A stretch of DNA of 64,000 nucleotides from Diploptera punctata (Eukaryota > Arthropoda > Insecta > Blattodea > Blaberidae): NCBI GenBank assembly GCA_030220185.1, contig JASPKZ010005707.1:434001-498000 (forward strand), written 5' to 3'. How positions within the stretch are numbered: position 1 is the stretch's first letter; every line of letters starts with the position of its first letter. The notes under the pieces were generated by a model. That model searched no databases, was not told the DNA's origin, and saw only the letters and a program-made list of their open reading frames with translations. Below are positions 1 to 64,000 of the stretch, piece after piece. Position numbers and translations under genes: made by a program.

Positions 1-2479
1 TTGACAGTTCTTGGTGTATATGCACCAGAGGAAGGCCGTGAAGAAGACAATGAAGAATTTTATAAAATATTACAAGAAATTTATAGCAAAATTAATAGAA
101 ATGATTACATTCTCATAATAGGAGATTTAAATGCCAGAGTGGGCAATGCTCAAGTCAACAATAATATTGGAACATTTGGCGAACCAACCAGCAATAGGAA
201 TGGGACAAGATTAACAGATTTTGCTATCTACAATGAACTGAAAATAACGAATACCTTTTACAATCATAGAAACATACATAAATATACCTGGCATCGTCAG
301 GACTCAAAATCAATCATTGATTATTTCATTGCAAATAATAAGATTTTTAAATTGTTTCTCGATGTCAGAGCCTACAGAGGATATGATATTGGTTCAGATC
401 ACTACCTAGTAGAAGCAAGAATAAGATTTCCACCAAGATGGTTAAAAAAGAAGAAACAACAACAGAGCATAGAACAAAAGTACAAGGTAAAATTATTTTA
501 TGATGACAGCATTAAATGGTTATATTCGAGAAGAATTCAGCAATATATGGCTACAACTCCAGAAAGTAATGATGTCGAAGAAGAATGGAAAAACATTAAA
601 ATGATAATTCAAAATGCAACTAATGAAACTTTAGGAAAAGTAAATATACAACAAAGAAGAAATAGAACTCTAAAAATCTGGGATGATCAAATAAAACAAT
701 TGATTGAAGAAAAAAATGCAGCTTATAAAAAATATTTGAACACAAAGAAAGTAGAAAATGAAATAGAATTCAAACGCTGTAGAGCTATTGTTAAGAGGGA
801 AATAAGAAAGAGACATAGGAAAACATGGTTTAAATTTTGTTACACATTTAGAATCAGATTTGCATAAGCTCCAACCTAATGCCTTCAAAATATTAAAACA
901 TTTGAATAAAGATATTAAAGAATCTACCAAAATTAATTGCGGAATAACAAAAGAAGATTTTTTCAATTATTATGAAAGTCTTTGGACTGACAATAGCTAT
1001 GAAGATACAATTTTCCGAAATAATAATGAGACAGATTCCGTAATATCATTGGAAGAATTGAACAATAGTTTAAAGAAATTAAAAAATGGGAAGGCAACTG
1101 GCACAGATGGTTTGAATTCTGAATTGTACAAATATGCAGGCAAACAGTTCCATGAAAGACTGTTGTCCTTCTTTAATAATGTATTCAAAAATGCAGATAT
1201 ACCACAAGAATGGAAGACAAGCATTGTTATACCCCTGTTCAAGAAAGGAGACAAGAGAAAAATGGACAACTATAGGGGAATCAGTTTGTTAAACACATGC
1301 TACAAAATTTATGCAGACATTTTAAATGGAAAATTGAAACCTTTGAGCGAACAAAAATTCCTTATGGTATGTCAAAATGGATTTAGGAAAGGACGATCTT
1401 GTATTGATTCAGCATTTTCTGTTAAACTATTGCTTGAAAAAAGAAGAGAATTCAACTTAGAAACACATTTTGCTTTCATAGATTTTGAAAAAGCATTCGA
1501 CACAGTCAAGAGATCAAAACTCTTAAATATATTGGAAGACAGAAATATACCAAATTTACTTCGGCAGAACATACAAAATATTTACAAAGACAGCACCATA
1601 AAGATTAAATTAAATAACAGATTTTCTGAAGAAGGAATTATAAATCGTGGTGTGAGACAAGGCTGCCCCCTATCCCCAACACTCTTTGCAATTTATATCA
1701 ATGAAGTAATATGTTGCTGGAACAAAACATATAAATTTGGAATAAGAATATCAGAAAATAGAAAATTAAACACCCTATTGTTTGCAGATGACCAAATAAT
1801 AATAGCAAATTCCGAAGATAATCTACAGAAAGGTCTGTATGAACTTAACAAAATTACAGAAGAATATGGATTAAAGATATCTACAGAAAAAACAAAAATT
1901 ATGGCATTTCAAGGTGTAGATCCTGTCAGAAGTAAAATTGTACTGGACAATAAAATTTTGGAGCAGGTGAATAATTTTACATATCTAGGATGCAATATCT
2001 CATATGAAGAAGAAAAGGATGTAAATGCAAAAATATCTAAATTTTTAAGAATTTTAGGGTTAATAAATTCTATCTTCAAGCCACAGTTAGTCCAAAAGCA
2101 TTCAAGACTGAAAGTGTATAAAACACTAGCTCTTCCAACTCTTTTGTATGGTAGCGAAGTATGGACGTTGAAACAGAAGGATATACAGAGACTTAGATCT
2201 GCTGAAATGAGATATCTTCGGAGGACTGCAGGATACACACTACTAGATCACAAAAAAAATGAAGACATCTTAGAAGAATTACACATGGAATCTTTAGAAA
2301 ACAAAATTTCTGATTATAAGTCAAGATGGATACAACATGTTCATCGAATGGAAGATCACAGAATACCCAAACTAATGATAAGATATCAACCTGCAGGAAG
2401 AAGAAGACCAGGACGTCCACTCAAAAGACTTCTGGATGGTGTTTCTCTTGAGGCCGAAACAGGTCAACAAATGGCCTAA
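1..2479 (+). pseudogene. LINE family A endonuclease-reverse transcriptase, one frameshift
   Basis: Frame 1 up to about 834 encodes an apurinic-like endonuclease, with IGDLNARVG at about residues 40-48 and GSDHYLV near 131-137. From about 839 a second frame encodes the reverse transcriptase: FIDFEKAFDTV, then RQGCPLSP, then LLFADDQ with the catalytic F-A-D-D, and a C-terminal tail ending in GRRRPGRP before the stop at 2477-2479. The two frames join by one extra base in the T-run at 835-838; without it the reading frame continues directly. No other stop interrupts about 2.4 kb, so this copy is young. The protein would nick target DNA and prime reverse transcription there. The start lies upstream of the window. 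Confidence 0.88.
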
Positions 2480-2508
2480 ATTCGTGAATGTACTATGATG
2501 ATGATGAA
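1..2508 (+). mobile_element. Non-LTR retrotransposon (LINE family A, RTE-like), 5' end cut by window
   Basis: An almost full coding part of an APE-type LINE. It runs from inside the endonuclease to a short 3' UTR ending in an ATG/GAT simple repeat near 2493-2508. The same 3' end recurs at 10741-11190, which fixes the boundary. Simple-repeat tails rather than poly(A) are typical of RTE and related clades; the clade assignment is inferred from domain order and the C-terminal RRPGRP motif. Confidence 0.9.
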
Positions 2509-2534
2509 ATATATGTATTTTTATATAGTTCGTC

Positions 2535-2772
2535 CTTAACTAGTGTCCAACTCAGGGTCGAGTCAAGATATGGTGATATATAGAGGTCTGTGTATTAAAA
2601 GAATGCCGGCCGACCACTCCTGACGCACCATCACAGGGGCAGATGAACGAAATGAAATTATATAGATGTGATATGGAGAAATGAAATTGTGGCAGAGGAA
2701 AATGGGAGAAACCCCCGAGAAAAATCAGCCCAAAGTTCCGTTTCGTCCACCACTAAACCCACAAGGAGATCG
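2535..2772 (-). mobile_element. tRNA-derived SINE family 1, head missing
   Basis: On the minus strand this matches the body of the SINE at 20476-20845: the TGGTGGACGAAACGG region, the CGTCAGGA...GGCCGG segment and the AGACCTCTATAT segment, in the same order. The tRNA-like head present in the 20-kb copy is absent, so it is 5' truncated. Confidence 0.75.
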
Positions 2773-2817
2773 AGAATAACTGTTTTATATATTTTCAGTT
2801 AAACATTTATTCAGATA

Positions 2818-3029
2818 TGGTAGTAAAAGATTCCGGGGTATGTGGCCGTGGTCTATAACTGGCGTCGAGTCTACGACAGGGAAACGACAGCTTCTAGCGC
2901 TCGCCACTGAAGATGCCCTCCGCAGTTGAGGGAGAAACGTCTGGAAGAAACGCCAGTTATAGACCACGGCCACATAGCCCGGAATCTTTTACTACCATGA
3001 TTACCGGCCGTGAAAGCCTGCATTCCACT
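2818..3029 (+). mobile_element. 212-bp snap-back element with hammerhead-like core and 13-bp TSD
   Basis: Two 48-nt arms (2817-2864 and 2951-2998) are inverted copies with one mismatch. They enclose an 86-nt loop and are followed by a tail containing CCGGCCGTGAAAGCCT. The element is flanked by a perfect 13-bp direct repeat, ATTTATTCAGATA, at 2805-2817 and 3030-3042, the mark of insertion. The loop holds CTGAAGA (2907-2913), a hairpin, then GAA and ACGTC (2934-2941), the layout of a minimal hammerhead ribozyme. No coding capacity. The larger element at 20865-21728 has the same tail and architecture. PLEs are known to carry hammerhead motifs, so a non-autonomous PLE relative is my inference. 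Confidence 0.7.
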
Positions 3030-3067
3030 ATTTATTCAGATAACTTTCGATGACAAAAGCTCCTGTA

Positions 3068-3275
3068 ATACATAATAGCACGGATTTCCAGGGTTGAGCC
3101 TACGTTTATTTTCTTTATGGATCGTATTCCTATTAGTAATTATTGTTCCTAGGTATATGAATTCAGCCACTTTTTCAAAATTTCGTTCATTTGTAATTAA
3201 CTGTCCATTTCCATTTTACATTTACTTCCAATCCCATTCTTAGTGTCTCTCAATAAAGAGTGCCTTACTTCTATA
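3068..3275 (-). mobile_element. LINE family C fragment (reverse transcriptase middle)
   Basis: Read on the minus strand it matches the segment of family C just after the RT catalytic box (GLEVN-KTK, then FKYLGTIIT and a GNACYYA-like end), diverged and broken by small indels. Fuller copies lie at 26303, 29140 and 43964. Confidence 0.7.
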
Positions 3276-3389
3276 ACACACATGTATTTAAATTATTGAC
3301 GTTATAAATGTATTGTTTTATTCAAATCATATATTTTAATAGAATCTGGTTTTATGTATTAAATAATGGGGTTTAAGCAATATGACCTC

Positions 3390-4120
3390 GTTAATTTATC
3401 ATAAGTAATTGCACGAGGGATTTCCAAATTATCGATAAATTCACGACTCACGAAGTGAGGAGTGAATTTATCTAGAGAATTTGGAAATCAAGAGTGACCT
3501 TTGTTAGGACTATTTAACGAATAAAATTAAGCTCTTTACTCACAAATCATTATTTAACTATAGTTATTTTAAAATATTTATATATTTAATGTAAACGGCG
3601 ATGTTTGAAAACAAATGCTTCTTTTGTTTATCACTGCAACCAGATCATACTATTTATTGCTAAAGGAACGCAATATTGTAAGAATGCTCTCTAGTGGAGA
3701 AAAAATGAAACACATCAAACTGTATATTAATTCATTTCTGATGTCGTATGATGTAAATATGACAATTATATTTTTCTGGATTGTTACCTGGGAAAAAATA
3801 CATTTAAGAAAGTGCAAACAGTGGTTTCTTTTTTTGGTGGTATAATCAATTGCTACAAATGTTTCTATATTAACTCCCGCATGCGGCATGTGTTGACATT
3901 CATGCACCATGTATACAATGTGATAGTCGTATTTGTCACGGGCTCAGTCACTGTAAAATAATGGTCAGACCTGTTTAGAATATTAAAAAGGAGGAGCTCT
4001 CTTTAATATGGTAAATATAACACTGATAAATATTTCGTGAAACACGACTCTGATTGGTTGTAAAACAGAAATCATTGAAACGTGATTGGTCAGTGACTCC
4101 CATTTGGGGCATGAGTTAAA
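3390..4120. repeat. Unclassified interspersed repeat, partner of 39858-40500
   Basis: Starts ATAAGTAATTGCACGAG and ends GGGGCATGAGTTAAAT. A second copy at 39858-40500 shares both ends and several internal blocks (GTAAACGGCGATGTTTG, GAAACACATCAAACTG) but carries different indels. A short piece of the right end also follows the PLE coding region at 36400-36430, so the family may be PLE-related. No convincing protein is encoded. Confidence 0.65.
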
Positions 4121-4592
4121 TATTAATATAAAATTATAGAATATTCACCTGAAAGGTCCGTCTCCTCAACTTAATTATCATTTAACTGTAGCGCTTTCGG
4201 GACTTGTCCCATCATCGGCAGGATTCAAAACTGGTGTTTCACTGAAGATCTGGTAGAGGGGGTTGCATGTATTTGGTTCGTTTTCGTTTATCAGGCTGTC
4301 GTTGTGAGCTGCTTTCATGATTTCCATCTCTTCGAGTACGTTTATCATCGCTGGATTATTTTCTCTGTGCATTACTGTTAGGGTGTTTTCAATATTTAAC
4401 ATGCGATGTCCTTCATGGATAACGTGTTTTGCATAGCTTGATTTACCTTCTGCGTGAATGAAGTCTCGAAAATGTTCTTTGAATCTGATGTTAAAACTCC
4501 TGTTTGTCCTTCCTATATAAAATTTGTTGCAGTCCTTACATGTCAGTTTATAAACTCCTTTGCTGTTGAAAATGTTATTTTCTTCAAATTAC
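4121..4592 (-). mobile_element. Penelope-like element fragment, GIY-YIG endonuclease end, inverted copy
   Basis: On the minus strand an uninterrupted frame runs from about 4590 to the stop at 4178. It encodes GVYKLTC then FYIGRTNRS, the GIY-YIG nuclease core with its cysteines, and a tail ending DDGTSPESATVK. It is an almost exact inverted copy of 5549-6020. PLEs use a GIY-YIG endonuclease fused to reverse transcriptase; only the endonuclease end survives. A hammerhead-like core spans 4186-4221. The open frame lacks an upstream Met. Confidence 0.82.
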
Positions 4593-4593
4593 A

Positions 4594-4701
4594 CAATATA
4601 CCTAGTAATAACAGTTATACAAGATTCCGTTTTCACTGCGGTCCGCCACATTTAAATAACTAACAGAAGCAATTTGTGTTTTTGCCAATTTAAGGGTTAA
4701 A
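4594..4701 (+). repeat. 110-bp interspersed repeat, second copy inside CPR-3 intron
   Basis: Contains ACTGCGGTCCGCCACATTTA. The inverted counterpart at 52372-52484 matches over the whole stretch with a few substitutions. It sits directly against the end of the inverted PLE arm. Confidence 0.7.
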
Positions 4702-4892
4702 GGTCCCAATTTCAAGGCCTGGGCCTAGCCAACCTGACCATATTTTTCGCGATTTATCTTAATTCTAAGGCAACTGCTGGTTGCAAATGCATTACTTTCT
4801 TAAATAGTCCATAATTCACTTAAATGTCAACAATAAATTTAGAAGATGCAAAACATAGATGAATTGTTGTAGCCTCATTATCATTGTTGTGA

Positions 4893-5375
4893 ATAGAAGT
4901 GATTTGGAAGAACCTAAATAAGGCAAACCTAGAGGAAATAGAAAAAGTCAAAGCACAGTTTTTAAAGATAGCGCTAAGCGTATCAAAATATACGCCTTCG
5001 CGCCTAACATACATACTGACAAAGGAACCATTCTTCATAGAAGAGCTCCACCTGGACCTTCTCGTGCCGGCAACAGATGCCTACAAAGAACTGCTGAGGG
5101 AACTCAACTAGAAGAGAGAACGGATATGGCCTGAGTTCTACGCAACGGATGCGATGATCTACAGGGAATGGACAGCAGCCAGATACGACCTCAGACACAC
5201 CGTGACGAGAGTCGCGGTCCATGGTTTCCACCACAGGATATGCACAACAGTGAAGCGCCATAACCCAGAAGAAAAGTGCAAGTGCAAACTATGCGAGTCG
5301 CACTGCGACCGATATCATCTATTACAGTGTAAAAACATAGGAACATCGATAACAGACTTTTGTAAGACATGAAAA
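4893..5375 (+). pseudogene. LINE C-terminal domain with cysteine/histidine knuckle
   Basis: One frame, broken by a single TAG at 5109-5111. It encodes a post-RT region (KYTPSRLTYILTKEPFFIEEL) and then a knuckle with spacing C-x2-C-x3-C-x3-H-x3-C (CKLCESHCDRYHLLQC, encoded at about 5285-5332). A related knuckle lies at 50470-50700. I recognise the general type of LINE tail but not the clade. It lies between the two inverted PLE copies. Confidence 0.6.
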
Positions 5376-5388
5376 CAGTTCTTTCTAC

Positions 5389-5958
5389 ATGACCATTGAA
5401 TCTGACAACAACAAGAAAACATGGATAACACTTACATACATAGGAAAAGAAACGACAAAATTAGCCAATGCACTAAAGAAAGCCGATAAAAACGTAAAAA
5501 TAGCATACAGAACCAATAACAAATTAAACAACATAATAAACAATAACATTGAAGAAAATAACATTTTCAACAGCAAAGGAGTTTATAAACTGACATGTAA
5601 GGACTGCAACAAATTTTATATAGGAAGGACAAACAGGAGTTTTAACATCAGATTCAAATAACATTTTCGAGACTTCATTCACGCAGAAGGTAAATCAAGC
5701 TATGTAAAACACGTTATCCATGAAGGACATCGCATGTTAAATATTGAAAACACCCTAACAGTAATGCACACAGAAAATAATCCAGCGAAGATAAACGTAC
5801 TCGAAGAGATGGAAATCATGAAAGCAGCTCACAACGACAGCCTGATAAACGAAAACGAACCAAATACATGCAACCCCCTCTACCAGATCTTCAGTAAAAC
5901 ACCAGTTTTGAATCCTGCCGATGATGGGACAAGTCCCGAAAGCGCTACAGTTAAATGA
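5389..5958 (+). pseudogene. PLE GIY-YIG endonuclease region with one premature stop
   Basis: A single frame of about 190 codons. It contains the lysine/asparagine-rich linker preceding the nuclease, then GVYKLTCKDC and FYIGRTNRS (GIY-YIG core). A lone TAA stop (5659-5661) replaces the GAA codon of the inverted twin, and the frame then continues unchanged to the stop at 5956-5958. The nuclease makes the nick that primes PLE reverse transcription. The RT domain is absent, so this copy cannot move itself. Confidence 0.82.
5915..5950 (+). ncRNA. Hammerhead-like core in PLE 3' end
   Basis: Stem I CTG (5915-5917) pairs with CAG (5948-5950). CCGATGA is followed by one unpaired T, hairpin GGGAC-AA-GTCCC, GAA (5938-5940), palindromic AGCGCT and A at the cleavage position. 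The consensus would be CUGANGA; here U4 is C, so activity is doubtful. The motif overlaps the last codons of the nuclease frame. The inverted twin is at 4186-4221. Confidence 0.5.
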
Positions 5959-6117
5959 TAATTAAGTTGAGGAGACGGACCTTTCAGGTGAATATTCTAT
6001 AATTTTATATTAATTTTGAATAACCTCAACGGAACACATCATGAATCTTATAAAAGTTGATGAGTTAAATAGTCATTATTATGACCAAAAAATTAATATG
6101 AATCTCAAGGAACATAT

Positions 6118-6445
6118 CATCATCATCATCATCATCCAGGGATTAAGCCCGTTGGCTCTTTCCGGTTTCATGAAAGCTAGAATTGTTAAAATTGTTCAGA
6201 CCATCTTCTGTGTGGTCGTCCAACATTTCTTCTTCCGTGCGGTTTATAATTTAGCAATAATTTTGGAAATCTTCCTTCTGACTTTCTATCAATATGTTCT
6301 TTCCAGTCGTTCCTATATTTAATTATTCGGTCTGTAAGTTTGAAAATATTTAGTTCCTTTCTTATATCTTCATTTCTTTTCTTATCCAGCAGAGTATATC
6401 CTGCTATATTTCTTAAAAATCTCATCTCAGCTGCTTCCAATCTTT
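6118..6445 (-). mobile_element. LINE family B, 3' end (C-terminal tail)
   Basis: The minus-strand frame 6186-6440 encodes [20 protein letters not shown], then [17 protein letters not shown] and stop, followed by a 3' UTR ending in (GAT)n at 6118-6134. The C-terminal GRRNVGRP motif is typical of RTE-like elements. A near-identical copy is at 34960-35245. Confidence 0.8.
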
Positions 6446-6550
6446 GTTATATATATTACTTATATATGCTGTTAGCTACAGTTTTGATTGAATGATTTAT
6501 TCCATAGGCTACTAGAATATGCGAAAAGTGTGAAAAAAATATATATATAT

Positions 6551-6882
6551 CATCATCATCAACATCCTGTATCATGGCAGCTGCCGCCGTCTTCCGGAAA
6601 CCAAAGGCCATTCCTCTCTGTCCATCCACTGATCTTGCTCCAATCCTGTGATATTCATAGCTGCTTCTACCTCTTCTGTCCAAGTTTTCTTCGGTCTACC
6701 TCTCTTCCTCCTTTCTATTAGGATCTATTCCATAACAATGTTAGGCAATGTTTGCTCTGGCATTCTTTTGACATGGCCATACCACCGTAATATTTTCTTT
6801 TCTATAATGTCTATGAAGCCCGGCTCCTCTTGTACACCCACAATTTTCCTTATTTCTTTATTTCGTATTCTATCCATTCTAG

Positions 6883-6884
<2 letters not shown>
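6551..6884 (-). mobile_element. LINE family D, 3' end
   Basis: The minus strand encodes RMDRIRNKEIRK, then ILRWYGHVKRMPEQTLP, then an RRKRGRP-type motif and GRRRQLP-like end, broken by small frameshifts. It ends in (GAT)n. A longer copy is at 49664-50375. Both 5' ends are truncated; here the break falls at a (TA)n tract. Confidence 0.75.

Positions 6885-6920
<36 letters not shown>
6884..6920. repeat. (TA)n microsatellite
   Basis: Pure TA dinucleotides between a LINE fragment and a SINE head. Confidence 0.95.
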
Positions 6921-6922
<2 letters not shown>

Positions 6923-7241
6923 CACCGCTGTGGTCTCGAGGTAGCGTGCTGCCTTGTCACGCAGCAGGCCCGGGTTCGATCCCCGGTCGGGGCAGTTTTT
7001 CTGGGTGAGGTTTTTTATCGGGGTTTTTCCTCACCTGTAAGACAAATGTCAGGAAAACTTTAAGGCCCAAACGGTCCCCGAAATCATATGGCCATCGTCA
7101 TTATCATCATCACATTCACCGGTGTAGTAAGCAACGGGAAGCTACCACACCTACAATTCCCTAGTAAAGCTGCAAGCATAGCATGAAAATGCCATGATTG
7201 CAGTGAAGGACCTGCCTTCGGGCAGAATTACTATGGATGGA
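6921..7241 (+). mobile_element. tRNA-derived SINE family 2, full length
   Basis: The head carries RNA polymerase III-like boxes (TGGTCTCGAGG and GGTTCGATCCC). The body includes GAGGAAAAACC-type complement and CATCATCAT stretches. The 3' end is TTCGGGCAGAATTACTATGG followed by ATGGATATAT. At least ten full or partial copies occur here, making it the commonest SINE of the window. Confidence 0.88.
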
Positions 7242-7259
7242 TATATATATACAGTAGCT

Positions 7260-7740
7260 AATACGCGGCGTGCGTTCCTACGCTAAAATGAATTAATGTG
7301 TTTTTTTTGTTTAGTTGAATTCGTAAAAAGAAAAGTAATTATAAGTGTATATCGTAATTATATTTAGATACCCCGTACTCATCACCCGATATTGTCCGGC
7401 AATCTACTCATCCCGATCTTATTTGCATCAATGAGCTAAAATAGAAATTGTTATTGTGAGTTATAGACATATGCCGTGGCGAACTTTTTTGTAGAATTTT
7501 TTAGATACTCAATTCTGTGTATATTAATTTGGTATATATGTTACGGTTTAGGTAGTGTGAGCCCATTTAAGCGTCTAAAAAAACTACTTTTTATTACACC
7601 GACGCCTTTTTTAAAGCTCCGGCCCTAGAGTGCGTGCGGTAATATGTTATGAACGTAATTATCCCAAGAAATATAAATGGTGGTAAAAACCCCATTCAAA
7701 TCGGTAAAATATTTTCTAAGTCCATGAACAACAGACAGAT
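7260..7740. repeat. Unclassified repeat of the TGCCCGGGAA family
   Basis: Shares TTTTTATGTTTAGTTGAAT-like, CCCGATCTTCTTGGCAT-like and GAGCTGAAAGAC-like blocks with 22480-22795, 24555-26300 and 38400-39370. The 3' half matches the 22.5-kb and 39-kb copies in order. No protein recognised. Confidence 0.6.
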
Positions 7741-7755
7741 GCACTAATTGTTATA

Positions 7756-8079
7756 TATCCATCCATCCATAGTAATTCTGCCCGAGGGCAGGTCTTTCAC
7801 TACAATCATAGCATTTTAATGCTATGCTTTGCAGCTTTACTAGGAATTTGTAGGTGTGGTAGCTTCCCGTTGCTTTCCACACCGGCGAAACATGATGATG
7901 ATAATGATAAGGATGATGATGACGACCGAATGATTTTCGGGGACAGTTGGGCCTTAAGCTTCCTGATATTTGTCTTACGGGTGTGGAAAAACGCCGAAAA
8001 ACCCTCACCCAGGAGCGTGATCGAACCCGGGCCCGCTGCGTGACAAGGCAGCACGCTACCTCGAGACCACAGCGGTGGA
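7756..8079 (-). mobile_element. SINE family 2, full length
   Basis: Complement of the 6921-7241 copy with the head at 8079 and the CCATCCATAG end at 7756. The two copies are inverted about 500 bp apart around the repeat at 7260-7740. Confidence 0.88.
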
Positions 8080-8280
8080 CTATTTTTATATGTAAATATT
8101 ATTTAATCACTTATTTTTAGGTGAAGATGCCGGTGATAAAAAATGTAGATAACTCAGTAAAAATAATACTTTTGGATCAACTATTGGCTATTAACTACGT
8201 AATACTGTAACATGTTGTATTTTTCCTTAATCATGTACGCTATGGCGTGCCCCCCCAGAAAAGATATTTGTATACATTTA

Positions 8281-8385
8281 CATACATACATACATACATA
8301 CTACATACATAAGAAAAAGACATAAAGAAAGACAAGAAAGAACAGAAAGAAAGAACAGAAGAGAAAGACAGACAGAAAGAAAGTA

Positions 8386-8437
<52 letters not shown>

Positions 8438-8446
8438 AAAGAAGGA

Positions 8447-8493
<47 letters not shown>

Positions 8494-8527
8494 GAAAGAA
8501 AGGAAAGAAAGAAAGGAAAGAAATGAC

Positions 8528-8573
<46 letters not shown>

Positions 8574-8971
8574 GAAAGAAATACAGAAAGAAAGAAAGAA
8601 AGAAAGATAAGAAAGAAAGAAAGAAAGAAGGAAAGAAAGAAAAAAGGAAAGAAAGAAAGAAAGAAAGTAAATAGAAGAAATAAAGAAAGAAAGAAATAAA
8701 TACAAGAAAGAAAGAAAGAAAGAAAGGAAGAAAGTACAATACAGTAAATACATAAAGAAAGAAATACATAAATAAAGAAATAAATGAAATACATAAATAC
8801 ATACATAACATACATAAATACATAACAACATAAATACATACATACATAAAGACATACATAAATACATACATACATACATACATACATACATACATACATA
8901 AATACATACATACATACATACATACATACATACATACATACATACATACATACATACATACATACATACAT

Positions 8972-9026
<55 letters not shown>

Positions 9027-9086
9027 TACATACATACATACATACATACATACATACATACATACATACATACATACATACATACA

Positions 9087-9117
<31 letters not shown>
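8281..9117. repeat. Compound microsatellite: (GAAA)n, (TACA)n with a (CA)n core
   Basis: 8320-8760 is AGAAAG-rich with scattered G or T interruptions. 8760-9117 is TACA tetranucleotides, interrupted by a CA dinucleotide block at about 8982-9021. The long frames seen in it are repeat translations, not genes. Confidence 0.97.
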
Positions 9118-9165
9118 TGTTCTTCCCAAGGGCAGGTCTTTCACTGCAAGCTCAGCATTCTCCAC
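9118..9165 (-). mobile_element. SINE family 2, 3' end scrap
   Basis: Only the GGGCAGGTCTTTCACTGCAA complement of the SINE end is left, abutting the TACA tract. Confidence 0.6.
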
Positions 9166-9189
9166 TCCTTCCTTAACTCAGCTTTCCTT

Positions 9190-9555
9190 TTTTTTATCCG
9201 CATAGAAACCATTTATTTTAATATCGTCTATCATCTGATGTTTTTTTTCTGCCTCTAACTTTCTTTCCGTTGACCATTCTTTCTAGAGCATCATTCAGCA
9301 GTCAGTTTTTTCTTAGCCAATGGCTAGTCCAATTTATTTTCCTCTTCTTTATGAGTTTTAGCATTGTTCTTTCACCGACTCTGTTTAGCACATCTTTATT
9401 TTTTTATTTTGTCTGTCCATTTTATACGCCCCGTCCTTCTCCATATCCACATCTCAAAAGCTTCCAGTTGTAATGTCCAAGTCTCTGCACCATACAACGC
9501 TACACTCCACACAAAGCACTTCACTAACCTCTTCCGTAATTCTTTTGCCATATGT
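9190..9555 (-). mobile_element. LINE 3' fragment (RTE-like tail, distinct family)
   Basis: The minus strand encodes MAKELRKRLVKCFVWSVALY, then GAETWTL and, after frameshifts, a W-R-R-T-G-R-I-K-W segment. LYGAETWTL is the conserved post-RT motif of these elements. Degraded, with the 5' end lost near 9555. Confidence 0.65.
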
Positions 9556-9595
9556 TAAATAAAAAGGGTATTTCGTTGTGGTCTGAAGATATCCT

Positions 9596-9928
9596 TTATT
9601 TAGGATACAAAAAAAAGTAAAGTGATCCCACAACAGGCCCGGAAGCCCTTGGGGTAGTAGGAGGTTGAGGCTCCTACTTTTTCTATACAATCGGCACTTT
9701 ATGTCAGCCGGGTTGTCAGCCCTGCATGATGGCCGTCTTTACCCCCAGAACAAGCGTCTGTACTCATTTCCGTTAGAGGCTGAGTCGACCCCAGGGGCAT
9801 AGTGCCGCCAAAGGGTTTGGGTCAGTTTAAAAATCCTGACCCCAATGGGACTTGAACCCTCGACCCTCTGGCTTGTAGCTCAGTGCCTTAACCACTACGC
9901 TACGGCGTGTCCCCTTATTTAGGATACA
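9596..9928 (-). mobile_element. tRNA-derived SINE family 3 with 14-bp target-site duplication
   Basis: The head at the right has GTAGCGTAGTGGTTAAGGCA (A-box region) and GGTTCAAGTCC (B box). The body ends in a TACTTTT tail at the left. Perfect direct repeats TTATTTAGGATACA lie at 9596-9609 and 9915-9928, so this is a recent insertion. The second copy is 46598-46901. Confidence 0.92.
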
Positions 9929-9929
9929 C

Positions 9930-10735
9930 AGTATAGATTATGCAGTGGGCTTTCAGATTTGGAGCCGATCACAAAATCATTCTTTTATCCCTGAAATCAT
10001 GTGCATAACCCTGGGCTATGTTACTTGGGTTTCTAAGTGGCTGTTCTTATTTTGGTACATGTTGTGGGATAACATTCTAGTATTATAAATCAATTTCAAC
10101 ACGAGACAAATTTCGAATGCATCCAACCATGTCATAAATGTAGGTTACATAATGTGATACATTCAGAGCCACTCTATAACATAAGGCTGTTATTAATTAT
10201 TATGCGTACTACTTTTTTATTGCATTTTGCAATATTCAGTAATTTATTTGCGGCCATAACGAATGTATTGAAAAGCGTAATAGGAGCCGGTAGCAATACG
10301 TAATGGACCACAACATACAAACATCGACAAAATTTGTGACAGAATGATAGCTTTGTCTTTTCTCTAATCCAGCACACCCAAGCTAAATTTCAGTTAGCTT
10401 TCCCTCAAGAGGGACAATTTAATCTATTTGATAGCGTTGATCTGTCAGTAGATTAGTCTCTTCCACGTTTGTAACAACGACATTATTTAACGTTAAATTT
10501 TATATACTTTATTAAATTTATTGACCAAATCAAAGACAATTTCTATACCTAATTAATTTTCAATTTGATAATAAGTTTTATTTTAAACCTGTAAAAATGT
10601 TATTAATGATACAGAGATATCGATGAGTGTATAAGACAACCAACTCAACGTATGATTCATATTTCATTCACATGAAATACCTACATTTATAAAGTAGCCT
10701 GAAAATTGCTGATATTTAGTTATTATAGTGTTAAA
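9930..10735. other. Unassigned AT-rich stretch
   Basis: I see no gene or recognisable repeat in these 800 bases. Confidence 0.5.
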
Positions 10736-10740
10736 TTGGA

Positions 10741-11190
10741 ATAAATTCTATCTTCAAGCCACAGTTAGTCCAAAAGCATTCAAGACTGAAAGTGTATAAA
10801 ACACTGGCTCTTCCAACTCTTTTGTATGGTAGCGAAATATGGACGTTGAAACAGAAGGATATACAGAGACTTAGATCTGCTGAAATGAGATATCTTCGGA
10901 GGACTGCAGGATACACACTACTAGATCACAAAAAAATGAAGACATCTTAGAAGAATTACACATGGAATCTTTAGAAAACAAAATTTCTGATTATAAGTCA
11001 AGATGGATGCAACATGTTCATCGAATGGAAGATCACAGAATACCCAAACAAATGTTAAGATATCAACCTGCAGGAAGAAGAAGACCAGGACGTCCACTCA
11101 AAAGACTTCTGGGTGGTGTTTCTCTTGAGGCCGAAACAGATCAAGAAATGGCCTAAATTCGTGAATGTACTATGATGATGATGATGAAAT
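10741..11190 (+). mobile_element. LINE family A, 5'-truncated 3' end
   Basis: Very close to 2064-2508 of the large copy, including the ATG-repeat tail. One A is missing in the A-run near 10930-10936, shifting the frame, so only the last 64 codons (to 11156) are intact. 5' truncation is typical of LINE insertions. Confidence 0.92.
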
Positions 11191-11454
11191 TGGAATGGTT
11201 GGGAAAAAAGAATTTTAAAATCTCTATCTTGTACAATACAAAGATCGTTCATTTTTTTAAACTAGTAATTTAAGCGTTTTGTTTGTTTTTAAGGGGTTGA
11301 TGGGCGAAATTTCTATTTTCTACGTTTCTTGAGCTAGAGACTTGATTGTTTGTACAAATATCCAATGTATGATACATAATTATGTGTTAAAGTTTCATTC
11401 TGCTGAGAGATTTATTTTATGAATTATAAAAATTTGTTAAAAATAATAATTTGT

Positions 11455-11580
11455 TAATATGTCTGAAGAAGGTACAGTGTACCGAAACAGCTGCCACTGA
11501 ATTCTATAATAAATATGAAAATCAAATAAAACTACGTTTTATTTTTATTTAATTAATAAATATGGATTTTCATCAAGTAA
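11455..11580 (+). mobile_element. PLE-like terminal fragment with hammerhead-like core
   Basis: CTGAAGA (11463-11469), one A, hairpin GGTAC-AGT-GTACC (11471-11483), GAA, then A-CAGCTG. Next comes an AATAAAACTACGTTTTATT block also present at 36985-37015 beside a PLE coding remnant. No coding sequence. Confidence 0.55.
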
Positions 11581-11589
11581 ACACCAATT

Positions 11590-12280
11590 CAATTGATTAT
11601 AAAAATTATTTTTTTAAAATTGCATAGGCCTACATAAATGGGTTCCACAATGTTTCGTAAAATGTCTGTTTTTTTTACAAGACCCCGAAATAGTTAGAAA
11701 AACATCATGCATTAGAATTCTTATAATGTAAATAAAAAGGGAGAAAAATACTTACCTCATGCGTGGAATTACAAAAAAAAAAAAATAATAATTGCATACT
11801 TTTAATTTTTATTTCTTAAAATACTATTTCAATCATGAAACCCATGCAATACTTTGTTACCCATTGTTTTTAGGACATGCAGTACAAATTTGAACCTTCT
11901 GGGACACAACTTTTTAATTCCATTAAATTTTGAATGTATAAAAATGCAGTGAAAATAAAAGTCTGGAAAAACAAGTTTAAAGATTTGCATGCAGGTAGTA
12001 TTTAACTGGCGCAGCCTTTTAACTCTGACGTAATTTAGGGCACTTAGAAGCGCCATAGGTCTCTGAAATTTTGCCAACATATACATTAGAATACACGCTA
12101 TTTGTTAGTACAAAAAACAAAAAATGCTAATTTTGATCTCAAATGGTCAATTTTTCACCCATCACCCCCCTTAAATCAGATAAATTTGCTCTGTTGGATG
12201 TACATGTGCCAAATAAATATTTACTACATTTTGAATTTTTCACAATTTAATTTTTCTTGCCTGAATTTTATATTCATGTT
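11590..12280. other. Unassigned, possibly a decayed inverted-repeat element
   Basis: No gene seen. Imperfect inverted blocks near 11287-11310 (AAGGGGTTGATGGGCGAAA) and 12155-12175 (its approximate complement) hint at an old element about 0.9 kb long. Confidence 0.3.
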
Positions 12281-12284
12281 TTAT

Positions 12285-12636
12285 TAATTATTTTCCGATT
12301 GAGGGTCTTTCCACTTTTCAGCGGTTGCCCTTTTACCAGCCGGCTGCTGGCCCTTCACATCCACATGTGTCAATCACAGAGGTAGATGATCAACAGCCAG
12401 TGTAGGGGTGACATGTGGTTAGCATGTCGAGTCCCCCAGCCGTTATAGCTGGTTCCTCAACCTGGAGCCGCTACTTATTGTAGCTACCCAATTGCCTCAC
12501 GATGCTGGGTGGGCACCGGTCCCATACTGGCCGAAATACCATGAGAAAATTTCTTCCCCCATGGAGACTCGAACCAGCGCAAGTCCCGTAGCTCTGCGCC
12601 AAGGCTTCCTACCTTAACCGCTCGACTAATTATTTT
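12285..12636 (-). mobile_element. tRNA-derived SINE family 4 with 10-bp TSD
   Basis: The minus-strand head carries GAGCGGTTAAGG and GGTTCGAGTCT boxes. The other end is CCGATTGAGGGTC on the plus strand. Direct repeats TAATTATTTT flank it (12285-12294, 12627-12636). It lacks the first dozen bases of the head present in the copy at 19818-20162. Confidence 0.88.
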
Positions 12637-12646
12637 AGATTCATTA

Positions 12647-12904
12647 TAATTGAAGGGTCCAGGGGAAAAACGCTGAATGTCACATTAAACTCAAACTGAG
12701 ATAAATGAATTTTAAGTTTTGAAACGCTATATCATTTCCCTGTACACATTATTTTCAAAGCCTTATAAAACGTAACCCATAGCTTCTTTAAACAGTTTTC
12801 ACCTTTTAAATGTTACTAGGGAACAGTACAAACACTAAGAATATGAAACCTCAGTTTTTGTGATTTTGTGACATTCATCGTTTTTCCCCTGGACCCTTCA
12901 ATAA
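12647..12904. mobile_element. MITE with about 32-bp terminal inverted repeats and TAA duplications
   Basis: The element 12650-12901 begins TTGAAGGGTCCAGGGGAAAA and ends in its complement. TAA is present on both sides. Three-base TWA duplications are typical of PIF/Harbinger-derived MITEs; that superfamily call is inferred. Non-coding. Confidence 0.75.
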
Positions 12905-13081
12905 ACATTAAAATTTCGTATCACTTTTTTATATATCAGTGTGCAACTATTTCTTTGGTCAAAACATGTAAAAGATTAAACCTTAGGGAGAAGTTATAAC
13001 AACAATAGATATTAGTGATATGAAAGAGACCGTGTTACAATGTTAAAAAATCGCCAATATGGCCACTAAAATTATATATAC

Positions 13082-13082
13082 C

Positions 13083-13122
<40 letters not shown>
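13082..13122. repeat. (TA)n microsatellite
   Basis: About 20 TA units. Confidence 0.95.
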
Positions 13123-13124
<2 letters not shown>

Positions 13125-13174
13125 CCATTTTCTAAATAATATTTATAAATCAATAGCATTTAAATAAATGGATG

Positions 13175-13445
13175 CTGTATATATAACTCATTGGCGCTAT
13201 CGAATCCTTAGGTTCATAGCCGCGCGGATATTAGATTTCCATATATCCCTATCCTAAGCCAATATTTTCCAGTCATCCTCTGTATAATTTATCTCTCTCA
13301 AATTATGTTTAATGGTACACCCCTGAATCTTAGTCTCCCTACGAGGCGGTTTCATCTGCTTTTCCTACATTGAGCTTCCATACTCCTTTTTTCATTCACC
13401 ATTTGTGCCACATGTCCTGCCCATCGCAGTCTACGTGACTTAACT
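13175..13445 (-). mobile_element. LINE family C, degraded 3' end
   Basis: The complement of the family C terminus is recognisable (GAATCCTTAGGTTC, CCGCGCGGA, CATGTCCTGCCCATCGCAG), but indels break the frame. Confidence 0.75.
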
Positions 13446-13469
13446 CTTCATATATATATATATATATAT

Positions 13470-13764
13470 AGCGTCACTGCTATAAAGTAAAAATGTTCTC
13501 TTTAATTTGCTTACTTGTTATAGTCAGCTACTAGATGGCAGTGAAGACCGAGTTCTCGCGACATCTAGTAATAATGGAGAATATAATACATATATAAGAA
13601 AAATAAATGTGTGAATTGGATTCGCCTGGTGGTGTAATGGATATCACACTGAGGTACAGACTCAGAGATCCGGGTTCGAATCCCGTCCAGGCATTTATTT
13701 TTCTTATCATACCATATTAAGCTTGCATTGCTCAATGTTAAACATTTAATTATAACTTCGATAA
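13470..13764 (+). repeat. tRNA-containing composite repeat, unit 1
   Basis: A unit of about 293 bp: GCGTCACTGCT start, ACTAGATGGCAG region, AAGAAAAATAAATG, a tRNA-like sequence at about 13628-13695, CATTTATTTTTCTT (inverted copy of the left flank), then a 65-bp tail. The next unit follows directly at 13765. Confidence 0.8.
13628..13695 (+). tRNA. tRNA-like (Arg-like body), probably not functional
   Basis: Folds as a cloverleaf from CGCCTGG: D arm with AATGGATA, anticodon stem CTGAG/CTCAG with loop GTACAGA, and T arm GGGTTCGAATCCC. The acceptor has six pairs plus a first-pair mismatch. The D arm resembles tRNA-Arg, but the anticodon position reads ACA, which is not a normal animal tRNA. Four copies in the window all sit inside the same repeat, so I take it as part of a mobile unit. 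Could be polymerase III-transcribed. Confidence 0.45.
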
Positions 13765-14006
13765 TGCGTCACTGCTGTAGAGTACAAATGTTCTCTTTAA
13801 TTTGCTTACTTGTTATAGTCAACTACTAGATGGCAGTGAATACCGAGTTCTCGCGACATCTAGTAATAATGGAGAATATAATACATATATAAGAAAAATA
13901 AATGTTTGAATTGGATTCGCCTGGTGGTGTAATGGATATCACACTGAGGTACAGACTCAGAGATCCGGGTTCGAATCCCGTCCAGGCATTTATTTTTCTT
14001 ATCATA

Positions 14007-14010
<4 letters not shown>
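13765..14010 (+). repeat. tRNA-containing composite repeat, unit 2
   Basis: A direct tandem copy of unit 1 with few differences; the tRNA-like part is at about 13919-13987. The tail is replaced by a (TA)n tract at 14009-14057. Confidence 0.8.

Positions 14011-14057
<47 letters not shown>
14009..14057. repeat. (TA)n microsatellite
   Basis: About 24 TA units ending unit 2 of the tRNA-containing repeat. Confidence 0.95.
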
Positions 14058-14059
<2 letters not shown>

Positions 14060-14658
14060 ACAAGAAAATAAAGAAATTATATAAAATCAAAATATGTGGA
14101 AATCTATTAGTTTAGGAAATTGTATTTATTTTAATATTTACATAGAGGTGAAAATATATTTTAATTTGAAATATCTGCTTTCAGCTCGTGGTCTTGTTCT
14201 GATCCATGTTACTAGATTTTCCATACCTGTATTTGAAAGCACATAGTGTCATACTGTTCAAACAATGATGCAAATATGAGCATTTATTGTTTTCATAAAA
14301 CATTTATTTAACTACATTATAAAAAATGTTATCACATATTATGCATCATTGTGAAATAACACAATTCTTCCAATTAAGATTTTTATCAAACGGGATGATC
14401 GTGCTCTCTAAGTTTTAAGAGTTTCGACGTTACGTCCACTAGTACGGCAGACACCTTAAGAGGACTTTAGGAAGCTATTATTAGATTTTCATCTGTGGCG
14501 GTAGACTAGTGGCATAAAATTGAAAAGGAAACATAAAGTCTTACAAATAAGTCGAATGTGGGAGTTATGGCTGGGAAAGATTTGGATATGTTGATAGCGT
14601 ATAATAACAATGGATTAGAGATGGTATTGACACAAAACAGATGTAAATATTATTCGTA

Positions 14659-14664
14659 TTTATT
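14659..14664 (-). terminator. Candidate polyadenylation signal of CPR-1
   Basis: AATAAA on the minus strand, about 170 nt after the CPR-1 stop. The other CPR genes have one at a similar distance. Confidence 0.4.
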
Positions 14665-14831
14665 TGTATTTGATATAAAAATCTATTCGAACGATAATAC
14701 AAATATATTTGAATAAATGCATTTGAATGCAGGAATAATTTGTACAATGTTAAGTTAAAAATGCGGTTATGACGCTACACAATTACTAATTAATGATTAT
14801 AAATTAAAAATGATTTCGATGATACTCAGTC

Positions 14832-16271
14832 TTAACCATGGTATCCATAACCACCATAGTAACTTCCATAACCACCACTTCCATAACCTCCGTAGTAACG
14901 ACCATAACCACCACTTCCATAGCCTCCATAGTAACTTCCATAACCACCATAGCTCAGTGAAGGAGCATATGACAATGCAGGAGCAGCATGTGCTATAGCT
15001 ACAGGAGCTGCGTGGGCTACAGCAACAGGAGCGTGAGCTACAGCAACAGGAGCGTGAGCTACTACAGGAGTAGCGGGATGCACGGCGTGGCCAGACTTCT
15101 GGACAACAGCATTGAATCCGTTGTGAGGATCAGCAGTGTAGTGAACAGTCCTGGTGGTGCCGTCAGGTTCAACAAGACTGTAGTGACCTTGAACTGTGTC
15201 GCCTTGACGCTCTTCAGACTGTTCCTTCACGTCACCGGTGTGAGCATCGTGAACTCCATAACTGAACTGGTAGTGGGCAGGAGCCTGGAATTGTTTATTA
15301 TTGTACATTATATTATCCTTATAAATACATGAGTTGGAAAAAAATATACCAAAAAATTCAAAGTAGCTTACTGAACTTCTAGGAAACAAATATTAATTTA
15401 TGTAATCCATCCATAGTAATTCTGTCCGAGGGCAGGTCTTTCACTGCAATCATGCTATGATTTGCAGCTTTTCTAGGAAATTATGTAATATTATACAATA
15501 ATTCAAACAAACCCTAAATTCTCGTTTGCTTTCCCTCAAGAATAAGATAATTTAATTTCTTTGAAACTATTGTTTTGTCTCATTCATATTTCTGACAACG
15601 ACGTTATTTGAATTTAAATTGATGTGTTTTACGTATTAAATTGAAGAGCAAAATCAACGAATATTTTAATATCTAATATTTCTATATATTTACTTATATA
15701 TAATTGTAAATATCTGGGTTTATTTGATTATACAGACAATATTTTTTGACACTTATATGAATTTCTTACGTGTTTATATTTTACATTCTAGAATTTTACC
15801 TGATTTGTAATCATAAAATAAAGTATTATATCGTTACTTTTGAAATACAAATTAAGAGTAAAATAATTCTCGGAACATTTGGTTTAAGCGGAAAAAAATA
15901 ATATTCTTAATGACTTAAACACACATGTTTTGCGTTTGATTTCATTGGCAACTCACAATATTTAAATATGATTCAATATTTAAATACTTACGAAGTAATC
16001 CACAGCCACAGGAGCTGCATGTGCAACAGCTAGAGGTGCATAGCCTGGTGCAGCAGATGCCACAGTCACGAAACACGCGATAATTGCTACCTGCAGAATC
16101 AAATTCAGCCGCGTCAAGACACAGTATAACAGTCTATCAGTTTCGTATGTGCAGTTATCCTAGGATCTTTACATATTATAATAAATTTAGTATTTTCAAA
16201 AGCTTTTTTTATATTATATTGGAAACATGATATTTATAGATTTTTCATTATTATATTCAAGTGGTCAAATA

Positions 16272-16329
<58 letters not shown>

Positions 16330-16957
16330 CTTTATTTTAGCTGGCAGAGTTAAGGCCATAAGACCTTCTCTTCCACTCAACCAGCGAATAGTAAAATTTT
16401 ACAAAAATTACGTACATATTACAATTTTAAGATATTATTAAAATACAGACTAAACAAAACACAATGATGATGTGATCTAATACTAACAAAAACATAGAAT
16501 ATAATAAAATTAAAATGATATAAAATAAAGTAAGTAGCTTCCTAGATGATTATTAATGGAATGCTCTATATAGTTGTTATGCAGTTAATGTTTTCATTGT
16601 GTCGAACTTAAGATAACAGTTAATAAATCGCAGGAATGTAGGAAACCAACGTATTAAAACAAACTAAAATTAAATAGAAACAATTCAAAGCATGATTTAT
16701 AAATTTGATCTGTGTGATAATATATAGACAACTGTTTATTTACTTACTTATATTAGCTATAGATATTAATAATATATATTCCTTTAGATTAACTTAATTT
16801 CAGATTAAAATATTTTTTTTCTTGATATTATTAACTAACTCTATTTAATAAGTTGTTACTCTTGGCCAATAAATCTTGTTAAATTATTAATATACCGGTA
16901 ATTTATTTTTAATTCCTCGCAAAAATAATGTAATTGGCTTACCTTAATGAAAGCCAT
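14832..16957 (-). CDS. RR-2 cuticular protein CPR-1 (three exons)
   Basis: A structural protein of the exoskeleton, predicted to be secreted by epidermis and to bind chitin. Exons: 16957-16943 (MAFIK), 16090-15992, 15284-14832; both introns are GT-AG in phase 0, giving 188 residues. Residues 1-18 form a signal peptide (hydrophobic AIIACFVTV, then SA/APG). Residues 43-98 are the extended Rebers-Riddiford domain, RR-2 type ([33 protein letters not shown]; chitin_bind_4 family). Then AVAHAP repeats and a [13 protein letters not shown] tail. The aromatic residues of the domain are thought to stack on chitin. The start is fixed by the short exon joining in frame to the signal peptide and by the TATA box at 17012-17019. 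CPR-2 is the closest relative here. Confidence 0.93.
15402..15480 (-). mobile_element. SINE family 2, 3' fragment in CPR-1 intron 2
   Basis: CCATCCATAGTAATTCTG through GCAGCTTTTCTAGG matches the terminal 75 bases of the family. Confidence 0.8.
16270..16440 (-). mobile_element. LINE/SINE 3' end with (TAA)n in CPR-1 intron 1
   Basis: On the minus strand GGTCTTATGGCCTTAACTCT runs into a pure (TTA)n tail (16274-16328 on the plus strand). The same 3' end occurs at 17380-17520, 43360-43436 and 62640-62860. Confidence 0.75.
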
Positions 16958-17011
16958 ATCTCCTGTTGCTGAGTTCTCTGATTACTATGCAGTGTGATAT
17001 ACCATTAGCAG

Positions 17012-17019
17012 TTTATATA
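17012..17019 (-). promoter_or_regulatory. TATA box of CPR-1
   Basis: TATATAAA, 55 nt upstream of the ATG on the minus strand; transcription would start near 16985. Confidence 0.7.
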
Positions 17020-17379
17020 CTCATACATGTTGGCTCAACGCCTACTCTGGTGTGCACCCTACCACACCCTCGTGATGATGACCAGGGAGTCAAATTGGTG
17101 TCGACACCAAGTTCAACAGTTGTCACACTGGTTGCGATATGGAACAAGTGGAATGTGAACGTAGTTCACAATCTCCTACATTCCTCAGGAGTCATTTCTG
17201 CAAGCTCCTTCTGCTTCACTTCACTTCACTCTCTGGTATGACTATTACCATGGATATTACTGTTTTTGTGTTCCTTGTTTATATATAATTTATTTCACTC
17301 AACTTTTGAATAACATTATTGCATTGTATTTGTCTACTGTTATAACAATCAGTGACGTAGTTACTAGGAAACAAAACAT

Positions 17380-17381
17380 TT

Positions 17382-17457
<76 letters not shown>

Positions 17458-17652
17458 TATTTATTCCGGCAGAGTTAAGGCCATAAGGCCCTCTCTTCCA
17501 CTCAACCAGCACAAATACAAATAAATATTTGACAAATATAGATATACACTATACTACTTATAAACAGTTAAAGATACAATAAATGTAGCAATGTAAATGT
17601 CATGTACAAACAACATTTTATAGGATAATAACAATAATGATACGATAATAAA

Positions 17653-17691
<39 letters not shown>

Positions 17692-17738
17692 TAATAATAA
17701 TAATAATATAAATATGATACATTATACGAGAAACACCA

Positions 17739-17789
<51 letters not shown>

Positions 17790-18025
17790 ACTGGATATTA
17801 ATGAAGTCGAGTTTAGAGCAAATATAAATTTAGATTTCTTTTAAAAGATGCCAATGTCCGGCAGCCCCTTATTTCATGTGGTAGGGAATTCCAGTTGCGA
17901 GAAGTGAAGATGGTATATGACATGGAGTGATGTGATGTCCTATGTTGCGGTATATTAAGCAAGAGACTATGTTGTGATCTTGTGTTTAAGTTGTGGTTTG
18001 AGGATAGATACTGGAAACGGGATAT
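17380..18025 (-). mobile_element. LINE of Jockey/CR1-like type, 3' part with (TTA)n tails
   Basis: From right to left: coding end (17813-18020), 3' region interrupted by (TA)n at about 17743-17782 and (TAA)n at 17650-17708, then the GGCCTTATGGCCTTAACTCT signature and (TAA)n at 17385-17452. The internal simple repeats suggest one insertion tail beside another. Confidence 0.7.
17813..18020 (-). pseudogene. LINE reverse transcriptase C-terminus
   Basis: An open frame of about 69 codons without stops, ending TAA at 17813-17815. It encodes ISRFQYLSSN, then NTRSQHSLLLNIPQHRTSHH, SRNWNSLPHEIR and LASFKRNLNLYLL. The RNWNSLP...SFKRNL pattern is the usual C-terminal end of Jockey/CR1-group LINE proteins. 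5' truncated. Confidence 0.72.
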
Positions 18026-18027
18026 TA

Positions 18028-18230
18028 TATTCTAACAAAACACGCTAACAAAACATAAAATACAGGTTCAGCAAAACGTAAAACACACTTTAATGATGAT
18101 TAATAGTTATATTGCAGAATATAAAAACAATGTTTGTTGATTTATCGTCTTTTTTTCTCCAAAGCCCACATTACTCTTTCTTTAAACATATATTTTCCGC
18201 AATAAATGAATTTAATTGTATATACTAAAT
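18028..18230 (+). repeat. Interspersed repeat shared with 39453-39650
   Basis: Begins TTCTAACAAAACAC and shares ACATAAAATACAGGTTCA, CAATGTTTGTTGAT and CATTACTCTTTCT blocks in the same order with the 39.5-kb copy; a part also occurs at 38080-38135. Confidence 0.65.
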
Positions 18231-18231
18231 A

Positions 18232-18965
18232 TAGGCCTGGAAGATAATATATCAATAAAACTAAATATATGGTCACACGTAGAAATACATTATATAATGG
18301 AAAATGGACAGCTAATGACAAATGAGGGAAATTTTGAGGAAGTGGCTGAATTCAAATACCTAGGAACAATAATCACAAATATGAATGAGATGCACAAAGA
18401 AATTAAACATAGGCTCAATTCTGGAAATGCGTGCTATTATGCATTACAGAGACTCTTAACTTCCCAACTCCTTTCAAAAAACGTTAAACTGAAAATATGT
18501 AAAACTATTATTCTACCTGTTACATTATATGGATGCGAAACATGGACTCTTACTTTAAGGGAGGAAAGGAGATTACAAGTATTTGAGAATAAAGTTATTA
18601 TAAAAGAGAGACGAACAGACAGGTGAATGTAGAAGACTGAATAACAGCGAATTACATGGTCTTTATAGGAAGCCAGATATAATGAGAACAGTTAAGTCTC
18701 GTAGACTGCGATGGGCAGGACATTTTGCACGTATGGGGAATGAAAGACGTGCGTGAAAGTGTCTTGTAAGAAGACCAGAGTGAAAACGCCCAGTTGGTAG
18801 ACCAAGAATGAGGTGGGAGAATAACATTAACTATGATTTTGAGGGAAGTAGAATATACAGGGGATGATTGGAAAACATTAGCTCAGGATAGGGATAAATG
18901 GAAAGCTTATGTCCGCGCGGCCATGAACCTATGGGCTCGATAGTGTCAGTGAGTTAGTTAGTTAT
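18232..18965 (+). mobile_element. LINE family C, 3' part
   Basis: Encodes FKYLGTIITN, HRLNSGNACYYALQRLL, LYGCETWTL and then, after frameshifts, the NERRA...GKRPVGRPRMRWENN tail. Ends CTATGGGCTCGATAGTGTCAG followed by (AGTT)n. Several stops make it inactive. Confidence 0.88.
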
Positions 18966-19244
18966 TACTAGCTTGTTAGCCTTTCTTCACTAATTTATTC
19001 TAAGCGACTCATATTGCTATTTGCATTAAGTGGACTTTAAAGGAACAATTAAACTTATTATTACTTATATATAGCCTACTGTATACATAGATCAACATTT
19101 TATAGTCGGGTCAAAAATATTAAATCTTCATTAGTTACGTATTGGATTTGTTCTAGAAATAAATGTAGTCTATTCAAATTACAGCAATGGTAGGCCCTAA
19201 TATTGAAACGTATTCTATTATTAAATATATGTACTTACTTACTC

Positions 19245-19700
19245 ACTTACTCACTGGTACTATCGAACCCGTAGGTTCATGGCCGCGCGGACATAAGTTC
19301 TCCATATGTCCATATCCTGAGCTAACGTTTTCCAATCATTCCCTGTATAATCTACTTCCCTCAAATCATGGCTAATGTTATTCTCCCACGTCATTCTTGG
19401 TCTACCAACTGGGCGTTTTCCCTCTGGCTTTCCTACAAGAAGCTTCCATGCAAGTCTTTTATTCCCCATATGCGCAACATGTCCTGCTCATTACAAGACT
19501 TAACTGTTCTTATTATATCTGGATTCCTATAAAGAGCATGTAGTTCATTGTTATGTCGTCTTCTCCATTCATCTGTGTGTTCATCTCTCTTTGGTCCAAA
19601 AATTGTCCTAAGAACTTTATTCTCAAATAGTCGTAATCTCCATTCGTCCCTTATAGTAAGAGTCCATGTTCCGCAACCATATAATATAACTGGTAGGAGG
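19245..19700 (-). mobile_element. LINE family C, 3' end
   Basis: The minus-strand tail GNKRLAWKLLVGKPEGKRPV then GRPRMTWENN, ending NLRVR at 19262, in two frames. The 5' junction is at about 19700, against a different repeat. Confidence 0.88.
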
Positions 19701-20355
19701 ATTTGGCATGAGTTCCTGAAGTAGTCCCCGCACGGAGAACCTAATGGGGGACTGTTTGACCTCCGGAAAATTTTACCCCAGTGGAATCCATGTCCGCATT
19801 TCTTGACGGTTGTATTTCCGATTGAGGGTCTTTCCACTTTTCAGCGGTTGACCTTTCACCAGCCGGTTGCTGGCCCTTCACATCCACATGTGTCAATCAC
19901 AGAGGTAGATGATCAGCAGTCAGTGTAGGGGTGACATATGGTTAGCATGTCGAGTCCCCCAGCCGTTATATCTGGTTCCTCAACCTGGAGCCGCTACTTA
20001 TTGTAGCTACCCAATTGCATCACGATGCTGGGTGGGCACCGGTCCCATACTGGCCGAAATACCATGAGAAAATTTCTTCCCCCATGGAGACCCGAACCAG
20101 CGCAAGTCCCATGGCTCTGCACCAAGGCTTCCTACCTTAACCGCTCGGCTACGGCGCGGGACCGGTTGTATTTTTACGGTGAAAGATCGTCACTCTTTCG
20201 ACCAATGTACTTTTTTCGTCTGGCTTATTACCTTCGACCAGTCCGGCATGGGTAACCCTATCGTGAGCAATGTCTACCGCGAGTCATAACTCTAAGGGAG
20301 TCAGTTTATAAGAAAGCAAGCCACTCCACCACGACAAGGTGAAGATTGCCATGGA
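19700..20355 (-). repeat. Unclassified repeat (CCTTGTCGTGGTGGAG family) split by a SINE
   Basis: On the minus strand it begins near 20355 with CACCTTGTCGTGGTGGAGTG, runs to 20163, is interrupted by SINE family 4, and resumes 19817-19700. The undisrupted relative is 41322-41545. Confidence 0.75.
19807..20173 (-). mobile_element. SINE family 4, full length, with 11-bp TSD
   Basis: Flanked by CGGTTGTATTT at 19807-19817 and 20163-20173. The head at the right includes GTAGCCGAGCGGTTAAGG and GGTTCGGGTCT boxes. Comparison with 41322-41545 shows the empty site, so insertion is certain. Confidence 0.93.
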
Positions 20356-20475
20356 GAGTTTTAAAAATATAATAAAAATAGGAATAAGAGAGGTTTTTAA
20401 AAATCCATCTATTTTTTATATTTTATATTATTACAGTTATTAACTAATAGTGATTATTATTAATACGTTATTTAA

Positions 20476-20845
20476 GGCGGCTCCGTGGCGCAAAGAGGTT
20501 AGACGCTCGCCTCTCAACGCTGCGGGAGGTCCACAGGATCGAGTCTCAGTCACTCCATGTGGGTGTTCGTGGTGGACCGAAACGGAGCATGGGCAGGGTT
20601 TTTTCTCGGAACGTCTCCCGTTTTCCCTGCCACAAATTTCATTCCACCATTTCTCCATAATCATCTCATCCATTTCGGTTCATTTTATTCATCCGCCTCT
20701 GTGACGGCGCGTCAGGATTGGTCGGCCGGTACCCTTGTAGGTCACAGACCTCTATATAATAGAAGGGCTTAATCTCATATCTTCCCTCGAGTCCCCACCC
20801 TGAATGTGGACATGGGTTGTGGATATTTTTACTTTTTTATTTTAT
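20476..20845 (+). mobile_element. tRNA-derived SINE family 1, full length
   Basis: The head GGCTCCGTGGCGCAAAGAGG (A box) and GGATCGAGTCTC (B box) is followed by a 290-bp body ending in a T-rich tail. The 2.5-kb copy lacks the head. Confidence 0.85.
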
Positions 20846-20852
20846 ATAACAT

Positions 20853-21740
20853 TCTATGGACTATGATGATCTTGAAGAAGATTTCCGGGCTGTAGGCCGT
20901 GGACTCGAGGCTTGAAGTTCCCCGACATTTCGCCAGAGTCTGCGACAACTCTTGGGGATATCAGACGCAGTCACCTGATTGGCTTAGAGACACAACTGCT
21001 TTTTAGGCATTCTAAATCATCGAATTCAATCGAAAACACATTTAATGCATTCCAAGTAACATACAATACACTTTAAAACCAAAATAATATAATTAAATAT
21101 CATTAATCTAACAAAATAATACAACTTAAAAAAAGGGGCGTGGCATCCTCGGACAGCCCCGCGAATGGCTAACTCATTATTCGCGACATCAATATACTTA
21201 AATTAAACTAAATTAATAAATACTCAACGATTAGCTTAAAACAAGCCTTAAGAACATCATGGGCATCAATTAATTGCGATATCCTAATGAAATAACACGA
21301 AAATTTACACTTTAAAAAATCACTAGCCTCTGATTGGCTGACGGCCACAAGCACCATTTTCTAACAATCACGAACTTAAACATTAGTCGGACTGCACTGC
21401 CGCTACCATGCAGGTTAGAAAGTTGGTAATTCGTTTGTTCTTTATTATATCGGTATCTAAACATCTTCTAAATCACACCGGGGCAAATGCTTAAGCAGTA
21501 ACCCGGGGTTCTCCTTTCCTGGACATCCAGGAGAACCAAAAGGAATTGCTCATCGCTTATCATTAATTTGGCTAGCCTCAAGGCCTTTCCAACAAGACTA
21601 CTTTAAACAGACGCAGTCTCTGGCGAAGCGTCAGGGAATTTCAAGCCTCAAGACCACGGCCTATAGCCCAGAAATCTTCTTCAAGATCATCATAGCAACT
21701 CCGGCCGTGAAAGCCTAAGTTAATACACTCTATGGACTAT
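20853..21740. mobile_element. Foldback element with hammerhead-like arms and 12-bp TSD
   Basis: Direct repeats TCTATGGACTAT at 20853-20864 and 21729-21740 flank an 864-bp element. Its left start (GATGATCTTGAAGAAGATTT) is the inverted copy of about 21620-21697, with arms near 75 bp. A tail with CCGGCCGTGAAAGCCT follows the right arm, as in 2818-3029. Each arm holds a decayed hammerhead-like block: GAA-GCGTC at 21625-21632, and on the minus strand GAA-ATGTC near 20925-20932. The 600-bp interior has no recognisable protein. Confidence 0.78.
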
Positions 21741-22069
21741 CGTCTGGATGTAGAGAGAGGGGGGATTACAATTCCATGAACCAGACGAATATACAAGGCA
21801 AGTCTAGTTTCCTAGCTTGTCGATTGGTAACAGGTTAGTGGGCTATAGTCCGCACCGAGGAAAGGAGCATTTGTTCCCAGATTCAGTGGCTGAAGACTTA
21901 TCGTAGTTTTCAACGGCTATTTAGGCTAAAGAGGAATTTAGTTCTAACGGCTAAGAAGTCATCTTATTGGTTACTATCTAATACCCGGCATGCACTGCTA
22001 ACCCTAAATACATTAAATGCGTTTTTATGTTCAGTTGAATAAGTAAAAATATATTTTTTTTTTCAAATG

Positions 22070-22437
22070 CCTCAGGTTTTTCTTTCGACATTCTTGGTTT
22101 CTCTCCTGGCATGGCGTACTTGTAACCCACTTCTGAGGTTGGGGCGCCTGGAAGGCAGGGTTATGTTGCCCCGATGATATGATGGGTGATGATGATGATA
22201 GTGGTGCGCCAGGAGAGCCCCTAATCCTAAGCTTAACCTAAGATGAATATGAATGATGATGATTGCGATGGCCATATGATTTCGGAGACCGTTTGGGCCT
22301 TAAAGTTTTCTTGGCATTTGTCTTACAGGTGAGGAAAAACCCCGAAAACCTCACCCAGAAAAACTGTCCCGACCGGGGATCGAAACCGGGCCCGCTGCGT
22401 GACAAGGCAGCACGCTACCCCGAGACCACAGCGGTCG
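22070..22437 (-). mobile_element. SINE family 2 variant with a different 3' body
   Basis: Head and middle (22262-22437) are family 2, but the 3' half (22070-22261) is unrelated to the usual CCATCCATAG end. It contains GGGGCGCCTGGAAGGCAG and GGTGCGCCAGGAGAG. The same variant recurs at 22798-23170. Confidence 0.8.
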
Positions 22438-22479
22438 ATGTAAAAGGAAAAATAGTTATAATGTAAAAAGAAATATAGT

Positions 22480-22795
22480 TATATTAAAAATTAATATCGT
22501 AATTATTTTTACATAGCCCTGCAAAATATCCGGCGTTGCCCGGGAATCTACTTATCCCCATCTTCTTGGCATCAATGATCTGAAAGACAAATATGGTTAT
22601 TATGAGTTATCCGTAAAAGAGAGATATATGCTGTTGCGAACTTTGTTGTAGACTTTTTTGAGATATTCAATCCTGGGTACATTAATTTGGTGTATTTGTT
22701 ATGGTTTAGGCAGTGTATGTAATTTAAGCGTCAAAAAGCTAATCTTTTAGTGGATTGATGAACTTTTATATTAGCTTCGGCTCTGTAGATTTTTA
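22480..22795. repeat. TGCCCGGGAA-family repeat
   Basis: Includes GGCGTTGCCCGGGAATCTAC and the 3' segment shared with 7440-7700 and 38950-39370. It lies between the two variant SINEs. Confidence 0.6.
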
Positions 22796-22797
22796 TT

Positions 22798-23170
22798 CAA
22801 TGCCCCAGATTGTTCTTTCGACATTTCTGGTGTTCTCTCCTGGCATTGGCGTAATTATGCAACCAACTTCTGATGTTGTGGCGCCTGGAAGGCGGAGTTA
22901 AGTTGCCCTCATGATATGATGGGTGATGATGATAATGGTGCGCCAGGAGAGTCCCTAATCCTAAACTTAATCTAATGTGAATATAAATGATGATTGTGTT
23001 GGCCAGATTGTTTTCGGGGACCATTTGGGCCTTACCGTTTCCTGACTTTTGTCTTACAGGCAAGGAAAAACCTCGAAAAAACCCACCGAGGAATTTTGTC
23101 CCGACCGGGGATCGAACCCGGGTCCGCTGCATGAGAAGACAACTCGCAATCTCGAGACCACAGCTGTGGA
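22798..23170 (-). mobile_element. SINE family 2 variant, second copy
   Basis: Same head and variant tail as 22070-22437, diverged by substitutions and small indels; the B box reads GGTTCGATCCC. Confidence 0.8.
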
Positions 23171-23201
23171 CCCGGCCTCATAGTACGTTCGATAATATGT
23201 T

Positions 23202-23553
23202 ATATCCATCCATCCATAGTAATTCTGCCCTAGGGCAAGTCTTTCACTGCAATCATAGTATTTTCATGCTATGCTTTGCAGCTTTACTAGGAATTGTAGG
23301 TGTGGTAGCTTCCCGTTGATTTCCACACCGGTGAAGGATGATGATGATGATGATAATCATAAGGATGATGATGATGATGGTCATATGATTTTGGTAACCG
23401 TTTGGGCCTTAAAGAAATTTTCCTGACATTTGTCTTACAGGTGAGGAAGAACCCCGATAAAAACCTCACCTAGAAAAACTGCCCAAACCGGGGATCGAAC
23501 CCGGGCCCGCTGCGTGACAAGGCAGCACGCTACTTCGAGACCACAGCTGTGGA
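23202..23553 (-). mobile_element. SINE family 2, full length
   Basis: The plus strand starts CCATCCATCCATAG and ends GACCACAGCTGTGGA, the complement of the head. Includes a GATGATGAT tract. Confidence 0.88.
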
Positions 23554-23566
23554 CATATATTATATA

Positions 23567-23845
23567 ACTTCTTCTTCTTCTTCTTTTCATGTGATAGACC
23601 TAGTGGTCTGTTACGGTCTCAATCCAACGTTTGAAGGGTCTGCCCAAAGATCTCTTGCCTGGTGGCTGGTAATTTAAGATCTGACGTGGTATTCTTGTTC
23701 TACTCATTCTTCTTACGTGAGATTTCCAGTTGTTTCTGTATTTTTGTACATATTCCATGACTGATTCTGTGTGTAATTCTTTGAGAATCTCAGAATTCCT
23801 TTTATGGTCTGTTCTTGAGTAGCCTGAAGTACGTCTCATATATTG
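23567..23845 (-). mobile_element. LINE 3' end with (GAA)n tail
   Basis: The minus-strand frame 23600-23839 encodes MRRTSGYSRTDHKRNSEILK, then PPGKRSLGRPFKRWIETVTDH and stop, followed by a GAAGAAGAA tail. Related to families A and B but distinct. Confidence 0.8.
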
Positions 23846-24135
23846 TTATATAACTAAATTTTAAAAATATATCTAAATATTATGGTAAAAATTCCATTAA
23901 AATCGGTGAGATAGTTTTTCAGTCCAACCGACTCACAGACACTCATTTTTATATATAATAATTTGAAAAAGTGTGTTATGTAATTATTTTTTAGTGTATT
24001 AAGGTTTATATTAAATGATGTTGCGATATAATGCTATCGTTGTATCTGTTAAGAAGGGTCGCTTGTCTCTTTTAAACGCTACACAAGCTTCTCCGCGTGG
24101 CGTTTTGTGTTTTGTTGCTGGGCACCACAGTCGAG

Positions 24136-24143
24136 TATATAAG
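24136..24143 (+). promoter_or_regulatory. Possible TATA box
   Basis: TATATAAG in a locally GC-rich, CpG-containing segment (24050-24200). It could belong to a transposon promoter. The 98-codon frame downstream (24220-24516) resembles nothing I know. Confidence 0.25.
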
Positions 24144-24554
24144 ATGGCGTACGTTGTATACAAACCCGTGCGTGCCGTGTGCAAAACTTACTAAACATAG
24201 CTTATAATAACAGTGATAATTGTTTAAGCGTGTGTACAGTGTTTTAGTAATGTTTTACGCGTGTTTTGATGTGTGTAAAATGGACATAGGAACTGGGGTT
24301 GTTTTGAATTCTGCACAAGGTTCGGTAGATTTGTGTTACGATATTTGTAAGTTTATTGTTAATCTTTTGGTACTGATGTTATCACAACAATATCTATATT
24401 TTAAACTTAGTTTGACCTCCATCTTAAAGATACCTTTGCTCAAGTTTTCAACAGGGGTCGGAGATTTAAAAAAAAAACATACACAGATTCTATCACATTT
24501 TACTTTCATGTATTAATTTTTATTCAACACCACCTAGTACCCAGCGTGCGGTGC

Positions 24555-24765
24555 TGCCCCTAAGAAAATTAATATTAATGTGTTTTTAAGTTTAGTTGAA
24601 TAAGTGAAAGCAGAAATAATTATAAATTTATATTGTAATTATTTTTAGATTATTTATTCCGATTTTCTTGGCATAAATGAGCTAAAAGACGAACATTAAA
24701 GCGTTTTTATGTTTAGTTGAATAAGTACAGGGGGGAAAATCATTATTTTTAGATACTGATTAACC
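24555..24765. repeat. TGCCCGGGAA-family tandem units, left part
   Basis: Two partial units with GTGTTTTTA-GTTTAGTTGAATAAGT and TTCTTGGCATAAATGAGCT. The LINE at 24760 interrupts the array, which resumes at 25562. Confidence 0.6.
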
Positions 24766-25560
24766 GGGGGATACTAAAGGACAACACGCACACACTACTG
24801 AGTAACACTAAGAAATTGGGACTGGAAGTAAATATCAATAAAACTAAATATATGGTCACACGTAGAAATACATTATATAATGCAAATGGACAGCTAATGA
24901 CAAATGAGGGAAATTTTGAGGAAGTGGCTGAATTCAAATACCTAGGAACAATAATCACAAACAGGAATGAGATGCAGAAAATAAATAAAACATAGGCTGA
25001 ATTCTGGAAATGCGTGTTATTTATGCATTACAGAGACTATTGACGTCCCAACTCCTTTCAAAAAAACGTTAAACTGAAAATATATAAAACTATTATTCTA
25101 CCAGTTATATTATATGGATGCGAAACATGGACTCTTACTTTAAGGGAGGAAAGGAGATTACGAGTATTTGAGAATAAAGTTCTTAGAAAATTTTTTTGAA
25201 AAAAGAGAGATGAACAGACAGGTGAATGGAGAAGAGACTGCTTAACATTGAATTACATGGTCTTTATAGTAAGCCAGATATAATAAGAACAGTTAAGTCT
25301 CGTAGACTGCGATGGGCAGGACATGTGGCACGAATGGGGAATGAAAGACGTGCATGGAAGCTTCTTGTAGGAAAACCAGTGGGAAAACGCCCAGTTAGTA
25401 GACCAATAATGAGGTGGGAGAATAATATTAACTATGATTTGTGGGAATTAGATTATACAGGAGATAATTGGAAAACATTGGCTCAGGATAGGGATGTATG
25501 GAGAGCTTATATCCGCACGGCCATGAACCTACGGGTTCGATAGTGCCAGTAAGTTAGTTA
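24760..25560 (+). mobile_element. LINE family C, 3' part
   Basis: Starts in the ADSEEILK-equivalent region (ACTAAAGGACAACACGCAC) and ends NLRVR stop at 25543, then (AGTT)n. Frameshifts near 24980 and 25060 and in the T-run at 25190 disable it. Confidence 0.88.
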
Positions 25561-25561
25561 G

Positions 25562-25704
25562 TTATTATTTTTATAGGTAGGCCCTACCTCGTGCTGATTA
25601 CCTGTCGTTGCCCGGGAATCTACTTATCCCGATCTTCTTGGCATAAATGAGCTGAAACATGAATATTAATGTGTTTTTATGTTCAGTAAATTAAGCAAAT
25701 AGGG
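25562..25704. repeat. TGCCCGGGAA-family unit
   Basis: Contains CGTTGCCCGGGAATCTACTT and GTGTTTTTATGTTCAGT; one unit between a LINE end and the next LINE scrap. Confidence 0.6.
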
Positions 25705-25910
25705 AAAAAATCATCATCACCCAAGCAAGTATTAGGCCATGTCGCCTGTTAAGGTCTCAAAGAGGAATTTTCCATCCATCGCTTTTTTGGACGTCTCAAC
25801 GATCTTTTGCCTTGGGGGCAGTAACGAAGCATGGCTTTTTTAATTTTATGAGATGGCATTCGTTGAAGATGGGCTTTCCAGTTGTTCTGGTAGTTTTGTA
25901 TATGGTGGAA
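25705..25910 (-). mobile_element. LINE 3' end fragment
   Basis: The minus strand encodes YQNNWKAHLQRMPS, then a PQGKRSLRRPKKRW-type motif before the stop, with a GATGATGA tail on the left. It lies inside the tandem array. Confidence 0.65.
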
Positions 25911-26300
25911 AAATATATCGTAATTATTTTTAAATACCCCGGGAATCTTCTTATCCCCATCTTCTTGGCATACGTGAGCTGAAAGACGAAAATTAATGTG
26001 TTTTTATGTTTAGTTGAATGAGTAAATGGAAAAATAATTATAAATTTACATGATAATTATTTTAAGATACATCATGCTGATTACTCGGCGTTGCCCGGGA
26101 ATTTACCTACCCAAATCCTTTCGTCCCAAATGAGCTGAGAAACTAAAATGAATGTATTTTTATGTTTAGTTGAATAAGTAAAGGGAAACATTTGTATCAT
26201 CATTATTTTTAAATCCCACGCGCTGATTAACTGCGTTGCCCGGGAATCTACGTATCCAGATCTTCTTAACATAAATGATCTGAAGGATAAATTTCGTTAT
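25911..26300. repeat. TGCCCGGGAA-family tandem units, right part
   Basis: Three diverged units of about 130-165 bp, each with a GTTGCCCGGGAAT core and TTTTTATGTTTAGTTGAAT. Confidence 0.65.
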
Positions 26301-26302
26301 TG

Positions 26303-27090
26303 TTAACACGCACACACTATTGAGTAACACTAAGAAATTAGGACTGGAAGTAAATATCAGTAAAACTAAATATATGGTCACAGGTAGCAATTCAGTATAT
26401 AATGGAAATGGACAGCTAATGACAAATGAGGGAAATTTTGAGGAAGTGGCTGAATTCAAATACCTAGGAACAATAATCACAAATAGGAATGAGATGCACA
26501 AAGAAATTAAAACATAGGCTCAATTCTGGAAATGCATGCTATTATGCATTGCAGAGACTTTTGATGTCCCAACTCCTTTCAAAAAACGTTAAGCTGAAAA
26601 TATATAAAACTATTATTCTACCAGTTATATTATATGGGTGCGAAACATGGTCTCTTACTTTAAGGGAGGAAAGGAGATTACGAGTATTTGAGAAATAAAG
26701 TTCTTAGGAAAATTTTTGGACCAAAGAGAGATGAACAGACAGGTGAATGGAGAAGACTACATAACAGTGAACTACATGGTCTTTATAGGAAGCCAGATAT
26801 AATAAGAACAGTTAAGTCTCGTAGACTGCGATGGGCAGGACATGTTGCACGTATGGGGAATGAAAGACGTGCATGGAAGCTTCTTGTAGGAAAGCCAGAG
26901 GGAAAACGCCCAGTTGGTAGACCAAGAATGAGGTGGGAGAACAACATTAACTTTGATTTGAGGGAAGTAGATTATACAGGGAATGATTGGAAAGCATTAG
27001 CTCAGGATAGGGATGTATGGAGAGCTTATGTCCGCGCGGCCATGAACCTACGGGTTCGATAGTGCCAGTGAGTAAGTAAGTAAGTAAGTT
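26303..27090 (+). mobile_element. LINE family C, 3' part, near-intact frame
   Basis: Encodes LLSNTKKLGLEVNISKTKYM through to NLRVR stop at 27062 with two single-base shifts (near 26510 and 26690). Ends in (AAGT)n. One of the least damaged copies of the tail. Confidence 0.9.
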
Positions 27091-27197
27091 AAAAATAAAC
27101 AGGAGGAATGTTTGATAGTAGCCTATTAAAATGTTTCTACATTTATTGCGTTTTTACACGCTTTATATTAGCTTGACCTGTATCTATCTATCTATCT

Positions 27198-27485
27198 ATG
27201 TAACGGAATCTTTCAACGCGATTTTCACTCTCTTAAAATCATTGGATCGACTTGAAACTTTGTATACTTGTAGAGGACCCATGACAATACAATAATTTCA
27301 TATTTATTTTCTAAAATCCTGGCCATAATCATCAGAAAATAAAAAAAAGTGTTTTTGTATCAATGTGACGGAATATTTCAACGCGATTTTCACCCACTTA
27401 GAAACATTGGATCGACTTGAAACTTTGTATACTTCTAGAAGACCCGTATCAATACAATAATTTCATATTTTGTTTCTAAAATCGT
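27198..27485. repeat. Tandem duplication of a 165-bp repeat
   Basis: Two units share ACGCGATTTTCAC, TTGGATCGACTTGAAACTTT and CAATACAATAATTTCATATT. The second ends exactly where the tRNA-Tyr pseudogene begins. A TATC microsatellite precedes the first. Confidence 0.75.
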
Positions 27486-27574
27486 TGTAAGAGCTCTGTT
27501 GGTAGAGCAGTGAACTCTTAGTGGTATACAATTTCAATAATCCATACGTCGCTGGTTCAAATCCGGCCGAGAGG
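27484..27574 (+). pseudogene. tRNA-Tyr pseudogene with intron remnant
   Basis: GAGCTCTGTTGGTAGAGC (D arm), ACTCTTAGTGGTATACAA at the anticodon/intron position, GTCGCTGGTTCAAATCC (T arm) and CGAGAGG acceptor 3' side. Eukaryotic tRNA-Tyr carries an intron beside the GTA anticodon. Here the anticodon loop is altered and the 5' acceptor half does not pair with the 3' half, so I call it a pseudogene or a tRNA-derived repeat head. Confidence 0.65.
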
Positions 27575-27678
27575 GTTTTTTTTATAGAAGGGTATTACTT
27601 TTAGCTCATACTACAATAGTATCGAATGAAAGATATTTACATTTTTTTCTTATTCTGTAAAATATTAAAACTAAAACA

Positions 27679-28142
27679 TAAAAAATAAATAATAGTTTTA
27701 AAAAACTAAAAGGAACTAAAAAATGAAAAATAATTTTAATTTCCAATACGCTTGGGATAAAATTAAAGTGGTCAACAAACAAATCATCTCCAACACATAT
27801 AGAATAAAATTAGAGTTATCAACAAAAAGAAAATAATTTTACCATCAAAAGCGTGGGGTGCTTTTTATGAGTTTTACATTTTCTTCTTAGAGAGCTTACT
27901 TTTACCAATATCTGTTTATTATCAAATATATTAATTGATATACAGCACCCCACCCTTTTGATGGTAAAATTATTTTCTTTTTGTTTATAACTCTAATTTT
28001 ATTCTATATGTGCTGGAGATGATTTGTTTGTTGACCACTTTAATTTTATTCCAAGCGTATTGGAAATTAAAATTATTTTTCATTTTTTAGTTTTCTAAAA
28101 AGCGTGTTCTTTTAGTTTTTGAAAACTATTATTTATTTTTTA
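27679..28142. repeat. Long palindrome (arms about 185-200 bp, spacer about 80 bp)
   Basis: 27679-27862 and 27944-28142 are inverted copies with few mismatches, for example ACCATCAAAAGCGTGGGGTG against CACCCTTTTGATGGT. No protein. Probably a foldback or MITE-type element. Confidence 0.9.
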
Positions 28143-28144
28143 CT

Positions 28145-29140
28145 TTGATAGATGCTTTACATGATCTAAGTAAAGAAATTATATTTATCGAAGATCCTAT
28201 TAATACATTTTCTAACGACATTTATCGTTTTGAAAGTAGTCTATATTAGTATATACAATTTAATAAACAAAATATGCTGTAGCTCAAAACTATATTAACT
28301 ACAAACTGATAAATTACACTGGGCAACAAAAAATAAACTTTTTTTTTGTCTCGGAAAGAAAAATATGTGATTCTGATAGTATTTTTCTCCTGAATTCAAA
28401 TATGATATCGGTTTTTCTCCATCACGCAAGGTTTCCGAGAGACAGGCATTTATAATTTCAAACACCTTAATATTTTCTACATTCGTACCTACACAATATT
28501 CGAACATTCGGTCTCACCTAGAAAGTAAGAAATGACGATTTTCTGCTATATTTGGCCTGTGAAGCATCCCTCTTGATGGCCCAACGATAATCGGCCAGCG
28601 TATTAGAATTCCATTTGCCTTGATATCTCTTTTCCATAGCTGAAACCATTTGAGTTAGCTCATTTGGTTTTATTTTACAATGGACAAATGGACGAAAAAA
28701 AGTTTATTAAAAAAATAGTTATTTAAATCCATTAATTGAAACTGAAATAAAAAACTGTGGGTGATGGAGAAATTCCAAATACATATTTGAAAACACGTAA
28801 AAAACTACATTAAGTACAACTATTGGTACTCATGAGGCAAATATCATGTTGACCAGTTTTATTGTTATCAGTTAATCTGGAGCGAAAAAAAGTCTTGATA
28901 GAGTGAAGGCAAAATGAAATGGCATGGCATTACTATTTATAAAATGTCTTTATCAGCTATAGTTATGTTGAACCAAACATTAATATGAGATAAATGAAAT
29001 GTAAATAGAAGAAAACAGTTAAGTCACGTTTTCCTTGTAAAAAAGAAAACGTACTCTTAGTTGTTCAACATACATACTTCCATGCCTGTATTTCAAACTT
29101 TGGACATAAATAAAACCATTTCTAAACTGTGTATTTTACA
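28145..29140. other. Unassigned AT-rich stretch
   Basis: I see no gene or recognisable repeat. Confidence 0.45.
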
Positions 29141-30325
29141 GATTTTCAGTTTAAGACAGATTTTAGAGAAGAAATGGGAATATAATGGTACTGTACATCA
29201 ACTATATGTAGACTTCAAAAAAGCATATGATTCAATTAAGAGGGAGAAGTTATATAGTATCCTGCTGGAGTTCGGAATTCCTAAAAAGTTAGTTAGACTT
29301 ATACGAATGTGTCTAAATGGCTCAAAGAGTAGGGTGCGTGTAGGCAAACAGTTTTCAGACACTTTTGAAATCCAGAATGGGTTGAAGCAAGGAGATGCAC
29401 TATCTCCTCTACTATTTAATTTTGTACTAGAGCATGCCATTAAATCTTTAGAGAATGAGGAAGGCTTACAACTCAATGGTATTAATAAGCTGTTAGTTTA
29501 TCCTGATGATGTAGTACTACTGGCCGATAGCGAGGAGATACTAAAGGCCAACACGCACACACTATTGAGTAACACTAAGAAATTAGGACTGGAAATAAAT
29601 ATCAATAAAACTAAATATATGGTCACACGTAGAAATACATTATATAATGGAAATGGACAGCTAATGACAAATCAGGGAAATTTTGAGGAAGTGGCTGAAT
29701 TCAAATACCTAGGAACAATAATCACAAATAGGAATGAGATGCAAAAATAAATTAAACATAGGCTCAATTCTGGAAATGCATGCTATTATGCATTGCAGAG
29801 ACTTTTGATGTCCCAACTCCTTTCAAAAAACGTTAAGCTGAAAATAATAAAACTATTATTCTACCAGTTATATTATATGGATGCGAAACCTGGACTCTTA
29901 CTTTAAGGGAGGAAAGGAGATTACGAGTATTTGAGAATAAAGTTCTTAGGAAAATTTTTGGACCAAAGAGAGATGAACAGACAGGTGAATGGAGAAGACT
30001 ACATAACAATGTACTACATGGTCTTTATATGAAGCCAGATATAATGGGAACAGTTAAGTCACGTAGACTGCGATGGGCAGGACATGTTGCGCGTATGGGG
30101 AATGAAAGACGTGCATGGAAGCTTCTTGTAGGAAAGCCAGAGGGAAAACGTCCAATTAGTAGACCAAGAATGAGGTGGGAGAACAACATTAACTATGATT
30201 TGAGGGAAGTAGATTATACAGGGAATTATTGGAAAGCATTGGCTCAGGATAGGGATGTATGGAGAGCTTATGTCCGTGCGGCCATGAACCTTCGGGTTCG
30301 ATAGTGCCAGTGAGTTAGTTAGTTA
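29140..30325 (+). mobile_element. LINE family C, longest plus-strand copy (RT core to 3' end)
   Basis: The frame ending at 29750 encodes LYVDFKKAYDS, QNGLKQGDALSPLLFNFVLE and LLVYPDDVVLLADS. The catalytic box reads Y-P-D-D where the 44-kb copy has Y-A-D-D, so this enzyme is probably dead. After a stop near 29748 and a one-base loss near 29850, the tail frame 30029-30304 ends NLRVR. Ends in (AGTT)n. Confidence 0.92.
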
Positions 30326-30544
30326 GTATTTTACTCATTTTTATATAAATATATGTGTCATTGGATTCTCTATGGAAAACACTATCATTTATATATAAAC
30401 GTTGGAGTAAATACACGAGTAGCAGCTGGTGGATGAAAGAATAAGTGAAGTGATGATATGACATATTTAAATATAGTACAGTCCTAATGAACAGCCTCAA
30501 GATTTGTAGATTCAAAGAAACACATCCACTAAATCGAACAGAAC

Positions 30545-30700
30545 ACAGCCTTGCATTTTGCGCTTAGAGCATCTGTGATTGTATTATGATTTTTTCGAAC
30601 GTTTTCAACTGCAAATGTCACTTCAAATGCTCCTCAGAATCTTTATGTTTATTTAAAGCACGCGTCATATTTTGAAAGGCGCAAAACCCTTGTTTATTCC
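30545..30700 (-). pseudogene. Possible hAT-type TTF zinc-finger remnant
   Basis: The minus strand encodes GFCAFQNMTRALNKHKDSEE then HLK, stop, HLQ. The F-x6-L-x2-H-x3-H spacing resembles the TTF-type domain of hAT-derived proteins. Short and broken; a weak call. Confidence 0.35.
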
Positions 30701-30704
30701 AGAC

Positions 30705-32085
30705 ACCAAATTTATTACTAAACAAAACACATGGCCAACAAAAAAGTTTTTGTAATGGCACACTACTGCATAACCAAGAATTTTTTTAATGAAGATTGTA
30801 TGACTTGGCAGTACCATTGAACGAGTCTGGTGTAACGAGAAGTGATATGTTCTTTATGTTTTAGAAATCAAAGTAATTTTGGTACAAATTATATTTGAAG
30901 AGAATAATATATGCTCAGACTGGCGGTTGTACCCAGGAGCTTTGGATTTCTGTGCCGCGAGGCTACAAAAATGCTGACCATTGAGTCAAACTTCAGTGAA
31001 ACCTGAAATGTAGATACTATGGCGCCAATTGAAGACAACGTACTAATCCAAAACACCCTTATTGTCCAATACAGATCCAATTTAAGCGCTGACGTGTTTC
31101 GCTAAATCGTACACCACGTATTCACCCCCAGTGAGAATTTTAGAAGTCTAGAAGCGGTTCTCTATGGTCTGGAAATCCTTAATATCCTTTGAATATTACG
31201 GTTGCCATAGCAACCATGAGAAGGCAAACTTTTGTTCCAAACTTGTTAAGTGTCAAAGATATAATCGTTTAAATTATAGTTCAGTTCACTGTGGTAGGAA
31301 CGCTGTAGCAGACACAATGTGAACTATCAGCAGCCATTCGCTTCAGGTATAAATGCTCAATGTATTTCCCTACAAACCGGATTTAAGTTACCCAAAATAA
31401 TATAATCTACATTCAGATATTCAAAACAAACAAAAGATGACGGTACTTGAGATTACAACAAGGTTGAAGACCAAAACACATTCCTCTACTATTCATAAAG
31501 GTTAACAAAAGATTTCCCTGCCAAGGGATGTATAAAATATTGCAAAACATATAACAGCAGAGTTAAGCGAGTGTACCTCGTCTTCTGGGTTGAAGGTAAT
31601 TTAAGTGCCAGCGAGTCTATCTCGTCTTCTGAGTCGAATGAGTTATGAAGCTGACGTAAAATAGACATTATTTTGTCAGAGGAATATAATAATTAAATAA
31701 TAAAATAAAATAATTGTACTGTTATATAATTAGAATATAGTTGAAGTGGCACTTACTCACTTCAACTGAAAAGCCGCTACTGAAATAAACACATTTCTAG
31801 ACTGTATATTTTACTCACTTTCAAATGATAGTGTTCTCCAAGGAGAATCTAATGACACATCAAATTCCATTCCGACAAAACATGACTTACCTAGTTATTT
31901 TCTTGTATATTTCATACATTTTCATCAAGTGAATTGTAATGTTCTTTTCGATTTCCATTTGTAACTCAGTATCAACTTAGCTATTTCTTTTATCCATACG
32001 ATTCATTTTATAGTAAAATTCAGAAGAAAGGCTCATAATGTTTTATTATTTTAATAAAAATGAAGAATTTTGTGCTTTAGTGCAA
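30705..32085. other. Unassigned stretch downstream of CPR-2
   Basis: No gene or clear repeat seen. Confidence 0.45.
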
Positions 32086-32091
32086 TTTATT
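32086..32091 (-). terminator. Candidate polyadenylation signal of CPR-2
   Basis: AATAAA on the minus strand, about 170 nt past the stop. Confidence 0.45.
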
Positions 32092-32259
32092 GGCAATATA
32101 TACATAAATACGTTACAAAATTATCACATGACTAAAATAACAAACATACGTTAGTCACAACTTGAACCACTGGACTTCTATATTATGAGAATTTGATGAA
32201 ATTGCTAGTCCTTACTACGTGATAATGAAAATAGAGTATATTAATGACTGGCCTGTGCT

Positions 32260-35200
32260 CTAACCATGGTAACCATAACCGTAACCGTAACCGCCGAGAC
32301 TAAGAGCAGGAGCAGCATGAGCATAAGAAAGGACGGGGGCGGCATGAGCTACAGCTAGAGGAGCTGCGTGAGCTACAGCTAGAGGAGCTGCGTGAGCTAC
32401 AGCTACGGGAGCCGCATGAGCTACAGCTACGGGAGCGTGAGCTACTACAGGCGTAGCGGGATGCACGGCGTGGCCAGACTTCTGGACAACAGCATTGAAT
32501 CCGTTGTGAGGGTCAGCAGTGTAGTGGACTGTCCTAGTGGTGCCATCAGGTTCAACAAGACTGTAGTGTCCTTGAACGGTATCTCCTTCACGCTGTTCAG
32601 ACTGTTCTTTCACGTCACCAGTGTGGGCATCGTGAACTCCATAACTGAACTGGTAATGAGCAGGAGCCTGCAAAAAAACATATTAATAACTTCATGTTTT
32701 GCTCAAATTTTTATTTACGATAAGTTGTCTCTTTTTGGTGATATCAACATGAGAGATAGAATTGGTCGTAAATTTATTTAATCGCTTGTGCAATTTCGTA
32801 AAAATGTCTGTTATGAAAATTGACCATCCCATTTATATAATGTCGTTATGTTATCAAGCTATAAAAGTATATAATGAATTCGTATCCCTGGATAGTTTTA
32901 ACAAGATTCAATATGTAACACACAGACATATATTGTAGCATTATTATAATTATTTAGACAAGTATTTACAAAAGCAGAGGTTTAGTAACGACACGGCCGA
33001 AGGGAAGCGAGTTACTGAATCTAATATTTAACGTGTTGTCCACAATATTTTATCTACGTTCAGAAGATTGTAGATTAAACTAAGGTAAAGAGAGAGTGAG
33101 AATGTACTAATGTTAATTATCATTAACATTGTGATAGCAACTAATTTTATTGTTAGATTAGCATATTTTTGTTTATTATCTACCGTTGTTAACTGTGTTT
33201 TTTGTATGTTTATTCAACATATGTTTGTCCTGATTGAGTTAAAGAGATAACAATATATGTCGTTAACATTATTAGGCTAAATAGATGTTTAATACTAAAT
33301 AGATATTAAGAACTAACGATTAATTATTTCGTTACTTTACAAATATATGTGTTACTTGTTAGAAATTGTTCATAACGTTAATCAATTAAAATTTAATAAA
33401 ATGTACTAAGACGAATATTAATAAATTTCGTTATCTTAAATCCAATATTCAACAATTAATTGTTAGCATTGGGCAGTTTAAGAAGAACAGCAAAATATTT
33501 GAAAATGATCCGAGTGATTTATTTACCCAGTGGCAGATATATTGACAGTTTTTATACTAACAACGTTAGAAAATGTTAAATAAGAAATATGAAGATTGGG
33601 AGTTTTTATTTTTTGAATTGAAGTACGAAAACGGCGTAGACCATATAAATACGTATCTAAATCGAAACAGATACAGTAAGTGGTGAAGTTCTAAGACGAG
33701 AATATCACAAGCTGTAAATTCCTATGAATTATTTTATGTAAATTGACGAAGATTACATTTTACAGTGGAATCAAGAAAGATGATTACAATATATGGGATA
33801 TGAAATAGAAAATAATGGAAAATGATAGAAATGAATGAAACTAATCTGACAAGGGAACTGTCAACAATTGTGTGCCGAAATCTACCTTGAAATACCTCCC
33901 AGAAAAGCGTTGTAATGTACAATGGGCGCCCCAAAAAAATCCGTTTTTAACTGCAAGACACAGAAATAGAAGCCAGAATCCAGCAATGGCAATTCACTTT
34001 ACACTGATTGAATAAGAGTGGATTGGAGTTAGGTGGGACACGGAGCTGACAGCAGGTAATGAGGATAATCCAATCTACCGCGTACTGAGTTGTATTACTT
34101 CCCTATAGTTTAAATGAGAGATTTTATATTTGACTTTAATGTCTTGCGGTTAAAACGGCAGGTATATATAATTTTTTTTGGATAAGCCCTTGGTACATCA
34201 CAACACTTCTCTGGAGGAAATTTGAAGGTACGTTTCGGCATGCGATGGTTACAGTTCCCTTGTATCAAACCTGAAAATAAAATCCATTTATTAATATAAC
34301 TAATGTGTTGAGTACCCATTATAAATATAAGATCATTGCTAATGAAAAAATGTTATACTTACGTAGTAATCGGTAGCAACAGGTGCGTGAGCAATAGCAA
34401 CTGGAGCTGCGTGAGCTACTGCTATAGGAGCTGCGTGCGCTACAGCCAATGGTGCGTGAGCTACTGCTACTGGTGCGTAGCCAGGAGCAGCAAGACTCAC
34501 TGCGAGAAGTGATGCAAAAAGTGTCACCTGTTTAATCACATGAAAATTTAAAATGTAAATAGTGTGTTGCAAAACAATTCCGAAGAGAACAGCTGAAATA
34601 TATGCTTTCGCTACTAGAGGAGGTATGGTGAGTACAGTCTGTTATAACTACAAAACCAGATATATATCTTTATAATTTTAAAATACAGGGTGTGGCATAA
34701 GTCAGTTAACCACTGCACATGGTTGCAAGGAAAAAAAATTAGATTGGTTGAAACTGGGGTTTGAATACGGGACCTTTAGAATATAATCTCAAACACTACT
34801 GCTTAAACAACAATGGGGGTCACATTGAACAATTTCGGTAGTTTTTTTATATAGATGTTGTAAGCTACAGAAAATAATATATTTGCATTTTCGGTTAACT
34901 GACTTATTCTGCAGCCTGTATTGTACAAATGTGAATCACCTGACTCCTTGAAGAGTTGATGAAATACTTATATATACTGGATAAGAAAAGGAATGAAGAT
35001 ATAAGAAAGGAACTAAATATTTTCAAACTTACAGACCGAATAATTAAATATAGGAACGCCTGGAAAGAACATATTGATAGAATACCTGAAGGAAGATTTC
35101 CAAAATTATTGCTAAATTATAAACCGCACGGAAGGAGAAATGTTGGACGCCCACACAGAAGATGGTCTGAACAATTTTAACAATTCTAGCTTTCATGAAA

Positions 35201-37224
35201 CCGGAACGAACCAACAGGCTTAATCCCTGGATGATGATGATATATAGTCCACCACTGTGGAATCGAGGTAACGTGCTGCCTTGTCATGCAGCGGGTCCGG
35301 ATTCGCCCCCGGTCGGGGTAGTTTTTCTGGGTGAGGTTTTTATCGGGGTTTTTCCTCACCTGTAAGACAAATGTCAGGAAAACTTTAAGGCCCTAACGGT
35401 ACCCGAAATCATATGGTCATAATCATCCTTATCATTATTATCATCATCATCATCATCCTTTACCAGTGTGGAAAGCAACGGGAAGCTACCACACCTACAA
35501 CTCCCTAGTAAAGCTGCAAGCATAGCATGAAAATGCTATTAATGCAGTGAAGCACCTCCCTTCGGGCAGAATTACTATGGATGGATATATATATATATAT
35601 ATATATATTTGAAAATTATTCGACAAATACAATAAATATTTTATATTAAACTTTAATTTTATAAGTATCCAACTAACTCACTGGTACTCTCGAACTTGGA
35701 GTTTCTTGGCCGCACGGATGTGTACACCATTACTTAATATGTTCCAATCATTGCTTGTATACTTCGCCTCCCTCAAATTATAGTTAATGTTTCCTCCATT
35801 TAATTCTTGTCCTACTTATTGGTCGTTTTCCCCCTGGTTTTCCTATAAGAAGTTTCCAAGTCCCTATTTCATTCCCCATTCGTGCCGCATGTTATGACCA
35901 TCGTAGTCTACAAGACCTAACAGATCTTAATGCGTCAATAGTCCACTGTTATGACATTTTCTATTCACCTGTTTCAATTTTAAAATGTGTACCTTATAAA
36001 ACAGTTGTCCTCAACTATTATAACTTCTGTTATAAACGTCCCCATACTATTAAAACTCAAGACCATTCAAAGAAATGTTTCGTCCTCAGGAATTTTATGT
36101 AGCATGGTATGGTAGGCCTACATAATACCACGGTACATAAGAATTCCTGAGGATGAAGCATGACTTTGAAAGGCCTTGAGTTATGATAGTGTGACGAGGT
36201 TTATAACAGAAATTATAGTTGATAACAACTGTTTTATAAGTTACAAATTTTAAAATTGAAGTTATTTTGACCTCAATGGTGTTCATGCATGATTATTAAG
36301 ATCTATATAATCACCTGTTTGTTCGTCTATTTTTGCCCAAAAATTTTAAAGTAAAAAAAGTGTAATGCATAAAGTATGATTTTAACACACTTTATAATGA
36401 CTATTTAACTCATGCCCCAAATGGGAGTCAATGACTACTTTTAAATTTATTAATTTCTACAGCCTCCAAAAGATCTAACTTCTTACCCTTATCACAAATA
36501 TGTAAAATTTCAAAATTTGGATCGAAACAATGATTAAATTGGAATAGGTGGTTAGCATATTTTGAATTTTCTAAATTTCTGTTATATGCTCTCATGTTTT
36601 CCTTTATCCGAGAGATAAAAGGTCTACCAGTTTGTCCTATATAGACATTGTCACATGTGCCACACTTCAATTTATATACACCTGACAATTTTTCTTTTTT
36701 TGTTTTGGTTTTATTGTTTTTTATTATATTTTCTAGAGTTTTATTAGTTTTAAATGCCACATTAATGTTCAACTTTTTAAAGTGTTTAGATATTTTATTT
36801 GAAAGTGGGCCTATGTATGACATTACGACATATTTCTTTATGTTTTCTTTGGGTAAAGGAAAAACTTTGTTAATTGCTTTTTTGTAATGAACCTTCTTAA
36901 TTAAACATTCTATAATTTCAGGGTCATAGCCATTATTAACAGCCAATTGTTTAATAATATTCAATTTATTATTATATGAAAATCAAATAAAACTACGTTT
37001 TATTTTTATTTAATTAATTTATTTAATGAATTAATTAATTTATTTTTGTATTTTCCCCATAAGGCTGTATATAAGCTTGGAATGACAGGAATTTTAACTG
37101 TAGCTTTTATTTTCCTTAACATTGCAATCCGTGTGTAAACGGTACAATTAACGCCCAGAAAAAATAGAAGTGATATAACTGTCATTTCATGGTGATATAA
37201 AATACTTGCCTGGATGAAAGCCAT
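32260..37224 (-). CDS. RR-2 cuticular protein CPR-2 (three exons, GC-AG first intron)
   Basis: A secreted chitin-binding cuticle protein, 195 residues. Exons: 37224-37210 (MAFIQ), 34527-34363, 32667-32260. Intron 1 (2682 nt) begins GCAAGT and ends CAG, a GC-AG intron with otherwise perfect consensus; intron 2 (1695 nt) is GTAAGT...CAG. Both are phase 0. Signal peptide residues 1-18 ([13 protein letters not shown]). AVAHAAP repeats lie before and after the RR-2 domain (about 65-120: [30 protein letters not shown]), and the protein ends GYGYGYHG. The domain is nearly identical to CPR-1, so they are paralogues. Intron 1 has filled with a MITE, LINEs, a SINE, a foldback and a PLE remnant, yet the exons are intact. 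A TATA box lies at 37305-37313. Confidence 0.92.
34684..34920. mobile_element. Mariner-type MITE in CPR-2 intron 1
   Basis: The 233-bp element 34686-34918 has about 28-bp imperfect inverted ends (CAGGGTGTGGCATAAGTCAG and its complement, both reaching GGTTAAC/GTTAACC) and TA on both sides. TA duplication is the Tc1/mariner signature. Non-coding. Confidence 0.72.
34960..35245 (+). mobile_element. LINE family B, 3' end, in CPR-2 intron 1
   Basis: The frame to 35180 encodes [20 protein letters not shown] then [17 protein letters not shown], followed by a 3' UTR ending GGATGATGATGA. Nearly identical to 6118-6445. Confidence 0.85.
35248..35587 (+). mobile_element. SINE family 2, full length, in CPR-2 intron 1
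   Basis: Starts TCCACCACTGTGGAATCGAGG right at the end of the LINE B tail and ends ACTATGGATGG, then (TA)n. Confidence 0.88.
35680..35970 (-). mobile_element. LINE family C, degraded 3' end, in CPR-2 intron 1
   Basis: CTCACTGGTACTCTCGAAC through CCCCCTGGTTTTCCTATAAG is recognisable on the complement, with many changes. Confidence 0.65.
35973..36259. mobile_element. Foldback element with hammerhead-like arms, in CPR-2 intron 1
   Basis: Imperfect inverted arms of about 130 bp (35973-36105 and 36128-36259). The right arm holds CTGAGGA (36147-36153), one T, a four-pair hairpin, GAA (36168-36170), palindromic AGGCCT, T and GAG. The left arm has the decayed complement at 36055-36090. Non-coding. 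Confidence 0.7.
36428..36964 (-). pseudogene. Penelope-like element GIY-YIG region, in CPR-2 intron 1
   Basis: An open minus-strand frame of 178 codons: a basic linker ([19 protein letters not shown]), then [10 protein letters not shown] and [10 protein letters not shown] (GIY-YIG core), HLFQFNH, and [17 protein letters not shown] near the end. This is the PLE endonuclease; the reverse transcriptase is missing. The sequence past its stop (ATTTGGGGCATGAGTTAAAT) also occurs at 4095-4120 and 40475-40490. A different family from 4121-6020. Confidence 0.82.
36985..37020 (+). repeat. PLE-associated terminal block
   Basis: AATAAAACTACGTTTTATT, matching 11520-11550, in the orientation opposite to the adjacent PLE frame. 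Confidence 0.55.
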
Positions 37225-37304
37225 GACTGTAATCCAAATTAGGCTCAAGTTACTGCTGCTTCGACTCCTGTCCTGTACTTGATGGTAGAAGAGTATCAGA
37301 GACT

Positions 37305-37313
37305 CTTTTTATA
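37305..37313 (-). promoter_or_regulatory. TATA box of CPR-2
   Basis: TATAAAAAG on the minus strand, about 80 nt before the ATG; a start site near 37280 is expected. Confidence 0.7.
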
Positions 37314-37614
37314 GGTTTACAACCACGCCTATGCAGTTACCCTACTCCCATTCAGAAACACCCTTCCACCTGACACTGGTACAAACATTGCGTAGTGCGA
37401 TGATAAATAAATTCAATAACAAACATATTGCACGTTCAAAACCTGACTGGTAACTGTATCAAGTTCACTTTTAATTTAACAACTTCAAGTGACACGTAAG
37501 CATCACTTATTAAAAATAAACTTCTCCCATTTAATATAGAATTTACTTATTTCTTGGTCATCAGTAGAAGCAATTTTATAATTTTAAACAGTATATCGCA
37601 TTATTTCATCCATA

Positions 37615-38000
37615 TTTTATCTACTATTATAACAATCAGTGACGTAGTTACTAGGCAACAAAACATATGATGAAAGTTAGTAATTACATTGTACCTGTTG
37701 CTAGGTGCCGTCGTCCTCAACTTTATTAATATATTGTATATAGAATTAACTGGAGCGCTTTCGGAAGTTATCTTCCATCTTCTGCAGGTTGAGTTTGCAG
37801 TACTTGTTGTTGTGTACGGTGATGTATACTCCAACTGTTCATAGCAGCAACTGACTTGTTTTTGACGATCTCGTATAATGGGTTTGACTGGGGTGCGTTC
37901 TCATTAAGAAGTGAGGTGTTGTTTGTTTCCTTTATAATTTGGAGATCTTCAAATATATTTATCCTAGGCAACTACCAACAGGTACAATTTAATGTTTAAC
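37615..38000 (-). mobile_element. PLE 3' fragment with hammerhead-like core
   Basis: The minus strand encodes INIFEDLQIIKETNNTSLLN, NPLYEI and QPAEDGR, the counterpart of the nuclease tail at 5800-5940. The core spans 37750-37787: CAGAAGA, T, hairpin GGAAG-ATAA-CTTCC, GAA, palindromic AGCGCT, C, with CTG/CAG stem I. The outer ends are themselves inverted (TTGTACCTGTTG and its complement). Confidence 0.72.
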
Positions 38001-38079
38001 TTTCTTCAAATGGCTTCGCCTCAACGGAATTTTATAAGAATTTTACTTGTATTGAACAATGCATATATTTAATATTTTA

Positions 38080-38135
38080 ACAAAACACAAAACATATTAA
38101 AACATAAAATACTGCTTCAACGAAACGTAATATAA
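38080..38135 (+). repeat. Short piece of the repeat seen at 18028 and 39453
   Basis: AACAAAACACAAAACATATT and ACATAAAATACTGCTTCA. Confidence 0.5.
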
Positions 38136-38371
38136 TAATTACAACAAGAACTATTCGTTAACTCACTCAAAAAATTAATTGTTTAAAGTGGACATCTCAA
38201 TTTCCTTGTGTGAGATCATTTTCAAGACATGGTCGTTTATAATACATAATTACCATAGTATTATAAAAACCATGTCAAATGTCTTGAAAATTATCTCCCA
38301 CAAGGAAATTGAGATGTCCACTTAATAAATTAATTTTTTGAGTGAGTTAACGAATAGTTCTTGTTGTAATT
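38135..38371. repeat. Palindrome with about 95-bp arms
   Basis: 38135-38230 and 38276-38371 are inverted copies, sharing GTGGACATCTCAATTTCCTT and ACTCACTCAAAAAATTAATT, with a 45-bp spacer. Confidence 0.85.
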
Positions 38372-38399
38372 ATTATTATTAACTACTCTCAGTGAGAGA

Positions 38400-39370
38400 A
38401 ATAATCATATATTTATATGTTTTTAGATACCCCGTCTTGATAACCCGGCGTTGACCGGGAATCTTCTTATCCCAATCTTCCTGACATAAATGAGCTGAAA
38501 TACGAAAATTAATGTGCTTTTATGTTTAGTTGAATAAGCGAAAGGAGAAATAATCATATATTTATATTTTTTTAGATACCCCGTGTTGATAACCCGGCGT
38601 TGCCCGGGAATCTTCTTATCCCAATCTTCCTGACATAAATGAGCTGAAATACGAAAATTAATGTGTTTTATGTTTAGCTAAGTAAGTAAAAGGAAACATT
38701 TATATCATAATTGTTTTTAGATACCCCGTGCTGTTTACCCGGCGTTGTCCGGAAATATACTCATCCCGATCTTCTTGACTTATGAACTGAAAGACAAATA
38801 TTAATGTACGTCTTATGATTAGTTGAATGAGTTAAATGAAAAATAGTTATAAATGTACATCGTAATTATTTTAAGATTCCCCATGTTCATTACCCGGTGT
38901 TGCCCGGGAATCTACTTATCTCCATCTTGCCATAAATGAGCTAAAAGACAAAATTCGTTATTGTGAGTTATCCGTAAAAGAATACCCGCATGTGCTGCTA
39001 TGCTTGCACAGGAATCTAAGTACTTGCCTCGATCTTCTTGGCATCAATGAAAGACAAAAATGGTTATTGTGAGTTATCCGTAAGAGATAAACATATGCTG
39101 TCGTGGACTTTTGTGTAGAGCTTTTTGAGATATTCAATTCTGTGTGCATTAATTTTGTGTATTTGTTATGGTTTAGGCAGCGTAAGCCATTTAATTGTCC
39201 AAAGAGCTACTTTTTTCAACGCTTTCCACTACAAAGGGCGATATTAAGTGTCTAGCAGTTAAGTATCACAACTCTCTTATAGTCTATGTTCACCCCGGGA
39301 ATCTCCTGAACATTTTGCAAAAAGCCCCATCACAATCGGATCAACGGTATGGCCGCGCATAAAGTACGAA
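38400..39370. repeat. Tandem TGCCCGGGAA-family array
   Basis: Four to five head-to-tail units of about 160 bp, each with GATACCCCGT, CCCGGCGTTG(C/A)CCGGGAAT, TCTTC(C/T)TG(A/G)CATAAATGAGCT and GTTTAGTTGAAT. It ends in the longer 3' segment shared with 7440-7700 and 22575-22795. Confidence 0.75.
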
Positions 39371-39399
39371 CAAACCAACAAACAAACATTTGTTAGTTT

Positions 39400-39650
39400 A
39401 TATCAATCAGTAACTCTTTAGTTCTTGATTACTAGGTATAAAAATCTGTACGTAATATTCTAACAAAACACAGAATACTCTATCTAAACATAAAATACAG
39501 GTTCACGAAAACGTAAAATATATATACAACAATGTTTGTTGATATATAGTTTTAATTTCTCCAAAGCTCCATTACTCTTTCTCTAAACACATTGTTTCCG
39601 CAATGAATACATTTCATTAAATGTAATAAATATTCAACATATACTAAAAT
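39400..39650 (+). repeat. Repeat shared with 18028-18230
   Basis: TTCTAACAAAACAC through TTCTCTAAACACAT in the same order as the 18-kb copy. Confidence 0.65.
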
Positions 39651-39857
39651 AAATAATCTGAACGTAAATAAAATACTGTAGACAACACGTTAATACATTA
39701 TGTTTAGTAACTCGCTGCTCTTAGAACACTCCCTTCTGTTTGTAACTAGTCGTCTAAATATCGATTCCATTTTACTTTAATTATATTACATGTTACATGA
39801 AGATCCCCATAGAGCGACAGCCCTAAAAGGTCCTTCCTCAGCTTATATTTTCAAATA

Positions 39858-40500
39858 ATGTTCATAAGTAATTCCACGAGTGATTTCCAATTTATCTAGA
39901 GAATTTGGAAATTAAGAGTGGCATTTGTTAGGACTATTTAACGAATAAAATTAAGCTGTTTACTCACAAATCATTATTTAAATATAGTTACCCCATTTTA
40001 AAATATTTATATATTTAATGTAAACGGCGATGTTTGAAAACAAATCAGATATGTGAGGTTATGTTCATTCACAGCTGCTTGATCATATTATTTATTGCCA
40101 AATAAGATCGCAATATTGTAAGAGTGCACCCCAGTGGAGAAATAATGAAACACATCAAACTGTATATCATAATGAACATTACGGGTTATTCATTTATATT
40201 CTTAGTAAACAACTCAGTCAAATCAAGGAATATTTTCATTATTTGCTATATCCAATGTATTTGTTGGAGAAGAAAGAAGAAAAATAATGCTTTTTGGCAC
40301 CTGTATCAGAACAGGAAAAAGGAGGAGCTTTGTTTATCACAAAAGCATGCGAGCTGATAATAAAGAGAAAATCGATTCTTTATGAAAGAGCGGTGATGTT
40401 GGGTGAAACACGAACTGTCATTGGTTGTGAAACAACATTCATTGAAACGTGTTTGGTCATTGACTAGCGTTTGTGGCATGAGTTAAATAGTCTATATAAT
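39858..40500. repeat. Unclassified interspersed repeat, partner of 3390-4120
   Basis: Same ends and internal blocks as described for 3390-4120, with a different middle. Confidence 0.65.
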
Positions 40501-40509
40501 TCACCTCCT

Positions 40510-40765
40510 AGCTCGTTCATGGTCTGCCTAATGGGCACTCATGCTCTGATTTTGCTATAAGAAATTTCCCGGAACCTCTTTCATTCCTCGAACGTTGTAC
40601 CGTGTCATGTCTATCGCCAGTTTACTAGACGTAACTAGTCTTATTACATCACTGGGTTCCCATAAAGATCATTGTTATAGTACTTCCTGCTGCCATTCAC
40701 CGGTCTTATCTTTCGCTTTCGTCCAAAATACTGCTTAAATATTTTATTCGCAATGTAAGAAACAA
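40510..40765 (-). mobile_element. LINE family C, old degraded fragment
   Basis: Complement of the family C tail with heavy substitution (GTTCATGGTCTGCC, TCATTCCTCGAACGTTGTAC, CTATCGCCAG). Confidence 0.55.
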
Positions 40766-40907
40766 TACTTCTGTATCATTAGAATTTTAACCCGTAAGAT
40801 CCGATATGTTTATATATGTTTATTTATTGGATTGTCAGAGAAATTTTGGGGATAACAATGATTATATGTATTATATGAATCCCTAGTTAATTTTAGCCCA
40901 TACCATA

Positions 40908-41186
40908 TGGCAAGTCCCAGCGTAACTGCCAATGATAGCATTTTAATGATTATTGCTTGCAGCTTTACTAGGGAAATTGTAGGTGTGTTAGCTTCACGTT
41001 GCTTTCTTCAGGGTGGGAGGTGAAGGATGATGATAATGTTAGGATATGATGATGTGATGGCCTTATGATTGACGGGACCGTTTGGACCTTAACATTTTTC
41101 TGACATTTGTCTTACCAGGTGAGGGGAGGAAAAACCCGATAAAAAAATCACACCCAGAAGAAAAACTGCCCAGACCGGGGGGATCG
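40908..41186 (-). mobile_element. SINE family 2, degraded
   Basis: Body and part of the head (GACCGGGGGGATCG) are present; the last 60 bases of the head are missing. Confidence 0.75.
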
Positions 41187-41321
41187 TTAGTATAGTAATA
41201 AAACAACATTCTACATAATATAATATATTTAGGAGTTTTTTTTCAATATTTGTAATATTTAATAGCAGAAATTAAGAATTGATTCTTAGCTTGAAAAATT
41301 TTAATTTTCATTAATATCACA

Positions 41322-41721
41322 ACTCCATGGTATTTTTACCTTGTCGTGGTGGAGTGGCTTGCCTGCTTAAATGATCCTGAGAGCTATGCCGGCGGTAGCA
41401 TTGCTGCCGATAGGGTTACCCATGCCGGACTGGTCGAAGGTGATAAGCCAGACGAAAAAAGTACCTTGGGCGAAAGAGTGACGATCTTTCACCGTAAAAA
41501 TATAACCGTCAAGAAATGTCAAAGGCTCAAACAATCTGGGGATCACAAATAAATCCTCCTTCGCATAAAGAATAAAAGAAACTGGCTTTGAACCCGTCAA
41601 AGTTGATGAAGGGAAGAAGTTAAAATATTTTCTGATCGAGGGCAGCACCAATATTAAAGAAGATATTAACAAGGTTTACTCAAACCGAAGGGTCCACATT
41701 TCCCGAACTTCTCTATACTAA
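41322..41721 (+). repeat. Unclassified repeat (CCTTGTCGTGGTGGAG family), uninterrupted copy
   Basis: 41322-41545 matches 19700-20355 without the SINE. Just downstream, 41569-41721 is a stop-free frame of 50 codons (GFEPVKVDEGKKLKYFLIEG) with no Met, which I do not recognise. It may be LINE 5' sequence. Confidence 0.6.
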
Positions 41722-41990
41722 TTAGGCCATGTGGCTCAGGCGTCAAGACCCTGATCACGGCTCGGATCGGATTCGATCTCGTGATGGTGAGGGGTAGAGA
41801 TTTTACCTACTCGTATCCAGATTGGTCCTGGAGCTCACATATCTTTCTGTAAATTTAGTACTGGAGCTTTCGTGCCTGAAAAGTCAGCTGTAGCGTAGGG
41901 TGACTACCCTTCATTCTTCTCTTGACAATGACTATGTTTCTTGGACTCTTGCGTCCTCCGTGAGCGTTGATGGATTATTAACCGAATACC
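41722..41990 (+). mobile_element. tRNA-derived SINE, single copy in window
   Basis: The head has CATGTGGCTCAGGCG (A box) and GGATTCGATCTC (B box), then an unmatched body. The 3' limit is uncertain. Confidence 0.5.
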
Positions 41991-42439
41991 TAATCTTGTG
42001 TTGCTGCACTTAGATTATATGACTTCTGACAGAGACTGCAGCGTGTTCATAATGTTTGGGTTCGATTCATTTTCTATATGCGCCGTTATGATCATATTTC
42101 CGAACACTTCAATAACCTCTCTTGGCTCCGTCTTACTGACAGCATAAATTGCACTCTCTTTTACTTATTTTTAAACTTCTGAATTCCAACACTCCTGTTA
42201 CCTGGCGTCCAGATTTGAGAAGTTATCTTCTTACCACAATATTGACACTAGGTCACAAGATAACAGTCTGCTAACAATCCCTCTTTATAGCACTTCCTCT
42301 TATTCTACTTCTTTCATAGTAGCCTTTGTCCGCTCCTAGATTTCCCTCCCTCAAGATATGAAGGATTTCCGCAGACTTCACTGTTTTAAGTTACGCTTTT
42401 ACAATTACTTATCGTTAAATAATTAATTTTTTCTATCTC

Positions 42440-42650
42440 TATCTATCTTCGGGTATTTACAGCTGCTGCCTTCTTCCCGTGTCAAACTTACAAAGCCTAA
42501 GATCTTGGGCATCTTCGATGCTTAGCCCTCTAGCTTGTATTACTGTCTTCATGTTTTCCTTCCATGTTAACTTTGGTCTCCCTCTTTTCTTCTTCCTGTT
42601 CGGATGCCATTCATATACTTCCTTCGGTCATCGCTAATCTTCCATTAATT
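42440..42650 (-). mobile_element. LINE family E, 3' end with (GATA)n
   Basis: Complement of the end of 42895-43360, including CTTCTTCCCGTGTCAAAC and a TATCTATC tail. Truncated at 42650. Confidence 0.82.
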
Positions 42651-42894
42651 TTTCTCGAAAATCAAATTTATTCTGTCACTATTTTTTCTCGTTTTTCTAT
42701 ATAATACATTTTATATTTTATATTTTATTTGTTAAATAAAAAATCTTGGAAATAATAATTATATTGTAAATATAATATGAAATAATTTTATTTATTGTAA
42801 TTTAGATGTAAGAGTATTGTTTGTATTTTTTATTGAGTAGCAAAATAATATAATCATTAAATTCCATATGGTGGGAAAAGCATATTTGGAAAGA

Positions 42895-43360
42895 CACAAA
42901 AAAATATATTGGTAAAACATTGGTGGAATCTGTTGCAATGTACGGAAATGAGGTATGGACAATCAATAAGTACTACAAGAATAGACTAATAGCTCTAGAA
43001 ATGGATTATTTACGAAGAAGTGCCAGAAAGTCTAAATTAGAACGTGTCACAAATAAGGAAATTAGAAACAAAATGGAAGCAGAAGAAAGCATAATTGAAA
43101 GAATTGAGGAAAAGGAATTAAAGTGGTTAGGACATGTTTTAAGAATGGAAGATGAGCGATGGCCGAAGCAACTATATGAATGGCATCCTAACAGAAAGAA
43201 GAAAAGAGGAAGACAAAGGTTAACATGGAAGGAAAACATGAAGACAGTAATGCAAGCTAGAGGGCTAAGCATCGAAGATGCCCAAGACCGTAGGCTTTGG
43301 AGGTTTGGCACGGGAAGACGGCAGTAGCTGTAAAAACCCGAAGATAGATAGATAGATAGT
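42895..43360 (+). mobile_element. LINE family E, 3' part with (GATA)n tail
   Basis: The frame 42920-43327 encodes MYGNEVWTIN, MDYLRRSARKSKLERVTNKE, LKWLGHVLRMEDERWPKQLY and KKKRGRQRLTWKENM, ending GTGRRQ, then GATAGATAGATAG. It matches the RTE-like post-RT tail plan but has its own 3' end. The copy at 42440-42650 points the other way. Confidence 0.85.
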
Positions 43361-43436
43361 TTGTATTTTTGTAACCTTGTAGACAGGGCCTTAAGACCTT
43401 AACTCTGCCAGGTAAAATAATGTTATTATTATTAAC
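43360..43436 (+). mobile_element. LINE/SINE 3' end, (TTA)n type
   Basis: GGCCTTAAGACCTTAACTCT then GCCAGGTAAAATAATG and TTATTATTA; same terminus as 62700-62860. Confidence 0.65.
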
Positions 43437-43963
43437 TTTATTTTCAGCAAGCCATAGAGAAGTGAACTAATACAGTTAGCGCAGAAAGGATACCCATAAA
43501 CTTAAAAATAACACAGAGAGAAATAAATAATTTCATCATTTCTTCACTACATATAAAAATAAAAATATACACCTTTAAAATGAACTCTTATTAAGTTACA
43601 TACACGCAGTTTCCTCTGTTTTAACGTGACAATTAACGAGTAAAAAATTATTTGCATATGACCAAAAACAGTTAACAGACAAAAAGTATTGATACAGTAG
43701 TATGTTTTGGTCAACACAATGTGCACATGAAGTCGAGTGGGGGTGGGTCTGGTGGTGTTGTTATTCACTCTAGCCTTGAGTACTTTACCGTGTAGTTGTG
43801 TGCGTTCTGGCTGCAGATTAAGCTGGAATGGGGCGCAAAGAAAAAAATACCACAGTAGAAGAAAGGGAATTATTATTGGTTTGCATATCAGTGTAAATCG
43901 CTAAATGGAATTAGGGAAATAATTGGAAGGCCAAGACCAAACATTCAGCATATAATTGGTAGA

Positions 43964-44850
43964 GTTACTTACTTACTCACTGGCACTATCGAACCCGTAG
44001 GTTCATGGCCGCACGGACATAAGCTCTCCATACATCCCTATCCTGAGCTAATGCTTTCCGATCATTCCCTGTATAATCTACTTCCCTCAAATCATAGTTA
44101 ATGTTATTCTCCCACCTCCTTCTTGATCTACCAACTGGGCGTTTTCCCTCTTGCTTTCCTACAAGAAGCTTCCATGCACGTCTTTCATTCCCCATACGCG
44201 CAACATGTCCTGCCCATCGCAATCTACGAGACTTAACTGTTCTTATTATATCTGACTTCCTATAAAGACCATGTAGTTCACTGTTATGTAGTCTTCTCCA
44301 TTCACCTGTCTGTTCATCTCTCTTTGGTCCAAAATTTTTCCTAAGTACTTTATTCTCAAATACATGTAATCTCCTTTCCTCCCTTAAAGTAAGAGTCCAT
44401 GTTTCGCAGCCATATAATATAACTGGTAGAATAATAGTTTTATATATTTTCAGTTTAAAGTTTTTTGAAAGGAGTTGGGACATCAAGAGTCTCTGCAATT
44501 CATAATAGCACGCATTTCCAGAATTGAGCCTATGTTTAATTTCTTTGTGCATCTCATTCCTATTTGTGATTATTGTTCCTAGGTATTTGAATTCAGCCAA
44601 TTCCTTAAAATTTCCCTCATTTGTCATTAGCTGTCCATTATATAATGTATTTCTACATGTGACCATATATTTAGTTTTACTGATATTTACTTCCAGTCCT
44701 AATTTCTTAGTATTACTCAATAGTGTGTGCGTGTTGGCCTTTAGTATCTCCTCGCTATCGGCCAGTAGTACTATATCATCAGCATAAACTAACAGCTTAT
44801 TAATACCATTGAGTTCTAAGCCTTCCTCATTCACTAGCCTCCTGACATAA
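43964..44850 (-). mobile_element. LINE family C, longest intact frame
   Basis: A stop-free frame 44834-43986 (282 codons) from NEEGLELNGINKLLVYADDI (catalytic Y-A-D-D present) through ADSEEILK, FKYLGTIIT, LYGCETWTL, RLRWAGHVARMGNERRAWKL and WENNINYDLREVDYTGND to NLRVR. Upstream RT motifs are lost at the 5' break, so it is inactive, but it shows the family is young. Confidence 0.92.
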
Positions 44851-45230
44851 ATCTAATTGAGAATTCATGAGAACATCTGAAAAGGAGAATTCGTTCAAGG
44901 CACGTTTGCAATAAGCAAGATCTGAGAAACGCTTTGGAAGAAGAATGCAGAAATATAACTTCTTCAGTAACTTCAAATTTATTCGGGTCGATGCTACGTT
45001 GTCCTCAAGTCATCATGGGATCAAAGGAGCTCCCAACCAAGCATTGAACTCACAAAGTAAAGACTCAAAACAGTCATAATATGAGACTGTATCAATACTT
45101 TTTGTTTGTTATTTTTTTTGTTCGTGTATAAATTATTTTTTACACGTCAATATTGTTGTAAAAACATAGGAAACTGCGTTTATTTATATTTATAGAGTGC
45201 AATGTAAAGGTGTATAATTTTGTTTTTTGC

Positions 45231-45858
45231 ATAACTCACTGGCATTATTGAACCCGTAGGTTCATGGCCGCGCGGACATAACCTGAGCATATATCCCTAG
45301 CCTGAGCCAATGTTTTCCAATCATCCCCTGTATAATCTACTTCCCTCAAATCATAGTTAATGTTATTCTCCCATCTCATTCTTGATTCACCAACTGGGCG
45401 TTTTCCCTCTGGTTTTCCTACAAGAATCTTCCATGCACGTCTTTCATTCCCCATTCGTGCCACACCATCTCATTCTTGGTTTATCAACTGGACGTTTTCC
45501 CTCTGGTTTTCCTACAAGAATCTTCCATGCACGTCTTTCATTCCCCATTCGTGCCACATGTCCTGCCCATCGCAGTCTACGAGACTTAACTGATCTTATT
45601 ATATCTGGCTTCCTATAAAGACCATATAATTCACTGTTATGCAGTCTTCTCCACTCACCTGTCTGTTCATCTCTCTTGGTCCAAAAACGTTCCTAAGAAC
45701 TTTATTCTCGAATACTTGTAATCTCCTTTCCTCCCTTAAAGTAAGAGTCCATGTTTCGCACCCATATAGTATAACTGGTAATATAATAGTTTTATATATT
45801 TTCAGTTTGACGTTTTTTAAAGGAGTTGGGAAGTCAAGAGTCTCTGTAATGCATAATA
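45231..45858 (-). mobile_element. LINE family C with internal tandem duplication
   Basis: Family C tail in which about 93 bp (GRPRMRWEN to MARMG coding) is present twice head-to-tail, at about 45376-45468 and 45469-45561. Confidence 0.85.
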
Positions 45859-45859
45859 A

Positions 45860-46580
45860 CAATTTTGTTTTTGTATATAGTGAAAAAATAATTAAATTAT
45901 TTATTTCTCTATGTGATATTTTTAAGTGTATCAATACCTTCTGCACTTACTGTACTTTAACACGGCACTCAAGTTATATAACTTGTATCTGATAAAACCC
46001 TGTAGTTTGTGCAATCAGAACGGATGTCCTTAGTTTCTCTGTAATAATAATTACGTTTAACCCAGTTGACCACATTAAACCATTATTTCCCATCTTTGAA
46101 TCAACCGAATTATAATTTGTGAACGCACATTAAGCCAGTTTAAAACCTGTTCACAGTTCTGATGCTACTTTCTTTCAGCCTCAAACTTGAACTCAATCTG
46201 TCCAAAACTATTGCAACAAAAATCAAGTATTTGTATAAGGCAGTTGTTCTTTGTTGTCACGTGAGTGTTACGCATGGTTTTGCAATTTGATTTATACAAG
46301 CCATAGTTGTACCCATAAGTTTGTATCTTTGTATTGGTCCACACCCTAAACTTTTACGTGTCCTCAAATAGTTCATTTCAAAATTTTGATATCCTTATCG
46401 CCTCATAATAATATATTACGATGCGAGGTTTGGAAGTGGTTTTTACAGAATCGAGGAAAATGTTTAAAAACCGAGCAGTAGCGAGGTTTTTAATTTTGGA
46501 CATTCTGTAAAACACTTCACAAACGTGCGTTGTACATTATTTTTTGCTCGATGGTGTTTTGAAAATAATAAATAATAGTA
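45860..46580. other. Unassigned stretch
   Basis: No gene or clear repeat. A loose inverted pair (GTTTTTACAGAAT / ATTCTGTAAAAC) lies near 46440-46515. Confidence 0.4.
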
Positions 46581-46583
46581 AAA

Positions 46584-46915
46584 TAATAACATCTTTGGGG
46601 GCACGCCGTAGCGTAGTGGTTAAGGCACTGAGCTACAAGCCGGAGGGTCGAGGGTTCAAGTCCCGTTGAGGTCAGGATTTTTAAACTGACCCAAACTCTC
46701 TGGCGGCACTATGGCCCTGGGGTCGACTCAGCCTCTAACTGAAATGAGTACCAGGCGCTTGTTCTGGGGGTAAAGAAGGCCGTCACGCAGGGCTGACAAC
46801 CCGGCTGACATAAAATGCCGATTGTCTAGAAAAAGTGGGAGCCTTAACCTCCTACTACCCCAAGGGCCTCCGGGCCTGTTGTGGGATCACTTTACTTTAC
46901 TTAATAACATCTTTG
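46584..46915 (+). mobile_element. SINE family 3, full length, with 14-bp TSD
   Basis: TAATAACATCTTTG at 46584-46597 and 46902-46915. Head GTAGCGTAGTGGTTAAGGCA and GGTTCAAGTCC; 3' end GGGATCACTTTACTTTACT. Confidence 0.93.
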
Positions 46916-47559
46916 TTAGAAGTGGTTATTAGTTGAAACTACAGGAGGCCGTGAGAACATTTAGTGATAAGATGGCGGCAAGTTATGTCACTTTCATAAC
47001 GTTATAGCGCATGTTTACAATTTTACTGATTTACGAGCAAGACTGAAGTTGGAACATAAAAATCCATCACTCAGGTGCTGTATAAACTAACCGAATTCGT
47101 CAGAAAGACGAAATTATGTTCAATTTTTTCAGGTTTACGGTATACATATGCCAAGGGCTTAGGGCAATAACATAATAAGTAGAGACCGGATGTTAGGGAA
47201 AATGCCTACAGTTATTTATTACAGATATTAGAAAAGTGACTTCATATAAGTTCATACCGACGACCCTAGAGTTGTTTTCCATGAAGTTCATTTTGCCTAT
47301 AAATGCCTATTTGCCATTTTTCTCGAAATTAACTTAGTATTTCAATCAAATTAATTGAAATGGACAAACTTCGTGACACATATAATTGCAGAGAAACCTT
47401 TAATTCACGACTGGCAATATTATTTTTGATGTTGATAACACTGAATTCAGTCTGTAGTACTCGTTCACAGACAGGTTCTTGAAGGACAAAGTTGTGGGAC
47501 AAGTGTTTTTTTTTTACCTTTAGAACAGTTGTTTCACGATACCTAAAGAACGGACAATA

Positions 47560-47740
47560 GTAAAACAGTAAAAGACAAACTGACCAATTTCGTGAAAGAA
47601 TTTGGTGCGGAAATATTCTCAAGTGACATTGTTTTGCAAAGTGTGTAAAATTTCAGTGAATTGCGCGAAGAAGTGTCATGTTTCGCAGCACGTACACACT
47701 GTAAAACATAAGTATGCTCTTTGTAAAGAGGCAAAACAAG
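47560..47740 (+). pseudogene. BED/hAT-like zinc-finger fragment, frameshifted
   Basis: One frame encodes KDKLTNFVKEFGAEIFSSDI and stops; the next, overlapping near 47625-47640, continues FCKVCKISVN...KCHVSQHVHTVKHK. A C-x2-C...H-x5-H finger after that leader resembles the N-terminus of hAT-derived proteins related to CGG-binding protein 1. The rest of the transposase is absent. Confidence 0.5.
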
Positions 47741-48133
47741 TTCCAAAATCATCTCTGATATCTTCGTATGCTATTGATAACATATGTTTATATTCTTTAC
47801 GTAAGACTGTAAAATTTTATGTTGTAGTCCATTTTTGTAAGAGCTTATTTTGAACCTTTTAAGTGCCTAACATCCGGACTCTAATAAGAAGACACATTCT
47901 GTTAAGAAATGTCATTTATTACAATGATAGCAAATAAATGTATTAAAATATCCATAAAATAGTTTATAAGTGCACCAGTGATGAGTTAAAACATATAGAC
48001 ACACAAAGTATTAACAACAATACTGCACAATTATCATTTATAATTGTTAGAAACATTGAGATCCTTATATCTCAGAAAAAACAATATGTAGCCCTTCATG
48101 TTATTCCCCTAGGCCCTTCATGTATATATATAT

Positions 48134-48420
48134 ATATGTTATAATTAAATGTTTAACATTGAGCAATGCAAGCTTAATATGGAATGATAAGAAAAATAAA
48201 TGCCTGGACGGGATTCGAACCCGGATCTCTGAGTCTGTACCTCAGCGTGATATCCATTACACTACCAGGCGAATCCAATTCAAACACTTATTTTTTCTTA
48301 TATATGTATTATACTCTCCATTATTACTAGATGTCGCGAGAACTCGGTCTTCACCGCCATCTAGCAGCTGACTATAACAAGTAAGCAAATTAAAGAGAAT
48401 ATTTTTACCTTATAGCAGTG
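48134..48420 (-). repeat. tRNA-containing composite repeat, unit 3 (inverted)
   Basis: A full unit, complement of 13470-13764; the tRNA-like part is at about 48202-48272. Confidence 0.8.
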
Positions 48421-48568
48421 ACGCTTAAAAAAAAATATGTGTTTGAATTGGATTCGCCTGGTGGTGTAATGGATATCACGCTGAGGTACAGACTCAGAGA
48501 TCCGGGTTCGAATCCCGTCCAAGCATTTATTTTTCTTATCATTCCATATATATATATATATATATATA
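48418..48568 (+). repeat. tRNA-containing composite repeat, unit 4 (partial), then (TA)n
   Basis: Only the tRNA-like half (about 48458-48526) and the CATTTATTTTTCTTATCATT flank, fused head-to-head with unit 3 and followed by (TA)n. Confidence 0.78.
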
Positions 48569-48569
48569 T

Positions 48570-49660
48570 TAAAGCGTATGTATCCAGTTTCGTTGCAAGG
48601 AAAAATAAATGGCTGTCGTTACAACAATATTCAATATGAAAGTTTCAGAAAAACATTCGCTTTAATAATTCAATTTTAAGCTTATATGGCAAATTTTGTT
48701 TCGAGAAAACAAAAATTGCAGCTCCTAGAGCGTTGCATTTGTTCGCACTGAAATTGCATCTCCTAATTTTCCCATTTGGCTCGATATTACTGTTTTACTC
48801 ATGTGTTACAGGCTGATTTTTATTAGAAAAATAAATAAATTTTGTATGTTACAGCGTTATTTTAATTTTAATTTTTTTTATTTTAATTTTTTTAATTTTC
48901 GATTTAAGGAACACTCAATTCTAATAGTCTTATTTTGCTAATTTTCGCATAATAACTTTCGCATTTTATTTCAATGGAACAGACCCTGTTTCGTTGCGAA
49001 GAAACGAAATTTGCGACCGATAGAGCCATTTTTTGACAGATTAATCCCCACCTCAAATGCTTTGATTTTATTGGTTAACGAACTAGAACTTACTTGACTT
49101 AATGGTTATATGCCGAGTTTGGTTGCGAAGAAATCCAGTCGCTGGAGAATTCACACACGCACACGTTTTATTTCTCATGGGTCGTAATCATTAGTGTTTA
49201 GTAAGTAGGATTGAGGGAGATTAAAAAGTACACTTTTCTTTGGTACAGAATCAATAACTACATTCCTTCAGATTTTACTAAAAGTGACTTTACAAAATTA
49301 TATAAGGTTTTTTTATTAATTTGTTTCGTTGTGAGGCACGTTATCGTCTTTGTCCATGTGGTATCTGGAACTTTGTGTATGTATCATTCCACGCTATGTT
49401 CTTATTTATTTTTCTGTCATCATGTGTTTTGTGTGAGTTCACTTATTTGAAATTTTAATTAATTATATGATGATAATTGTTTGTGAAATTATGAATTATA
49501 TGAAATTACATCTCAGAATTCCCTGAAGAAAATAATTACGGAAAATAGGTTAGTCTTTACTCAGGATTTCCCAAATACTAGTCTCAAACTCTACCATCTT
49601 ACAAAACTGGACCGATAATGTTAGTTTTTTTATTATTATTGTTATTTAGCACACATATGT
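48570..49660. other. Unassigned stretch
   Basis: I see no gene or classified repeat. TTTCGTTGCAAGGAAA-like blocks recur loosely (48585, 48985, 49115) and may be an old repeat. Confidence 0.4.
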
Positions 49661-49663
49661 TAT

Positions 49664-50375
49664 ATCATCACCATCCGGTATCATGGCAGCTGCCGCCGTC
49701 TTCCGGAAACCAAACGCCATTCCTCTCTGTCCATCCATTGATCTTCCTCCATTCCTCTGATATTCATAGCTGCTTGTACCCCTTCTATCCAAGTTTTCTT
49801 CAGTCCTCCTCTCTTCCTCCTTTCCATTGGGATCCATTCCATAACAATTTTAGGCAATCTTTGTTCTGGCATTATATTGACATGGTCATACCACTGTAAT
49901 CTTTTCTTTTATATAATGTCTATGATGATTGGCTCTTCTTGTACACCCATAATTTCCCTTATTTCTTTATTTCGTATTCTATCCATTCTAGATTTTCCAG
50001 CTGATCTTCTTAAAACATCCATTTCTGTACTTAAAATTATTTTCATTTCCCTGGTTGGAATTTGCCAGACTTCAGCACCATATGTTAAAATGTTCTGAAT
50101 TATGGTTTGATATATTTGTAATTTTCTATTTTTTGTAATATTTTTGCTCCAAAAAAAAACAGAGTTTAAAATCATTTATTGCTTGTTTGTGCGATTCTAT
50201 TTTTAATTTCCACTGTGTTATCGCCTGAATGGTCTAATTTTGTTCCTAAATAAGTGCATTCAATTTTAGGTTTTAGTTCTTCTCCATTGTTGAAATTTAT
50301 GTTTTCCATTTCTTCTCCTATACATAGGTATTTAGTTTTCTCAATGTTTGTATAAAGTCCCCACTTCTATAATTG
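49664..50375 (-). mobile_element. LINE family D, 3' part
   Basis: The minus-strand frame from 50175 encodes YGAEVWQIPTRE, MDVLRRSAGKSRMDRIRNKE and, after a frameshift near 49905, MPEQRLPKIVMEWIPMERRK and REEWRLVSGRRRQLP. Ends GATGATATA. A longer copy of the family at 6551-6884. Confidence 0.82.
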
Positions 50376-50469
50376 CGGATATTATATAGGCCTATATGAT
50401 TATTTTTTTTAATTTGCGTTTATTTGATTAATATTTTCCATCTTTTAAAACGTCCACTTATTTAATTAA

Positions 50470-50700
50470 AATTGGTATGATGATCATTGAGTTTATATCA
50501 CGAAGATATCAAATTCGTTGGATTGGTTTCCAAAAATGCATTAAGCATTCTGCAATCTTCAAATGGACCTATATGTTCTCTAATCCATGAGCCCAGCCCA
50601 GACTGCGTGTATGCAAGATGTGGCGAACAGTGCGAGAGATATCATGTGTTAAACTGTAGGATGAGATCAAAATCGTTGGTGAAACTGCAGTGACTAAGAA
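50470..50700 (+). pseudogene. LINE C-terminal Cys/His knuckle fragment
   Basis: Encodes CVYARCGEQCERYHVLNC, with the same C-x3-C-x3-H-x3-C core as 4893-5375. Short and truncated both sides. Confidence 0.45.
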
Positions 50701-50858
50701 CAATCTTCTTTGCACGTTGTGCGCATTTCATGTTTAATATTATGTAATCTTTACATTTTATGCAGTTATTTGAAACATTATATGTTTATTGCATTTTAAA
50801 GCTGGATGAACATAATGGTAGATGAAACATATGAACATAATGTAATTGTTGCATACTA

Positions 50859-50864
50859 TTTATT
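50859..50864 (-). terminator. Candidate polyadenylation signal of CPR-3
   Basis: AATAAA on the minus strand, about 180 nt past the stop. Confidence 0.45.
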
Positions 50865-51042
50865 ACGTTTTAAAAATAAATATCACAATTGTATTTGTAC
50901 AGAGAGGAAATAACTACAGAAACTACATTTACATAAAGAATGAGAAAATTAATGACGTGCAAAAATGAGCATAAAAATCGTGAAAACAAAATGACGGTGC
51001 TATTTGATGAACGTGATAATGGTGTACTGGATGTACTGGCGA

Positions 51043-53496
51043 CTAGTGGTAACCTCCCAGACTGTAACTATGGACTGGTGCAGCGTGGGAGTAAGTGAGA
51101 ACAGGAGCGGCCACCACCTTCTGTACGATTGGAACAGCAACTTTAACGGGGGCGCTTGGATGAACAGCATGACCAGACTTGGTGACTACAGCGTTGAATC
51201 CTGTGTGTTTGTCAGCAGTGTAGTGAACAGTCCTCTTGGTGCCATCAGGTTCAACCAGGCTGTAGTAGCCTTCTACTTTGTCGCCAACACGTTTCTCAGC
51301 CTGTTCCTTGATGTCGTGAGTGTGGCCATCGTTGACCCCGTACTTGAATTCGTAATGTGGAGCAGCCTGAAGTAGAGATTGTCATTGTTTAATCTCACAT
51401 CTTACATATAACGTATATATTAATCATATATGTAATGTTAAATTAATTGTCCTTTATGTGACATTTCGCCAATAGTTCTTCTATACAGTGTATAGGTTTA
51501 ACAAATATAGTGGGTAAAATATCAAGAATAAATTCCTCAGTTGTGGAGATGAAATAGTTTTTTATGATAGTCAGAATATACTTTGTTTCTGCATTATAAC
51601 GGTTTACATGTGCGCCCCATAGCAAAAAGGCATTTACATTATACAATGGAAATACTGAGTGAAAATTGAAAATTCGATATTTAGGGATGAAGAAAGGGTG
51701 CATCAAAATTGTTCTAAAATGCTTCGTTTCTTCATTTTAGGGGTTGCTAGTGAACATTTTCACATAAAAGAAACCAATGTCGAACCCATGTTGATATAAA
51801 CGTCTTACATGCGAAATATTAATAATAATTATTATTGCCATTTTTACTATGAAAATTATTTTGTCTAACCTTCCTTACATTATATTTATATCACATAGTA
51901 GACCAATGGCAAACCATAAAACTGATACAATCAATGAATCAAACAGAATTTTTCCATTTCCTGAATAAATAATAATTCATATTCTATATAATAAAATTAA
52001 TATTTTTTCTTCTTTATTTTAAACCCTGTGTATTCAGTATTAGAGAACATTTGTCTAAATATATTTCTATGCGCTTTAAAAATATATGTTATTAAACTTT
52101 CTCTTCTTAATTGAACTTCAGTATTTACTGTTTCTGTAAATTACAATATCATCGGAAAGAAGCTATTTATATGTTTACACCAATGATTCATAAATAGTAC
52201 TAACATAAATTAATAAAACGCGTAGTTGCTCTATGGAACTTAATTTTCTAGGTTTCTCGTTGATTGATATTCTTATAAAACATAGTACTTGTAGTCTACA
52301 TAAAACTTTAATATATCTTATTTAACATTAAAAATTGACTACAAAAGTTAACCAAAATTTTCTTTATTTAACCCTTAAATTGCCAAAACACACATTTCTT
52401 CTGTTAGATATTTAAATGTGGCGGACCGCAGTGAAGACGGAATCCTGTATAACTGTTATTATTAAGTATATTGTATAATTAGACACACATTTAAGTGGTT
52501 TTCTTCTGATTTATTTAAAATATTAAATTAACTGAACTAACTGATGTATCTAAAAGGATACATTACGAATTTAAGTGTTAAATGGTGTTTATAATAAGTA
52601 TTACTTAATATAATTATACTCACGTAATGTTCTTCTTCGATATGAACAGACGGTGCATGAACAGCAACTGGTGCGTGACTGTAGCTCACCACAGGAGCAT
52701 GGCTGTAGCTCGCCACAGGTACGTGAGAGTAGCTCACCGCAGGTTCGTGAGAGTAGCTCGCCACAGGTGCGTGAGAGTAGCTCACCGCAGGTGCATGAGA
52801 GTAGCTCACCACAGGTGCGTGAGAGTAGCTCACTAATGGAGCGTGAGAATAACTCACAGCAGGAGCATGGGAGTAACTGACAGGAATTACACCTGCCTGA
52901 ACTGCTACTGCAAGTGCGAGGAGAACTGTTACCTGAAAATGTTACATTTCCTCTATGATTTCTTTTTCAAATTCATTCGTCAGATATAAATCGTAATATT
53001 AAATCAAATGTTGTTATTACAGGTTATAACTTCCATAAATATGTTTTGAAATATTAGATTTTTACTCTGATATTTCCCCATGTTCTAATACACATGAGCA
53101 TTGAATTTTAACTCAAAGTAGTTCGTACTATTGGAAAATATTACTTAAATGATTAAATTTAATATTTATATACAATAAATTATTCGAAGATCAAAACCAT
53201 ATTAAAACAAATTGTAAATCCGTTCATTAAATTACCGAAATTATATAAAGTAATTTTCTTTCTTTCGCAAATGATCGCATTTATTTCATGAGTAAATTGT
53301 GTGTCTCTTTCAAAACATATATAATTGCTTCCGTTTCCAAAGAGATGAGGAAACATGTCTTACAGAACTTTGGTTTGTATCCATTCGTAATTAACCACAC
53401 ATGAAAGTGTATTATTTTTTAGTATAGTCTGTACGATAATAATTTAATTATCTTTAAAAAAAATATATCATGATAGCTTGCCTTCGAGACAGTCAT
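51043..53496 (-). CDS. RR-2 cuticular protein CPR-3 (three exons, GC-AG first intron)
   Basis: A secreted cuticle protein of 215 residues. Exons: 53496-53482 (MTVSK), 52932-52624, 51366-51043; phase-0 introns. Intron 1 (549 nt) starts GCAAGC, intron 2 (1257 nt) GTGAGT; both end AG. Signal peptide 1-18 ([13 protein letters not shown]). Residues 23-93 are nine [11 protein letters not shown] units, then VHIEEEHY. The RR-2 domain covers about 113-168 ([41 protein letters not shown]), and the C-terminus is [10 protein letters not shown]. The last exon has no internal Met, so start-based gene finding misses it. Its nearest relative is CPR-4. The VSYSHAP repeats are probably disordered, matrix-forming sequence (inference). 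Confidence 0.92.
52372..52484 (-). repeat. 110-bp repeat in CPR-3 intron 2
   Basis: Inverted copy of 4594-4701 (TGTGGCGGACCGCAGTGAAG). Confidence 0.7.
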
Positions 53497-53563
53497 TGCT
53501 CTCGTTGGATGTCAACTGCTGAGTTGATTTGGAGATCTGATGCTATTTCAATTTTTGTACTCC

Positions 53564-53571
53564 CTTTTATA
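53564..53571 (-). promoter_or_regulatory. TATA box of CPR-3
   Basis: TATAAAAG on the minus strand. GCATCAGAT about 28 nt downstream (near 53539) is a likely initiator. Confidence 0.72.
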
Positions 53572-53574
53572 TGA

Positions 53575-55545
53575 ATAACTTTTTTCAGTCCAAATTACTA
53601 AGTTCTACTTCTCCTTTCAAATAACTACTGACCAGTTTGGAGGTCAAATTAATATTCGCGATATCTTGTATAGCAGGTGACCGTATTTTGATTGTCACTG
53701 TGCAGTTTCTGTTTTAAGGTACAAAGTATCTGGGTACAACTTTCCAATGGCTGAGGTTGCCGCCCATGTTTGGACGCATTTAATTAAGTTAAATCAATTT
53801 CAAGTTCACGTTGATGATATAACTAGTGCCTCGTTTACTTTTTTTTTATTTTTGCAAAACGCAGCCAATTTAGCTTTCTAACAACCTCGTTTGTTAAAAT
53901 TAGTTCAAAAAATATTAATGTTCTATTTAGAAATTAGGTTACAACCTGTTGTTTAATAATGTATTTTGCTGATTGGTGAAAATTATATTTTATTAATTTG
54001 TTGATTTATTTATTGAAATTTTGGTTTTCTGTTATTTATTAATTTTTATATTAATAAGTTTCCCACGATTTAATTTTACAGTTAGTTGTTACATAGAAAC
54101 ATATTAATTAGATAAAATTAATCACTCGTAGTGCCCCTAATTTTTGATAATTTGTAATTATTGAAAATTATAACTGTCAACCAGTTGTTCTAATGGGGAT
54201 TTGATTCGATTAACCCCTACTACCCCAAGAGTCTCCTATGACCTATAGTGGGATTACATTAACTTTTATATGTGTAAATAAGATATAAATCTAAGATTAC
54301 ATCATGTGATGTACTAATGTTCTTTAAAATTATAAAAGAATTACACTAGTCATTCTGCATACAACTTTCAGCAAAGATAGAAGCAAATAGAGATCTCCTG
54401 ATAAAATGTAATATTTAATACAAAAAGAATAATTGATTTAAGAAAAGAAGAGAATTTATTATTGACTTAACGGTGAAGAACACCACCTACATTTACTTGA
54501 TCTGCTGGGAAATTAAGAAGTGAATAAATTTACAATTATTTCCACAAAAAACATTTTTTTAGTAATTTTGAAGTGTTTTCCTATCCAGTGTACCAACTTC
54601 CGACCCTAAGAAGAGAATCCGACTCTATCGAAAATTAAACCCAACCTGAAGCAGTAATTCTTTTCGGGACACCAATCCTTCTTCAAAATGTTACTACAAT
54701 ATCCGGCAAGAAGAGAATTACTTCTTCAAAACGTCACCACAACGTGGGACAAAAGTAATTTACTTATTCAAAAGAGTATTATTGCTTATACATAAATTGG
54801 AATTGGAACGATTCATTCTATTCAACTTCCACGTAGTGTGCAGTGTATAGTTCAGAATTGGAAGAGTTCGTGTTTAGAAAACCTTAAACGAAAGAAGACT
54901 TCTGTGCTCATCTCACAGATTACTGAATAAACCACTAAAATCCCATTTTTAAAAGTACAATAGATCTCAAATATGCTCAATCTGATCGCCGTCGTATTAA
55001 AAATTACTCATAACAATAAAACCATAGTACTGAACTGAATTGCAATGGGAATCATTCAATTGAACTAAACCGTACGACTTAAAATGCATTATGAACTGTT
55101 CGTTAAATTCAAATCGTGCAAATAGTTCGGTCAGTCAAACTGATATTTTCCATTTTTATCGTAATTTCATTATCCAATTTGACAACTGAAAGTTGCAATC
55201 TTGTGGCATTGTATTAAAACAGAAGTAAACGCGGGAAAAGAATTTTGGAACACTATTTTGTCACAATAGGCTACTTTGCTGCACCATTTTGTAAATTAAA
55301 CAAAAATCGTTATCACACAATAGTATTCTGAAAACGCTCCAAGTAAAAAGTGGAGATAAATAAAGTAATTATTTAATAGCATTTAATAATATAGATTCAT
55401 TCCATTAGCTCAATTTAACCTCTCACTTTTAGGCATTTTTACATACCTCACGCCGTCGTATTTTGCGATCGTACGACCTTTCGGAAGAGAAACTTTAAAC
55501 TACGGATCACATCACATACTATTTTGAACACACATAAACATGAAG
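53575..55545. other. Upstream of CPR-3, mostly unassigned
   Basis: Apart from the SINE scrap at 54214-54272 I see no gene or repeat in about 2 kb. Regulatory sequence of CPR-3 may lie in the right-adjacent part. Confidence 0.45.
54214..54272 (+). mobile_element. SINE family 3, 3' end fragment
   Basis: CCCCTACTACCCCAAGAG through GTGGGATTACATTAACTT matches the SINE terminus. Confidence 0.65.
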
Positions 55546-55640
55546 GGCCTCCCTGAATGAGCTATCAGCTCAGTGTCAAAGCCTCCTCTAAGACAACACA
55601 ACATTAAGTCGAAAGACACCATTCACACTCACACATATTC
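55546..55640 (-). repeat. Interspersed repeat, partner of 57890-58000
   Basis: Complement shares TGTTGTGTTGTCT, GAGGAGGC and ATTGAGCTGAT-type blocks in order with the plus-strand copy at 57890-58000. Confidence 0.6.
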
Positions 55641-55674
55641 ATACTAAACGTAGTAAATATGGCGATGATCATTA

Positions 55675-55910
55675 TAATTTTCCTTTCATGGAGTCAGGCA
55701 ACATTTTGGCCTATTCCGGTCTCACTTTAGGCTTATACCAGAAGTCTCTTCATTGGATGTATTTGTCGTCCTGTCCCTTTTTCCCCAATTAGTAAGACAT
55801 CAGGACTTTTGGTAGTCTGTCGTTTGCCATTCTATCAACATGTTCTAACCACTCAATTTTGTATATTTTTCTTATTTTTCCAACACTGGAGTCACTTTTA
55901 TTTTGTTTGT
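55675..55910 (-). mobile_element. LINE 3' fragment (family B-like)
   Basis: The minus strand encodes KIYKIEWLEHVDRMANDRLP then KVLMSY and stop. W-x-E-H-V-x-R-M is the conserved tail motif of RTE-like LINEs. Confidence 0.62.
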
Positions 55911-56256
55911 TATTTATGTATTAGTTTTACATTGTGACCATTTGTATCCTGCCATGTTTCGCGTAAACCTCATCCCTGCCGCTCTTATTCAAACACATCA
56001 TGGTCTCAGAGGATACATATGGCGATAAGTCTATCTAACTAATCCTGTGTAAGTTTACCAGCAGCTCTGTTGACAGATCCTACTCCCATGTCCATGTCGT
56101 GGCCCCTGGGCAATGCGTTGTTATTCAATAATGTAGCAGACGGAAAGGGCATAGGCGAGTACCCAGCACCTCAAAAATGGGTCCCATCGGCTAAAGTAGC
56201 ATACCCTTACAGAAAACATGCAAGTTCAGAGGCATAGTAGGTGACAGCCCCACCCA

Positions 56257-56592
56257 CTATAGTGCGTGAGATTTAAATGCATGATTGACAGCGTATCACT
56301 ATAGTGCGTGAGATTTAAATACATGATCGACAGCGTATCACTATAGTGGGTGAGATTTAAATACATGATTGACAGCGTATCACTATAGTGGGTGAGATTT
56401 AAATACATGATTGACAGCGTATCACTATAGTGCGTGAGATTTAAATACATGATCGACATCGTATCATTATAGTGCGTGAGATTTAAATACATGATTGACA
56501 GCGTATCACTATAGTGCGTGAGATTTAAATACATGATCGACAGCGTATCACTATAGTGGGTGAGATTTAAATACATGATTGACAGCGTATAA
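56257..56592. repeat. 42-bp minisatellite, eight units
   Basis: Unit CACTATAGTGCGTGAGATTT + AAATACATGATCGACAGCGT + AT, about 95% identical between units; G/C at the 11th base and C/T in GATCGAC vary. Each unit opens with the perfect palindrome CACTATAGTG. 42 is a multiple of 3, so a 14-residue repeat stays open on the minus strand; I see no sign it is coding. Confidence 0.95.
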
Positions 56593-56796
56593 GCGTTTAG
56601 CTTCTGGACAATAATATTTATGTTATGTAATCCGAGGGACTCACTGAATGTTGGTATGAACCTCATATTACATATTGTAGTAAGAAATAAGTTGGACGTT
56701 GAGAGCACGTTATGACTATTAACATTTATAAATGTCAATCGCATACTGACATCTCACGCACTACAGTCTTACACTCGTAATCTGTTCAGTGGAGAC

Positions 56797-57424
56797 TAGA
56801 GTGGACCGAAAAAAAAATATTTTTTTTTATTTCGAAGTTGTAATAGCGCGGAAAAGCTGCGAATTATACAGCTAAAAAAATAAAAAGATATCAAAATCGG
56901 TTGACATCTTCCGGTCGCGCAAAGGCTCTGAGGTTTGGCAAAATATGAAAAAAGCTTCATTTTTGCAATTATTTATTTTTTTTAATATCAAGTAGGTATT
57001 GCTGATCTTTACTAAGCACGTTTATGTCTATCTGTGGGATCTGACAATCAATACCCTGGAAGTTATTTATCAAATACCAAAAATGCGTAAAAATATAACT
57101 TGTTCATTATTCTGGCAAGTTTTGGAGCTTATGCGCGACCGGAAGATATCAACTGATCTAAACCAAATTAAAACACAATGTTTTTAGCTCTATTTGAAGA
57201 CGTTACAAACTATTACATTACGAACACATCTAAATAAATTATTAAAAATAATCTCAAAAATGAAGTTTTTTTTTCATATTTTGTCAAACTTTAGAACATT
57301 TGCGCGACCGGAAGATGTCAACCGATTTTGATATTTTTTTCTTTTCTTTTGTCTATATATTTGGCAACTTTTCCGCGCTATTACAACTTCGAAATAAAAA
57401 AATGAGTTTTTTGGGCCCATCCTA
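56797..57424. mobile_element. 628-bp foldback element
   Basis: Starts CTAGAGTGGACCGAAAAA and ends with the approximate complement. Arms of about 180 bp (56797-56985, 57235-57424) share TTTCGAAGTTGTAATAGCGC and TTGACATCTTCCGGTCGCGC. A third copy of GCGCGACCGGAAGAT sits in the spacer at 57133-57147. Confidence 0.85.
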
Positions 57425-57574
57425 GAGGACATATGTAATTTAATGGCAAGTCTCATAAAGAAAAGCGGGACAGATCACAGAACAAGTGAATACATTCAAC
57501 TATTTAGGAAACTTTATTTCACATGAAGGAGAAAAGGGTATCAGGGAATATGATAATGATGCTCAGATTATGTT

Positions 57575-57732
57575 GAGGGACCATTTGGGCCTTAATGTTT
57601 CCTGAATTTTTCTTGCAGCAGAGAAAAACACCCGAAAAAAACCTATTACTCAGGAAACGTCTCCAGATCGGGATCGAACCCGAGCTCGCTGCGTACGAGG
57701 CAGCGGCGCTATTCCGACAGCACAGCTGTGGA
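57575..57732 (-). mobile_element. SINE family 2, head and middle only
   Basis: The complement of the head ends CACAGCTGTGGA, with a degraded B box (GGTTCGATCCC). The 3' half is absent. Confidence 0.75.
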
Positions 57733-57794
57733 CTAATAATAGAAAAACAAATGAAATAATTGTCATTTAATGTTTTAGTTAGAGCTTCTTAAAT

Positions 57795-57860
57795 AAATAT
57801 CAAGAAAAGTTAAGGCCCAAACGGTCCCCGAACATTATCTGGACATCACAATTATCATAT
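57795..57860 (+). mobile_element. SINE family 2, middle fragment
   Basis: AAGGCCCAAACGGTCCCCGA followed by ATTATC, in the opposite direction to the copy at 57575. Confidence 0.6.
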
Positions 57861-57889
57861 TTGGCATGTTTAGTATCAATGTGTGTGTG

Positions 57890-58000
57890 AATAATGCGTT
57901 TCGTCATAATGTTGTGTTGTCTCGGAGGAGGCCCGGACATTGAGCTGATATTTACTCATAGAGGTCGTCCATGTCTGTGTGCTCAAAAAAGTACATATGT
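57890..58000 (+). repeat. Interspersed repeat, partner of 55546-55640
   Basis: ATGTTGTGTTGTCTCGGAGG and GTCCATGTCTGTGTG blocks. Confidence 0.6.
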
Positions 58001-58185
58001 GATACATAGTTTAAAATCCCTCTCCTGACAGGTCGTGCCACTGTAAGGGCGGGATAGCGCGTAGCACATAAAAGTACCTATAAAGTGAGACATTAAACTT
58101 CCTTAATGAAATGGAGGTAGAGCATCTTGATTACATATATTAATTTAATATCGAGTATAATATAATTAATATATGTAATGTTGAG

Positions 58186-58684
58186 TTAAACTGAAAATAT
58201 ATAAAACTATTATTCTACCAGTTATAGCCTATTATATGCATGCGAAACTTGGACTCTTACTTTAAGGGAGGAAAGGAGATTACCAGTATTTGAGAATAAA
58301 ATTCATACGAAAATTTTTGTACCAAAGAGAGATGAACAGACAGGTGAATGGAGAAGACTACATAACAATGAACTACATGCTCTTTATAGGAAGCCAGATA
58401 TAATAAGAACAGTTAAGTCCCGTAGACTGCGATGGGTAGGACATGCTGCGTGTATGGGGAATGAAAGACGTGCATGGAAGCTTCTTGTAGGAAAGCCAGA
58501 GGGAAAACATCCAGTTGGTAGACCAAGAATGAGGTGGGAGAATAACATTAACTATGATTTGAGGAAAGTAGATTATATAGGGAATGATTGGAAAGCATTA
58601 GCTCAGAATAGGGATGTATAGAAGGCTTATATCCGCGCGGCCTTGAACTTACGGGTTCGATAGTGTCAGTGAGTAAGTAAGTTC
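58186..58684 (+). mobile_element. LINE family C, 3' end
   Basis: AAACTGAAAATATATAAAAC through AACTTACGGGTTCGATAG and (AAGT)n. Multiple stops. Confidence 0.87.
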
Positions 58685-59224
58685 CATCTGCAAAAATGAT
58701 ATTTGTTTTATTTGGCCAAGTTAAGCCTTATAATAGCCTTTAATTGTTGGACAATAAACGGCTCCACATAACTAATACATGAAAATCAGAAAGATGAAAA
58801 AATCTACCATGGATCGAACCTTTGGTTTTGTGTTTAAGAAACAAGCACTATAGAACTTAACTGAACTTCACACTGTCTAGAGTCACTGAAAAAGAGCAGC
58901 AGAACATTACGATGTTATGTCATGTACACTCCGTTCAATCTCCTTCAGCGGTTATGTATATCCTTTGAAATAATTGATGGCGCACAAATAATTTTGAAGT
59001 CTCAGAACGAAGCCACTGCGCATGATCAGAGATCAGCTATTTGGTTCACAATTATACAACTATTTGAGAAACTAAATCCGTTATATATCGTTGTGTGTCG
59101 TGCAATGGAAAACAATTTCGTGTAAATACATAGTGCGGGAAATACTGCAAATGAAACAAAGCAAAATAAATGAAACAAAAGAAAGAAAATTAATTGAAAT
59201 AAGGACGAGAGAGAGAAAAAAAAG

Positions 59225-59305
59225 CATGACAGCAGGATCGAACACGCGACCTCGTGCACGGGAAACAGAAGCTCCGTCCACTAGACCACAACCATCTCTC
59301 GTAGA
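59225..59305 (-). tRNA. tRNA-like sequence, probably SINE head or pseudogene
   Basis: Minus strand: GTGGTCTAGTGGACGGAG (A-box region) and GTGTTCGATCCTGC (B box). The cloverleaf is poor; no repeat body follows that recurs here. Confidence 0.4.
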
Positions 59306-59529
59306 AATCGTCTGAATGAAGCGATGCAGTGCTTCAGGACTTACTTGTATAATGAAATTAGATATTAACTTAATTTAAATTAATCAGAGGCATTTTGTAT
59401 TAGTAATGGAAATAAATAATTTTATTATGTGATATGTTTTGTAAACAAAGTAATGAAAAGTTACAATCGTTATTCGTTTTCTATATATATATGAGCTGTT
59501 TCCTTTAATTTATTTATTTCCATATATTC

Positions 59530-59813
59530 CATTCCATAGCAATTCTGCCCGAGAGCAGGTCTTTCACTGCAATCATAGCATTTTCATGCTATGCTTTGCA
59601 GCTTTACTAGGGAACTGTAGGTATGGTAGCTTCCCGTTTATTTCCACACCGGTGAAGAATGATAATGATAATGATATGGATGATGATGATGATGATGATG
59701 ATGATGGCCGGATGATTTTCGGGGACCGTTGGGCCCCAAGCTTCCTGACATTTATATTACAGGTGAGGAAAAACCCCGAAAAAATCTCACCCAGAAGCCT
59801 GTCCCGACTGGGA
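59530..59813 (-). mobile_element. SINE family 2, head truncated
   Basis: CCATAGCAATTCTGCCCGAG through CCTGTCCCGACTGGGA; the last 60 bases of the head are missing. Contains (GAT)n. Confidence 0.82.
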
Positions 59814-59924
59814 ATTTTTCCATATACATACAAATTTATTTATATAACGAAGCCTGGTAACATGAGGGCATTATGAAAATTAACGACGTTATTGAATATT
59901 AAAAAATTTAAAAAATCTACCTGA

Positions 59925-60005
59925 CCGGAATCGAACGTGGGCCCGCGTCGTGGGAAAAAGAACACTTAAGCTCCTCTTAAGGGAACGATACGAATGCTGC
60001 ATGAA
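59925..60005 (-). tRNA. tRNA-like sequence, probably pseudogene or SINE head
   Basis: Minus strand: GAGGAGCTTAAGTGTTC and CCACGTTCGATTCCGG (B box). No convincing anticodon stem. Confidence 0.35.
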
Positions 60006-60154
60006 GAGAGACTTACGCCGTCCGCTTTATACTCAAATGAGTCAGAATATGTAACAACGTACTGGTGTGAATCGCTCTTCAAAACTCTAACTTTGCATCA
60101 TCAACAATTGCGCCATCATTTTTTAAAGGCTGTACATCAATTTGTGAACTAAAA

Positions 60155-60385
60155 GATCATCATCATCATCAACAACAACAAGGATTAAGCCCAATGGCCT
60201 GTTCCGATCTCATTATAAGTCGAAATGGTCCTTCCATTTCTTCAATGGTCTTCCCAACATCCTTCTCCCTTTTGGTTTATAATTATACATTCTTCTTGGT
60301 ATGCGCTGTTCTTTCATTCGTAATAGGTGCTGATGATAAGCATTTTGATAATATTGTATTCTTTCACAGAGATTAAATATATTAA
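60155..60385 (-). mobile_element. LINE 3' end, family B relative
   Basis: CATCATCATCATC followed by AAGGATTAAGCCCAATGGCC matches the family B 3' UTR. The coding part is recognisable only in pieces. Confidence 0.65.
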
Positions 60386-60389
60386 GTTC

Positions 60390-61150
60390 GAACTAAAAGA
60401 TACAAATAAAATACTCAAACTTTAGTCTTCAGCTTTCTATTTTTTTAATCAAAATATTACATTCAATTCTCGTTTGTAATATTGAGAGCAATCTTTTTAT
60501 ACTCGTTTAAATCTTAGAAGAAAAATGGAAAATTTAGCCCCTATTCAGTACACATGAAAATTTGAACAGAATTAAGTAAAGGTCGGCCATTTTTAGGCCC
60601 TAACCATAAAATCGTAATTAATTTCTTATTACATAGCGGCCTACAGGGCATACTTAACTGTTTTGTTTAGTTACTATGAATTAATGCTGAGTATGAATGG
60701 ATTATAAATTTCAATAATTTAATTTACACTTTCAACAGCATTTCTTAGTGTATGGGACTCATATAAAATATTATCTCAATATATAAACAAATCATGTAGT
60801 AAGGATTCAATATACCATTTTAAAGTCCATACGATTCTAATTGTTTTTAGAACTAGTACATGGTATACGCCATTTTAAATAGTATATAATTTTAGCAATT
60901 AAATTTAATTTTCAGCCGTAATAACTGTGAAGTTATTGAATTATATCCATGTGCAGAAACCTTAGAGATATAAAACGCAGCAAACATTTATAAATTTTAA
61001 ATAATATATAAATACAGTGTGAATGATCAGGGGCATGTGCTTTGAGGTTTTTTTTTATATTTTTTATAAAGGAAATAAAAAATGGATTGGTTCTATATTG
61101 ATGGTTCAATAATTTTAGGTTAAAAAATTAAAATATAATTAAGAGTGTAA
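60390..61150. other. Unassigned AT-rich stretch
   Basis: No gene or clear repeat. Confidence 0.45.
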
Positions 61151-61154
61151 ATTA

Positions 61155-61160
61155 TTTATT
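61155..61160 (-). terminator. Candidate polyadenylation signal of CPR-4
   Basis: AATAAA on the minus strand, about 200 nt past the stop. Confidence 0.4.
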
Positions 61161-61909
61161 ACACCATATTATATATTACAAATATGACTTTTTTTTGTAT
61201 TTACATTAGAGCTTCGAAGCAGCAAAAAGTAAAATAATAATAAAACATTGAAGAACTGTGATGGCAATGAGTAATGCAGATATGAGAAAGCAATAAAAAA
61301 GTGAAAAAGTCGCTATGATACAATGGATATGATACTGGTCTAATAAATATACGGATGACTAGTGGTAACCTCCCAGACTGTAACTATGGACTGGTGCAGG
61401 GTGGGAGTAAGTGAGAACAGGAGCGGCCACCACCTTCTGTACGACTGGAACAGCAACTTTAACGGGGGCGCTTGGATGAACAGCATGACCAGACTTGGTG
61501 ACTACAGCGTTGAATCCTGTGTGTTTGTCAGCAGTGTAGTGAACAGTCCTCTTGGTGCCGTCAGGTTCAACCAGGCTGTAGTAGCCCTCTACTTTGTCGC
61601 CAACACGTTTCTCAGCCTGTTCCTTGATGTCGTGAGTGTGGCCATCGTTGACTCCGTACTTGAATTCGTAATGAGGAGCAGCCTGAAGAGAATAAAATAA
61701 TTTAACTACTAATAATATTGTTCTAATATTATTTTCGCTTATATAGTGAACTAAAATTGGCATCTATAGAAGGCAAATAAAAATATTTAATAATGAATAA
61801 TTTTATTACTGGATTAATATTTTAAATTATTATTTGAATACAACATTAAATTCGTTTAGGTCACTGAACTTATCGGTTTCTTCACAAGGACAGGTCCTTC
61901 GCTGCTATA

Positions 61910-62764
61910 ATCCTATTCTCTTCCTTCTTCGTATACGTACGTGCATTATATTTACTTCATAGTATGTTTTTACAAGAATAAAATAGTATTATGTGTTTTT
62001 CTTACTTACATATTGATTAAAAAATGTACCCAAATGATCAGTCCCAACTTTATTAATAACCAACTCACCATATTGAAATAATTTACTTATTACAATATCC
62101 GAAACACCTATTCTTCTCCATCCCCCCTTTTTTGTGTACACACATACATTATATATAACCTACAGTATTACAGTAAAATAGTATTTCTTAAAATTACAAG
62201 TTGATAAAAAATGCCTAAACGGCCAGCCCTATATTTCTCCTATTCTTTCCTTTAAACCAACTTAACATATTGAATCCATTTACTTCTTACATTATCCAGA
62301 AAACATATTCTTCTCCACTCCCCCTTTATTCTATACATAAGTACATTGTATATGGCTTACCTTTAAGGTAAGTTAGTTTGAAGAAAAAAATGGGACAAAC
62401 GTGGAACTGGTCATTTAGGTACATTTTTAATCAACCTATAAGTGAAAAATAAATTAGAATGCTTGGCACCTTTAAGTCACGCTTATACAGTTAATTAATG
62501 TTTCTCTATTTATTTAAATGTATACTATGTCATTAATAATCTTTTTCTAGTTTTTTATATATCTGGTACATATAATACATTTAATTCGTTAAATCTAGAG
62601 TAAATCAAAATACATTATAAATATTAATTGTATTGTATTTATAACATGTAATCGTTTATGTATATTGTAATTTAGATGTAAGACTATATTTTTTGTATTT
62701 TTTAAAACCTGGTTGAGTGGCAGACAAGGCCGTAAGGCCTTAACTCTGCCAGGTAAAATAAAGC

Positions 62765-62857
<93 letters not shown>

Positions 62858-63015
62858 GTTGTAAGAGTAAAGTAGCATTCTAATTTATTTTTCGCTTACA
62901 GGTTGTTTAAAAATGTTCCTAAATGACCAGTTCCACGTTTCTCCCATTTTTCTAAAACTAACTTGCCATATTGGAATTCATTTACTTCTTGTAATATCCA
63001 AAACAAAAGTATACT
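61910..63015. repeat. Diverged units of about 190 bp in CPR-4 intron 2, with an inverted piece
   Basis: Direct units begin near 62010, 62200 and 62900 (TTGATTAAAAAATGTACCC, GATAAAAAATGCCTAAACGG, GTTTAAAAATGTTCCTAAAT) and each ends in a CCATATTG...TTACTTCTT-like block. 62367-62466 is an inverted copy of the start of the last unit. The (TTA)n LINE end sits between them. Confidence 0.65.
62640..62860 (+). mobile_element. LINE/SINE 3' end with long (TTA)n, in CPR-4 intron 2
   Basis: GTTGAGTGG...GGCCGTAAGGCCTTAACTCT, GCCAGGTAAAATAAAGC, then (TTA)n at 62766-62857. Confidence 0.8.
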
Positions 63016-63186
63016 CACGTAATGTTCTTCTTCGATGTGAATTGAGGGAGCGTGAACGGCAACTGGAGCATGGCTGTAGCTCACCACAGGTGCGTGAGAG
63101 TAGCTCACCACAGGAGCATGAGAGTAGCTCACCAATGGAGCGTGAGAATAACTCACAGCTGGAGCGTGAGAGTAACTCAGAGCAGG

Positions 63187-63230
63187 AGCGTGAGAGTAAC
63201 TCACGGGGAGCGTGAGAGTAACTCACGGGG
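63187..63230. repeat. 22-bp tandem duplication disrupting CPR-4
   Basis: Two identical 22-bp units begin at 63187 and 63209, each starting AGCGTGAGAGTAACTCACGG. 22 is not a multiple of three. Confidence 0.95.
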
Positions 63231-63277
63231 ACTACGCCTGCTTGTACAGTTACTGCCAAAACTGCGAGAACTACCAC

Positions 63278-64000
63278 CTAAAATAAAAAAAGAAATAAAA
63301 TATATATTTTTATCTGAACTGTTTGTTGCGGTAATTAAATTCACTCTTTTTCAACTATTCAACTACGTATATAGAGACACTTCATTGTGAAATTAATTAT
63401 ATATATTTTTTTAGTTTTCTTACAACATGTTGAATTATGTTCATGCTCTTGTTCACAATTTTTTTAAATTATTTATTATTTCTTGTATTAAAATTTTCAT
63501 GTGCAGATTTACTGTAATTTTATATATTCATCAAATGTCCTTTATTATTTGAACATTTTAAATAGGTACTTAATAGAAAATTACGAACAAATATAATTGT
63601 TACCATTTCTATTAAAATGATTGCAGTTATTTGATCTGGAAAAGTAATAATTGGGGGATTTATAATGTAAGTGAGTCCATTTCATTGCCGAATTAACTTC
63701 TGTCATTTTTTAATCCTAGTTGAGAGGAGAAATATTTTTGAAAGTATCAGTTTTTCCGTATTTATTTCAATAATTTCTATATCCAAATAACTAAAAATAC
63801 ATTTACGTTAATTTCTTCATGTTAAAAAAGACAGTAATTCTAAAGTAACGCAGATTTCGCTTTAACATACGTTATAGTTTTATTTTCATGCATTATATAA
63901 CCGATAATTTACTAAACTAGACACTAGACACTAAATGAGTTGGAAAAAATGTTTTTATATCTCACTTCATAACGCTCCGTGTTTTCACGACACCGGTTTC
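63278..64000. other. CPR-4 intron 1 (partial)
   Basis: AT-rich, no repeat or exon recognised. It should be intronic because exon 2 starts with an acceptor at 63278-63279. Confidence 0.6.

Follow-up and report, generated by a model that had tools for sequence, protein, structure and literature searches.

Hammerhead-like motifs in Penelope-type insertion remnants of Diploptera punctata

Insertions and other features of the window

The window, a stretch of 64,000 nucleotides (64 kb) of Diploptera punctata contig JASPKZ010005707.1, contained coding and non-coding insertions of the type found in Penelope-like retroelements (PLEs). The PLE-A insertion (4123–6059, plus strand) consisted of two head-to-head 3' ends at 4116–4587 (minus) and 5549–6020 (plus), 98.5% identical, and a tail (6021–6059). 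Its target-site duplication (TSD; 4111–4122 and 6060–6071) overlapped the left arm by 7 positions, and 12 of 4000 random pairs were as good. The left flank (4089–4132) and right flank (6060–6079) matched 36435–36391 at 91% and 100%, respectively. An empty-site alignment at 40.4–40.5 kb recovered the left flank and the duplication with little of the right flank (a rough join, with 8 insert bases left). The repeat present at 4089–4132, 36391–36435 and 40456–40499 was the PLE-A insertion target, and seemingly it also truncates the 3' end of PLE-B, described below.

PLE-A contained a GIY-YIG endonuclease fragment on the minus strand (4181–4588), the C-terminus of which traversed a hammerhead-like motif (NPADDGTSPESATVK). 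The match of this fragment to Pfam PF01541 (E 1.3e-4) scored 22.6 bits, exactly at the cut-off of 22.6, and neither of the two right-copy pieces matched GIY-YIG in Pfam. In a protein search with the fragment, 8 of 12 candidates, all unnamed, were found at E ≤ 0.001, and two bore a GIY-YIG label. A search with the C-terminal part gave 8 candidates, none of them significant. When viral contigs were searched with the PLE protein, one stretch fitted a pattern and no relative was found. A separate search of viral contigs with the motif pattern gave a single match, in a contig that by eye was G+C-rich with overlapping reading frames, and this match was taken as chance.

Two further coding fragments were located near 37 kb. 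The C-terminus of a PLE-C protein (...LLNENAPQSNPLYEIV...QPAEDGR*) was translated from 37771–37962 (minus strand) and resembled that of PLE-A, by eye only. At its 5' junction, PLE-C carried 46 bp of its own 3' end in inverted orientation (83%), and no TSD was found in its flanks. The PLE-B endonuclease-region ORF (184 aa; 36431–36982, minus strand) was PLE-like by eye (...YIGQTGRPF), and its search against Pfam gave no match at E ≤ 0.01. Its 3' end was apparently truncated by another repeat near 36435.

Three foldback insertions were recognised, all on the plus strand. FB1 (2818–3029; 212 bp) consisted of inverted 3'-end copies (inverted repeat 2817–2998, 72%) and a tail (2999–3029), with a TSD at 2805–2817 (left) and 3030–3042 (right); 18 of 4000 random window pairs were as good. 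Its flanks matched 44.43–44.53 kb, where the junction itself was diverged (a rough empty-site join, with both duplication copies left in). FB2 (20865–21728; 864 bp) had arms at 20861–20944 and 21612–21695 that were 89% identical, a tail at 21696–21728 and a TSD at 20853–20864 and 21729–21740, equalled by 8 of 4000 random pairs. FB3 (35975–36310) had 82% identical arms (35973–36260), a tail at 36261–36310 and a weak TSD (35965–35974 and 36311–36320), equalled by 162 of 4000 random pairs; the longest word shared there, 11 bp, fell inside the arms. Aligned to each other, the right arms of FB1 and FB2 scored 74, whereas 300 single-base shuffles reached 36 at most, and the two insertions have a 3' module and tail in common. 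Both FB1 and FB2 are also adjoined by a 75% similar inverted repeat (2606–2768 and 20553–20729).

FB1, FB2, FB3 and PLE-A all had mirrored arms and a tail at one end only (31, 33, 50 and 39 bp, respectively), with TSDs of 13, 12, 10 (weak) and 12 bp. Penelope families of Adineta vaga have inverted pseudo-LTRs (pLTRs), an optional 31-bp tail, TSDs of 8–10 bp and, most frequently, a head-to-head arrangement, according to the excerpts available of PMC3846280. The insertion structure of the four inserts is of PLE type. For the three foldbacks, PLE identity rests on this structure, as no PLE coding sequence was recognised in them. Two families (PLE-A and PLE-C) adjoined endonuclease fragments, and three inserts of five were without an endonuclease ORF. 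The association with PLEs that had been predicted is upheld by the GIY-YIG fragment in PLE-A and by the structure of the foldbacks, and foldbacks and coding fragments are thereby joined to one kind of element. No reverse transcriptase domain was found in these inserts (Pfam, six of 80 ORFs); RVT_1 was detected only outside them, at 806–2476, in a 557-aa ORF (E 9.1e-40), the long open frame of a LINE-like copy.

Elsewhere in the window, minus-strand ORFs at 14832–15392, 32260–32682, 51043–51381 and 61359–61763 (...GFNAVV) suggest a cuticle gene cluster; we take them to resemble insect RR-2 cuticle proteins. Four similar tRNA matches formed two close pairs (13623–13694 and 13918–13989; 48200–48271 and 48455–48526).

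Hammerhead-like motifs

The original prediction described one hammerhead-like RNA architecture at six loci of the window. We scanned the window with a descriptor consisting of the core CUGANGA with at most one mismatch, 0–2 extra bases, a fully paired stem II of at least 4 bp (at most one G·U), GAA, a palindrome of 4, 6 or 8 nt in the place of stem III, a base other than G at position 17 and a stem I of at least 3 bp. Five matches in four families were obtained, with core positions 2907 (plus), 5918 (plus), 36147 (plus), 37784 (minus) and 4218 (minus). The architecture was therefore borne out at four loci, and the number six was not.

The core C3 U4 G5 A6 N7 G8 A9 and G12 A13 A14 was exact at 2907 and 36147, and U4 was changed at 5918/4218 and 37784. 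A palindromic, loopless stem III with A15.1–U16.1 and H17 was present in all four families (ACGU, AGCGCU twice, AGGCCU). The FB1 motif (2904–2944, plus strand; core CUGAAGA, palindrome ACGU) has its predicted cleavage site 3' of C2941. PLE-A carried the motif twice, at 4186–4221 (minus strand) and 5915–5950 (plus strand), with core CCGAUGA (U4C) and palindrome AGCGCU; the twins were identical in every letter on opposite strands, and cleavage of the right copy is predicted 3' of A5947. The PLE-C motif (37750–37787, minus strand; core CAGAAGA, U4A; AGCGCU) would be cleaved 3' of C37753. For the region 36055–36180, in FB3, the prediction held in the right arm, where the motif at 36142–36182 (plus strand) had an exact core (CUGAGGA), AGGCCU and a putative cleavage site 3' of U36177; it failed for the left-arm copy, which had UGGUCU instead of a palindrome.

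Two loci did not conform. The motif at 11463–11494 (plus strand) had the core CUGAAGA and a stem II and failed both scans: its CAGCUG was displaced by one base, stem I was unpaired and the extra base was A. It is best described as degenerate. A 45-bp block downstream of it (11513–11557) was identical to 36974–37018, that is, it recurred in inverted orientation at the PLE-B 5' junction, and because of this recurrence the 11463 motif is probably the 3' end of the PLE-B family, judging from sequence. The FB2 arms, at 20.9–21.6 kb, had no core and no scan match, and a GAA followed by a block could be discerned there by eye only.

Chance was considered as an explanation, since a loose descriptor might yield several motifs in any AT-rich, repeat-laden 64 kb. 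A first set of 60 dinucleotide shuffles of the window gave no match. In a second set, 23 matches were found in 600 shuffles, never more than one per shuffle and none with an exact core, compared with five in the window, and the reversed window gave none. All five matches fell in PLE-type inserts. The contrast between window and shuffles overstates the surprise, because the descriptor was written after the loci had been seen. With two core mismatches permitted, the shuffles gave 0.23 and 0.28 matches each (the latter 169 in 600), and the window still gave five. Two of the six claimed loci did not conform, and the four families are only partly independent of one another, because the PLE-A and PLE-C motifs were 81% alike over 43 bp and had stem I and the palindrome in common. 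On balance, an origin by chance is extremely improbable. The check proposed with the prediction, a search with the Rfam covariance models, did not support it: no hammerhead was found in the window at the gathering threshold or at E ≤ 10.

Stem pairing and folding

The stem II strands were GGGA/UCCC, GGAA/UUCC, GAAG/CUUU and CCCU/AGGG in the four conforming families and GGUA/UACC at 11463. Within their own locus, 20 of 20 positions were paired across these five loci. When strands were swapped between loci, a mean of 1.75 of 4 positions paired, and the observed total was reached by 1 of 120 permutations. The claim that pairing is kept by differing letters is thus in line with the data; the test shows only that different letters pair, because the four conforming loci had been selected for pairing. 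Stem I was paired at 12 of 12 positions in these four loci, a total reached by 2 of 24 permutations, which is the lowest attainable fraction since two loci have an identical stem I. The 11463 motif, which has no stem I, was left out of the stem I test, and the arms at 20.9–21.6 kb lay outside both tests.

Stems I and II both formed in the minimum-energy single-copy folds of PLE-A and PLE-C; the FB3 fold had only stem I and the FB1 fold only stem II. None of the homodimer folds computed was the hammerhead dimer, a structure that counts as a pseudoknot in the folding model used and is unscored by it.

Coding through the core

The endonuclease frame of PLE-A and PLE-C crossed the core as PA[D/E]DG (NPADDG and QPAEDG, respectively); U4, N7 and the extra base fell on third codon positions. 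The block could accordingly have been kept because the core encodes the C-terminal peptide of the PLE endonuclease rather than for its RNA structure. This reading fits the distribution of the core changes: the families with U4 changed (alanine codons GCC and GCA) were those with the peptide reading, whereas the two families without an endonuclease ORF had exact CUGANGA. With two families on either side, the coincidence of the U4 change with coding through the core is suggestive only. In PLE-C, however, the stop codon fell within loop II, and what follows it of the motif was nevertheless intact (stem II, GAA, AGCGCU and stem I). FB1 and FB3 carried the motif without an endonuclease ORF, and the letters of stem II varied while its pairing stayed. 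All eight protein relatives of PLE-A stopped short of the C-terminal peptide region, and the tail overlapping the motif was kept in none of the eight (four of the eight were aligned). The 3' copy may be under an additional coding constraint, but the architecture is not explained by it, and we regard coding as an unlikely account of the motif.

The extra base and the start codon

One extra base after the core had been predicted for the better-preserved loci. It was present in PLE-A, PLE-C and FB3; in FB1, two unpaired bases stood 5' and one 3' of stem II instead. The extra base was U in each of the four conforming families, so that A9-U-G reads AUG where stem II begins. Counting from A9 to position 17 gave 24 (PLE-A), 26 (PLE-C), 25 (FB3) and 29 (FB1) bases. 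In an Anolis PLE, the ORF starts where stem II does, beyond C3 and G8, and the cut lies 26 bp downstream (PMC11167929, as excerpted). Given the U in four families and this ORF start, the extra base is most simply read as the U of an AUG. Its most likely origin, we infer, is a start codon that was then retained through descent. A role of this AUG as a live ORF start in the present families was not borne out, since three of the four frames close early: after 13 (PLE-A), 10 (PLE-C) and 8 (FB3) codons. The FB1 frame was open for 46 codons, past the end of the element.

The same AUG served as a reference point for the ends of the insertions. The distances from AUG to the arm end and to the tail end were 86 and 117 bp in FB1, 97 and 136 bp in PLE-A, and 108 and 158 bp in FB3. 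In the available part of PMC11167929, a PLE tail of 30–40 bp is linked to reverse transcription from two internal sites, with initiation 111–118 bp into the ORF. The FB1 tail end fits this interval, those of PLE-A and FB3 do not, and the 50-bp tail of FB3 is longer than the published range. The one-sided tail would result from internal initiation of reverse transcription, as the published work ascribes.

A broader proposal would be that distant PLEs have in the ribozyme core a conserved start codon formed with the extra U (A9-U-G10.1), with folding and translation initiation being mutually exclusive, that the 3' copy of the core also encodes the C-terminus, and that ORF-less inverted inserts spread the module alone. 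We consider this combination doubtful as it stands; a start codon embedded in the ribozyme core of some PLEs is nevertheless a testable idea. Within the literature searched, little of which was searched for this subject, a link between start codon and hammerhead was found only in PMC11167929, in the portion available.

Assignment and predicted activity

The motifs are, with a probability of roughly 85%, minimal type I PLE hammerheads, carried by four interrelated PLE-type families in their pseudo-LTR/3'-end module, and the copies in the window are remnants of insertions. PLE hammerheads are described as minimal and without helix III (PMC6155905, PMC7761336), as possibly cleaving as dimers (PMC7761336, PMC6466107) and as forming these dimers via palindromes (PMC6466107), each source being available in excerpt. 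Palindromic stems III and dimeric forms are also listed for several hammerheads, Aedes included, in the legend of Fig S8 of PMC3088659, the part of that source available. The suggestion that a loopless palindromic stem III would need dimers agrees with these published dimeric PLE hammerheads (PMC7761336, PMC6466107). In an intact tandem element, two motifs on the same strand would, following this work, join by their palindromic stem III into a cleaving dimer, which would cut multimeric PLE RNA into units. The copies in the window would represent 5'-truncated or ORF-less inserts built of inverted 3' modules.

Among the five scan hits in the 64-kb window, no two were same-strand copies of one family. 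The only pair within a family, that of PLE-A, lay on opposite strands, and the related minus-strand motifs of PLE-A and PLE-C were 33 kb apart. Inverted copies in one transcript would be expected to pair with each other instead. Because a dimer needs two same-strand copies, which are lacking in every conforming family here, the copies are most likely relics and probably inactive; most of those in the window probably have either no catalytic activity or no partner. Insertion of the Anolis element in vitro did not depend on ribozyme cleavage, and the RNA was not seen to cleave without the protein (PMC11167929, in part).

The ORF-less foldbacks could alternatively be animal retrozymes, small non-autonomous hammerhead elements with circular RNA, rather than PLE debris. 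With 212 and 336 bp, FB1 and FB3 fall in the retrozyme size range of about 170–400 nt (PMC7229834, excerpted text) and carry a hammerhead-like motif. The same text describes metazoan retrozymes as tandem repeats, however, whereas FB1 and FB3 are each a single inverted insert that has a tail at one end. Direct tandem copies of a 150–450-bp unit, a retrozyme trait, were looked for in FB1 and FB3, and both matched themselves in inverted orientation only. A retrozyme origin is therefore very unlikely, and an assignment of the foldbacks to PLEs is preferred.

Comparison with known systems

The architecture itself is already known, and the four families are new cases of known PLE hammerheads. The extra base and the mix of palindromes had been put forward as undescribed; from the excerpts of the sources at hand they are mostly known, the AUG from the Anolis PLE (PMC11167929) and palindromic dimers from PMC6466107, so that features claimed as new gain known explanations.

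The minimal type I PLE hammerheads of Cervera & de la Pena (2014) and Lunse, Weinberg & Breaker (2017), compared through parts of reviews, have in common with the present motifs the core, the absence of a stem III loop, the dimer palindrome and the pseudo-LTR site. Unlike them, the motifs here have U4 changed in two families and an extra U after A9. In the newt satellite and viroid double hammerheads (PMC6155905, in part), a short stem III is likewise completed between two copies; those copies are tandem repeats, whereas the inserts here are inverted. The Adineta vaga Penelope families share the inverted pLTR, the one-sided 31-bp tail, the TSD and the head-to-head junctions. The word 'hammerhead' is absent from the text of PMC3846280, and in the window three of five inserts were without an endonuclease ORF. 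Poseidon PAc of Anolis carolinensis (PMC11167929, excerpts) has a hammerhead at the pLTR/ORF boundary, an ORF starting from stem II and an internal-initiation tail, as proposed here. In contrast to Poseidon PAc, the AUG frame was short in three of the four families of the window, and the copies were 3'-end or ORF-less copies only.
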